Origin: Rhodobacter sp.
GTDB lineage: Bacteria; Pseudomonadota; Alphaproteobacteria; Rhodobacterales; Rhodobacteraceae
Direction: 5' to 3'
Assembly: GCA_020250175.1 (NCBI GenBank)
Contig: JADCEN010000067.1
Span: 1-41,786, forward strand
Length of the DNA: 41,786 nt
The notes below the pieces were generated by a model. That model ran no database searches. It saw only the letters and a program-made list of their open reading frames with translations, and was not told the origin of the DNA. The translations under genes and the position numbers were made by a program. Shown here in pieces: positions 1-41,786 of the stretch; position 1 is the stretch's first letter, and each line of letters starts with the position of its first letter.

Positions 1-1
1 C

Positions 2-358
2 GCTCCCGACCGCAACGCGACTGCCATCATCCCGATCCGCAAGAACGGGCGGCGCTGGCGCGAGGATTGCCCGGCCGCGGCCGCACGCAACACGATCCTG
101 CGCGACATTCGCCAAGACGGCCGCGCAGGATGAAAGCGGCGGAGCGGCTGTCATGCCACAAGCAGGGCAGAGGCCAGGATGCGATGCCTGAAAGCCTTCG
201 GCGAGCGCATCGCCGCCAGAGACCCCGACCGCCAGACCGCCGAAATCCACATCCGGGTCGCCCTCATGAACCGCTTCAACGCACTCGCCACCGCCGAGGT
301 CGTCCGCGTCGCATCACATCAACGGGGAAAGGGGAAATCACACCTCACCCCTGACTGA
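2..358 (+). pseudogene. IS5-type transposase C-terminal remnant
   Basis: One reading frame from base 2 to the TGA at 356-358 reads as the C-terminal part of an IS5-type DDE transposase: an early 'IIPIRKNGRRW' stretch and, after base 178, 'MRCLKAFGERIAARDPDRQ' followed by 'ALMNRFNALATAEVVRVA', a typical tail of these enzymes. The same frame is broken by a TGA at 131-133, where relatives normally have tryptophan (a Trp-to-stop change), so the copy is dead. The 5' part lies outside the window. Family placement is by recognition of the conserved tail; the exact IS name is not known. Confidence 0.75.
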
Positions 359-654
359 TGCAACACTGCCACGGGGCGATCATGCGGTGGACGGGCATGT
401 CGAAGCCGACGGTCCGGTGCCGGCAGCAGCGGCAGCTTGGTGAAGGCGTGCCGGGACTCAAGCGGGACAAGACGCGGCACTCGCGGGTGCTGCCCCTGCC
501 CAGGGAGGTTCGGCCGAAAGTGATTGCCAAGACCGTGCGGGAAGCGCCGCCCAAAGCCACGCAGCGGAGCCGCGCGACTGTAGCCGAAGCAGTGGGCCTA
601 TCGCCCTCGAGCGTGGGGCAAATATGGGCGGAGGCAGGGCTGAAGGTGTGCTAC
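358..654 (+). pseudogene. IS630-type transposase, N-terminal fragment
   Basis: The frame from 358 encodes the helix-turn-helix part of an IS630-type transposase. The pattern is 'IMRWTGMSKPTVRCRQQR', 'GVPGLKRDKTRHSR', then a second HTH 'VAEAVGLSPSSVGQIW' ending in 'AEAGLK' near base 648. Family members continue with a DDE catalytic domain ('DEK', 'DNY..H'), and none of it follows here; the frame runs on to 876 with unrelated sequence. It abuts the IS5 remnant end to end, so elements were stacked. It is non-functional: about 95 of roughly 340 expected residues remain. Confidence 0.7.
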
Positions 655-890
655 CGGCTGGCCCTGGTTTCACGACCAAGGCCTTCATCCAGGCTTTCCG
701 GGCGTCTCCGCCTCATCGACCCGACGGCTGCAAGGCCCAGGCAAACCTTGGCGACGATCCGTGCCCGAAAACCGATGTCATTCCGGGCAGCTGCCATTTC
801 GGCGGCAACGAGATCATCGTTGAGGTTGTGCCTCGCGCCGGAGCAGTCGATTGCATCCAGCAGATACTTGAATTGAAGTCCATGGCTCAT
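651..890 (-). pseudogene. Possible 5' end of a native gene cut by the IS630 insertion
   Basis: An ATG at 890 on the minus strand is preceded, seven bases upstream, by a strong ribosome-binding site (GGAGGA on the minus strand, around 898-904). The frame runs 79 codons and stops at 651, right where recognisable IS630 sequence begins. The N-terminus starts 'MSHGLQFKYLLDAIDCSG'; I do not recognise the family and see no domain. It diverges from the Crp/Fnr gene at 1072. The reading is that a native gene lost its 3' part to insertion, supported by the SD and the position of the break but not by homology. A chance ORF remains possible. Confidence 0.3.
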
Positions 891-1071
891 CCCGTGTTCC
901 TCCGGTCAGAGGCAGGTCTGTGACCTGCGATGAAGCCAGCATCGACGAAGTCCACGACTTGCGCTGTTCCCCAGGGAACGGGATCCGTCCCTTGCATCAC
1001 CCGCACGCGCTGCCTACCCTCACGCCGAAGCGGGCGACAGTTCCGGACACCGAAAGGAACGAAAGCAAAGC
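891..1071. promoter_or_regulatory. Divergent intergenic region with two perfect palindromes
   Basis: Between the truncated minus-strand ORF and the Crp/Fnr gene lie two perfect inverted repeats: GCAGGTC-TGT-GACCTGC at 912-928 and GTTCCC-CA-GGGAAC at 966-979. Neither matches the TTGAT-N4-ATCAA consensus of Fnr/Nnr regulators. They could be operators for the adjacent regulator or for another dimeric protein; this is inference from symmetry and position. No clear -35/-10 pair was seen. Confidence 0.35.
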
Positions 1072-1836
1072 ATGCGGGCGGCAGGACCGAAAACCCAACC
1101 TGGACTCGAAACGGCACTCGCCTCGTTTCCCTTGTTCATGGGTCTCGATCCTGAGACGCTCGGTCGGCTTGCATCTGTCGGCCGGATTTGTACCTGGCCG
1201 GCAGGAAGCTGCATTTTTCAGCGAGAGGATGAAGGCGATCACATGATCGCCGTGACCGTCGGCCGGATTCGGTTATCGATCAGCACCCCCCAAGGCCGGG
1301 AGCTTGTTCTTTGTCATCTCTTTCCCGGCGATATCCTGGGCGAGTTGGCCCTGATCGATGGCCGGCCGCGGTCAGCCGACGCCTTTGCGGTGGAGCGCTC
1401 GACAGGTATAGTCATCGACCGCGCAGGCTTCCTGGACGTCGCACGCGAGAAGGCTGATCTTCCCCTTGCGCTGGCCCGACACCTGAGCGGATTGCTTCGG
1501 AACACGAACTTCCAGATGGAAACGATCGCGCTCTATGATCTGAGACAGCGCGTCGCGCGGTTCTTTCTGTTTTCGCTCCATCAGACGCACGGCGAGGAAC
1601 TGCCTGAACGTCCCACAATCCGGTATGGGCTGAGCCAGACCGAACTTTCCGCCGTTCTCGGGGCAAGCCGCCCCAAGGTGAACCGGGTCCTGCAGGATAT
1701 GATCGCTGAGGGTGCATTGACGCGTGAAGGTACGCGGCTCTGCTGCGATGCAGAAGCGCTGCGCAGCATCGCCGAGACAGACATCAGTCTGAGCTTCGTC
1801 CCGAGAATTGAACAGAACCGGAAGCTGCACCGGTAA
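1072..1836 (+). CDS. Crp/Fnr-family transcriptional regulator
   Basis: A 254-residue protein with the two-domain Crp/Fnr layout. Residues about 20-140 form a cyclic-nucleotide-binding-type beta barrel ('FPLFMGLDPETLGRLA', 'GDILGELALIDGRPRSADA'). Residues about 150-230 hold the winged helix-turn-helix, with recognition region 'LSQTELSAVLGASRPKVNRV'. The 'GELAL...PRSADA' segment resembles the cNMP phosphate-binding cassette, but the ligand cannot be inferred. It lacks the N-terminal cysteine cluster of Fnr, so it is not an obvious iron-sulfur oxygen sensor. The ATG at 1072 is preceded by a purine-rich GGAAC stretch. It stands alone between IS remnants, and its targets may be the palindromes upstream or distant genes. 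Length is slightly above the usual 210-240 residues. Confidence 0.88.
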   Translation: MRAAGPKTQPGLETALASFPLFMGLDPETLGRLASVGRICTWPAGSCIFQREDEGDHMIAVTVGRIRLSISTPQGRELVLCHLFPGDILGELALIDGRPRSADAFAVERSTGIVIDRAGFLDVAREKADLPLALARHLSGLLRNTNFQMETIALYDLRQRVARFFLFSLHQTHGEELPERPTIRYGLSQTELSAVLGASRPKVNRVLQDMIAEGALTREGTRLCCDAEALRSIAETDISLSFVPRIEQNRKLHR

Positions 1837-1924
1837 TCCTTGACCTGCTCCCCTGAAACGTCCGCACGTTAAGATCAGTCGCAAGCGGCGGTACCCGCGC
1901 ATTGATTTGCTGTATTTCTGAGGT

Positions 1925-2290
1925 GTGACGCGCCTGCGGGAAGACCCCCGAGAACGGATGGAGGTATCGTTTGGCGGATGGTGGCGAAGGGCCTGCGGGC
2001 CGCGGCGACGGGGCAAGCGGCGGTGGCCGGACGAGGTCAAGGCGCTGATCATCGCCAAAAGCCTTCAGCCGGGTGCCCGGATTGTCGATGTGGCGGTGCG
2101 CCATGACATCCTGCCCCATCAGCGACCCGCCTCGTCGCGCAAATGGAGCCGACGCCCGTCGCAGCCCTGTTTATCGGCAAGCCTGCGGACCTAGTCGGCC
2201 TGGGCCTGCGCCGGATCAGCGCCGACAGCGGTACAGAGGCGGTTGTGCACAGGCTGATGGCCGCCTGCCGCCAGATCAGCGAGGAACTGC
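1925..2290 (+). pseudogene. IS66-type accessory ORF (TnpA-like) remnant
   Basis: The frame from about 1946 reads 'RRGKRRWPDEVKALIIAKSL', then 'VAVRHDILPHQ', the HTH of the small accessory protein of IS66-type elements. The frame then shifts: 'PTPVAALFIGKPADLVGL' appears in another frame from about 2143, matching the C-terminal region I know from such proteins, and degenerates after that. No full transposase follows, because the next gene begins on the opposite strand at 2307. Upstream, TGACCTGCTCCCC at 1841-1853 looks like an IS terminus. The exact element type is uncertain (IS66 preferred, IS3 possible). Confidence 0.55.
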
Positions 2291-2306
2291 TGCAGGGCGC
2301 GTCCGG

Positions 2307-3365
2307 TCAGGCCAGTTTGCCGCGTGAGGTGACGCTGGCCAATTCCTCCACCATAGTGCCACGGATCAGGTGGACATGGTCGAACAGGTTCGTGACCACG
2401 CAGGCGTGGTTGGGGATAACGCGCACCCGTTCGCCCACCGCGGGCCGGTCGGTGCAGGCTGACAGGTCAACATGTCCATGTTCCTCCGACAGCCCGGTGA
2501 TGACCGCGTCCGGATAGGCGGTGATGCGGCCATGGCCGGGCAGGGGGCAAAGGTCTGCGGCCAGCGCCTTGGATCCGGCGTCAAGGATGGCGCGGGTCTC
2601 GGTCGGGCGGCTGACCACGGTGGCCAGAACCGTCATCGCGCAATCGTCCCAGCCGCCGAGGCCAAAGGCCACTTGCATGCGGTCACTGTAGATGTAGGTG
2701 CCCGGGCGGTGTTCGGTGGCGGCAGTCACCAGATGCGCGCGGTAGAGACCGGGGCTGCCCCCGGCCGAGATCACGGGTGGCGGCAGGCCGGCCTCGGTCA
2801 GCAAGGCACGCGCAGCGATCAGCCAGGCATCTGTCGCGGCCTCGCCATCGCGTGCGGGATAGGTCATCAGGCCGCCAAAGTGCAGGCCCGGCACGTTTGC
2901 GATGCCGCGTGCAAGCGCCAGAGCCTGTTGCCTCGTCTGCACCCCGCACCGCGCTGCGCCGGTATCGCATTCCACCAGCACCGTCAGGGGCGTGTCTGGA
3001 TCGGTGAATGTGGCGGCGTAACCAGCCAGGACGGTGGCATTGTCACAGGTCACCGACAGGGTTACACGGCGTGCCAAGGCGGCAAGCCGCGCAAGTTTGG
3101 CCGCGCCGATGATGTTATAGGGCAGGCAGATGTCGGTCAGCCCGCCATCTGCCATTGCCTCCGCCTCGCCCAGTTTCTGCGCGGTGATCCCGATTGCACC
3201 CAAAGCCAGCTGCGCGCGCGCGAAACGCGGCAGCTTGTGCGTCTTGACATGCGGGCGAAGCCTGAGCCCATGCGCATCGGCGTAGGTCTGCGCGCGCGCC
3301 AGATTGGCTTCGACACGGTCAAGATCGATCAATACGGCGGGGGTTTCGATATCATCTGGGGTCAT
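2307..3365 (-). CDS. D-threonine aldolase-type PLP enzyme (alanine racemase N-terminal fold)
   Basis: A 352-residue PLP enzyme of the D-threonine aldolase / 3-hydroxy-D-aspartate aldolase group. The PLP lysine lies in 'RPHVKTHK' (K41), followed by the TIM-barrel pattern 'ITAQKLGEAEAMADGG'. Near the C-terminus 'PNHAC' (H320 and C322) matches the divalent-metal site of these enzymes, alongside 'EEHGHVDLS'. The family splits D-beta-hydroxy-amino acids into glycine and an aldehyde, or dehydrates related D-amino acids; which applies here cannot be read. Its start overlaps the stop of the SDR upstream by four bases (ATGA at 3362-3365), so the two are translationally coupled. It probably handles a D-amino-acid-like intermediate of the catabolic island. 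Confidence 0.85.
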   Translation of the reverse strand: MTPDDIETPAVLIDLDRVEANLARAQTYADAHGLRLRPHVKTHKLPRFARAQLALGAIGITAQKLGEAEAMADGGLTDICLPYNIIGAAKLARLAALARRVTLSVTCDNATVLAGYAATFTDPDTPLTVLVECDTGAARCGVQTRQQALALARGIANVPGLHFGGLMTYPARDGEAATDAWLIAARALLTEAGLPPPVISAGGSPGLYRAHLVTAATEHRPGTYIYSDRMQVAFGLGGWDDCAMTVLATVVSRPTETRAILDAGSKALAADLCPLPGHGRITAYPDAVITGLSEEHGHVDLSACTDRPAVGERVRVIPNHACVVTNLFDHVHLIRGTMVEELASVTSRGKLA

Positions 3366-4111
3366 GAGATGGCGTCCAAGAACGGCAGGTTTCCCGCCAT
3401 CAGGCCTGCATCCACCGTCAGCGTCGTGCCGGTGATGCCGCTGGCAGCGGGGGAGGCAAGGAAGACCACGGCCGCCGCAACCTCGTCGGTGGTAACAATC
3501 CGGCGCAGGGGATAGATCGCCGCCAGCCTGTCAAGGATCGCGGGGTTGGCCTGCAGGCGGTGCTCCCATGCGGCGGTGCGGATCGAGGCCGGGATCACTG
3601 CGTTCGAGCGAATGCCGTGACGGCCTTCCTCGACCGCAATGGCGCGCGACCAGGCCAGCATCGCGGCCTTGGCTGCGGAATAGGGCGGGTTGCCGTGGTG
3701 GGTCAGGGCGTTGACAGACGAGACGAAGACAAAGGCACGGTTGCCGGTCCCTGCACGCATGGCGGGCAGGAAGGCTTGGGTGAAATGCGCGGCCCCGGTG
3801 AAGTTGCGCGTCAGCTCATCTTCGACCACATCAGGCGTGCAGAGACGGAAGGTTTCCGCCCGCGTCCACCCCGCATTCGAGATGACGGCTGCGGGCGTTC
3901 CTTTGGACAGAATGGTGTCGGCCACCGACAGGGTGGCCACCCTGTCGCGCAGGTCAAAGTGATACGCCTCAGGATGGGCGGAAAGGTCGGCCTCTGGCAT
4001 GTCGCAAGCGATCACCTGCGCGCCGAGGCGTGCCAGAGTGGCGCAGAGCGCGCGCCCGACGCCACCGCCCGCGCCGGTCACCACCACTCTTGCGTCTTGC
4101 AGGTCGATCAT
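3362..4111 (-). CDS. Short-chain dehydrogenase/reductase (SDR)
   Basis: A 249-residue classical SDR. The nucleotide-binding motif is TGAGGGVGR (12-20), the structural NAG is at 79-81, and the catalytic residues are Ser131/132 in 'VFVSS' and Tyr144-x3-Lys148 in 'YSAAK'. The start at 4111 was chosen because the fold begins there ('MIDLQDARVVVTG'); the longer in-frame start at 4204 adds a lysine-rich stretch foreign to the family and would overlap the divergent RidA gene. Asp38 at the end of beta2 ('VIACDMPE') suggests NAD(H) over NADP(H). The 63-base gap to the divergent ridA-like gene probably holds both promoters. The substrate is likely a hydroxyl or keto intermediate of the island; unknown. 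Confidence 0.88.
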   Translation of the reverse strand: MIDLQDARVVVTGAGGGVGRALCATLARLGAQVIACDMPEADLSAHPEAYHFDLRDRVATLSVADTILSKGTPAAVISNAGWTRAETFRLCTPDVVEDELTRNFTGAAHFTQAFLPAMRAGTGNRAFVFVSSVNALTHHGNPPYSAAKAAMLAWSRAIAVEEGRHGIRSNAVIPASIRTAAWEHRLQANPAILDRLAAIYPLRRIVTTDEVAAAVVFLASPAASGITGTTLTVDAGLMAGNLPFLDAIS

Positions 4112-4174
4112 GCGCTTCTTCTTGCGTTTCTGGGCGAGGCGGGCAGGATCACAGCCGCAACAGGAGAATATGCC

Positions 4175-4537
4175 ATGTCCAAGGAAGTCTTCGGAACCAG
4201 CCATGTGCCCTTGTCACCTGCGGTGCGGGCGGGGGATTTCGTCTTTGTGTCGGGGCAGGTGCCCGTTGTGGGCGGCAAGGTGGTGGAGGGTGGCATCGGG
4301 CCGGAAACCCGCGCGGTGCTTGAGAATGTGAAGGCCTGCCTTGCGCTGGCCGGGGCCTCGATGGGCGATGTGGTGAAGACCACCGTTTGGCTGCGTGATC
4401 GCGGCGATTTCCCTGCCTTCAACGCCGTGTATGCCGAATATTTCCCGCACCAGCCCCCGGCACGGTCCACGGCAGAATCACGACTGATGATCGACATCGC
4501 GGTCGAGATCGAGGCCATTGCCTATGCTCCGCGCTGA
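4175..4537 (+). CDS. RidA family (reactive enamine/imine deaminase) protein
   Basis: A 120-residue protein of the YjgF/YER057c/UK114 family. It shows 'GDFVFVSGQVPVVGGKVV', 'NVKACLALAGASMGDVVKTTVW' and the C-terminal signature 'MIDIAVEIEAIAY', with the conserved active-site Arg in 'PPARS'. RidA proteins hydrolyse reactive 2-aminoacrylate-type enamines/imines made by PLP enzymes or by amine oxidation. The ATG at 4175 has AGGAG at 4162-4166. It runs opposite to its neighbours and its 3' end overlaps the 3' end of the monooxygenase gene by 16 bases. Placement between a PLP enzyme and a flavin monooxygenase fits detoxification of an imine from this pathway. It may be a pathway-specific paralogue rather than archetypal RidA. 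Confidence 0.9.
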   Translation: MSKEVFGTSHVPLSPAVRAGDFVFVSGQVPVVGGKVVEGGIGPETRAVLENVKACLALAGASMGDVVKTTVWLRDRGDFPAFNAVYAEYFPHQPPARSTAESRLMIDIAVEIEAIAYAPR

Positions 4538-6294
4538 TCCGGGCCGCCCCAAACAGTCACTGGCAGCCCTTCCATGCGCGCCTTGAGTTGCAGCGCGACA
4601 TGGCGCGAATAGAACCGCGACAGCGCCAGATTGCCGCCGTGAAACCAAAGGTTCTTCACGGCGGTCGGTTTCCACATGTTGCGCAATTCGCCCAGCCATG
4701 GCCCCGGATCGCCGCGCACGCCGGACCCCAAGCCCCAGCAGGGGCCGACAGCTTCGGCCGCCGCATCCGAGACGATGCCCGCCACCGTCCGGTGCATCGA
4801 CTGATAGCCGGTGCAGGCCACCACCACATCTGCCGCAACCGTTCTGCCGTCGTCCAGCACCACCCCTTCGGGCACCACCCGCGCCACGCCATGCCCTGCG
4901 ATAACGCTGATCTGGCCGGTGGCGATCAATTCCGACGCGCCCACGTCGATGTAATAGCCCGACGCGGTGCGCAGCGCCTTCATCATCAGGCCGGAGTCAT
5001 CTTCGCCAAAGTCGAGTTGCATCCCTGAGGCGGCAAGTTGGGCGTAGAAATCGGCGTCCTGCGCGCGGATGCGCCGGTACAGGGCACGCTGGCCATCGGT
5101 GAAGCGCGAAAACGGCGTAGCGGCAGACAAAAGGTCTGCACGGTCCACGTCGATGCCGCGCGCGACGGCCTCTTCCGAGTAGATGTCAAACCCAAGGTCC
5201 ATCAGCGTTTCTGACCGCACCACGCAGGTCGATGACCGCTGAATCAGCGTGACTTCGGCCCCGGCCTCCCACAGATCCACCGCCACATCATGCGCACTTG
5301 ATGCTGCGCCCACGACCAGCGCGCGCTTGCCGACAAAGGCGCGGCCGTCCTGATAGGCGCTGGAATGGATCAGCGTTCCGGCAAAGTTTTCCGCCCCCGG
5401 CCAGTCGATGGCGCGGGGTGGGCCATAGGCACCGGTGGCAAACACCAGTTCGACCGGGCGCAGCGTGGTGGCGCCCTCGGGTCGGCGCACCGTCACCTCC
5501 CAGCGATTGCCCTGCCATACCGCGCTTTCGACGCTCGAGGACAGCCACAGGTCAAGGTCAAGCGCCAGCGCATAGGCCTCGAGCCAGTCGCCCATCTGGT
5601 CCTTGGGGCAGAAGACCGGCCAGTGCGCGGGGAAGGGGATATAGGGCAGATGATCATACCAGACCGGGTCATGCAGCACGAGGCTGCGGTAGCGGTTGCG
5701 CCAGCTGTCGCCTGCGCGCGCGTTCTTTTCGACCACAAGCGCAGGCACGCCAAGCGCCTTGAGCCGTGCGGCCAGCGCCAGCCCACCCTGACCGCCGCCA
5801 ATGATCAGAACCTGCGGCTGCTCCTCGGCCCCCAGTTGCGCGCGGCGACGGGCGCGGGCTTCGGACCAGGTTTCGCGCGTGCGGCTGGCCTTGTGGACGA
5901 TCCCTTTGGGGCGGGTGGCCCCGCGCTTTTCTTCATGGCCGGTCAGGTCAGCGATGGCCGTGAACAGCACATCTGCCAACCCGTCGCGCAGGGTCAGCCG
6001 CCCGGTGCCTTGCGCGGTGGCGGTGGAAAAGGCGATCCATGCGCTGACGGTGTCGCCTTCGCCTTCGGCCGGGCCGACGCGGTGCCAGCCGGTGGGGGCG
6101 GTGCGCGCAAGACAATCGCCCAGCATGGCGGCAATTCGGGCGGGGCCTTCCAGAGTGACAATGTTCCAGGTGAAGGCCAGCAGGTCGCGCCAGGCCGCAT
6201 CTGGGCGAAACAGCGCCGCCGCCCCGGTCACATCGCCTGCTTGCAGCGCAGCATCGAAACGGCCAAGCCACAGATCGATGGCGGCGTCGGACAT
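4522..6294 (-). CDS. Flavin-containing monooxygenase with N-terminal NTF2-like domain
   Basis: A 590-residue two-part protein. Residues 1 to about 125 resemble an NTF2/SnoaL-like domain ('FDAALQAGDVTGAAALFRPDAAW'). Residues 160-590 are an FAD/NAD(P)-dependent monooxygenase: FAD Rossmann motif GGGQGG (166-171), 'YDHLPYIPFPAHWPVF', an FMO-type variant 'FAGTLIHSSAY', a second nucleotide motif 'VVGAASSAHDVA', and 'CTGY' near the C-terminus. The family inserts one oxygen at N, S or carbonyl carbon (YUC/FMO/Baeyer-Villiger type). The start at 6294 has GGGAGA upstream on the minus strand and begins at the domain; an upstream frame to 6351 would overlap the RpiR gene. It lies four bases after the RpiR stop, so they are co-transcribed. 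It probably performs the oxygenation step of the island. Confidence 0.87.
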   Translation of the reverse strand: MSDAAIDLWLGRFDAALQAGDVTGAAALFRPDAAWRDLLAFTWNIVTLEGPARIAAMLGDCLARTAPTGWHRVGPAEGEGDTVSAWIAFSTATAQGTGRLTLRDGLADVLFTAIADLTGHEEKRGATRPKGIVHKASRTRETWSEARARRRAQLGAEEQPQVLIIGGGQGGLALAARLKALGVPALVVEKNARAGDSWRNRYRSLVLHDPVWYDHLPYIPFPAHWPVFCPKDQMGDWLEAYALALDLDLWLSSSVESAVWQGNRWEVTVRRPEGATTLRPVELVFATGAYGPPRAIDWPGAENFAGTLIHSSAYQDGRAFVGKRALVVGAASSAHDVAVDLWEAGAEVTLIQRSSTCVVRSETLMDLGFDIYSEEAVARGIDVDRADLLSAATPFSRFTDGQRALYRRIRAQDADFYAQLAASGMQLDFGEDDSGLMMKALRTASGYYIDVGASELIATGQISVIAGHGVARVVPEGVVLDDGRTVAADVVVACTGYQSMHRTVAGIVSDAAAEAVGPCWGLGSGVRGDPGPWLGELRNMWKPTAVKNLWFHGGNLALSRFYSRHVALQLKARMEGLPVTVWGGPDQRGA

Positions 6295-6298
6295 GGCA

Positions 6299-7219
6299 TC
6301 AGTCTCCCAGTGGTTCCAGCGCCGCACCCCTGCGATGCGTCTGGATGGCATATTTGATCCGCCGCAGGTTCTCGCGCGCGGAAGGGCCGATGCTATAGCC
6401 GGTGGCGGCGGCCAGAAGGTCGATCACCGCCAGAAAGGCAAAGCGTGAGGCCGAGGGTTTCAGCGTGTCGGGGTATTCCGGCACGGCTACGGTAAGCGCC
6501 ATATCCGCTGCACGGGCAAGGTCGCTGCCGGGTGTGGTGATGGCAATGGTCGCGGCGCGGTGGTGGCGCGCCATTTCGACAGCCTCGATCACCTCGCGCG
6601 TGCGGCCTGTTGACGAGATTGCGACAAAGGCATCGCCGGGTCGGCAGGTCGCCACCATCATCCGCGCAAGGTAAGGGTCCTTCAGCGCGGTGACGCCAAG
6701 CCCATAGCGGAACAGCCGGTTCTGCGTTTCCTCGGCAAGCGACGACGACGACCCCCCAAGACCCAGTGCAAACACGCGCCCACCCGATTGCGCCAGAAGC
6801 CCGGCCGCCTGCATCAGCAGGGCGGGGTCAAGCTGCCGTTCGACGGCGTGGATGGCCGCCCGTGCCTCGGACAGCACAGACTCCCAGAATGGCGGCAGGG
6901 CGGCACCCGATGGGGTGGGGGGGGTGGCGTCGGCGGCAAGGTACAGGTCGCCCACCACCAGTGACCGTGCCAGTTGCAGCTTGAAGTCGCGCACCCCCTC
7001 GCAGCCAATGGCGCGGCAGAACCGCGTGACGGTGGGCTGGCTTACGCCCGCGCGCGTTGCGATGTCGGCGTTTGACGCATCGACGGCGGCCTGTACATCG
7101 GACAGCACCGCATCGGCCACCGACTGTTCGGCAGGGCGCAGATCGGGATAGCCGTCCTTGATCCGGGCAATGATGTCCGGCACGGGCACACGCATTCTTG
7201 CGGCTTGCTGCGCTCGCAT
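6299..7219 (-). CDS. RpiR/MurR-family regulator (HTH plus SIS domain)
   Basis: A 306-residue protein. Residues about 15-90 are the RpiR-type HTH ('RPAEQSVADAVLSD', 'IATRAGVSQPTVTRFCRAIG', 'GVRDFKLQLARSL'). Residues about 130-280 form a SIS sugar-isomerase-type ligand domain ('RVFALGLGGSSSSLAEE', 'DAFVAISSTGRTREVIEAV', 'TPGSDLARAAD'). Members sense phosphosugars or other small acids and repress or activate catabolic genes. It is divergent from the ABC transporter operon at 7445 and heads the monooxygenase transcript, the standard place for a local regulator. An alternative start is Met at 7195, which would drop eight residues. The ligand is unknown. Confidence 0.9.
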   Translation of the reverse strand: MRAQQAARMRVPVPDIIARIKDGYPDLRPAEQSVADAVLSDVQAAVDASNADIATRAGVSQPTVTRFCRAIGCEGVRDFKLQLARSLVVGDLYLAADATPPTPSGAALPPFWESVLSEARAAIHAVERQLDPALLMQAAGLLAQSGGRVFALGLGGSSSSLAEETQNRLFRYGLGVTALKDPYLARMMVATCRPGDAFVAISSTGRTREVIEAVEMARHHRAATIAITTPGSDLARAADMALTVAVPEYPDTLKPSASRFAFLAVIDLLAAATGYSIGPSARENLRRIKYAIQTHRRGAALEPLGD

Positions 7220-7444
7220 CCTGCCCCCGTCAATTGCTGATCTGCTTTTGTACTATGTCGGTCTTCCGGCATCAGCGTCAAGTCAATGTGTTGGAAACTT
7301 ACACGGATAAATCTCCATTTCTGGCTTCTAAATGCGACAGTAATTCTCCCTTTTTCCGAATCGTTGACACCCTTGTAAGTGAGCAACATAAATTGCCCCA
7401 GGGAAGCCTGCGCGTCTGCAAGGGCCCGAAAAGAGCGGGGGCTC
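7220..7444. promoter_or_regulatory. Divergent promoter region of the catabolic island
   Basis: This AT-richer intergenic stretch separates the RpiR gene from the transporter operon. On the plus strand TTGACA (7364-7369), 17 bases, then CATAAA (7387-7392) make a plausible sigma-70 promoter for the operon beginning at 7445. ACTTACA at 7297-7303 and its inverse TGTAAGT at 7374-7380 (overlapping the promoter spacer) could be paired half-sites for the regulator. The promoter argues against using the GTG at 7379 as the ATPase start. Operator assignment is inference. Confidence 0.45.
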
Positions 7445-8224
7445 ATGGCGGCGGCAACGGAAGGTGCTCGGCTCAGTATTCGCGGCGCTGGCAAGCGCTA
7501 TGGCGATCTTCAGGCAATTGCCGATGTCAGCCTCGATGTCGGGCACAACACCATCGTATCCATTGTCGGGCCTTCGGGCTGCGGCAAGACAACGCTCTTG
7601 TGGTCAATGTCAGGTCTGCATGGGTTAAGCGAGGGGCAGGTGCAGCTGGACGGCCAGACGATTACTGGCCCACATCCCGACATTGGCCTTGTGTTCCAAG
7701 AGGCGAACCTGCTGCCCTGGCGCAACTTGATGCAGAACATTCTTTTCCCTTGGGAGGTCAAGCGCCAGAAACCGGACATGGCCTGGATCAACCACCTCTT
7801 GGACCGCGTCGGGCTGAAGGGCTTCGAAACCCGGATGCCGCGCGAATTGTCAGGCGGCATGCAACAGCGCGCCTCGATCGTGCGGGCGCTGTCGCTGCGG
7901 CCATCGGTCCTGCTGATGGACGAACCCTTTGGCGCGCTTGATGCCTTTACCCGCGAGGAAATGAACCGTCTGGTCGAAGAAATCTGGCTGGAGACAAAGA
8001 CCACCATCGTGTTCATCACCCATTCGATCGAAGAGGCGATCTTCCTGTCTGACCGGGTTCTGGTCCTGTCGAAGCGCCCCGGCCGGGTGATTGCCGACTA
8101 TCCGGTTCCGTTTGTGCGGCCGCGCAGTCTGAAAACCATGGCCAGCCGTGAGGTGTTCGACCTGACCAACCGGATCAAGGCCGACATCTATGGCCAGACC
8201 ACCCTGCGCGCGGCCGCGGAGTAA
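7445..8224 (+). CDS. NitT/TauT-type ABC transporter ATP-binding protein
   Basis: A 259-residue ABC ATPase with Walker A GPSGCGKTT (42-50), Q-loop 'VFQEANLLPWR', signature LSGGMQQR (135-142), Walker B 'LLMDEP' (156-161) and H-loop His193 in 'FITHS'. 'LLPWRNLMQNI' and 'FITHSIEEAIFLSDRV' are typical of the SsuB/TauB/ThiZ subfamily for sulfonates, nitrate, taurine or pyrimidine precursors. The frame can be extended to a GTG at 7379, but that codon lies inside the putative promoter, so the ATG at 7445 is chosen. It is the first gene of the plus-strand operon; the permease follows after five bases. Confidence 0.93.
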   Translation: MAAATEGARLSIRGAGKRYGDLQAIADVSLDVGHNTIVSIVGPSGCGKTTLLWSMSGLHGLSEGQVQLDGQTITGPHPDIGLVFQEANLLPWRNLMQNILFPWEVKRQKPDMAWINHLLDRVGLKGFETRMPRELSGGMQQRASIVRALSLRPSVLLMDEPFGALDAFTREEMNRLVEEIWLETKTTIVFITHSIEEAIFLSDRVLVLSKRPGRVIADYPVPFVRPRSLKTMASREVFDLTNRIKADIYGQTTLRAAAE

Positions 8225-8229
8225 CGACA

Positions 8230-9063
8230 TTGACCGATGCCATTCCTGAATTCCGCAAATCTCAATCGGGCGCCGGGGTCGGCCTTGCGGGTGTTTCGCT
8301 TGCTGCGGGCACAGGGGCGCGGACACGGAAAGAAATCGCGATCATTATCCTGGTGGCGGTGATCGTGATCGGCGGGCTAGAGGTCTTGCTGCGCTGGTTT
8401 GAGGTGCCGCATTACATCTTGCCGCCGCCATCGGCCATCATGGCAGCACTGGTCAAGGAATTTCCGCTGCTTTTGCCGCATTTGCGCGATACGCTGATCT
8501 GTCTGTTCGCAGGCTTTGGCATAGGGGCGAGCATCGGTCTGGTTCTGGCTGCAGTGGTCACCCAGAAACCCTTCGTCGAGAAGGTGATAACCCCCTATAT
8601 CCTGATCCTCGTTACCACGCCGATGCTGGCGCTGGTGCCGCTGCTTATCCTGCGCTTTGGATTTGGCTACAGCCCGCGGATCATCGCAGTGGCGCTTGCC
8701 GCCGGGCCGATGGTGATGATCAACGCCGCCACCGGTTTCCGCCGCACCGACAGCGCCAAGATCGCGCTGGCACGCAGCTATGGCGCGTCCGTCCTGCAGA
8801 TTTTCTGGAAGATCCGCGCGCCAATGGCGATGCCGATGATCCTTGTCGGGCTGATGATCGGCGCGATCTTTGGCCTGTTGACCTGTGTGGGTGCGGAAAT
8901 GGTGGGTGGCGGGTTCGGCCTTGGCAACCGTCTTACGACATACTCCAGCATGATCAACATGCCCGAGTTCTTTGCAGTGATCATGATCCTTTCGATCATG
9001 GGTATCCTTCTCTACGTCCTGTTTTTCCTGATCGGCAAGAAGTGGGCAAGCTGGGAAGCCTGA
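8230..9063 (+). CDS. NitT/TauT-type ABC transporter permease
   Basis: A 277-residue membrane protein starting at TTG 8230, preceded by GGAG inside the end of the ATPase gene. About six hydrophobic segments are visible, the first around residues 35-55 ('EIAIIILVAVIVIGGLEVLL'). The EAA-type coupling loop is 'ARSYGASVLQIFWKIRAPMAMP', which contacts the ATPase. 'HYILPPPSAIMAAL' near the N-terminus is common in SsuC/TauC/ThiX proteins. The N-terminal 30 residues are Gly/Ala-rich and cytoplasmic. It forms the importer with the flanking ATPase and binding protein. The substrate is not set by the permease sequence. Confidence 0.92.
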   Translation: MTDAIPEFRKSQSGAGVGLAGVSLAAGTGARTRKEIAIIILVAVIVIGGLEVLLRWFEVPHYILPPPSAIMAALVKEFPLLLPHLRDTLICLFAGFGIGASIGLVLAAVVTQKPFVEKVITPYILILVTTPMLALVPLLILRFGFGYSPRIIAVALAAGPMVMINAATGFRRTDSAKIALARSYGASVLQIFWKIRAPMAMPMILVGLMIGAIFGLLTCVGAEMVGGGFGLGNRLTTYSSMINMPEFFAVIMILSIMGILLYVLFFLIGKKWASWEA

Positions 9064-9105
9064 AACAAACCCGGCGCAATCCAATACAACATGGGAGTGA
9101 CCGAG

Positions 9106-10263
9106 ATGACAGATCTGAGAACCGGCCCCGGGCTTACCCGGCGGAAACTATTGCAGATCACTGGTGGCGGTATCGTGGTTTCGAGCCTTGGGCTCCGGAC
9201 CGCAATGGCCACCCCCTATGACCGCCCTTTCATCTGGATCAGCCCGCGCGGCACGCTTGAGGTGTTGGACGATTACGGCTTCTGGGTGGGCAAGAAGATG
9301 GGCTATTTCGGCGACCTGTCGATCGACATGCAGCCCGGCCCGTCGGATGGCACAGCCACGGTCAAGTTCGTCGATGTGGGTCAGGCCGACATGGGCTTTC
9401 CTTCGCCCGGGGTGTTCTCTTTCGCGCTGCGCGAAGGGATGAATCTGAAATCGGTGTTCCATACGGCAGCGCGCGATACCTTCAGCCTGGCCTTCCGCAA
9501 GGGTGAGGGCCCCGCCGACATCAAGGCGATCGAGGGCAAGACGATCCTGCTTGGATCGGCTGCCTGGCAGCCGATCGTCGACCCGATGCTGGCCGCGCAG
9601 GGCGTTGACATCTCGACCATCAACTACGTCGAGGCGGGCTGGCCGACTTGGGGCACGGCCCTGGCCGGCGGTCAGGGCGACGCGGCGCTGTCTTGGGAAG
9701 GGCTGCGGGCCGAGTGGATCGCCACCGGGCTGGAGTTCGAGTACTGGCTGGGTGTGCAGAACTCTCCCCTGCCTGCGAACACCTTTGTCGTGCGTGCCGC
9801 CGATCTCGAAGACCCGGACAAGAAGGCGTTCATGGGCCAGTACCTCAAGGGCTGGGCCATGGGGATGGAGTTCGCCGAACACAACCCGCAAGCCGCCGTG
9901 CAAGCCGTGTTCGACCAGTTCCCGACGCTGGGCCAGAACGTTGGCCCCAAGCAGGGCTGCATGTCGCTGATCCAGCAGGCCAATGTCTTCCGTGGCGACA
10001 TGTCGAAGCGGCAGGGCTGGGGCTGGCATGACATGGCGTCGTGGCAGAGCTTCTTCGACCTGACCGCCCAGATCGGCCAAACCGAAGTCATCAAGGCCGA
10101 GGATGTTTGCACCAACGACCTGATCGCGGAGGCCAACAGCTTTGACCTTGAGAAGGTCAAGGCCGATGCGGCGGCGGCGGGCGTGCCGCCAGGCTTTGAG
10201 GATATCAACGTCGACGAAATTCGCGCCACGATGTTCGATCAGGCGATCGGCGCGAAAGGCTGA
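9106..10263 (+). CDS. NMT1/THI5-like ABC substrate-binding protein, Tat-exported
   Basis: A 385-residue periplasmic binding protein. The N-terminus has a twin-arginine signal 'LTRRKLLQITGGG' with probable cleavage after 'TAMA'. The mature part shows an NMT1/THI5-like layout: 'GYFGDLSIDMQPGPSDGTATVKFVDVGQADMGF', then 'KAIEGKTILLGSAAW' and 'LSWEGLRAEW'. Such proteins bind pyrimidines, sulfonates, nitrate or similar small N- or S-compounds. The start at 9106 is preferred over 9091, because GGGAGTG lies just upstream of 9106 and places the Tat motif near the N-terminus. The Tat route suggests folding before export. It supplies the permease encoded upstream, and a strong stem-loop follows the gene. 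Confidence 0.88.
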   Translation: MTDLRTGPGLTRRKLLQITGGGIVVSSLGLRTAMATPYDRPFIWISPRGTLEVLDDYGFWVGKKMGYFGDLSIDMQPGPSDGTATVKFVDVGQADMGFPSPGVFSFALREGMNLKSVFHTAARDTFSLAFRKGEGPADIKAIEGKTILLGSAAWQPIVDPMLAAQGVDISTINYVEAGWPTWGTALAGGQGDAALSWEGLRAEWIATGLEFEYWLGVQNSPLPANTFVVRAADLEDPDKKAFMGQYLKGWAMGMEFAEHNPQAAVQAVFDQFPTLGQNVGPKQGCMSLIQQANVFRGDMSKRQGWGWHDMASWQSFFDLTAQIGQTEVIKAEDVCTNDLIAEANSFDLEKVKADAAAAGVPPGFEDINVDEIRATMFDQAIGAKG

Positions 10264-10272
10264 ACCACGGTC

Positions 10273-10304
10273 GGCGGCGCTCATCCTGCGGGATGAGTGC
10301 CGCC
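10273..10304 (+). promoter_or_regulatory. Intercistronic stem-loop after the binding-protein gene
   Basis: A 14-base-pair stem (10273-10286 with 10291-10304) closed by a TGCG loop, with a single G.U pair, lies ten bases after the binding-protein stop and about 28 before the next start. It has no T-run, so it is more likely a 3' mRNA-stabilising or attenuating hairpin, as often found after binding-protein genes, than a strong terminator. The downstream genes follow in the same direction. Confidence 0.6.
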
Positions 10305-10332
10305 CGCCACCCCATCAAAGGAGACCGCTGTG

Positions 10333-11412
10333 ATGACGCCTGTGCGAATCCTTGTCGTGGGCCTGGGCAACATGGGGGCGTCCCATGCCAGCGCCTACCA
10401 TCGAAACCCCGGCTTTCAGATTGTGGGTCTCTGTTCGCGTACCATCACGTCCAGGGCGATCCCCGAGGAGTTGAACGGGTATCCGCTGTTCGAGGACTAT
10501 GAGGCGGCGCTTGCCGCGCTTAAGCCCGACGCGGTGTCGATCAACACCTGGCCCAATACACATGCCGACTATGCCATCAAGGCAATGGAGGCGGGGGCGC
10601 ATGTGTTCATGGAAAAACCCGTCGGCACGACCAATGCCGAGGCCGAGGCGGTGGTGGCCACAGCCCGGCGGCTGAAGCGCAAACTGGTGCTTGGCTATAT
10701 CCTGCGCGTACACCCAAGCTGGGAGAAGTTCATCGAGATCGGCAAGTCGATGGGCAAGCCCTTGGTCATGCGGCTGAACCTGAACCAGCAGTCATCTGGA
10801 GATGCGTGGTTCTGGCACAAGAACCTGATCGACAGCCTGATCCCCATCGTGGATTGCGGCGTGCATTACGTTGACGTTATGTGCCAGTTGACGGGTGCAA
10901 AGCCCGTCCGCGTGCATGGCATTGGAGCAGCACTTTGGGCTGAAGCTGACAAGCAGAACTACGGCCACCTGCACGTGACCTTCGATGATGGCTCAGTCGG
11001 CTGGTACGAGGCGGGCTGGGGGCCGATGATGTCGGAAACCGCTTTCTTCGTGAAAGATATTGTGGGCCCGAAGGGATCGGTCAGTCTCGTTCCGGACGAT
11101 CACGCCAGGTCGGGTGAAGAAGACCTGTCAGACAGCGCCAATATCGACAAGCACACCAGGACCGATGTCATTCGCGTCCACCATGCTGCTGTTGGCGAGG
11201 ATAAGCATTTCCTGAAGAAGGACGAGATTCTGCGCATGGCCGACGAACCCGGCCATCAGGAATTGTGTGACCGCGAGCAGGCCTATTTCCTGCGTGCGAT
11301 CCGCGAAGACCTGGATCTGTCGGAAAGCATGGATGCCGCCGTCAATTCGCTGCGCATTGTGCTGGCCGCAGAACAGTCGATTGCCGAGGAACGGGTTATC
11401 CGTCTGGACTGA
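10333..11412 (+). CDS. Gfo/Idh/MocA-family dehydrogenase
   Basis: A 359-residue oxidoreductase. The N-terminal Rossmann motif is 'VVGLGNMGASHASAY' (GxGxxG); 'MEKPVG' is the family EKP motif with the catalytic/cofactor-contacting lysine; 'DCGVHYVDVMCQLTG' corresponds to the D-x3-H substrate region of the C-terminal alpha/beta domain. Members oxidise or reduce cyclic polyols, sugars or related compounds with NAD(P). The start is ATG 10333, with AGGAG about eight bases upstream; GTG 10330 is an alternative. It sits between the transporter and the hydrolases, so it probably acts on the imported compound or an early product; the substrate is unknown. Confidence 0.9.
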   Translation: MTPVRILVVGLGNMGASHASAYHRNPGFQIVGLCSRTITSRAIPEELNGYPLFEDYEAALAALKPDAVSINTWPNTHADYAIKAMEAGAHVFMEKPVGTTNAEAEAVVATARRLKRKLVLGYILRVHPSWEKFIEIGKSMGKPLVMRLNLNQQSSGDAWFWHKNLIDSLIPIVDCGVHYVDVMCQLTGAKPVRVHGIGAALWAEADKQNYGHLHVTFDDGSVGWYEAGWGPMMSETAFFVKDIVGPKGSVSLVPDDHARSGEEDLSDSANIDKHTRTDVIRVHHAAVGEDKHFLKKDEILRMADEPGHQELCDREQAYFLRAIREDLDLSESMDAAVNSLRIVLAAEQSIAEERVIRLD

Positions 11413-11445
11413 ACCGCGTCGCCACCTGGCGCATTTGGGGGTGCC

Positions 11446-12870
11446 ATGGGCAGTATTGACGACCTCTACCGCAGCGCCGATGCGGTGGCGCTGGCCGGTC
11501 ACGTGCGGGCGGGCGAGGTGAGCGCGGCCGAACTGACCGAGGCTGCGATCCGCGCCATCGAGGCGCTGAACCCGCGCCTGAACGCGGTCATCCACCGGCT
11601 TGATGATATGGCGCGCAAGCAGGTGGCGGCGGGCGTGTCCGGGCCGCTGGCGGGTGTGCCCTATCTGTTGAAAGAGCTTGCCTCCAGTTGGACCGGGGCG
11701 CCGGTCACCAATTCCAGTCGCTACCTGCGGGATCAGATCGCAACTTCTGACAGCACTGTCGTCGGCCGGATCAAGGCGGCCGGGCTGGTGCTGGTGGGCA
11801 AATCGAACGCGCCGGAAAATGGCTGGTCCATCGCAACCGAGCCAGTGTTGTACGGCCCGACGCTGAACCCATGGGACGCAAGTGTGACCCCCGGCGGGTC
11901 CAGCGGTGGAACAGCGGCGGCGGTGGCGTCGGGCATGGTTCCCATCGGCGAATCCAGCGATGGGGCAGGGTCCATCCGGGTTCCGGCCTCGTGCTGCGGG
12001 GTGGTGGGGCTGAAACCTTCGCGGGGGCGGGTGACGCTGGCACCGCTGGCTGACTATTGGATGGGCGGGGCGTATTTCCTGTGCAATTCACGCACGGTGC
12101 GCGACACAGCCACCTATCTGGACGCCGTGGCCGGTGGCCTGCCGGGTGACCCTTACCCTTGTCCATTGCCCGACCGCCCCTTTGCCGATCTGGCGCGCGA
12201 AGTGCCAAAGGGCCTGCGCGTTGGGTTCACAGTGTCTGACCCAACCGGAAACCCTGTCCATCCCGATGTCGCTACTGCGGTCCGCGCCACAGCCCGCACG
12301 CTGGAGGGGCTGGGCCACCACGTCAGCGAATACGACATGACGACCGACCTTGGCCTGCTGTGGCGCAGCTACACCGACATGTCGGTGGTCGAGGCAGCAG
12401 GGTTTTGGGACTGGATGGAAACCGTCACCGGCCGTCCTGTCACCCCGGAAGAGGTCGAGCCGGTGACCTGGGCGATCATCAAGCGCGGCCGCGCCACCAT
12501 GGCCACAGCGCATGCCGGGCGGGTGGAGCAATTGCGCCAGACCGGCCGCGCCATCGTGACCGAGCTTTTGCCCTTCGATATCTACCTGACCCCAACGCTG
12601 ACCCAGCCGCCCCGGCCCGCAGGGTTCTATGACATGTCGCTGACCGATCTGGACGCCTATAACGCGCTGTGGGCGGATGCGGTGTTCATGGCCCCCTTCA
12701 ATGTCTCGGGCCAACCGGCAATGTCGTTGCTGCTTGGCATGGCGGGGCATCTGCCGGTGGGTGTGCAGGTGGTTGGATGCCCCGGCGATGAGGCGACAGT
12801 GCTGCAGGTGGCAAGTTTGCTGGAGCAGATGATGCCTTGGCGCGACCGGAACCCGCCGGTCCGGTTGTAG
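11446..12870 (+). CDS. Amidase signature-family hydrolase
   Basis: A 474-residue amidase with a recognisable Ser-cisSer-Lys triad: Lys76 in 'PYLLKELAS', cis-Ser at 152 in 'GGSSGG', and the nucleophile Ser176 in 'SSDGAGSIRVPAS'. The spacing of 24 residues between the two serines fits the family. The motif 'KEL' replaces the common 'KDL', a mild deviation. These enzymes cleave carboxamides to acid plus ammonia or amine; some are GatA, but the lone gene in a catabolic operon argues against tRNA amidotransferase. It starts at ATG 11446, 33 bases after the dehydrogenase. It would release nitrogen from the substrate of the island; the substrate is not known. Confidence 0.9.
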   Translation: MGSIDDLYRSADAVALAGHVRAGEVSAAELTEAAIRAIEALNPRLNAVIHRLDDMARKQVAAGVSGPLAGVPYLLKELASSWTGAPVTNSSRYLRDQIATSDSTVVGRIKAAGLVLVGKSNAPENGWSIATEPVLYGPTLNPWDASVTPGGSSGGTAAAVASGMVPIGESSDGAGSIRVPASCCGVVGLKPSRGRVTLAPLADYWMGGAYFLCNSRTVRDTATYLDAVAGGLPGDPYPCPLPDRPFADLAREVPKGLRVGFTVSDPTGNPVHPDVATAVRATARTLEGLGHHVSEYDMTTDLGLLWRSYTDMSVVEAAGFWDWMETVTGRPVTPEEVEPVTWAIIKRGRATMATAHAGRVEQLRQTGRAIVTELLPFDIYLTPTLTQPPRPAGFYDMSLTDLDAYNALWADAVFMAPFNVSGQPAMSLLLGMAGHLPVGVQVVGCPGDEATVLQVASLLEQMMPWRDRNPPVRL

Positions 12871-12879
12871 GGGGTGGCA

Positions 12880-14004
12880 ATGCACGATCTTGTTTTGAAG
12901 GGCGGGCGGGTTATCGACCCGACCAACGGGATCGACGGCCCCGCTGATGTGGCCTTCACCGGGGGCCGGGTAGCCGCTGTCGGGCAGGGGCTGACGGGTC
13001 GCGAGGTGCAGGACGTCAGCGGCCTGATCGTGACGCCCGGCCTGATTGACCTGCACACCCATGTCTACTGGGGCGGCACCTCGCTGGGGGTTGAGGCTGA
13101 CGCCTATTCCCGCCAGTCCGCCATCACCACCGTCGCCGATACCGGCAGCGCCGGGCCAGGCAACTTTCCCGGCTTTCGCGCCCATGTCATCGACAAGGCC
13201 CGGGTGCGGGTGCTGGTTTATCTGCATGTATCCTTCGCTGGGATTTACGCGTTCTCTCCCACCATCATGGTGGGCGAAGCGCAGGATATGCGGTTGATGG
13301 CCGTGCGCGAAGCGCTGGCGGTGGCCCGTGCGAACCCCGACGTCATCATCGGCATCAAGGTGCGGGTTGGCCGCAATGCCTCGGGCCCATCGGGCATCCA
13401 GCCGTTGGACGTGGCGCTGGATCTCGCCGACCGGGCAGGTCTGCCGCTGATGTGCCATATCGACGAACCGCCGCCGACCTATGCCGATGTTGTCGATCGC
13501 CTGCGTCCGGGTGACGTGCTGACCCACTGCTTCCGCCCCTTTCCCAACGCCCCGGTCAATGGCGAAGGTCGCCTGCGCGAGGCCGTGCTGCGCGCCAGGG
13601 CGCGTGGCGTGTTCTTCGACGTGGGCCACGGCATGGGCTCGTTTTCATGGGACAGCGCGCGCAAGGCACTGGCGGCGGGATTCGTGCCGGATACAATTTC
13701 CTCTGACATCCACGCCATGTGCATTGCAGGCCCCGCCTGGGATCTGTTGCGCACGATGACCAAGTTCCTGTCGCTGGGCCTTTCGCTGAGCGAAGTCATC
13801 GCCGCTACCACCGCCCGCGCGGCCTTGGCGCTGCGCCGTCCCGAGCTTGGGCATCTGGGTGCCGGGGCTGCGGGGGATGCGTCTGTGCTGGAACTGGCCG
13901 AAATGCCAACACCGCTTGAGGATGTGCTGGGCGAGGTCGTTGACTGGCCTCAGCGTTTGGTTCCGCGTGGCATGGTGATCGGTGGCCGGTGGGAGACATT
14001 GTAG
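12880..14004 (+). CDS. Dihydroorotase-like metal-dependent amidohydrolase (COG3964/EF_0837-type)
   Basis: A 374-residue amidohydrolase-superfamily enzyme. It begins 'MHDLVLKGGRVIDPTNGIDG' and carries the beta1 metal motif HTH (His59-Thr-His61), a probable carboxylated lysine in 'IIGIKVR', histidines in 'MCHIDEPP' and 'LTHCF', and the beta8 Asp in 'SSDIH'. This pattern fits the COG3964 group related to dihydroorotase; characterised members hydrolyse acetylated hydroxy acids or N-acyl compounds. The ATG at 12880 is preferred over the GTG at 12874, with GGGGG just upstream. It follows the amidase after nine bases. Role: ring-opening or deacylation within the island, inferred. Confidence 0.87.
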   Translation: MHDLVLKGGRVIDPTNGIDGPADVAFTGGRVAAVGQGLTGREVQDVSGLIVTPGLIDLHTHVYWGGTSLGVEADAYSRQSAITTVADTGSAGPGNFPGFRAHVIDKARVRVLVYLHVSFAGIYAFSPTIMVGEAQDMRLMAVREALAVARANPDVIIGIKVRVGRNASGPSGIQPLDVALDLADRAGLPLMCHIDEPPPTYADVVDRLRPGDVLTHCFRPFPNAPVNGEGRLREAVLRARARGVFFDVGHGMGSFSWDSARKALAAGFVPDTISSDIHAMCIAGPAWDLLRTMTKFLSLGLSLSEVIAATTARAALALRRPELGHLGAGAAGDASVLELAEMPTPLEDVLGEVVDWPQRLVPRGMVIGGRWETL

Positions 14005-15183
14005 ATGACGCGGGTCTCCGTTTGGGCTTACCCTTGGGACTTGCACGACATCGGGCTTGACACCGCGCTGGACCGCGTCGCACAGGCGGGTGGCGATTGC
14101 GTCAGCTTGGCCACCTCGTACCATGCTGGCCGCTTCCTGCAGCCAGGAAACCCGCGCCGTAGGGTCTATTTCCCGCAGGACGGCACGGTCTACTACCGCC
14201 TCGACCCCACACGCTGGAAGGGCCGGACAATCCGGGCTCTGCAGGCCGATGTGGTGGCAGCAGAGGGCGATTATCTGGCGGCACTGGTCGACCGGCGCAA
14301 CGCTGGCGGATTACAGGTCAGCTGCTGGACCGTTTGCCTGCACAACACGCGGCTTGGGATGGCGCATCCGGATCATGTCATGCGCACCGCCCATGGCGAC
14401 CCGCATTTCTATGCGCTGTGCCCCGGCAGTCCCGCTGCGCGTGACTATGTGGCGACCTTGGTGCGCGAGGTGGCCGAGGTCTATGCACCGGACCGGATCG
14501 AATTGGAAACCCCTGAATTCATGGGATTTTCCCATGGTTTCCACCACGAGAAGGACGGCCTTGGCCTGACGCCCGAGGAAGATTTTCTGTTGGGCTTGTG
14601 CTTTTGCGACCATTGCCGACAGGCGGCAACCTCTGCCGGGGTACCCTTTGACGAGGCCCGGGTGCGGGTCGTGGAATTGCTGGATGCGGCCTTTGCCCGT
14701 GCGCTGCCACAGCGCAGTTTTCCCGATTTCCCAGCCGCAGGCCTTGCCGCTTTTGACGCCGAGCCTGCGCTGGCCGCCTTCTTGCGCTGGCGACCGCAGG
14801 CGGTGACAGAGTTGGTGGCGCAGGTCGCCGCCGAGGTACCGGGTGCGACCGAACTGGCGGTCATTGATTATGACGGATCATGGACCGGTGGGCTGGACAT
14901 CGCGGCCCTTGCCCCGCATCTGGGCGGCGCTCTCTACTGTGCCTACTTTGCTGCGCCTGCACAGATTGGCGCATTGCTGGCCCCGGTGAAGGCCGCGCTT
15001 GGCCCGGGCAAGCAGCTGTCAGCGGGGTTGCAGGTGTTCCACCCCAACCTTGCCGATGCTCAGGACCTCGCAGCCCGTGTCGCCGCGGCCAAGGCCTGCG
15101 CCGACGGTCTGAACTTCTACAACCTTGGTCTCGTGCCGCCAGCGCGGCTGGCCTGGATACATGACGCGCTGCGTTTGGCCTGA
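14005..15183 (+). CDS. Uncharacterised protein, probable TIM-barrel hydrolase fold
   Basis: A 392-residue protein whose ATG follows the previous stop with no gap, implying translational coupling. I do not recognise a named family. It begins 'MTRVSVWAYPWDLHDIGLD', then 'SLATSYHAGRFLQP', 'HPDHVMRTAHGDPHFYALCPGSP', 'PDRIELETPEFMGF', and a 'CFCDHC' cluster at about 199-204. The alternation of hydrophobic strands and acidic residues ('IELETPE', 'AVIDYDGSW') resembles GH-like TIM-barrel proteins, in which such a CxCxxC often sits after a catalytic acidic loop and may bind metal. There is no signal peptide, so it is cytoplasmic. As the last gene of the operon it probably takes part in the same pathway. 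Function unknown. Confidence 0.75.
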   Translation: MTRVSVWAYPWDLHDIGLDTALDRVAQAGGDCVSLATSYHAGRFLQPGNPRRRVYFPQDGTVYYRLDPTRWKGRTIRALQADVVAAEGDYLAALVDRRNAGGLQVSCWTVCLHNTRLGMAHPDHVMRTAHGDPHFYALCPGSPAARDYVATLVREVAEVYAPDRIELETPEFMGFSHGFHHEKDGLGLTPEEDFLLGLCFCDHCRQAATSAGVPFDEARVRVVELLDAAFARALPQRSFPDFPAAGLAAFDAEPALAAFLRWRPQAVTELVAQVAAEVPGATELAVIDYDGSWTGGLDIAALAPHLGGALYCAYFAAPAQIGALLAPVKAALGPGKQLSAGLQVFHPNLADAQDLAARVAAAKACADGLNFYNLGLVPPARLAWIHDALRLA

Positions 15184-15186
15184 ACC

Positions 15187-16215
15187 AGCACCCTCCGGCC
15201 CGGAAGCAATTTGAGCATTCCTGGCTTGTGAAAAGGTCGCAGACCCGTCCGACCTGTTTTCAGAGCGCTTGGTCTGTCCTTGCAGCAGCCTTGCGGATCA
15301 GGGTTTTCAGCTTGGAGATCATGCGGGCATGAACGCCACTGATGGAGCGGATGAGTGGGGCGGCAGGAAGAGGAACTCGCAGCCTTTGGCCGTCAGCCGT
15401 TCGACCACGCGGGGCGACTTGTGGGAAGAGAGGTTGTCGGCCACCACGACCTGGCCGGGCTTGAGGGCGGGGACGAGTTGCTTTTCCACACAGGTCCCGA
15501 AACTGGCGCGGTACATGGCACCGTCCAGTACCCACGGCGCGATCAGGCCGTCGTGGCCGAGGCCGGCGATGAAAAGTGAGGCGCGCCAGGAAATCTGTCC
15601 GGTGGACAGATTTCCGCGCCGAACGGGCAGAGCCCCGGACTGCGTATTCCAATGGCCGAAGGGGGCACGGTCGATCAGTCGCTGGCCGACCAATGCCCAG
15701 CCCGCTGTTTTGACGGGATTGGTCCTGAGTGAGGTTTCATCGATAAAGACAAGCCTGTCCAGCATGTCAGCAAAAGGCAGGCTGGCGCTTTTCAATCCGG
15801 GCCTTGCGCCGCTCGGCCAGGTCGGGACGCAACCATTCGCTGGCGGGCAGAGTTTCTTTTCCGGCAAAGGCCAAGCCGGTGCAGCCATTTGCCGACCAAG
15901 CCGCGATGCACCGGCACGTCGTGAACCGGGGCCATTGCCCCGACGATCCCGTTCCGTGTCAGGTCGCCCTTGGCAACCAGCCGCGCGTGCAGCCAAGTGG
16001 CGAAAGGGGCCAACTTGCCCTTCGCACGGTTCCCCTGCGCTTTTTGGCAGCAGGCCACCGCTTTCACGTTTCAGGGTGACCATGTTCATTCACAAAGCGC
16101 GGCGACACCCGAAAGTGCCGGGCGGCCTCTCTGTGCCCGCGCCTCTCCTTACCAAAGGCGATGTCACGGCTGCGAAGGTCCACAGGATGTGCCTTGCGCA
16201 ATCTTGCCCCCTGTA
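15187..16215 (-). pseudogene. Decayed IS630-type transposase
   Basis: On the minus strand a full-length IS630-type transposase can be pieced together from several frames. They are an N-terminal HTH ('GKERRGHREAARHFRVSPRFVNE', about 16190-16085), then 'NMVTLKRESGGLLP', then 'APFATWLHARLVAKGDLTRNG' and 'VHRGLVGKWLHRLGL' (to about 15850), then the catalytic core with 'VFIDETSL', 'VVVADNLSSHKSPR' and 'FLFLPPHS'. The tail 'SKLKTLIRKAAARTDQAL' continues past a stop into 'KQVGRVCDLFT'. At least three frameshifts and one nonsense codon make it inactive. It ends just beside the last gene of the catabolic operon, so it may mark an island boundary. Confidence 0.82.
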
Positions 16216-16428
16216 TCCGGCACGAACAGAGGATCAGAGATCGCCAGACTTGGGACTCGTGGACCAGACGGGACGCGACACGCTTTGAAACCCAAGTCGT
16301 GACAGCGCGCCTTGCGGATGGCGGCGCAGAATGGGTTTCCTTGCCCGCCTTTTCGACCGCAAAGCAGGGCCGCCCTAAAAGCGCCAGATCAACGCTGGCG
16401 GCGGCGGGCTATGGCGGGCCGCATCTGC
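16216..16428. other. Gene-free gap between the IS630 remnant and dxs
   Basis: No gene, RNA or clear terminator was recognised. Open frames cross the region on both strands but show no familiar motifs or ribosome-binding site. It may contain IS630 terminal sequence or leftover flanking DNA. Confidence 0.4.
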
Positions 16429-18342
16429 TCAGGCCCGCAGGCCAACCACCGCCACGCCAAGTGCCGCCAGAACCTTTGCCTCGATCTGCGCGGCATTCAT
16501 GCCCGCCACGGCATACATCGCCTCGGGGCTGGCCTGGTCGATGAAGACATCGGGAAGCACCATCGAGCGGAACTTCAGCCCCCGGTCAAAGACACCCTCT
16601 TCGGCCAGAAGCTGCGCCACATGGCTGCCAAAGCCGCCGATCGCCCCTTCTTCAATGGTGATCAGCACCTCATGCTCACGCGCCAGCCGCAGGATCAGGT
16701 CGCGGTCCAGCGGCTTGGCGAACCGCGCATCGGCCACCGTAGGCGCAATACCCCGGGCCGCCAGCGCTTCGGCAGCGGTCAGCACCGCGGCAAGACGTGT
16801 CCCGAAACTCAGGATCGCCACACGCGCACCCTCGCGGATCACCCGGCCCCGGCCGATTTCCAGCGGCACGCCGCGCGCCGGCATCTCGGCCCCCACGCCA
16901 TCGCCCCGCGGAAAGCGGAAGGCGATGGGGCCGTCGTCATGCGCGGCGGCTGTCGCAACCATATGAACCAGCTCCGCCTCGTCGGCTGCGGCCATCACCA
17001 CAAAGCCCGGCAGGTTCGCGAGGAAAGCCACGTCGAATGCCCCGGCATGGGTCGCCCCATCGGCCCCGACCAGCCCGGCGCGGTCGATGGCAAAGCGCAC
17101 CGGCAGGCGCTGGATCGCCACGTCATGCACCACCTGGTCGTATCCGCGCTGCAGGAAGGTCGAATAGATCGCGCAGAAGGGTTTCAGCCCCCCCGCCGCC
17201 ATGCCCGCGCTGAAGGTGACGGCATGCTGCTCGGCGATGCCCACATCGAAGCAGCGGTTTGCAAAGCGTTCCGCGAAGAGATCAAGCCCGGTTCCGTCCG
17301 GCATCGCCGCCGTCACGGCCACAATCCGCTCATCCGCTTCGGCCTGCCGGATCAGCGACTGCGCGAATACCCTGGTGTAGGAGGGCGCGTTCGAGACGGC
17401 CTTTGTCTGCACACCCGTCAGGACATCGAACTTCGCGGTCGCATGGCCCCTGTCCCGCGCCGACTCGGCAGGGGCATAGCCCTTGCCCTTCCTGGTGATC
17501 ACATGGATCAGCACCGGCCCCGTGGCCCGCGCCCTGACCGTGCGCAGCACCGGCAGCAACTGGTCAAGGTCATGCCCGTCGATGGGGCCCAGATAGGAAA
17601 AGCCCAGCTCTTCAAACAGCGTCCCGCCCACAGTCATGCTTTTGAGCATTTCCCTGGCGCGCCGCGCCCCCGTCTGGAACGGCTCGGGCAGCAGGCTCAC
17701 CGCCCCCTTTGCCGCCGCCTTCAATTCCTGAAACGGCTCGCCCGCATAAAGCCGTGAGAGGTACGACGACAGCGCCCCCACCGGCGGGGCAATGCTCATC
17801 TTGTTGTCGTTCAGCACCACGATCAGACGCTTCTTCAGGTGGCCTGCGTTGTTCATCGCCTCGAACGCCATGCCGGCGCTCATCGATCCGTCGCCGATCA
17901 CCGCAATTGCATCGCCGCCGCCTGCCCCAAGGTCCCGCGCCACGGCAAAACCCAGCGCGGCACTGATCGATGTGGACGAATGCGCAGCCCCGAACGGGTC
18001 ATAGGGCGATTCGGACCGTTTGGTGAAGCCGCTCAGCCCATCCTTCATGCGCAGCGTGCGGATGCGATCACGGCGCCCGGTCAGGATCTTGTGCGGATAA
18101 CACTGATGGCCCACGTCCCAGATGATCCGGTCGCGCGGCGCGTCAAAGACCGCATGCAGGGCGACGGTCAGTTCCACCACACCCAGCCCGGCCCCCAGAT
18201 GCCCGCCGGTTACGGACACGGCGGAAATCGTCTCGGCCCGCAGCTCGTCGGCAAGCTGATGCAGGTCGCGGTCGCTCAGCGCCTTCAGGTCGGCGGGCAG
18301 CGTCACGCGGTCAAGGATCGGCGTTCTGGGTCGATCTGTCAT
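16429..18342 (-). CDS. dxs: 1-deoxy-D-xylulose-5-phosphate synthase
   Basis: A 637-residue DXP synthase, the first enzyme of the MEP isoprenoid pathway, joining pyruvate and glyceraldehyde 3-phosphate with thiamine diphosphate. It shows '[17 protein letters not shown]', '[13 protein letters not shown]', the TPP/Mg motif '[18 protein letters not shown]', and in the pyrimidine domain '[16 protein letters not shown]' with the conserved Glu; a transketolase C-terminal domain follows. The length is as expected. The start at 18342 was chosen by alignment to family N-termini ('ILDRV...[17 protein letters not shown]') and by the GGGAGGGGG stretch upstream; the frame extends further without family-like sequence. 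It lies 23 bases after ispA and ends the operon, which thus couples C5 precursor synthesis to chain elongation. Confidence 0.97.
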
Positions 18343-18365
18343 CCCCCGCCCCCTCCCCCCGGCGC

Positions 18366-19235
18366 TCAGCGCTCGCGCGCAATAACGAACCCGGCGGCGG
18401 CGATCAGGGTTTCGGCCCGGTCGCCATAGGGTGCCAGCGCCGCCCCGGCCTCTGCCACCAGGGCGCGCGCCCGCGCCTTGGCCCCGTCCATGCCAAGCAG
18501 GGACACGAATGTCGCCTTGCCTGCGCCTGCATCCTTGCGCAGCCGCTTGCCTGCCTTGTCCGCATCGCCTTCGACATCCAGAATATCGTCGGCGATCTGA
18601 AAGGCGAGGCCAAGTGCCGTGGCATAGCGCCCCAGCGGCGCGGGGTCCTGCCCCGCAATCAGCGCGCCCGCTTCCGCCGACCACCGGATCAGTGCCCCGG
18701 TCTTGGCGGCCTGCAGCCGCGTGATCTGCGCCAGCGTCAGCGGCAATGTTGCCGTTTCCGCCGCAATGTCCAGCGCCTGCCCAAGCACCATCCCCTCTGC
18801 GCCCGAGGCCCGCGCCAGCGATGCCAGCAGCGCCACGCGCCGCTCTGCCGCCCCCAGCGCCGGATCGGTCAGCAGTTCAAAGGCCAGTGTCTGCAGGGCG
18901 TCACCCGCCAGCACCGCCGTTGCCTCATCCCAGCGCACATGCACCGTCGGCTGGCCGCGCCTCAGATCGTCGTCATCCATGCAGGGCAGGTCATCATGCA
19001 CCAGCGAATAGGCATGCAGCGCTTCGGCGGCGGCGGCGGCACTCACCGCCTGCTCGGGCGGAACACCCAGCATCGCAGCGCTTTCCAGCACCAGAAAGGC
19101 CCGCAGGCGTTTGCCGCCCCGCAAGGCATAGCGCATGGCATCAACCACCGGTTCGCCGGCCCGGTCGGCAAGGGCGGCGTCAAGCCGCCGCTGCGCCGCA
19201 TCGGCGGCGCGGGCCAGCGCCGCGGGAAAGCTCAC
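18366..19235 (-). CDS. ispA: Polyprenyl (farnesyl/geranyl) diphosphate synthase
   Basis: A 289-residue trans-isoprenyl diphosphate synthase. The first aspartate-rich motif is in '[15 protein letters not shown]' (80-94), the second in '[13 protein letters not shown]', with '[13 protein letters not shown]' binding the diphosphate. IspA condenses IPP with DMAPP/GPP to give farnesyl diphosphate in the cytosol. The start is GTG 19235, overlapping the stop of xseB by four bases (GTGA), which fits the xseB-ispA-dxs coupling; an upstream Met at 19328 would add arginine-rich sequence read out of frame from xseB. Confidence 0.95.
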
Positions 19236-19471
19236 AGCCCCTCGGCCGGCGTCACGCCCACGACGCGACCCTCGGCCGCGCGGATCAGCTCCACCTTTTC
19301 CTCGGCATCCTTCAGCTTGGCGGCGCAATGCACTTTCAGGGCCGCCCCCCGGTCATAAAGCGCAATCGACTGCTCCAGTGCCACATCACCGCGCTCCAGC
19401 GCGCCGACCACCTGCTCCAATGCCGTCATCGCCTCTTCAAAACTCATTTCTACGATGGGTTTCTCGGTCAT
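19232..19471 (-). CDS. xseB: Exodeoxyribonuclease VII small subunit
   Basis: A 79-residue protein with the XseB pattern 'MSFEEAMTALEQVVGALERGD', then 'LEQSIALYDRG' and 'KLKDAEEKVELI'. It is all helical and binds the large subunit XseA in the single-strand exonuclease VII complex; xseA is not in the window. It overlaps the stop of the deacetylase gene by four bases and the start of ispA by four, forming a tightly coupled operon, an arrangement widely seen for xseB-ispA-dxs. Confidence 0.94.
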   Translation of the reverse strand: MTEKPIVEMSFEEAMTALEQVVGALERGDVALEQSIALYDRGAALKVHCAAKLKDAEEKVELIRAAEGRVVGVTPAEGL

Positions 19472-20403
19472 TGGGCATTCCTTGCAAGTTCGCCGACATG
19501 TGCCGCAACCGAAGCGGCCAAGGCAGGCAGATCATAGCCGCCCTCCAGCGTCGAGACCACCCGCCCCGAACAGCACTCGGCTGCAACCTTGCAGATCGCC
19601 GCCGTCAGCCGCGCAAAATCGGCCTCGGTCCAGTCCAGCCCCGCCAGGGGATCGTCGCGGTGGGCATCGAACCCGGCACTGATCACGATGAGCTCGGGGC
19701 TCCATGCCTGAAGCCGCTCCAGCGCCGGCTGCCAGGCGCGCCACATGGCGGCACCGCCCGATCCTGCGTCCAGCGGCAGGTTTTCGATCTGCCCATATGC
19801 GCCGCGCTCGTCCGGCCGGCCTGTTCCGGGATAAAGCGGCATCTGGTGGGACGAGACAAACCGCACCCGGCGTTCTGCCCACAGCAGGTCCTGGGTGCCA
19901 TTGCCGTGGTGCACATCGAAATCCAGCACCGCCACCCGCGCCAGCCCGTGAACCTCCAGCGCATGCATCGCCCCGATGGCCGCCGTGCCGAACAGGCAGA
20001 ACCCCATGGCCCGGTCGCGCTCGGCGTGATGCCCCGGCGGGCGGCACCCGACAAAGGCGTTACCGGCCCCGCCTGACAGCACCAGATCAACCGCAGCGCA
20101 GATGCCGCCGACGGCCCGCAAGGCCGCCTCAAGGCTGCCCGGTGACATCCACGTGTCAGGGTCCAGCCCGACCGTCCCGCTTGTCGGCACGGCTGCGCGC
20201 AACTGTGCCAGATAGGTGGCCGGGTGACAGCGCAGAATATCGGCGTCCCCGGCCAAAGGTGCCTTCAGCCGCAGCAGCGGCAGCCCCGCCAACCCGCGCT
20301 CCACCGCCTGCAGACGCGCCACCTGCTCGGGGTGCCCCCGGGGCGTCAGATGCGCCGCGCAGTCATCATGGGAATAGCAGGCCGTTGCCAAGGGAACCCT
20401 CAC
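19468..20403 (-). CDS. Histone deacetylase-family (acetylpolyamine/AcuC-like) hydrolase
   Basis: A 311-residue arginase/deacetylase-fold zinc hydrolase. Motifs are 'PRGHPEQVARL' near the N-terminus, RPPGHHA (121-127, catalytic His pair), DFDVHHGNGT (161-170, zinc Asp163 and His165), 'SAGFDAHRDDPL' (zinc Asp246) and 'LEGGYDL' (active-site Tyr). Bacterial members deacetylate polyamines, acetylated proteins or other acetyl-amides. The start is GTG 20403, chosen from the usual N-terminal length; GTG 20415 is an alternative behind the same purine-rich leader. It heads the hdac-xseB-ispA-dxs run, following petR after about 75 bases of hairpin sequence. The substrate is unknown. Confidence 0.9.
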   Translation of the reverse strand: MRVPLATACYSHDDCAAHLTPRGHPEQVARLQAVERGLAGLPLLRLKAPLAGDADILRCHPATYLAQLRAAVPTSGTVGLDPDTWMSPGSLEAALRAVGGICAAVDLVLSGGAGNAFVGCRPPGHHAERDRAMGFCLFGTAAIGAMHALEVHGLARVAVLDFDVHHGNGTQDLLWAERRVRFVSSHQMPLYPGTGRPDERGAYGQIENLPLDAGSGGAAMWRAWQPALERLQAWSPELIVISAGFDAHRDDPLAGLDWTEADFARLTAAICKVAAECCSGRVVSTLEGGYDLPALAASVAAHVGELARNAQ

Positions 20404-20437
20404 TTGCGCCTTCACCCGGCGGTGCCTTTCCTTCCCC

Positions 20438-20474
20438 TTTACCCGGGGCGGGTCCGGGGGCAAGGCCCCCCCGG
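20438..20474 (-). repeat. GC-rich hairpin element between petR and the deacetylase gene
   Basis: GGGGGC (20456-20461) pairs with GCCCCC (20465-20470) around an AAG loop, nine bases beyond the petR stop. It is followed (reading the minus strand) by CCCCGGGTA and a purine-rich leader. It may end petPR transcription. The layout resembles the element at 24072-24123. Confidence 0.5.
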
Positions 20475-20479
20475 CGGGC

Positions 20480-21184
20480 TCAGTCGGGGGCCAGCATATA
20501 CCCGGCACCGCGCACTGTCTGCAGGTAGCGCGGCTGTTTTGGGTCCGCCTCGATCTTGCGGCGCAACCGGGTGATCTGCACGTCCACCGCCCGCTCCTGT
20601 GCCTGGCTTTCGTCGCGCCCCAGATCGCCCACCAGCCGCTCGCGGCTGACCGGAGCGCCCGCCTGGGCAGCAAAAATGCGCATCAAGGCCGCCTCGGTCG
20701 CGGTCAGGCGGATAATCATTGCGCCGTTCCACAACTCGCCCCGGTCAACGTCATAGCGCACCGCCCCCAGATGCAGCACCTTCGGGCCCGCGTCGGCGGC
20801 CCGCACCTGCGGCACGCGGCGCAGGATGGCGTTGATCCGCAGCAAAAGCTCTTTCGGCTCGAAGGGCTTGACCAGATAATCATCCGCCCCGGCTTCCAGC
20901 CCTTCGATCCGGTTGCCGGTTTCGCCCCTGGCCGTCAGCAGCAGGATCGGCGTTGTCATGTGGCGGCGCAGGTCGCGGGTCAGCGCAATGCCATCCTCAC
21001 CCGGCATCATCACATCCAGCACGATCAGGTCGAACTCCAGCCCGGTCAGCAGACGCCGCGCCTGGGCGGCATCCCGCGCCACCGACACCAGAAACCCGCC
21101 CCGCACCAGAAACTTCTGCAGCAATCCCCGGATGCGTTCGTCATCATCCACCACCAGAAGATGCGCGGCCGGATCACCGCTCAT
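20480..21184 (-). CDS. petR: OmpR-family response regulator, PetR-like
   Basis: A 234-residue response regulator. The receiver domain (8-120) has the acidic pocket 'VVDDDE', phosphoacceptor Asp57 in 'IVLDVMMPGEDG', the Thr in 'LLTARG' and Lys in 'DYLVKPF'. The C-terminal winged helix (about 140-232) has 'LTATEAALMRIFAAQ', 'AVDVQITRLRRKIE' and 'VRGAGYML'. The MarR gene overlaps its start by four bases. That MarR-OmpR pair, without a sensor kinase, is the petP-petR layout described in Rhodobacter capsulatus, where petR lies upstream of the cytochrome bc1 operon. The name is assigned on architecture and neighbour, so it is likely but not proven; here bc1 genes are not adjacent. Confidence 0.86.
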   Translation of the reverse strand: MSGDPAAHLLVVDDDERIRGLLQKFLVRGGFLVSVARDAAQARRLLTGLEFDLIVLDVMMPGEDGIALTRDLRRHMTTPILLLTARGETGNRIEGLEAGADDYLVKPFEPKELLLRINAILRRVPQVRAADAGPKVLHLGAVRYDVDRGELWNGAMIIRLTATEAALMRIFAAQAGAPVSRERLVGDLGRDESQAQERAVDVQITRLRRKIEADPKQPRYLQTVRGAGYMLAPD

Positions 21185-21690
21185 GATCCCGTCTCTTTCA
21201 ATGTCTGGTACTGGCGGCGCAGTTGCGGGTCCATCATCGCCTCAAGCACCTGGCGAAAGCCCTGCACGGCAGCAGGCCCGGCGGCGCGGTAGGCGGCGCG
21301 CATCCGCGCACGCTGGGCATCCGACAATTCGCGCTCCAGCGCGGCCCCCTTTTCGGTCAGCACCAGATGCCGCTCGCGCTTGTCCTGGCGGCCCACCCGG
21401 CTTTCCACCAGCCCGTCCTCGATCAGTGTGCGCAGCACCCGGTTGAGGCTTTGCTTGGTAACGCCAAGGATCGACAACAGGTTGTTCACGGTGGTGCCCG
21501 GAGAGCGGTGGATGAAATGGATCGCCCGGTGATGCGCGCGCCCGTAATCCATGCCTTCCAGAATGCGGTCGGGATCAGCGGTGAAGCCGCGATAGGCAAA
21601 GAACATCGCCTCGATGCCCTTGCGCAGCTGCTCGTCCGTCAGGAAAAGCAGGCTCTCGCCGCCCCCCGGTCCCCCTGTGCCTTCCGCCAT
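21181..21690 (-). CDS. petP: MarR-family regulator, PetP-like
   Basis: A 169-residue MarR protein. The winged HTH is visible as 'GTTVNNLLSILGVTKQSLNRVLRTL', then 'GLVESRVGRQDKRERHLVLTEKG', the wing with its DxR-type motif. The flanking helices form the dimer. The start at 21690 was chosen because the frame upstream to 21918 is arginine/glycine-rich and not family-like. It overlaps petR by ATGA. Such co-transcribed petP regulates or modulates petR in R. capsulatus; the role here is inferred from that pair. A 21-base palindrome at 21859-21879 may be its operator. Confidence 0.85.
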   Translation of the reverse strand: MAEGTGGPGGGESLLFLTDEQLRKGIEAMFFAYRGFTADPDRILEGMDYGRAHHRAIHFIHRSPGTTVNNLLSILGVTKQSLNRVLRTLIEDGLVESRVGRQDKRERHLVLTEKGAALERELSDAQRARMRAAYRAAGPAAVQGFRQVLEAMMDPQLRRQYQTLKETGS

Positions 21691-21858
21691 GCCACCCGTC
21701 TCCCTGCCCGGCCCGGTTACAATCCTGCCGCTGCGCTGCAGTATCCGTCGCTTCTTCCCCTGGCGTCCAGTGCCAGACCCTTGCGCCGCCCGGGCCAGGG
21801 GGTGCTTGCCCTTGCCTGTCCTGCCCCCTGACCTGCAAACACGGTTTATGTCAGCCTT

Positions 21859-21879
21859 GTTGACTTTCCAAGACTCAAC
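21859..21879. promoter_or_regulatory. Imperfect palindrome between petP and ilvE, candidate MarR operator
   Basis: GTTGACTTTCCAAGACTCAAC reads as an imperfect inverted repeat with outer arms GTTGA/TCAAC. It lies in an AT-richer stretch 169 bases upstream of petP and 95 upstream of ilvE. The size and symmetry fit MarR-type sites. Binding is inferred only. Confidence 0.35.
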
Positions 21880-21974
21880 TGCTAGCCAGCCGTGAATTTC
21901 GCGCAAGATTATGTCCATTTCGGACCTTTCTGTCGCAATATTCGCAAATGCACGCCGAAGGCAGGGAGGTTGCG

Positions 21975-22841
21975 ATGGCTGGCTACGATGACCGCGACGG
22001 CAAGATCTGGATGGACGGAACGCTGGTCGACTGGCGGGACGCCAAGGTGCATATCCTGACGCATGCGCTGCACTATGCCTCGTCTGTGTTCGAAGGCGAA
22101 CGCTGCTACAACGGCAGGATATTCAAGGGCCGCGAACATTCCGAACGGCTGCGCACCTCGGGTGAATTGCTCGACATGGCCCTGCCGTACACGGCCGATC
22201 AGATCGACGCGGCGAAAGCGGCGGTGCTGGCCGCCAATGGCCTGACCGATGCCTATGTGCGGGCCATTGCCTGGCGCGGGGCGGGCGAAGACATGGGGGT
22301 TGCCTCCAAGCGCAATCCCATCCACCTGGCGGTCGCCTGCTGGACCTGGGGCAGCTATTACGGCGACGCCAAGATGAAGGGTGCCAGGCTTGACATCGCC
22401 AAGTGGAAGCGCCCGTCGCCGGAAACCATTCCGCACGCGGCCAAGGCCGCCGGCCTTTACATGATCTGCACCATGTCCAAGCACGCGGCCGAGGCCAAGG
22501 GCTGTTCCGATGCCATGATGTTCGACTATCGCGGCTACGTTGCCGAAGCGACCGGGGCCAACATCTTCTTCGTCAAGGACGGCGAGGTGCATACCCCCCT
22601 GCCCGATGCCTTCCTGAACGGCATTACCCGGCAAACCGTCATCGGCATGCTGCGCGACATGCAGATCAAGGTCCATGAACGCCACATCCTGCCCGGCGAA
22701 CTGGAAGATTTCCAGCAGTGCTGGCTGACCGGCACTGCAGCCGAAGTCACACCCGTCGGCCAGATCGGCGACTACAATTTCGAGGTGGGCGATCTGACGC
22801 GGCGCGTGGCGACGGAATACGAAAAACTCGTCCGCGCCTGA
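21975..22841 (+). CDS. ilvE: Branched-chain amino-acid aminotransferase
   Basis: A 288-residue fold-type IV PLP aminotransferase that interconverts Leu/Ile/Val with their 2-oxo acids using glutamate. It shows 'HALHYASSVFEGERCYNGRIF' near the N-terminus, 'YVRAIAWRG', and the class-IV signature 'YVAEATGANIFFVKDG'. 'HTPLPDAFLNGITRQTVI' and 'CWLTGTAAEVTPVGQIG' are typical of bacterial IlvE. The start is ATG 21975, with GGGAGG six bases upstream; an upstream Met at 21948 lacks such a site. It is transcribed alone, divergent from petPR. Confidence 0.95.
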   Translation: MAGYDDRDGKIWMDGTLVDWRDAKVHILTHALHYASSVFEGERCYNGRIFKGREHSERLRTSGELLDMALPYTADQIDAAKAAVLAANGLTDAYVRAIAWRGAGEDMGVASKRNPIHLAVACWTWGSYYGDAKMKGARLDIAKWKRPSPETIPHAAKAAGLYMICTMSKHAAEAKGCSDAMMFDYRGYVAEATGANIFFVKDGEVHTPLPDAFLNGITRQTVIGMLRDMQIKVHERHILPGELEDFQQCWLTGTAAEVTPVGQIGDYNFEVGDLTRRVATEYEKLVRA

Positions 22842-22856
22842 CCGGGCAGCGGGTTG

Positions 22857-22880
22857 GTGCCGGGTGCTTTGGACCGGCAC
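22857..22880. terminator. Weak hairpin after ilvE
   Basis: GTGCCGG (22857-22863) pairs with CCGGCAC (22874-22880) over a ten-base loop in the gap between the convergent ilvE and queG genes. There is no T-run. It is the only obvious hairpin in that gap and may act as a weak terminator. Confidence 0.3.
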
Positions 22881-23009
22881 AGCAAGCCCCGCTTCTGCCG
22901 CGCAGGATGCCGGAGCTTCCGCACCCAGCCGCCTTGCGGCCGGGTCTGCCTGTCATTCACCTGCCGCGCCGCACGGCAACCTGCATCGGGGTGTCGAAGG
23001 CGAACCCTA

Positions 23010-24050
23010 TCAGCCGGGCACCGCCTGGGTCAGGCGTGCAATAGCCCAGCGCGCCGCATCGGCCACCGCAGCGTCAGCATCCTGAACAAGCCCTACCGCA
23101 ACCGCTGCCAACCCCGGATCGCCCGAATTCCCGATCGCATAAAGCACGTTGCGCACGAACCGGTCGCGCCCGATCCGCTTGACAGGGCTGCCCGAAAACC
23201 GCGCCCGGAACCCGGCATCGTCCAGCGCCGCCAACTCGGCCAAAAGGGGCGCGCCGACACGCGGCTGATACCCGATCTCGCGCGCCGCCACGGCGAACTT
23301 GTTCCACGGGCAGACTGCCAGACAGTCATCGCAGCCGTAAATCCGGTTACCCATCAGCCCGCGCAGGTCTTCGTCCACCGGCCCGCGATGTTCGATGGTC
23401 AGATAGGAAATGCAGCGCCTGGCATCCAGTTGAAACGGCGCGGGAAAGGCCCGCGTCGGGCACACGTCCAGACAGGCCGTGCAACTGCCGCAATGCTCTG
23501 CCTCCGGCGCATCCGGCGGCAGGTCCAGCGTGGTAAAGATCGACCCCAGAAAAACCCAGTTGCCCAGATCACGGCCCAGCAGGTTGGTGTGCTTGCCCTG
23601 CCAGCCCAGCCCCGCCGCCTGGGCCAGCGGTTTTTCCATCACCGGCGCGGTGTCGACAAAGACCTTGATCGTGCCGCCCGCCGCCTCGATCAGCCAGCGT
23701 CCCAGCCGCTTCAGCCGGCGCTTGACCAGATCATGGTAATCCTTGCCCTGCGCATAGACGCTGACTGCCCCCCGATCCCGCAGGTGCAGCACTGCCAGTG
23801 GGTCACCCTTTGGCGTATAGGCCTCGGCCAGCATGATGACCGACCGCGCCTCGGGCCACAGCGCCGCCCCATTGCCGCGCCAGTCGGCGCGATCCGCCAT
23901 CCAGCCCATCTGCCCCTGCCGCCCCTCGGCCAGCCAGGCCCGCAGCCGCCCCGCCGCCTGCGGCACCGCGCCGGGCGCGCAGACCCCCACGGCAGAGAAC
24001 CCTTCCTCCAGCGCGCGCGCCACAAGACGTTCTTTCAGCACGCCGGACAT
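23010..24050 (-). CDS. queG: Epoxyqueuosine reductase
   Basis: A 346-residue cobalamin- and iron-sulfur-dependent enzyme that reduces epoxyqueuosine to queuosine in tRNA. It shows '[12 protein letters not shown]', '[15 protein letters not shown]' and '[19 protein letters not shown]', then two 4Fe-4S motifs, '[13 protein letters not shown]' and '[14 protein letters not shown]', and a C-terminal HEAT-like extension '[16 protein letters not shown]'. The length fits QueG. The start at 24050 was chosen because upstream residues are encoded by the hairpin element and are not family-like. Confidence 0.95.
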
Positions 24051-24071
24051 CTGTGCCTTCTTCTTGGGAAA

Positions 24072-24153
24072 AATACCCTCGGGGGTGAATTGGCCGCAGG
24101 CCAAGAGGGGGCAGACAGCCCCCTGCCTTTCCGGATTTTCGCAGAAAATCCGG
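24072..24153 (-). repeat. Stack of three hairpins between the glutathione transferase and queG
   Basis: Three short perfect stems follow each other: TTGGCC/GGCCAA (24090-24104), GGGGGC/GCCCCC (24107-24123) and CCGGATTTTC/GAAAATCCGG (24131-24153). On the minus strand they lie downstream of the transferase stop (24168) and upstream of queG, ending in CCCCCGAGGGTATTTTT. They probably terminate the transferase transcript and may belong to a dispersed palindromic element related to 20438-20474. Confidence 0.55.
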
Positions 24154-24167
24154 GTCCCGTCACGAGG

Positions 24168-24833
24168 TCAGAAATCAAGGTCGGCGTAGTGCGAAGGGGG
24201 CGGAAAGCCCGGCAGCTGATCGGCCAGCAGCGGGCGGAATGACGGGCGCGATTTGATCTTGGCATACCAGTCCTTCACGGTCGCGGACCGGTTCCAGTCA
24301 ACATCGGAAATGTAGTCAAGGCAGGACAGATGGGCGGCAGCGGTGAAATCGGCCAGCGACATCTGGTCGCCCGCCAGCCAGCGGCGCTGATCCAGCAGCC
24401 AGGCCAGATAATCGATATGGTACTTGATCCGCGTCGCCCCGGCCTTGACGTTCTTTGAATCCGGATAGCCCTGGCCCTGCATCTTCTTGTTGACGCGCTC
24501 GTACAGCAGTTTCGAGGTGACTTCGACATGAAACTTGTCATCGAACCAGGCGCAAAGGCGGCGCACCTCGTAGCGACCTTCGGGATCGCGCGGGATCAGC
24601 GGCGGCTGCGGCACGGTTTCGTCCAGATATTCGCAGATCGCCTGGCTTTCGGACATGACCCTGGCCTCTATCCGCAGCACCGGCACCTTGCCTGCCGGAT
24701 TGCGGCGCAGGAAATCCGCAGACGGATCCCAATAGCGTTCTTCGACCAGTTCCACCTCGATCCGCTTTTCGGCAAGCGTCAGGCGTACCTTGCGGCAGAA
24801 CGGCGACAGCGGGGCATGATACAGGCGGTTCAT
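24168..24833 (-). CDS. Glutathione S-transferase family protein
   Basis: A 221-residue GST. The thioredoxin-like N-domain has 'LYHAPLSPFCRKVRLTLAEK' with the Ser/Cys region that contacts glutathione, 'GKVPVL' with the cis-proline, and 'SESQAICEYLDE' for the gamma-glutamyl contact. The helical C-domain contains 'WLAGDQMSLADFTAAAHLSCLDYI', the N-capping box. It may conjugate electrophiles or act as a reductase. The start is ATG 24833; a TTG one codon earlier is less likely. Class (beta, zeta or other) was not settled. Confidence 0.9.
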   Translation of the reverse strand: MNRLYHAPLSPFCRKVRLTLAEKRIEVELVEERYWDPSADFLRRNPAGKVPVLRIEARVMSESQAICEYLDETVPQPPLIPRDPEGRYEVRRLCAWFDDKFHVEVTSKLLYERVNKKMQGQGYPDSKNVKAGATRIKYHIDYLAWLLDQRRWLAGDQMSLADFTAAAHLSCLDYISDVDWNRSATVKDWYAKIKSRPSFRPLLADQLPGFPPPSHYADLDF

Positions 24834-24906
24834 CAAAGGGGTCTCACCGTGGTCGGTCCGGCCATGTCTTGCCGCGCCCCGGGGTGGAATTCAATCCCGC
24901 GCATCC

Positions 24907-25686
24907 TTAATCGGCTGCTGCAGGCTCAAAACAGGCGGCCCGGCCATCCAAACGGATCGTCTCTGCCCCATCTGCAATCGCGGCAGCCCGGTTGCGGACC
25001 GACCGGGACGGTCTGGCGGCATCGCGCCCCTTGGGGTCGGGCAGCACGGCCGCCAGCCGCGCCGCCTGCACCGCCGTCAGATCGGCGGCTGAAACCCCGA
25101 AATGATGCTGTGCCGCCGCCTCGACGCCAAACACGCCCTCGTCGAATTCGGCCACATTCAGATACACCACCAGAATGCGCCGCTTGGTCCAGACCAGTTC
25201 CACCACGGGGGTGATCACCGCTTCCAGCGCCTTGCGGGGCCAGCTGCGCCCATGCCAGAGGAACACGTTCTTGACCAGCTGCTGGCTTAGCGTCGATGCC
25301 CCCCTTGTGCCGCCCTGTGCCACGGCACGGCGAATCTCGGCCATGTCGAACCCCCAATGCAGGCAGAAGTTGGCGTCTTCCGCCGCCACGACCGAACGCA
25401 GCATCACCGGGGCAATCTGATCTCCGCCCACCCAGCTGCGTTCCACTCCGCCCAGCCGGCGGCTTTCGGACAGCATGTAAGGCGTGGTCGGGGGCGGGAC
25501 GACGGCATAAAGCAGGATCAGCGCCAGCAGCAGCGCAACCAAAGCCGCGCCTGCGTGCAGGACCCATCGCAGGGCCTGCCGCACCCGTCCGCGCACCGGC
25601 TTTTGCAACGCGTCTGCCGCGTTAGGCCGGCCGGATGCCTCCGGGCCGGTCTTGTCTGCCTTGGACGTGCGGCGCGCCTGTACCAT
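24907..25686 (-). CDS. mtgA: Monofunctional peptidoglycan glycosyltransferase
   Basis: A 259-residue GT51 enzyme that polymerises lipid II at the membrane. One transmembrane helix is at about 43-63. The catalytic region has 'AAEDANFCLHWGFD' (catalytic Glu103), 'RGASTLSQQLVKN' and 'RKALEAVITPVVE' with further conserved residues. There is no transpeptidase domain, so it is the monofunctional MtgA, not a class A PBP. The N-terminal 40 residues are Arg/Lys-rich and cytoplasmic. Confidence 0.94.
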   Translation of the reverse strand: MVQARRTSKADKTGPEASGRPNAADALQKPVRGRVRQALRWVLHAGAALVALLLALILLYAVVPPPTTPYMLSESRRLGGVERSWVGGDQIAPVMLRSVVAAEDANFCLHWGFDMAEIRRAVAQGGTRGASTLSQQLVKNVFLWHGRSWPRKALEAVITPVVELVWTKRRILVVYLNVAEFDEGVFGVEAAAQHHFGVSAADLTAVQAARLAAVLPDPKGRDAARPSRSVRNRAAAIADGAETIRLDGRAACFEPAAAD

Positions 25687-25709
25687 CGCGGCAGATCAAT
25701 CATTGCGAC

Positions 25710-25743
25710 GGCCCCGGGTCAAGCCCGGGCTTGACCTGGGGCC
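25710..25743. repeat. REP-like palindrome between mtgA and the DUF1269 gene
   Basis: A 15-base-pair stem (25710-25724 with 25729-25743, one G.U pair) surrounds a CCGG loop, with the core GGTCAAGCCCGGGCTTGACC. Such 'GGGTCAAGCCCGG' palindromes are frequent between genes in alphaproteobacteria. It may serve as terminator for the DUF1269 gene. Confidence 0.5.
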
Positions 25744-25758
25744 GCACCGGCCACCCTG

Positions 25759-26256
25759 TCAGGCAGACGGGGCTTCAAGCGCTGATTTCAGCCTGTCTTC
25801 CTGTTCCTTGCTGAGCGAGGTCTGGATGACGCGGCCCTTGGCGCGGAACTCGCCCAGCCGGTCCAGCACCTTGTCACCGGTCACCTTGCGCACCAGCACA
25901 CCCACCGCCGCCCCGCCCGGCGTCAGGGCAGACCCGACCTCTTTCAGGAAGCCGTCATTGATCCCGATATCGGTCAGCTTGCCCGACAGTGCCCCGGCAC
26001 CTGCCCCCACGGCAGCCCCCAGCAGCGGGTTCAGGAACAAAAGCCCGATCAGCGCGCCCCACATGCCGCCACCGGCGGCCCCGGCGGCCGTCAGGTTGAC
26101 GGACTGATGCAGCGCCACCTTGCCATCTGCCGATTTGGTGACGACCACCGCATCTTCCATCTCCAGCAGATATTCCTTCTGCAGCTTGACCAATGCGGCG
26201 CGCAGCTCGAACGCCGTCGCTTCATCATCAAACCCCATCACGATCAGATCGGCCAT
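25759..26256 (-). CDS. DUF1269 family protein
   Basis: A 165-residue protein beginning 'MADLIVMGFDDEATAFELRAAL', with a glycine/alanine-rich central stretch 'GAAGGGMWGALIGLLFLNPLLGAAVGAGAGALSG' cut by small residues, a likely membrane-associating hairpin, and 'VGSALTPGGAAVGVLVRKV'. These fit the DUF1269 family, proposed to be membrane-bound; the function is unknown. GGAGG lies upstream of the ATG at 26256. It is monocistronic, flanked by hairpins on both sides. Confidence 0.85.
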   Translation of the reverse strand: MADLIVMGFDDEATAFELRAALVKLQKEYLLEMEDAVVVTKSADGKVALHQSVNLTAAGAAGGGMWGALIGLLFLNPLLGAAVGAGAGALSGKLTDIGINDGFLKEVGSALTPGGAAVGVLVRKVTGDKVLDRLGEFRAKGRVIQTSLSKEQEDRLKSALEAPSA

Positions 26257-26277
26257 CTCGATACCTCCAAAGTGAAG

Positions 26278-26301
26278 ACCCGCGCCGACATTGGCGCGGG
26301 T
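26278..26301. terminator. Hairpin between gltB and the DUF1269 gene
   Basis: ACCCGCGCC (26278-26286), loop GACATT, GGCGCGGGT (26293-26301) make a 9-base-pair stem. On the minus strand it follows gltB by about 95 bases and precedes the DUF1269 gene. The downstream T-content is modest (TCTTCACTTT), so it is a probable but not strong terminator for gltB. Confidence 0.55.
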
Positions 26302-26395
26302 TTGTTACGTCAACAAGACGTATTCGTACCCTGACACGCCTGCCCGGCGGAATTCGGACCGCGCCCGCACGGCGGCGGGTCTTGCAAGGCCGGGA

Positions 26396-29300
26396 TTATT
26401 CTGCCGGAACCGCCTGCGGCTCGTCACTCAGCGGGTGGGGAATGTGGATCAGCATTTCCTTCGGGCAGACCTGCACGAAGTTCAGCCGCTCCACCGCCCA
26501 GTCGTTCAGGATCTGCTTTGCCTTCAGGCTGCCCGTCTCCTGCGCATGGCGCTGCACCAGGCCGCGAAGCTGGGCTTCCCAATGCGGATGCGTCACCGCA
26601 CAGGTGACCAGCGATTCCAGGTTCATCATGTCTTCTGCCGTTCCCTGCGGATCATGGACGTAAGCCATGCCCCCGGTCATCCCGGCACCGAAATTGGCCC
26701 CGATCCGCCCCAGGATCACCGCCACCCCGCCCGTCATATACTCACAGCCGTTCGATCCGCAGCCTTCGACCACCACCTGCGCGCCCGAGTTGCGCACCGC
26801 GAACCGCTCGCCCGCACGCCCGGCCGCAAACAGCGCACCGGCCGTTGCCCCGTAGAGCACCGTGTTGCCGATGATCGTGTTCTCGGCCGCGACCAGTGGC
26901 GAGGCCATCTGTGGCCGCACCACGATCAGCCCGCCTGACAGGCCCTTGCCGACATAGTCATTGGCATCGCCCATCACCTCGATCTTCAGCCCCGGTGCGG
27001 CAAAGGCCCCCAGCGATTGCCCGGCATTGCCCGAAAGCTTCACCGTCAGATGATCCGGCTGCAGGCTGTTGCGCATGCCGAACTTGCGCACGATATGCGA
27101 TGAGGCCCGCGTGCCGATGGTGCGGTGCGTGTTGCGCACGGCATAGGACAGCTGCATCTTCTCGCCCTCCTCGAAAAAGCGTGCGCCATCGCGGACGATG
27201 TCGGCATCCAGGGTATCGGGCACCGCGTTGCGCGGTTTGCTGCGGTCATAGGTGATCTTCGATGCGCCATCGACCGTGATCAGCAGCGGATTAAGATCAA
27301 GGTCATCCAGATTCGCCGCCCCGCGCGAGACCTGCGTCAGCAGGTCGGCCCGCCCGATGATCTCGTCCATCGACCGCGCGCCGATCTGGCTCAGGATTTC
27401 GCGCACCTCCTGCGCATAGAAGGTGATCAGGTTCACTACCTTGTCGGCGTTGCCGGTGAACTTCTGCCGCAGCGCTTCGTTCTGGGTGCAGACACCCACC
27501 GGGCAGGTGTTGCTCTGGCACTGGCGCACCATGATGCAGCCCATTGCAATCAGCGCCGCCGTGCCGATGCCATATTCCTCGGCCCCCATCATTGCGGCCA
27601 TGACAATATCGCGCCCGGTGCGCAGCCCGCCGTCGGTGCGTAATGTCACCCGTTCGCGCAGATTGTTCATCGCCAGAACCTGATGCGCCTCGGTCAGGCC
27701 CATTTCCCAGGGCAGGCCCGCATATTTGATCGATGTGCCCGGCGAAGCCCCCGTGCCGCCGTTATGCCCCGAAATCAGGATCACATCGGCCTTGGCCTTG
27801 GCCACGCCGGCGGCAATCGTGCCCACACCGCTGGCCGACACCAGCTTGACCGTCACCTTGGCGCGCGGGTTGATCTGCTTGAGGTCGTAGATCAGCTGCG
27901 CCAGGTCTTCGATCGAATAGATGTCATGATGCGGCGGCGGCGAGATCAGCGTCACCCCCGGCGTGGAATGGCGCAGCCGCGCGATCAGCGCCGTCACCTT
28001 CATGCCGGGCAACTGGCCGCCTTCGCCGGGTTTGGCCCCCTGCGCCACCTTTATCTCCAGCTCTTCGCAGGCGTTGAGGTATTCCGCCGTCACGCCGAAG
28101 CGGCCAGAGGCCACCTGCTTGATCTTGGCACTGGGGTTGTCGCCGTTCGGCTCTGGCGTGAAATGCGCCGGGTCTTCGCCGCCCTCGCCCGAATCCGATT
28201 TTGCGCCGATGCGGTTCATCGCGATGTTCAGCGTCTTGTGCGCCTCGGGCGACAGCGCGCCAAGGCTCATGCCCGGGGTCACGAAGCGCTTGCGGATCGA
28301 GGTGATCGATTCCACCTCTTCAATGGGCACGGGCTTGCCCAGTGACTTGATGTCCAGCAGGTCGCGGATGTGGATCGGCGGGCTGGCCCGCATCGCCGCG
28401 CTGTATTGCTTCCAGAGGTCATAGGACGCACGGTCGCAGGCCGATTGCAGCATATGCATCGACGAGGCTTCCCATGCGTGCTTTTCGCCGGACCGGCGCG
28501 CCTTGTAGAACCCGCCGATGGGCAGCACGTCTGCCCCGCCCAGCCAGCCCCTGGCATGAACCTCTTCCAGCTTCTGTTCGATGCCCGATACGCCTATTCC
28601 CGAAATCCGGCTGTGCATGCCGGGGAAATATTCGGCCACCATGGCGCGGCTCAGGCCCACCGCCTCGAAGTTCAGGCCGCCGCGATAACTTGAAATCACC
28701 GAGATGCCCATCTTCGACATGATCTTCAGCAGGCCCGCATTGATGGCATCGCGGTAGCGGCGCATGGCATCGGTCAGCGACCCGTCGATCAGGCCGCGCG
28801 CAATCCGGTCCGCAATCGAATCCTGCGCCAGATAGGCGTTCACGGTCGTGGCCCCGCAGCCGATCAGAACGGCAAAGTAATGCGGGTCGATGCATTCCGC
28901 CGACCGCACGTTGACCGAACAGAAGGTGCGCAGCCCCTTGCGGGTCAGCCAGCTGTGCACGGCACTGGTGGCAAGAATCATCGGCATCGGCACCCTCGAC
29001 GGCCCCTGATGCTCATCCGTCAGCACCAGGTGCCCGGCCCCCGACCGCACGGCATCTTCGGCCTCGGCCCGGATCCGCTCCAGCCCCTGGCGCAGATCGT
29101 CCAGCCCGGCCTTCGCCGGGAAGGTGCAGTCGATGAAGGCCACCTGCACGCCGAACTGCCGGACCATGACATCAAATTCGGCGTTGGCGATAAACGGGCT
29201 TTCCAGGACCAGAATTTCGGCCTGGCTGGAATGTTCGTCCAGCACGTTCTTGAGGTTGCCGAACCGCGTCTTCAGGCTCATCACCCGGCTTTCGCGTAAA

Positions 29301-30940
29301 GAATCGATGGGCGGGTTGGTGACCTGGCTGAAGTTCTGGCGGAAGAAATGGCTGAGCGGGCGGTAGATCGATGACAGCACGGCAGCGGGCGTATCATCGC
29401 CCATGCTGGCGATCATTTCCTTGCCATCCTCGGCCATCGGGGCCAGGACCTGTTCCAGTTCCTCTAGCGTGTAGCCCGCCGCAATCTGGCGACGGCGCAA
29501 ATCGGACCCGGTGAACAGCGCCGTTTCGGGCACATCGCGCAGCAGCGCGTTCAGGTCCACGACCTTTTCGATCCAGTCACCAAAGGGCTGGGCCGCCGCC
29601 AGCTTGTCCTTCAGTTCGACATCGTGGTATAGCCTGCCCTCGGCCATATCGACGGCAATCATCTGCCCCGGACCGAGTGCGCCTTTTTCCCGAATGGTCG
29701 TTTCGTCAACCGGCACCATGCCCGCTTCCGACCCGGCAATCAGCAGCCCGTCGCCCGTCACCAGGTAACGCATCGGGCGCAGCCCGTTGCGGTCCAGCCC
29801 GCCGCAGACCCAGCGGCCATCGGTCATCGCCAGCGCCGCCGGCCCGTCCCAGGGTTCCATCACCGCGTTGCAATAGGCGTACATGTCTGCCCAGGCTTTC
29901 GGCATCTCACCGGTCATCTTCGACCAGGCTTCGGGCACCAGCATGGTCTTGGTCATCGGCGCATTGCGCCCCGACCGCACCATCACCTCGAACACCGCAT
30001 CCAGCGCGCCGGAGTCGGACGTGCCCGACGGGATGATCGGCTTGATGTCTTCCGCCGCATCGCCAAAGGCGGAAGAGGCCATGCGGATCTCATGGCTTTT
30101 CATCCAGTTGACGTTGCCCTTCAGCGTGTTGATCTCGCCGTTATGCGCCAGCATCCGGAACGGCTGGGCCAGCCACCACTGCGGGAAGGTGTTGGTGGAA
30201 TAGCGCTGATGATAGATCGCAAAGGCGGATTCGAACCGGTCGTCCAGCAGGTCTGGGTAGAAGGCCGCCACCTGCTCGGCCAGCATCATGCCCTTGTAGA
30301 TGATGCTGCGGCACGACAGCGAGCACAGGTAAAGCCCCTGGATCTGCGCGGCAATTGCCGCCTTCTCGATCCGGCGGCGGATGATGTAGAGTTCACGTTC
30401 GAAGCTTTCCCCGTCGATTGCCTTGTCGCAGCGGATCAGAATCTGCTCGATTTCGGGCCGGGTCGCATTCGCCTTGTCGCCCAGCACTTCGGTATTCACC
30501 GGCACATGGCGCCAGCCATAGATGTAGTGACCCATCCGCAGCACTTCGGTTTCCACGATTGTCCGGCAGCGTTCCTGCGCGCCGAAATCGGTGCGCGGCA
30601 GAAACACCTGGCCCACGGCTATCAGCTTTTGCACGTCCGGCTCGTGCCCGGTGCGCCGCACCTGATCGTAAAAGAACCGCACCGGTATCTGCACATGAAT
30701 GCCCGCACCGTCGCCGGTCTTGCCATCGGCATCCACGGCACCCCGGTGCCAGACCGCCTTCAGCGCATCAATGCCGTTCTGCACCACCTTGCGGCTGGGC
30801 TTTCCCGAGATCGCCACCACCAGACCCACGCCGCAGGACGAATGCTCATCATCGCTCCGGTACAGCGAACGGTCGTTCATGAAGGCGCGCCTGGCCTGCT
30901 CGGCGCGAATGTAGTCAGCCGCCAGTTCATCTTTCGTCAT
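26396..30940 (-). CDS. gltB: Glutamate synthase large subunit
   Basis: A 1514-residue GOGAT alpha subunit. A propeptide of about 35 residues precedes the nucleophile Cys36 in 'SSCGVGLV' of the class II glutaminase domain (36 to about 430). A central domain follows, then the FMN-binding synthase domain with 'KPGEGGQLPG' and 'SGHNGGTGASP', the 3Fe-4S cysteines in 'CIMVRQCQSNTCPVGVC', and the GXGXG C-domain ('KLSGNAGQSLGAF'). It transfers glutamine amide to 2-oxoglutarate with electrons from GltD. It starts three bases after a GFA gene, and gltD lies at the other end of the same operon instead of next to it. Confidence 0.97.
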   Translation of the reverse strand: MTKDELAADYIRAEQARRAFMNDRSLYRSDDEHSSCGVGLVVAISGKPSRKVVQNGIDALKAVWHRGAVDADGKTGDGAGIHVQIPVRFFYDQVRRTGHEPDVQKLIAVGQVFLPRTDFGAQERCRTIVETEVLRMGHYIYGWRHVPVNTEVLGDKANATRPEIEQILIRCDKAIDGESFERELYIIRRRIEKAAIAAQIQGLYLCSLSCRSIIYKGMMLAEQVAAFYPDLLDDRFESAFAIYHQRYSTNTFPQWWLAQPFRMLAHNGEINTLKGNVNWMKSHEIRMASSAFGDAAEDIKPIIPSGTSDSGALDAVFEVMVRSGRNAPMTKTMLVPEAWSKMTGEMPKAWADMYAYCNAVMEPWDGPAALAMTDGRWVCGGLDRNGLRPMRYLVTGDGLLIAGSEAGMVPVDETTIREKGALGPGQMIAVDMAEGRLYHDVELKDKLAAAQPFGDWIEKVVDLNALLRDVPETALFTGSDLRRRQIAAGYTLEELEQVLAPMAEDGKEMIASMGDDTPAAVLSSIYRPLSHFFRQNFSQVTNPPIDSLRESRVMSLKTRFGNLKNVLDEHSSQAEILVLESPFIANAEFDVMVRQFGVQVAFIDCTFPAKAGLDDLRQGLERIRAEAEDAVRSGAGHLVLTDEHQGPSRVPMPMILATSAVHSWLTRKGLRTFCSVNVRSAECIDPHYFAVLIGCGATTVNAYLAQDSIADRIARGLIDGSLTDAMRRYRDAINAGLLKIMSKMGISVISSYRGGLNFEAVGLSRAMVAEYFPGMHSRISGIGVSGIEQKLEEVHARGWLGGADVLPIGGFYKARRSGEKHAWEASSMHMLQSACDRASYDLWKQYSAAMRASPPIHIRDLLDIKSLGKPVPIEEVESITSIRKRFVTPGMSLGALSPEAHKTLNIAMNRIGAKSDSGEGGEDPAHFTPEPNGDNPSAKIKQVASGRFGVTAEYLNACEELEIKVAQGAKPGEGGQLPGMKVTALIARLRHSTPGVTLISPPPHHDIYSIEDLAQLIYDLKQINPRAKVTVKLVSASGVGTIAAGVAKAKADVILISGHNGGTGASPGTSIKYAGLPWEMGLTEAHQVLAMNNLRERVTLRTDGGLRTGRDIVMAAMMGAEEYGIGTAALIAMGCIMVRQCQSNTCPVGVCTQNEALRQKFTGNADKVVNLITFYAQEVREILSQIGARSMDEIIGRADLLTQVSRGAANLDDLDLNPLLITVDGASKITYDRSKPRNAVPDTLDADIVRDGARFFEEGEKMQLSYAVRNTHRTIGTRASSHIVRKFGMRNSLQPDHLTVKLSGNAGQSLGAFAAPGLKIEVMGDANDYVGKGLSGGLIVVRPQMASPLVAAENTIIGNTVLYGATAGALFAAGRAGERFAVRNSGAQVVVEGCGSNGCEYMTGGVAVILGRIGANFGAGMTGGMAYVHDPQGTAEDMMNLESLVTCAVTHPHWEAQLRGLVQRHAQETGSLKAKQILNDWAVERLNFVQVCPKEMLIHIPHPLSDEPQAVPAE

Positions 30941-30943
30941 GGC

Positions 30944-31381
30944 TTATTCCTTGGCCTGCATGGTCAGCGTCGCTTCGAATTCCGCCCCGGTCAGCCGGGG
31001 ATGATCCCCGGCAAAGGCATAGCCTTGCGGTTTCATTTCCACATGGATTTCTTGGGTCAGTGTCAGCCCGGACAGATCATCCAGCGTTCCCGCCGAAAGG
31101 ATGAAGTCCGCATCCTCTCCGTTCAGCCGGTACCACAGCCCTGATCCGCAGCGTCCGCAGAACGCCCGCGTTGCCCAGTCGGACGAGGTATAGACAATCA
31201 CATGTTCCTCTCCGCGAATTTGCATCGCGGCGAAGGGCACCGTCACGCTCAGGGTCGCCGACCCAGATATCTTGCGGCAGATGCTGCAGTGGCAGGCATG
31301 CATGTGGTCGTCCAGTTCCGCCGCAACATAGCGTACGGTACCACACTGGCAGCCGCCTTCGCGGGGACCCATGCTGCTCAT
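30944..31381 (-). CDS. GFA-domain zinc protein (first copy)
   Basis: A 145-residue GFA (glutathione-dependent formaldehyde-activating enzyme-like) protein. The two zinc sites are visible: 'CQCGTVRY' with 'CHCSICRK', and 'FCGRCGSGLWYR'. Despite the name, most family members have no shown formaldehyde activity; CENP-V is a relative. It overlaps the downstream end of the second GFA gene by four bases (31378-31381), and gltB starts three bases later, so it sits inside the glutamate synthase operon. It could bind metal or a thiol adduct. The role is unknown. Confidence 0.9.
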   Translation of the reverse strand: MSSMGPREGGCQCGTVRYVAAELDDHMHACHCSICRKISGSATLSVTVPFAAMQIRGEEHVIVYTSSDWATRAFCGRCGSGLWYRLNGEDADFILSAGTLDDLSGLTLTQEIHVEMKPQGYAFAGDHPRLTGAEFEATLTMQAKE

Positions 31382-31812
31382 GGCACAGCCTCGGGCACAT
31401 GGCGGTTCTTCTGTTCATACTCGGCCTGCGTCGCGCGGCGGTGGTCGCCCTGCAGGCGGGCAGAGGCCAGGGCACGGTCGGCGTAAACTTCAGACCGCAG
31501 CGGCCAGGTACAGGCTTCGTCGAACAGGCCCGGCATCAGATCATATGTCGTACCCGTGTTGTCCCGCATCCAAAGATGGCTGCCGCAGACCGAACAGAAC
31601 GCCCGTTCGGCAAAATCGGACGAGGCAAAGCGTGTGACCGGACCGTCCACTGCTACGGCATCGGCACTTGCGTTGAAGCACAGGAACAGCCCGCCCGACC
31701 AGCGCTGGCACATCCGGCAATGGCAGGCACCGGGGCGCGGGTCATGCGGGCCCGCAACGCGCACCGTCACGGCACCGCACAGACAGCGCCCGGTCAGCTC
31801 TGGCGCGGTCAT
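31378..31812 (-). CDS. GFA-domain zinc protein (second copy)
   Basis: A 144-residue GFA protein with 'CLCGAVTVRV', 'CHCRMCQRWSGG' and 'FCSVCGSHLWMRD' zinc motifs. It shares the domain plan of its neighbour but differs at most visible positions, so it is an old duplication or a separate acquisition, not a recent copy. Its stop overlaps the first copy's start, and the secreted-protein gene overlaps its own start (31809-31812): three coupled genes. Confidence 0.9.
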   Translation of the reverse strand: MTAPELTGRCLCGAVTVRVAGPHDPRPGACHCRMCQRWSGGLFLCFNASADAVAVDGPVTRFASSDFAERAFCSVCGSHLWMRDNTGTTYDLMPGLFDEACTWPLRSEVYADRALASARLQGDHRRATQAEYEQKNRHVPEAVP

Positions 31813-32606
31813 TTCCGCACCATCGCCGGTATCGGACCCGCTTCGGTTTCGAGGCCAGACATGGTTGCGTCACAGTCAAAGATCGGCGTCGTGGTGAAGA
31901 ATCCCGGCTCCCCCGGAAACACGAACTGGCGTGGCGTGCCATCGACCGGCACGATCCCGTCCGGTCGTTCCCATTCCGAGATGCCGGACAGGAAGATGCG
32001 CCAGTCGCGGTTGATGTATTCCTTGCCCCTGGCCTTCTGCACGATGCTGCCGTCGGGTGCCGTTTCCGTGTAGTCGAACTCGGTTTCTTCCAGCGTCACG
32101 CCATCGATGGTCACGCTGCGCCCCGTCAGCTTGTCAAAGCCGCGCACCACAGTCTGCGGACCGCCATCCTCGGCAAGGCCGAAGTCGAAGGTATCGATCC
32201 CAGTTGACAGAAGCGTGCTGAACGATGCCGGATCGGCAGGATCAGGAAGCAGGACCTGACGCGTGGTCGGGAACATCTCGAAGCTTTCGACCCACTGCGT
32301 CTCGCGGTCAATCCGGCTGACAAAGAAGAGGCCGTCCTGGTCAAAGTCTGCCCGCCACTGATCGCCCGGCGCATCGGCTTCGCAGCGGTAATGATTCGAC
32401 ACCCGGCACCCGCGCGACTGGATGGTCACCCAGCCCGTGCATCCCGGGGGCGGGCTGAATGTGCCGGGGATGGTGGCCTGCCCTTCGGCCGCTGACCCGA
32501 CCGGCAGGGCCAGACAGGCGAACAGGGCCAGTGCCCGATGGCCACCGGGACGCACCTTCGGCAGATGTCCCCTGCCGCCAGAACTCATCGCTGTCCGTCC
32601 CCACAT
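31809..32606 (-). CDS. Predicted exported protein of unknown function
   Basis: A 265-residue protein with a hydrophobic signal-like stretch 'ALALFACLALPVGSAAEG' after a basic leader, with likely cleavage near 'GSA-AEG'. The mature part begins 'QATIPGTFSPPPGCTGW', has cysteine pairs ('GCTGW', 'RGCRV', 'YRCEAD') and a beta-rich pattern 'DFDQDGLFFVSRIDRETQWVESFEMF'. I do not recognise the family. Start 32606 has GGAG upstream from the gltD end; 32588 is a credible alternative. It is encoded between gltD and the GFA genes, an odd neighbour for a cytoplasmic enzyme. Confidence 0.75.
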   Translation of the reverse strand: MWGRTAMSSGGRGHLPKVRPGGHRALALFACLALPVGSAAEGQATIPGTFSPPPGCTGWVTIQSRGCRVSNHYRCEADAPGDQWRADFDQDGLFFVSRIDRETQWVESFEMFPTTRQVLLPDPADPASFSTLLSTGIDTFDFGLAEDGGPQTVVRGFDKLTGRSVTIDGVTLEETEFDYTETAPDGSIVQKARGKEYINRDWRIFLSGISEWERPDGIVPVDGTPRQFVFPGEPGFFTTTPIFDCDATMSGLETEAGPIPAMVRK

Positions 32607-32610
32607 CTGC

Positions 32611-34047
32611 CTACTCCGCTGCCACAGTTACAGGTTGCGCAATATACTGCAAAATCGACTCTGCCGCTTCGCGCCCGTCCCGGATCGCCCAGACGACCAG
32701 GCTGGCCCCGCGCACGATGTCGCCTGCGGCGAAGACGCCGGGCAGGCTGGTTTCATGGGTGCGGAAATCGGACTTGATCGTGCCCCAGCGCGTCACGGCC
32801 AACTCCGGCACGCCCCAAAGCGTTGGAATCGCTTCCGGTTCGAACCCAAGCGCCATGATCACAAGGTCTGCCGGTTCCACATAATCGGCACCCTCGATCA
32901 CCTCGGGCATCTGCCGCCCGCTGGCCTCGGGCGCGCCAAGGCGCATGCGCTGCACGATCACGCCGTCCACCACGGCACCGCCGGTAAAGCCGCGTGGCGT
33001 GGACAGCCACACGAAATCCACGCCCTCTTCTTCCGCATTCGCCACTTCGCGCTGCGATCCCGGCATATTCGCCCGATCACGCCGGTACAGGCACTTGACC
33101 GACACCGCGCCCTGCCGGACCGCCGTGCGGACACAGTCCATCGCCGTGTCACCGCCGCCGATCACCACCACCCGCTTGCCCAGCGCGTTCAACTCGCCGC
33201 TGTCAAAGGCCTCGACCTCGTCGCCAAAGCTTTTCCGGTTTGATGCGGTAAGATAGTCAAGCGCCGGGACAATGCCCGCAGCGCCGATTCCGGGGGCGGC
33301 AAGACTGCGCGGCGTGTAGACGCCCGTGGCAATCAGCACGGCGTCATGCTGTCCCCGGATGGCGTCAAAGCTGATGTCTTCGCCGACGTTGCAGTTCAGA
33401 ACGAATTGCACACCGCCTGCCTGCAACTGCCCGATCCGCTGCATGACCACCGGCTTTTCAAGCTTGAAGCCCGGAATACCATAGGTCATCAGCCCGCCCG
33501 CACGGTCGTAGCGGTCATAGACCGTCACCTGCACGCCACGGCGGCGCAGCACGTCTGCCGCCGCCAGCCCGCCCGGACCGGCCCCAATGATGCCCACGCT
33601 TTCGGCCCGCTCTGCCGCCGGGCGGATCGGCTTGACCCAGCCCTGCTCCCAGGCGGTATCGGTGATGTATTTCTCGACCGCGCCGATGGTGACGGTGCCA
33701 TGGCCGGACGTCTCGATCACGCAATTGCCCTCGCACAGCCGGTCCTGCGGGCAGATCCGGCCGCAGATTTCCGGGAAGGTGTTGGTGGCCTGGCTCAGCT
33801 CATAGGCTTCCTGCAACCGGCCTTCCGCCGTCAGCCGCAACCAGTCGGGGATGTTGTTGTGCAGCGGGCAGTGGCTTTGGCAATAGGGCACGCCGCACTG
33901 GCTGCACCGCCCCGCCTGTTCCGCTGCCTTCCTGTCCGCGAATTCCTGGTAGATTTCAAGAAAATCCTGCGCGCGCAGGTTCGGCGGCCGCTTTTCCGGC
34001 GTTTCCTTGGTGACAGTGACGAACTGCAGCATGCGTTGCTTGGCCAT
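32611..34047 (-). CDS. gltD: Glutamate synthase small subunit
   Basis: A 478-residue GltD-type FAD/NADPH oxidoreductase that passes electrons from NADPH to GltB. The N-terminal Fe-S region is 'CSQCGVPYCQSHCPLHNNIPDW' split over 'CGRICPQDRLCEGNC'. The FAD motif is 'GIIGAGPGGLAAADVLRRRG'; the NADPH motif is 'VVVIGGGDTAMDCVRTAVRQG'; 'GVFAAGDIVRGASLVVWAIRDGR' binds FAD at the C-terminus. It is the first gene of the operon, with a palindrome about 65 bases upstream. Confidence 0.96.
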   Translation of the reverse strand: MAKQRMLQFVTVTKETPEKRPPNLRAQDFLEIYQEFADRKAAEQAGRCSQCGVPYCQSHCPLHNNIPDWLRLTAEGRLQEAYELSQATNTFPEICGRICPQDRLCEGNCVIETSGHGTVTIGAVEKYITDTAWEQGWVKPIRPAAERAESVGIIGAGPGGLAAADVLRRRGVQVTVYDRYDRAGGLMTYGIPGFKLEKPVVMQRIGQLQAGGVQFVLNCNVGEDISFDAIRGQHDAVLIATGVYTPRSLAAPGIGAAGIVPALDYLTASNRKSFGDEVEAFDSGELNALGKRVVVIGGGDTAMDCVRTAVRQGAVSVKCLYRRDRANMPGSQREVANAEEEGVDFVWLSTPRGFTGGAVVDGVIVQRMRLGAPEASGRQMPEVIEGADYVEPADLVIMALGFEPEAIPTLWGVPELAVTRWGTIKSDFRTHETSLPGVFAAGDIVRGASLVVWAIRDGREAAESILQYIAQPVTVAAE

Positions 34048-34112
34048 GTGGGCACCTTCCGGAAAGCTTGCATCGGGATATGTGTGATAGGCCGGTCCGG
34101 CAAGGATTAAAA

Positions 34113-34127
34113 GTCAGTACAACTGAC
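34113..34127. promoter_or_regulatory. Palindromic operator candidate upstream of gltD
   Basis: GTCAGT-ACA-ACTGAC is a perfect inverted repeat 66 bases upstream of the gltD start, and a further half-like TAGGTCAGT follows at 34184-34192. The pattern recalls TetR-type GTCAGT/ACTGAC operators. The regulator is not in the window; assignment is inferred from symmetry. Confidence 0.4.
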
Positions 34128-34209
34128 CTATAAACGGGTTGTTGCAGCCTTGGCGGGTTTTTCTTGCCAGGACGGGCAAGATTTAGGTCAGTATGTGTTA
34201 TCTAATGGG

Positions 34210-35016
34210 CTAACCCCCGGCCCAAAGCGCCGCCAGGGCAACCACGCCCACAGTGATTCGCCACCACCCAAACAGTGCAAACCCATGAGTCCCCAGGTAG
34301 GCAAGCAGCCAGCGCACCACCAGGACGGCACTGATGAAAGCCATCGCAAAACCAACCGCGATATCGCCCAGCGCGCTTGCATCCAGCAGGTCGCGGTTCT
34401 TGTACAGGTCATAGGCAAAGGCCCCTGCCATCGTCGGCATCGACAGGAAAAAGGAAAATTCCGCCGCCGCACGGCGCCCCGCGCCAAGCCACAGCGCCCC
34501 CACGATTGTCGCCCCCGACCGTGACACGCCCGGGATCATCGCAAGGCACTGGATGACCCCGATCCTGAAGGCAACGCCCAGGGGCAGCGCCATCGCATCC
34601 ACGTAACGCGGGTTTGCAGCCAGCCGGTCCGCAAACAAAAGGACGATGCCGCCAAGGATCAACATCACCGCAATCAACCGGGGCGATTCGAACAAAACCC
34701 CCTTGATGACATCATGCGCCAGCACGCCAATCACCACGGCGGGCAGAAAGGCGACCAGCACCGAAACGATAAACCGCTGCGCCGCCGCATCCTGCGGCGC
34801 TGCCCGGACCACCGACCACAGTTTCCCGGCATAGACCGTCAGAATCGCCAGAACGGCACCCAGCTGGATCACCACCTCAAAGGTGCGTCCCGCAGACTGG
34901 AACCCCAGGAAATGCCCCGCAAGCAAAAGATGGCCTGTCGAGGATACCGGAATGAATTCGGTCAGCCCTTCGATCAGCCCCAGCAGGGCCGCGACAAGGG
35001 TGGAACTGTCGGCCAT
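34210..35016 (-). CDS. uppP: Undecaprenyl-diphosphatase
   Basis: A 268-residue integral membrane phosphatase (UppP/BacA type) that recycles C55-PP to C55-P. It carries both signatures, '[14 protein letters not shown]' near the N-terminus and 'PGVSRSGAT' in the middle, and about eight hydrophobic segments. The start at 35016 precedes '[20 protein letters not shown]'. It is probably co-transcribed with the NAD-binding protein gene upstream, 12 bases away. Confidence 0.95.
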
Positions 35017-35028
35017 TGCCGCCCCTTT

Positions 35029-36015
35029 TCAGGTCTTCCGCAGGTTCTTCGCCGAATCCCTGATCGCGGCAAACTGGCCCGACGGGCGGTAACGCCACAG
35101 GTATTCGGGCAGCACGGCATCCATCGGCGTCGGGGCGATGCCCAGATCGGCCAGCCCCCTGGCGCGGGGCGACACCACATTGTCCTGCGCCAGGTTGCGC
35201 ACCTGATCGCGCGTGATCAGCCCGTTGGTGAACAGTCCCAGCGTAAGGGTCTGCAAAAGGTCAAACGCGCCGCCCATGATCCGTGCCACGAAAAACGGGA
35301 TGTTCACGATCAGCCGGCGGCGCTGTACAACCTGCAGCATCTTCTGCATCAGCGCGCGGAAGCTGTGAACGTCGGGGCCGCCCAGTTCGTATATCCCCGG
35401 TGCCGCTTCGCCCAGAACGGCCTTGACTGCCGCCTGCGCCACATCATCGACATAGACCGGCTGGAACCTGGTCTCGGCCCCCACCACCGGCAGAAGCGGG
35501 CCAAAGCGCGTCATGGCGGCAAAGCGGTTGAAAAACTGATCCTCTGCCCCAAACACCACAGAGGGGCGCAGGATGACAGCCTCTGGAAAGGCCCGGCGCA
35601 CGGCATCTTCGCCCGCCGCCTTGCTGCGCGCATAGGCGCTGGACGAATCTGCATCCGCGCCAATCGCGGAAAGCTGCACCAGCCGCCCCACGCCAAGCTC
35701 TGCGGCGATGCGCGCAACGCGCCCCGCCCCTTCGGCCTGCACGGCATCAAAGCCGTTGCGGCCAACCTCGTTCAACACGCCCACGCAGTTGACCACCGCA
35801 TCCGCGCCCTGCATCACCGCCCGGACGGAGGCGTCATCGCGGATGTTGCAGAACACCGGTTCCACCTGGCCCACAACACCATAGGGCCGCACGAACAGCG
35901 CCTCGTTTGGGCGGCGGACGGCGACGCGCACGCGCCAACCCTCTTTCGCCATGCGCCGGGCGATGTACCGCCCGATGAACCCGGAACCGCCATAGATCGT
36001 GACCAGCTTGTTCAT
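35029..36015 (-). CDS. NDUFA9-like NAD(P)-binding protein (complex I-associated type)
   Basis: A 328-residue extended-SDR/NmrA-like protein. The N-terminal Rossmann motif is 'VTIYGGSGFIGRYIARRMAKEGW', followed by 'VNCVGVLNE' and 'LVQLSAIGADADSSSAYARSKAAGE', where the YxxxK is 'YARSK'. The C-terminal third ('PFFVARIMGGAFDLL') matches the NDUFA9-like group found with alphaproteobacterial complex I. It may be a complex I accessory or an NADPH-dependent reductase. The SD is AGGGCGG before ATG 36015. No nuo genes are in the window. Confidence 0.82.
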   Translation of the reverse strand: MNKLVTIYGGSGFIGRYIARRMAKEGWRVRVAVRRPNEALFVRPYGVVGQVEPVFCNIRDDASVRAVMQGADAVVNCVGVLNEVGRNGFDAVQAEGAGRVARIAAELGVGRLVQLSAIGADADSSSAYARSKAAGEDAVRRAFPEAVILRPSVVFGAEDQFFNRFAAMTRFGPLLPVVGAETRFQPVYVDDVAQAAVKAVLGEAAPGIYELGGPDVHSFRALMQKMLQVVQRRRLIVNIPFFVARIMGGAFDLLQTLTLGLFTNGLITRDQVRNLAQDNVVSPRARGLADLGIAPTPMDAVLPEYLWRYRPSGQFAAIRDSAKNLRKT

Positions 36016-36119
36016 CCGCCCTGCCCCTTTGGCTCAGCCTGCATAGGTGCGTCAGGAAATAGCTTTTCGCACCTTCCGTCACAAGCGCCAAACCTGCGAC
36101 GAATTATTGTGACAGGCCG

Positions 36120-36148
36120 TTGACACGCCCCAGTACCCCCGGTACATC
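36120..36148 (+). promoter_or_regulatory. Putative promoter of the tRNA-Leu gene
   Basis: TTGACA (36120-36125), 17 bases, then TACATC (36143-36148), ending 15 bases before the tRNA. The -35 box is a perfect sigma-70 match; the -10 box is weak (three of six). Confidence 0.45.
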
Positions 36149-36163
36149 GCGCTCCTGACACCT

Positions 36164-36248
36164 GCCCAGGTGGCGGAATTGGTAGACGCGCACGGTTCAG
36201 GTCCGTGTGCCGCAAGGCGTGGAGGTTCGAGTCCTCTCCTGGGCACCA
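36164..36248 (+). tRNA. tRNA-Leu (anticodon CAG)
   Basis: An 85-base cloverleaf. Acceptor GCCCAGG (36164-36170) pairs with CCTGGGC, the CCA end is encoded (36246-36248), the anticodon stem CACGG/CCGTG closes the loop TTCAGGT with anticodon CAG, a variable arm is present as in leucine tRNAs, and the T loop is TTCGAGT. Anticodon CAG reads CUG, the main Leu codon of GC-rich genomes. Confidence 0.96.
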
Positions 36249-36557
36249 TAACTGCCGGAAAATCCCAGCAATCTTAATTGGTTGCGATTTTTTCTATCCT
36301 CCTTTCGCGCCGCGTTGGCTAAGGTGCCCAGGTTGGCAAAGGCAGGTCGCTTGGGCATTTTGCCGCCCGACCGGTCCTCTGGTGGCGACGACACCGACTT
36401 ACCCAAATTGCCCACCAAGAGAAAGAGTCGACCTCGCCGAAGGTTTATCGAGTCTTCCAGCCGCGTTGCGGATTGCCGGAAAACCGGCAAGTGTGTCGCA
36501 CGATCGAGGAACAGGCTTCGCTCTTCCCGAAAAGTGACATCACCAGCTGGGCAAAGC
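36249..36557. other. Gap between tRNA-Leu and the methyltransferase
   Basis: After the terminator (see its entry) the region has a perfect 7-base-pair hairpin TTGCCGG-AAAA-CCGGCAA (36473-36490) and an imperfect stem formed by TGCCCAGG and CTTGGGCA around 36326-36359. No gene was seen. The methyltransferase frame is open across it, but the sequence before 36558 is not family-like. This is the expected site for an integration junction at a tRNA 3' end; no direct repeat of the tRNA was noticed in the window. Confidence 0.5.
36268..36293 (+). terminator. Rho-independent terminator of tRNA-Leu
   Basis: GCAATC (36268-36273), loop TTAATT, GGTTGC (36280-36285) with one G.U pair, followed by GATTTTTT. 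It begins 20 bases after the CCA end. Confidence 0.7.
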
Positions 36558-39125
36558 ATGGCCGCGATACATGACCTCTTGAAGCAGATCACCGACCCGA
36601 AGCTTCGGGAGCGTATCGCGCGGGAATGGGAGGATGCGACCCGGCACAAGAAGTTCGGGCTGGTCTATGAACAGCACTTGCCCGAGGTCGTGCCCATCTA
36701 CAGCGCCAAGCCCCGCCGGGGCGATCTTGTGGCCAAGAGGGGTGGGAACCTGACCGAGACTTGGCGCGTGCGGCGCATCGAGAGCGGCTTGGCACATCTG
36801 ATGAAACCGCGTCAGGCTGGCGAGAAGGAAAGCGCGGGGGAACGGATCACCCTGCCGGTGGCCGAGCTTTTGGTGGTCAAGCAGTTTGGCGACCCGATCT
36901 TTCCGACCCTTGTGCCGATGGACGCAGTGCAGAACGGCCCCGCCGATGCGCCGTGGCATACTCTGATCGAGGCGGACAATTACCACGCCTTGCAACTGCT
37001 GGAATACCTCTACGCGGGCAAGGTGGACTGCATTTACATCGATCCGCCCTACAACACCGGGGCGCGGGACTGGAAATATAACAACGACTATGTGGACGGC
37101 AACGATGGCTGGCGGCACAGCAAGTGGTTGTCGTTCATGGAAAAGCGACTGCGTCTTGCAAAGAAACTGCTGAAACCGGATACCGGCGTTCTGATCTGCA
37201 CCATTGATGAACATGAAGTTCATCACCTTGGAAATCTCATGTCCGAGATATTTCCAGAGTGTAATCGTCAGATGGCAACAATTGTGATCAATCAGAAAGG
37301 CGTATCACAAGGTCGATTGGCGCGGGTTGAGGAATACGCGCTTTACGCTTTCATGCCTAGCGCGATCCTTGCTGCCCACCATGATGACCTGCTTTCTGGC
37401 GATAGGTCAGAACAGAAGAGATTTCAGACGCCGCGCTGGGAATGGCTGTTGCGCGGTGGGTCAAATTCGCGGCGTGAAGATAGGCACCTGTTGTTCTATC
37501 CAATTTTTGTAGAACCAGAAACTAAGCGGATAACAGGAGTGGGTGTCCCGTTACCTCTTGATCAGGTTCCAAGTGCGGATTCCATCCAAGACAAACGAGT
37601 AGCTTGGCCTATCAGGCGCGACGGCTCCTTTGGGAACTGGCAGGTCGGACCTTCAAGCTTCACGAGTTTGATTGAACAAGGAATGGTCCGACTTGGCGGC
37701 TACGACAAGAAAAGGAGTACTTGGACGGTTCAATATCTCAATCGAGGCACTCGAAAGCGGATCGAGAACGGCGAGATAGTTGTGACTGGCAAGGATGAAC
37801 GGTCAGGTTCACTGGAAATAGCCTATGCCAGCAGTGAATCCAGACTACGGAACATCAAGGCAGTTTGGTTCAGAGGTACCCACGACTCCGGAATTTATGG
37901 ATCAAGCCTCTTGAAGAACATCATTGGCGATGGTGGCTCCTTTACGTTTCCCAAGTCTCTGTATTCGACAAAGGACGCTGTTGCATCGGTAGTTCGTAAC
38001 AACAAACAGGCATTGGTCGTTGACTTCTTTGCGGGCAGCGGAACGACCCTCAATGCGGTTTACCTACTGAATGCACTCGATGAGGGAAACCGGCGCTGCA
38101 TTTTGGTGACGAACAATGAAGTTTCGGCAGACGCAATTCAAGGCTTGAAGGAAAGCGGACACAGCCCCGGCGATGAACATTGGGAAGCCCACGGGATATG
38201 TCGGTCGGTGACGTGGCCGCGATCCAAGTTCACAGTCTTGGGTAAGCGCGATGACGGCACGGCTCTGCCCAGTGAGTATTTGACGGGCATGATGGTTGAC
38301 CGGGAAAAGCGGCGGACCTTCCGCTTTGCCGAATTTGTTGCGCCCGAGGATTTCAGAGTGACTGCCGGTCTATCCCCCGCCGACCTCAAGAAGGCGGAAA
38401 GGGCGGTCCACGTCAAGAAACTGGCCTTTGTCGGCATGATCGATGCCCTGCCGCAGAACAGCGTCACGCCCGGTTGCCGGTTCATCGTGACCGAGGATCA
38501 CAAGGCGTCCGTCCTGTTCGACCCCGAGGCAGCCGCCGAATGGCTGGAAGCGTTGGACGAACAGGACCACATCACCGATTTCTACATCGTGGCCGAGGAT
38601 GACAATCAGTTCAAAGCGATCAAAGCCCAGGTTGATGACCTGTTAGGCCCGCTGATCGTGCAACAGGAAGAAAAGCGGCCCATGTCGGCAGGCTTTGCCG
38701 CCAACGTCGCCTACTTCAAGCTCGACTTCCTTGACAAGGACCGGGTGGAACTTGGGGCGGCCTTCCGTGAAATCCTGCCCCTGTTGTGGATGAAGGCCGG
38801 GGCCATCGGCCCAACGCCCACCTTGCCCGCAGGCCGTCTGCCCGATTTCTTCATTCCCGAAGGCAGCCCGTTCGCGGTGCTTCTAACCGAGACCCGCGTA
38901 GCGGCCTTCCAGCAGGCCTTGCAGACGCGAAAGCAGTTGCGGCATGTCTTTATCGTCACCGATGCGGAAGAAGCCTTCCGCGCGCTTTCCGCTGATCTGC
39001 GCAGCACGCTTGCGGCGGACAGCCCGGAGGCCGAGTTTGTTCAGCTATATCGGGACTATTTGGTGAACTTCACTATCAACACGCGGGCTGACAATGCCGC
39101 TTTGGGCCAAGGGGGCGCGGCATGA
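36558..39125 (+). CDS. Type III-like site-specific DNA methyltransferase (Mod)
   Basis: An 855-residue adenine/cytosine-N methyltransferase of the beta-type order. Catalytic motif DPPYNTG (162-168) comes first and the SAM motif FAGSGTT (491-497) later, with 'FMEKRLRLAKKLLKPDTGVLICTIDEHEV' between them. An unusual N-terminal domain (1 to about 130, 'MAAIHDLLKQITDPKLRERIAREWEDATRH') and a large C-terminal part (about 520-855) make it longer than classical Mod (about 600-700). The start at 36558 begins the family-like sequence; no good SD was seen. It overlaps the helicase by ATGA. The middle section (about 37200-38000) is clearly lower in G+C, so the recognition part may have been exchanged. 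Confidence 0.87.
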   Translation: MAAIHDLLKQITDPKLRERIAREWEDATRHKKFGLVYEQHLPEVVPIYSAKPRRGDLVAKRGGNLTETWRVRRIESGLAHLMKPRQAGEKESAGERITLPVAELLVVKQFGDPIFPTLVPMDAVQNGPADAPWHTLIEADNYHALQLLEYLYAGKVDCIYIDPPYNTGARDWKYNNDYVDGNDGWRHSKWLSFMEKRLRLAKKLLKPDTGVLICTIDEHEVHHLGNLMSEIFPECNRQMATIVINQKGVSQGRLARVEEYALYAFMPSAILAAHHDDLLSGDRSEQKRFQTPRWEWLLRGGSNSRREDRHLLFYPIFVEPETKRITGVGVPLPLDQVPSADSIQDKRVAWPIRRDGSFGNWQVGPSSFTSLIEQGMVRLGGYDKKRSTWTVQYLNRGTRKRIENGEIVVTGKDERSGSLEIAYASSESRLRNIKAVWFRGTHDSGIYGSSLLKNIIGDGGSFTFPKSLYSTKDAVASVVRNNKQALVVDFFAGSGTTLNAVYLLNALDEGNRRCILVTNNEVSADAIQGLKESGHSPGDEHWEAHGICRSVTWPRSKFTVLGKRDDGTALPSEYLTGMMVDREKRRTFRFAEFVAPEDFRVTAGLSPADLKKAERAVHVKKLAFVGMIDALPQNSVTPGCRFIVTEDHKASVLFDPEAAAEWLEALDEQDHITDFYIVAEDDNQFKAIKAQVDDLLGPLIVQQEEKRPMSAGFAANVAYFKLDFLDKDRVELGAAFREILPLLWMKAGAIGPTPTLPAGRLPDFFIPEGSPFAVLLTETRVAAFQQALQTRKQLRHVFIVTDAEEAFRALSADLRSTLAADSPEAEFVQLYRDYLVNFTINTRADNAALGQGGAA

Positions 39126-41632
39126 AGATCACCCTGTTCGATTTCCAGAAGGACGCGCTGCAAAACCTGCGGAAGCGGTTGATGTTGGCCCGGCCCGCAG
39201 CCTCGCCCGAGGCCCCACAGGCCATTACCCTGTCCGCCCCCACAGGCAGCGGCAAGACGATCATCATGACGGCTCTATTCGAGGCGATCCTAGACCAGCC
39301 CGACGACCAGCTTGATTGGCCGACTGACTGGCAGCCGCAACCCGATGCCGTGATCTTGTGGGTTTCGGACATGCCTGAGTTGAACGAGCAGACCAAGCTC
39401 AAGATCGAACGGCAGTCGGACAAGGTGTATCGCGTCGGTCAGTTAGAGATGATCACCACCAGCTTTGACGAAGAACGTCTGTCGGGCGGGCGCATCTATT
39501 TCATCAACACCCAGAAGCTTGCCAGTGACAGGTTGCTGACCACGGTAGGCGACGGTCGGACCTATTCGATCTGGACCACGTTGACGAACACGGCCCGCGC
39601 CATCCCCGACAGGTTCTATGTCGTGATCGATGAAGCCCATCGCGGGATGACCAGCGGCAAAGGTGCCGCAACTGCGCAGACCATCATACAGCAGTTCATT
39701 AAAGGGAACCCTGCCACGGGCTTGGTCAAGATGCCCCTCATTATCGGGGTTTCCGCGACACCTAAGCGGTTCAACGAGCTTTTGGCTGATACCGACCACA
39801 CCCAGCACAAGGTGCCCGTGCCGGTCGAGGATGTGAAGCTTTCCGGTCTGATCAAGGAAAGGGTGCTGATCCACCATCCCGCCAATCCGACGAATGCCGA
39901 AATGGGTATTCTGGAAGAAGCCGCCCGGCGCTGGCAGGTGATGACCGAACAGTGGGAAACCTATTGCAGCGCCGAGGGCGAACGCCCGGTGCGACCCATC
40001 CTGGTCATCCAGATCGAGGACGGCACACCGACCCGAACAAACCTGTCAGACGCGATCAAGGCGGTGGAGGACGGTATCGGTCGCCCGCTGCGTGACGCAG
40101 AGCTTGCCCATGCCCTGATGGACAAGGGCGGGTTGAAGGAAGGCACGCGCGTTATCCGCTACATCGATCCGTCGCGCATTGATGATGACCCGGACGTTTC
40201 GGTGGTGTTCTTCAAGATGGCGCTTTCGACCGGCTGGGACTGCCCCCGCGCCGAAGTGATGATGTCCTTCCGCAGTGCGCAGGATCACACCTACATCGCG
40301 CAGTTGCTTGGCCGCATGGTCCGCACTCCCCTTGCGCGACGCGTCGAAAGCACTGCCGAGTTGAATGACGTGCATCTCTACCTTCCACACTTCAACGCGG
40401 AGGCCGTCAAGCAGGTCATCACGGCCCTGCAAACCAGCGATGACATTGTGCCTGCCGAAACCGGCGACGGCATACAACTTGTGACGCTGAACCGGCGTGC
40501 CGGAACGGAAAGCATCTTTGCCGCCATCGAGTCAGCGGAGCTTGTCACCTACAAGGTCAACACCGTCCGCGCCCAGAGCGACATAAAGCGCTATCAAGCC
40601 ATCGCCATGGGTCTCACGCGGGACGGGATCGACCCGAACAGTTGGGACACGGCCAAGGCCGATGCTGTGACATGGATCGGGGAACAGGTCGTGGCCTTGA
40701 AGGCGTCAGGCGATTTCGAGAAGGGGCGGAAGTCTCTCACGCAAGTTGGGCTCCGCACCGTTATGGTTACGGGTGTGACCGGGATGGCGGAAGGGCAAGA
40801 GGACTATGTTGTCGATGTGTCCGATTTGGACGTGGACCGGCAGTTTGAGGAAGCCGGTCGGGCGCTGGGGCAAGGTTACGGTCTGCACCAGTTGTATCGG
40901 AAGGCCCATGCGTCGCGGGACGGCCAAGAGGTCAAGCTAGAAACGATCATCGTAGCAACATCAGCGGCGGCACGGGCAGCCCTTGAGAGCAAGTCCAGGA
41001 CGAAGTTCGAGAACCTGTTCGATGCGCACCGATCTGCCATTCGGGAACTGCCCGAACAAGCACGCGCAGGATACGACAAGCTGAAATCTGCTTCCGTGAC
41101 GCCCGAGAGCGTTCCTTGGAGGTTTCAGGACAGCATCGATTTCCGCCGTGACCCCAAAGAGCCAGTTTGGGAAAAGCACCTCTACGTTGAGACGGACGGG
41201 ATCTTCCGCACAACCCTGACCAGTTGGGAAGCAGGTGTTTTACTTGACGAGATGAAGCGTGATGACTTCGCCGCCTGGTTGCGCAACGTGGACCGCAAGT
41301 CGTGGTCCCTAGAGGTGCCCTATCAGGTCGATGGCATATGGAAGCCAATGCATCCCGACATGCTGATAGCTAGAAAAGTCGGTTCTGACTTCGTTTTCGA
41401 TGTGCTAGAGCCTCATGACGACAGCCGGGCGGACAATCTCGACAAGGCGCAAGGCTTGGCTCAGTTTGCCGAGATGCATGGCGACAAGTTTGGGCGTATT
41501 CAGTTGATCCGAAAGATGGGCGCTTCGTTCATGCGCCTAGAGATGAACAAGACCGCCGTAAGAGAAAGAGTGCGGCAAGCCGCGTCGAACACCACCATTG
41601 ACTCCATTTTTGATGCGCTAGCCCAGCCATAG
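39122..41632 (+). CDS. Type III-like restriction subunit (DEAH helicase with degenerate nuclease motif)
   Basis: An 836-residue SF2 helicase. Walker A is APTGSGKT (39-46), motif II DEAH (170-173), motif III 'SATPKR', and the later helicase motifs 'STGWDCPRA' and 'LLGRMVRTP'. The C-terminal segment has 'HPDMLIARK' (Asp746) and 'FDVLEPHDD' (Glu763-Pro-His765), which lies where PD-(D/E)xK nucleases have E-x-K; here the lysine is replaced by histidine, so cleavage activity is uncertain. Its start overlaps the methyltransferase stop by four bases, showing one operon. Length is shorter than classical Res (about 950-1000). It probably couples ATP-driven translocation to DNA cleavage or another anti-phage effect. 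Confidence 0.87.
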   Translation: MKITLFDFQKDALQNLRKRLMLARPAASPEAPQAITLSAPTGSGKTIIMTALFEAILDQPDDQLDWPTDWQPQPDAVILWVSDMPELNEQTKLKIERQSDKVYRVGQLEMITTSFDEERLSGGRIYFINTQKLASDRLLTTVGDGRTYSIWTTLTNTARAIPDRFYVVIDEAHRGMTSGKGAATAQTIIQQFIKGNPATGLVKMPLIIGVSATPKRFNELLADTDHTQHKVPVPVEDVKLSGLIKERVLIHHPANPTNAEMGILEEAARRWQVMTEQWETYCSAEGERPVRPILVIQIEDGTPTRTNLSDAIKAVEDGIGRPLRDAELAHALMDKGGLKEGTRVIRYIDPSRIDDDPDVSVVFFKMALSTGWDCPRAEVMMSFRSAQDHTYIAQLLGRMVRTPLARRVESTAELNDVHLYLPHFNAEAVKQVITALQTSDDIVPAETGDGIQLVTLNRRAGTESIFAAIESAELVTYKVNTVRAQSDIKRYQAIAMGLTRDGIDPNSWDTAKADAVTWIGEQVVALKASGDFEKGRKSLTQVGLRTVMVTGVTGMAEGQEDYVVDVSDLDVDRQFEEAGRALGQGYGLHQLYRKAHASRDGQEVKLETIIVATSAAARAALESKSRTKFENLFDAHRSAIRELPEQARAGYDKLKSASVTPESVPWRFQDSIDFRRDPKEPVWEKHLYVETDGIFRTTLTSWEAGVLLDEMKRDDFAAWLRNVDRKSWSLEVPYQVDGIWKPMHPDMLIARKVGSDFVFDVLEPHDDSRADNLDKAQGLAQFAEMHGDKFGRIQLIRKMGASFMRLEMNKTAVRERVRQAASNTTIDSIFDALAQP

Positions 41633-41660
41633 TCCTTATGTTCCTATACCAACGGCCCTT

Positions 41661-41786
41661 TCAACTGACCTGTGCCCATGATCGTTCGGTGATTGAGGTT
41701 ACGGTTTTGGGATCGTTGGCGAAGCGGTTCCATGCGGTGCAACAGGCGTCGAGGATTGCGTCGTAGCTGTCAAAGACGCTGATGGC
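41661..41786 (-). mobile_element. IS630-type transposase C-terminus, cut by the window edge
   Basis: On the minus strand a 41-residue tail ('ISVFDSYDAILDACCTAWNRF', then 'KTVTSITERSWAQV') ends at the TGA at 41661-41663. This is a characteristic C-terminus of IS630-type transposases. The frame is open to the window edge, so it may be intact outside. It lies 28 bases after the restriction gene stop. Confidence 0.72.

Follow-up and report, generated by a model that had tools for sequence, protein, structure and literature searches.

A conserved RpiR-linked gene cluster of Rhodobacter and its relatives with a possible role in amino-sugar-acid catabolism

The nearest described pathway is encoded by the ong cluster of the gammaproteobacterium Pseudoalteromonas prydzensis, which is devoted to oxidative chitin and GlcNAc1A, the GlcNAc-aldonate; in the available portions of the two reports, OngB is a D-aminoacylase-type deacetylase with 1M7J and 3GIP as nearest structures, and OngC also accepts D-serine and D-threonine (PMC9537276; PMC12017989). 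On the regulatory side, the accessible part of the work on Pseudomonas RccR, a KDPG-sensing member of the RpiR family, describes paired 15-bp TGTA-N7-TACA sites (PMC5489143). Here we compare with these systems a cluster at positions 2307-15183 of the window, that is, the whole analysed stretch of 41,786 nucleotides of Rhodobacter sp. DNA. The start codons are our own choice, that of RidA having been picked by eye. The features are as follows.

2307-3365, minus strand: PLP enzyme, fold-type III (PF01168 and PF14031)
3362-4111, minus strand: SDR oxidoreductase (PF13561/PF00106; best NCBIfam model PRK07074, under its cut-off)
4175-4537, plus strand: RidA enamine/imine deaminase family protein (PF01042, over cut-off)
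4522-6294, minus strand: type II flavin monooxygenase (FMO) with N-terminal SnoaL/NTF2 domain (PF13738, PF12680)
6299-7219, minus strand: MurR/RpiR-family regulator, HexR-like (PF01418 and PF01380)
7289-7303, no strand: predicted RpiR operator 1, 2 mismatches to TGTAAN5TTACA
7374-7388, no strand: predicted RpiR operator 2, 2 mismatches, 85 bp from operator 1
7442-8224, plus strand: NitT/TauT-type ABC ATPase (PF00005; best NCBIfam models taurine ATPase and SaoA, under cut-offs)
8230-9063, plus strand: NitT/TauT-type ABC permease (PF00528; best NCBIfam models SaoP and SsuC, under cut-offs)
9106-10263, plus strand: substrate-binding protein (SBP), NMT1/THI5 family (PF09084)
10333-11412, plus strand: Gfo/Idh/MocA sugar dehydrogenase (GFO; PF01408, PF22725)
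11446-12870, plus strand: amidase-signature hydrolase (PF01425)
12880-14004, plus strand: Atu3266-type amidohydrolase, predicted N-acyl-D-amino-acid-type deacylase (NF006689, over cut-off)
14005-15183, plus strand: glycoside-hydrolase (GH)-like TIM barrel of an unnamed family with four conserved Cys (AlphaFold, Foldseek)

Profile searches of the window recovered every gene that the first-pass annotation had named, including the NTF2-fused flavin monooxygenase (SnoaL domain PF12680 with PF13738); its gene order required one correction, RidA lying on the plus strand, sandwiched by minus-strand genes. Insertion-sequence remnants around the block had also been taken as consistent with acquired DNA. 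Such traces do lie on both sides, namely IS5-like DNA at about 7-371, separated from the cluster by a Crp/Fnr gene, and an IS630-type DDE_3 match at 15319-16089, but a composition test for foreign DNA was negative, the GC content of the cluster being close to that of its flanks.

The twelve-gene block is one conserved unit across related bacteria. The gene set recurs in other Rhodobacterales, and the pairwise co-occurrence of its genes among 394 genomes of the family gave Fisher p values of 3e-17 to 4e-11, uncorrected for relatedness; co-location is thus not a matter of chance. With the SBP of one genome (G212, 57%) and TIM matches below 57% excluded, the TIM barrel occurs in 11 of these genomes and Gfo/Idh in 12, with an overlap of 10 where 0.3 was expected, SBP orthologues of at least 72% identity occur in 9, 8 of which also carry the GFO orthologue, and the FMO orthologue occurs in 8, 7 of them with the TIM barrel and all within the nine SBP genomes. 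At 10 of 29 TIM loci the barrel is accompanied by FMO, NitT importer, GFO, amidase and amidohydrolase, and both divergent operons are present together at 11; strains carrying the whole cluster include Frigidibacter sp. ROC022, Marivita cryptomonadis CL-SK44 and Oceaniovalibus sp. ACAM 378. The distribution is patchy, as no TIM gene was found in any of the six same-genus genomes searched. There are also reduced clusters that keep the amidohydrolase and TIM barrel without FMO and amidase (for example L025, L030, L031 and L035), or comprise TIM barrel and amidohydrolase only or with GFO (L016, L024, L031), and one cluster (G131) is without FMO. Sugar-type importers replace or accompany the NitT importer in L025, L030 and L035, Dpp-type importers lie downstream of the TIM gene in several clusters, and a DgaE-like ammonia-lyase relative does so in L014, L019 and L034.

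The cluster is probably run by a single sugar-sensing switch, the predicted RpiR protein, whose best NCBIfam model is HexR (203.8 bits, below the cut-off of 296). A 15-bp palindrome, TGTAA-N5-TTACA, stands in two copies (at most two mismatches) between the divergent operons in 12 of the 12 clusters examined, these being the loci whose divergent region lay on retrieved DNA. The window's own pair, with two mismatches each, is alone not above chance and is predicted as operators because the pair is kept in all 12. At one mismatch, a scan of 35 loci found the site in 21 and not in 14 (the window, L013, L016, L022, L024, L025, L031, L032, L033, L035, L038, L042, L043 and L044), and a shuffle control on 8 of the 35 loci, preserving nothing beyond single-base composition, gave 18 found against 0.65 expected. 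The whole genome of the host holds 7 one-mismatch sites against 18 for a reversed control pattern, which gives no sign of a wider regulon under the strict motif.

From its aligned residues, the PLP enzyme is predicted to be D-serine/3-hydroxyaspartate dehydratase-like and to act as a 2-amino-2-deoxy-aldonate dehydratase/deaminase. It aligns to D-threo-3-hydroxyaspartate dehydratase (3wqc), with a PNHAC motif in both, and its His-x-Cys metal site is kept in 20 of 21 aligned rows. The earlier assignment as a D-threonine-aldolase type does not survive this comparison: of the AxDTA metal ligands His347 and Asp349, the latter is replaced by Cys and the loop carrying the base His193 is absent, and D-threonine aldolase was rejected on these grounds, as was BhcC of the beta-hydroxyaspartate cycle (190 bits against an NCBIfam cut-off of 690). 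The top-scoring PDB relatives carry aldolase names, which weighs against a dehydratase-based reading. Five annotated plasmid loci with relatives of 55-65% identity were inspected, hand-picked from lists of 20-40 rows, and at four of them the relative stands with M81, RidA, RpiR and importer genes; one such M81/PLP locus includes a KdgK-like kinase and one includes NagA, NagB and GH20. In a phylum sample at 48% identity or more, 15 of 23 PLP-enzyme loci had no marker neighbours.

The amidohydrolase scores 414.5 bits with NF006689 (PRK09237/Atu3266), over the NCBIfam cut-off of 371, aligns to 2ogj at E 1e-59, and has its metal ligands in 31 of 31 aligned rows; no solved structures other than 2ogj, 8wzy, 8je0 and 2ics match it at E 1e-10. 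It had been called dihydroorotase-like, of which the superfamily stands and the enzyme name does not: the protein falls far under the cut-offs of the dihydroorotase, allantoinase and dihydropyrimidinase models, and a dihydroorotase or hydantoinase was rejected by NCBIfam, though the PDB names 2ogj and 8wzy dihydroorotases. Atu3266 (2ogj) is its closest named counterpart, alike in the NF006689 score and aligned metal ligands; we take this enzyme to have acetyl-(R)-mandelate activity and the group to be COG3964, and a literature search found no papers on Atu3266 activity. Among relatives of 55-59% identity, the neighbours are uninformative on a Mesorhizobium plasmid; on a Chelativorans plasmid they include a Dpp importer as well as an H-x-D-bearing PLP enzyme. 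The amidase has NylA (3a2p) as its nearest solved structure, and all 19 aligned rows keep its Lys-Ser-Ser triad. In all three active-site row counts (PLP enzyme, amidase, amidohydrolase) a match had to cover 75% of the query to be retained, and each count may hold up to five duplicates, since five pairs of loci share a contig (L014=L095, L018=L093, L028=L094, L031=L092, L035=L091).

The TIM-barrel protein, initially listed as unknown, has an AlphaFold model (pLDDT 94) whose fold is glycoside-hydrolase-like, with Cwp19, PgaB and GH42 as Foldseek neighbours, the first two nearest. No name for the family was found in the profile libraries searched. The window protein scores 17.5 bits with GHL10 (PF02638), below the Pfam gathering threshold of 27.9, and weak GHL10 matches (E up to 1, best 4e-6) occur in 17 of 26 family members. 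The barrel is alike in fold to GHL10, the PgaB C-terminal domain and GH42, and differs from them in that no Pfam cut-off is reached, no signal peptide is seen by eye, and the candidate catalytic residues differ; the protein is probably cytoplasmic. Four Cys are conserved in the family, which we presume to be comparable to the GH42-like Cys cluster, and no acidic residue was seen by eye at the end of strand 7 in the alignment or the model. Left out of the alignment were L017, which has an internal stop, L037, L039 and L041, whose match was partial or missing, and also L011 and plasmid loci L042-L046. TIM relatives adjoin KdgK and Eda in Haloferax and GH20 in Pannonibacter; the KdgK model cut-off is not reached. 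In the plasmid records examined, the family is mostly labelled ‘hypothetical protein’. A distant Chloroflexi relative (L040) differs at some otherwise invariant residues.

The FMO matches JsFMO (8acs), a type II FMO with an N-terminal extension, over its full length, SnoaL domain included (28-611 against 6-584, E 2e-186). At the JsFMO-group motif FxGxxxHxxx[YF][KR], as given in the available part of that literature, the window protein reads, by eye, FAGTLIHSSAYQ, with Q in the last position; the JsFMO literature searched, in its accessible portions, names no natural substrate. The three NitT/TauT importer genes, for ATPase, permease and an NMT1-type binding protein, share a single operon, and the SBP leader looks twin-arginine-like by eye. 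Of five annotated plasmid loci inspected, likewise hand-picked, three have relatives of Gfo/Idh (53-59%) among GlcNAc/MurNAc genes, including NagA, MurQ and NagK, and two have no such genes.

What, then, might the cluster degrade? That it is a catabolic unit for a nitrogen-containing compound, as first proposed, looks right. By analogy with ong, we consider the chances about even that it is one regulated unit for an N-acylated amino-sugar derivative. The NitT-type importer would take up the compound, and the GH-like barrel and/or Gfo/Idh and SDR would release the amino sugar and oxidize it to a 2-acylamino-2-deoxy-aldonate. Its N-acyl group may then be removed by the Atu3266-type amidohydrolase and/or the amidase, the PLP enzyme would dehydrate the D-configured 2-amino-3-hydroxy acid, and RidA would hydrolyse the resulting enamine/imine, yielding ammonia and a 2-keto-3-deoxy acid (KDG). 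A KdgK-like and an Eda-family protein, whose genes lie elsewhere, could convert the KDG to KDPG and cleave it, and a KDPG-type phosphosugar may free the HexR/RccR-like repressor from its paired operators, giving induction. The FMO would be an accessory step with no assigned place in this route; the FMO and the amidase are not accounted for by the aldonate route. In favor of this reading are the dehydratase-type PLP enzyme, the slots that ong also fills (RidA, RpiR, a PLP deaminase of this fold type and an amidohydrolase-superfamily deacylase), the RccR-like operator pair, the neighbors of PLP-enzyme, TIM and Gfo/Idh relatives, the DgaE-like relative downstream of TIM, the nearness of the barrel to Cwp19 and PgaB, and the Eda-family and KdgK-like genes of the host genome. 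Against it stand the absence of kinase, aldolase and GH20 from the cluster, the unmarked majority of PLP-enzyme loci, the HexR and KdgK scores under their cut-offs, the two mismatches in each operator of the window, the lack of excess motif sites elsewhere in the genome and the two Gfo/Idh loci without GlcNAc/MurNAc genes. NitT/TauT importers, moreover, are not usual sugar importers, which weighs against an amino-sugar substrate.

The first-pass annotation had favored a different substrate, an amide- or ring-containing, amino-acid-like compound. This might be a cyclic amide, a hydantoin-like molecule or a xenobiotic, and the oxygenase and the two C-N hydrolases would carry out the central steps. 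The NitT/TauT importer with its NMT1/THI5 protein, an amidase nearest to the cyclic-amide hydrolase NylA, and the tie between FMO and TIM barrel (7 of 8 FMO genomes) fit such a compound, but the amidohydrolase passes the Atu3266 cut-off and not those of the three other models named above, reduced clusters such as L025, L030, L031 and L035 dispense with both FMO and amidase and G131 with the FMO, and sugar-type importers substitute for or join the NitT system; with the neighbors of related genes pointing to amino sugars, we now regard this substrate as unlikely rather than as the leading candidate. A simple N-acyl-3-hydroxy-D-amino acid of the D-serine, D-threonine or 3-hydroxyaspartate type would suit the alignment of the PLP enzyme with D-threo-3-hydroxyaspartate dehydratase, the activity of OngC on D-serine and D-threonine in the available portions of its reports (PMC9537276; PMC12017989), and the 15 of 23 PLP relatives that lack marker neighbors. 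It would leave the sugar-type dehydrogenase, GH-like barrel and sugar importers of sister clusters superfluous, and the BhcC model is far from satisfied, so that its chance appears slim.

Recycling of fragments of murein or another glycan (a muropeptide, or a disaccharide containing MurNAc or GlcNAc) would make the TIM barrel an intracellular glycosidase and assign the later Dpp-type importers to peptide-bearing forms. This idea draws on the resemblance of the barrel to Cwp19 and PgaB, the Gfo/Idh relatives next to MurQ and those same importers. We hold it to be distinctly unlikely, as MurQ, anhydro-MurNAc kinase and peptidase are absent from all twelve cluster genes and strand 7 of the barrel ends, by eye, without an acidic residue. 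Finally, could two unrelated operons simply be neighbors? The clusters reduced to TIM barrel and amidohydrolase, alone or with GFO, would allow it, but the operons are joined at 11 of 29 loci, the two-site divergent region is present in 12 of 12 examined, and 8 of 8 FMO genomes are among the nine with SBP; a chance pairing is highly improbable and was rejected on the joint loci, genome co-occurrence and paired operators, which instead bear out the initial view that both operons belong together.

Returning to the amino-sugar derivative, a broader and more doubtful idea is that Alphaproteobacteria may have, in this cluster, a KDPG-gated and non-phosphorylative pathway for amino-sugar acids that has not been described before and has a haloarchaeal cousin. 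In it the TIM entry enzyme would found a new glycosidase-like family (Glu/His/4-Cys active site), and at least four unrelated but interchangeable N-deacylation families (Atu3266-type, M81/MlrC-like, creatininase and aspartoacylase-like) would precede a shared D-serine-dehydratase-type enzyme and RidA. If true, amino-sugar-acid catabolism, described for Gammaproteobacteria, would extend to Alphaproteobacteria, with a related form on rhizobial and haloarchaeal plasmids; a mostly ‘hypothetical’ GH-like family would gain a testable role, and the bacterial M81 (MlrC-like) family a lead. PLP dehydratase, RidA and operator could serve as a bait set for further such routes.

Among the systems set beside the cluster, the M81 plasmid clusters of Nitratireductor, Phyllobacterium, Paracoccus and Loktanella share a 55-65% identical PLP enzyme, RidA and RpiR (4 of 4), an SDR (3 of 4) and a TGTAAN5TTACA-like site with at most one mismatch (4 of 4, shuffle-tested in L054 only). 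Where the window has the amidohydrolase, they encode an M81 (MlrC-like) protein; their importer is of the CUT1 or TRAP type, and no FMO, TIM barrel or amidase is listed for them. A full-text literature search, with most subscription papers outside its scope, found no published account of the gene set or of this M81 cousin, nor a paper giving the latter a function; papers on a phenylserine operon and on YUCCA yielded no lead. The regulator resembles HexR/RccR, as described in the accessible part of that source, in family and in paired 15-bp TGTA-N7-TACA sites, and differs in governing a local catabolic cluster rather than central metabolism, in arm bases (AA/TT against GT/AC) and in spacing (start-to-start distances of 81-87 bp in most cases, against 68 bp) (PMC5489143); the available text of a Shewanella regulon paper prints no HexR motif. 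With ong, as far as the available text of PMC9537276 describes it, the cluster has in common the MurR/RpiR regulator and RidA, a fold-type III PLP enzyme predicted to be a deaminase like OngC (compared by fold and metal site), and a predicted amidohydrolase-superfamily N-deacylase; the product here would be KDG. It differs in host class, in a NitT ABC importer where ong has an SSS importer and TonB receptors, in a deacylase from another amidohydrolase branch than OngB, and in additional Gfo/Idh, amidase, SDR, FMO and GH-like barrel genes. KdgK and GH20 (OngA) belong to the ong cluster and are not among the genes at 2307-15183, which include no kinase or aldolase; the host genome encodes three PF01081 (Eda-family) proteins and one KdgK-like protein elsewhere, and no GH20 was found in it. 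Membership in ong was accordingly rejected, on the absent OngB-type deacetylase, ong transporters, GH20 and local kinase. The original remark that no described pathway with exactly this set was known is in line with the literature search above, though related logic is already on record as ong (PMC9537276, available part), and the cluster looks like a variant route for nitrogen-bearing sugar acids related to that logic.

Domain searches in the window bear out the named parts of the gene set in which the first-pass annotation had seen a catabolic unit for a nitrogen-containing compound. The cluster (2307-15183) includes:

2307-3365, minus strand: PLP enzyme (PF01168 and PF14031, Pfam)
4175-4537, plus strand: RidA, flanked by minus-strand genes
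14005-15183, plus strand: predicted TIM-barrel protein (TIM)

The other Pfam families recovered are SDR, RidA, flavin monooxygenase (FMO) with a SnoaL domain, HTH_6 plus SIS (RpiR), ABC ATPase, permease, NMT1, Gfo/Idh (GFO), amidase and amidohydrolase. The cluster is flanked on the left by IS5-like DNA (7-371) and on the right by an IS630-type DDE_3 match (Pfam; short matches only at the DNA level), and its GC content does not differ from that of the remainder of the window. A Crp/Fnr-family regulator gene (1072-1836) separates the IS5-like DNA from the cluster. The source genome also holds an FMO paralogue (54%; C23:208015-209769), of a type widespread in the family, and a PLP-enzyme paralogue (34%; C8:113533-114615).

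The cluster is one conserved unit. With TIM as the query against genome contigs, 29 loci were recovered, several on contigs that stop within the cluster; 22 carry Rhodobacterales names, some organisms being presumed to belong to the order. The amidohydrolase gene lies directly upstream of TIM in 20 of the 29, FMO, importer ATPase, permease, binding protein (SBP), GFO, amidase, amidohydrolase and TIM all stand together in 10, and the importer is accompanied by at least one minus-strand enzyme in 11. Among 394 Rhodobacteraceae genomes, orthologues called at identities of at least 57% (TIM), 75% (GFO), 63% (FMO, above a clear gap from paralogues at 54% or less) and 72% (SBP) occur in 11, 12, 8 and 9 genomes, respectively. 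Fisher tests, which ignore kinship, gave p values of 3e-17 for TIM with GFO (10 genomes), 9e-12 for TIM with FMO (7) and 7e-16 for FMO with SBP (8). The exceptions are G131, with the gene set lacking FMO and TIM; G290, where GFO adjoins a PLP enzyme and a sugar importer without TIM; G356, with TIM and amidohydrolase; and G393, with FMO and SBP orthologues and a distant TIM on a separate contig. FMO belongs to the full clusters and is missing from reduced ones.

Some strains have two or three importers per cluster because a Dpp-type importer lies downstream of TIM (homologous loci L014, L020, L021, L025, L026, L030 and L034), recognized as SBP_bac_5 by Pfam in L020 and by similarity in the other six. 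A second amidohydrolase copy (L021 12485-13708; 61% to the window's) starts the Dpp-side operon.

Paired predicted operators between the divergent operons are likewise conserved: all 12 clusters examined carry two copies of TGTAA-N5-TTACA (at most two mismatches), as compared with 11 matches in 228 kb outside the divergent region of the same loci. In 10 clusters the copies are spaced by 81-87 bp; L080 has them at 99 bp and L023 at 1142 bp. The regulatory region of L023 apparently contains an insertion: an extra open reading frame lies within the ~1.1 kb that separate its paired sites (2254-3396). L014 and L021 each have three one-mismatch matches, against 0.01 expected from dinucleotide shuffles, and a third predicted site precedes RpiR where that gene sits beyond TIM (L014, L019, L020, L021, L034). 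The window's own two sites have two mismatches each and are not significant alone (the whole window has four against 2.3 expected), and a scan of the source genome gave fewer one-mismatch matches to the motif than to a control pattern. Operator-like sites also occur near divergent promoters of clusters pairing the PLP enzyme with the MlrC-like family M81: L053 (9026), L054 (7437 and 7550; two against 0.11 expected, with as many in 2 of 100 shuffles) and L131 (4975 and 5005, TGTA-N7-TACA form). Judging from position and family, RpiR would bind the predicted operators, with an effector that we likewise infer. The best-scoring NCBIfam model for the window's RpiR is HexR, below its cut-off. The predicted operators equal in build the sites of Pseudomonas RccR, an RpiR-family protein that has paired 15-bp TGTAGT/ACTACA sites and binds KDPG (PMC5489143).

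TIM finds no match in Pfam at E 0.001 or in NCBIfam at E 0.1. Its AlphaFold model (26 sequences) has a pLDDT of 94, and the best PDB matches by Foldseek are Cwp19 and the C-terminal domain of PgaB, followed by enzymes of families GH42, GH35 and GH156 (E 6e-12 to 6e-8, TM to query 0.47-0.59, rmsd 6-11 Å). GHL10 (Pfam) matches weakly in 17 of 26 members (best 4e-6), and a profile search of PDB sequences reached GH42 only at E 0.1. All 43 aligned rows, of which about 38 are distinct, share Y9, W11, D12, H40, W108, H113, N114, C139, E168, H180, H181, C199, C201, C204, R263 and Y314, and no signal peptide is seen by eye. We read TIM as a candidate enzyme of the cytoplasm, glycoside-hydrolase-like and with an unusual putative active site.

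Predicted active-site classes of the cluster enzymes can be assigned by comparison of their sequences with solved relatives. The top-scoring solved relative of the PLP enzyme is AxDTA (4v15), from which it differs in that Cys replaces the aldolase Asp349 and the His193 loop is absent; its PNHAC motif agrees with that of 3wqc, a D-threo-3-hydroxyaspartate dehydratase. According to PMC4401734, His and Cys also serve in chicken D-serine dehydratase and a related protein, neither of which has His193. H-x-C is kept in 20 of 21 aligned rows of the PLP enzyme. RidA acts on the enamine from a dehydratase reaction, and its gene in the cluster would be explained because a dehydratase of this PLP-enzyme class releases an enamine. 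The amidohydrolase scores above the NF006689 cut-off (NCBIfam), has its metal ligands in 31 of 31 aligned rows and is closest among solved structures to 2ogj, which we take to be Atu3266, an enzyme acting on acetyl-(R)-mandelate. The amidase is closest to NylA (triad in 19 of 19 aligned rows). PDB relatives of GFO are sugar/inositol dehydrogenases and unnamed oxidoreductases (E 1e-16 and weaker), and its best NCBIfam model, UDP-GlcNAc 3-dehydrogenase, is far under cut-off. FMO is related across its full length to JsFMO (8acs), described in PMC10028610.

The neighbours of relatives point to amino sugars. In four of five annotated plasmid loci examined, PLP-enzyme relatives are accompanied by M81, RpiR and RidA genes (the fifth has RidA only). 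The Paracoccus locus also has a kinase resembling KdgK (239 bits against a cut-off of 400), and that of Loktanella has NagA, NagB, GH20, ROK and Gfo/Idh. A phylum sample, its neighbours called by similarity to a reference set assembled for this analysis, is less one-sided: 8 of 23 PLP-enzyme loci (at least 48%) have at least one marker close by, whether M81, RidA, amidohydrolase or an importer of the sugar or Dpp type, and 15 have none. For GFO relatives of 53-59%, three of five annotated loci opened lie among GlcNAc/MurNAc genes, one lies beside a PIG-L deacetylase and one has neither; a sixth record was without annotation. M81 (MlrC/microcystinase-like) recurs near PLP dehydratase, RidA and RpiR (L053, L054, L055, L056, L128, L129, L131, L132), in some cases together with GH20 or a kinase resembling KdgK, and this recurrence suggests that M81 acts as a deacylase in amino-sugar-acid breakdown.

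Around TIM, Haloferax pHME505 has a CUT1 importer, creatininase, MR/MLE dehydratase, SDR, RidA, Eda and KdgK; the Haloarcula and Halomicrobium loci resemble it without Eda and KdgK, and that of Haladaptatus does not. Three Rhodobacteraceae TIM loci have creatininase, CUT1 and M81, and the creatininase/TIM/CUT1 association is conserved across domains, in haloarchaea and Rhodobacteraceae. Loci with a creatininase-family gene, TIM and a CUT1 sugar importer are L044, L058, L059, L082, L088 and L090. Aspartoacylase, an alanine-racemase-type PLP enzyme and amidohydrolase lie close by in Rhizobium leguminosarum and Aureimonas, GH20 is present in Pannonibacter, and TIM is followed in L014/L095, L019 and L034 by an ammonia-lyase relative resembling DgaE (131 bits against a cut-off of 385); the Rhizobium tumorigenes locus has no likeness to that of Haloferax beyond M81, RpiR and RidA at a distance. 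We infer the substrate class and the order of steps, which account for neither FMO nor the use of a NitT importer.

Full-text literature searches aimed at this set of genes or at the related M81 clusters listed no paper on either, which is weak evidence of absence as subscription literature was mostly uncovered. By description, the haloarchaeal TIM loci fit the D-glucosaminate route proposed for Natrarchaeobius, beside chitinase genes and with IclR and RutC/RidA genes (PMC12343721). As reported for ong, the GlcNAc-aldonate pathway of Pseudoalteromonas, its cluster has an RpiR repressor, an essential RidA protein (OngD), a fold-type III PLP deaminase converting GlcN1A to KDG and ammonia (OngC; PMC9537276) and a D-aminoacylase-type deacetylase (OngB; PMC9537276; PMC12017989). 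Since the present cluster shares these functional slots (RpiR, RidA, a predicted PLP deaminase and a predicted deacylase) but has another deacylase branch, other transport and extra enzymes, and has neither GH20 nor a local kinase, it would by analogy work like ong, but it is not ong.
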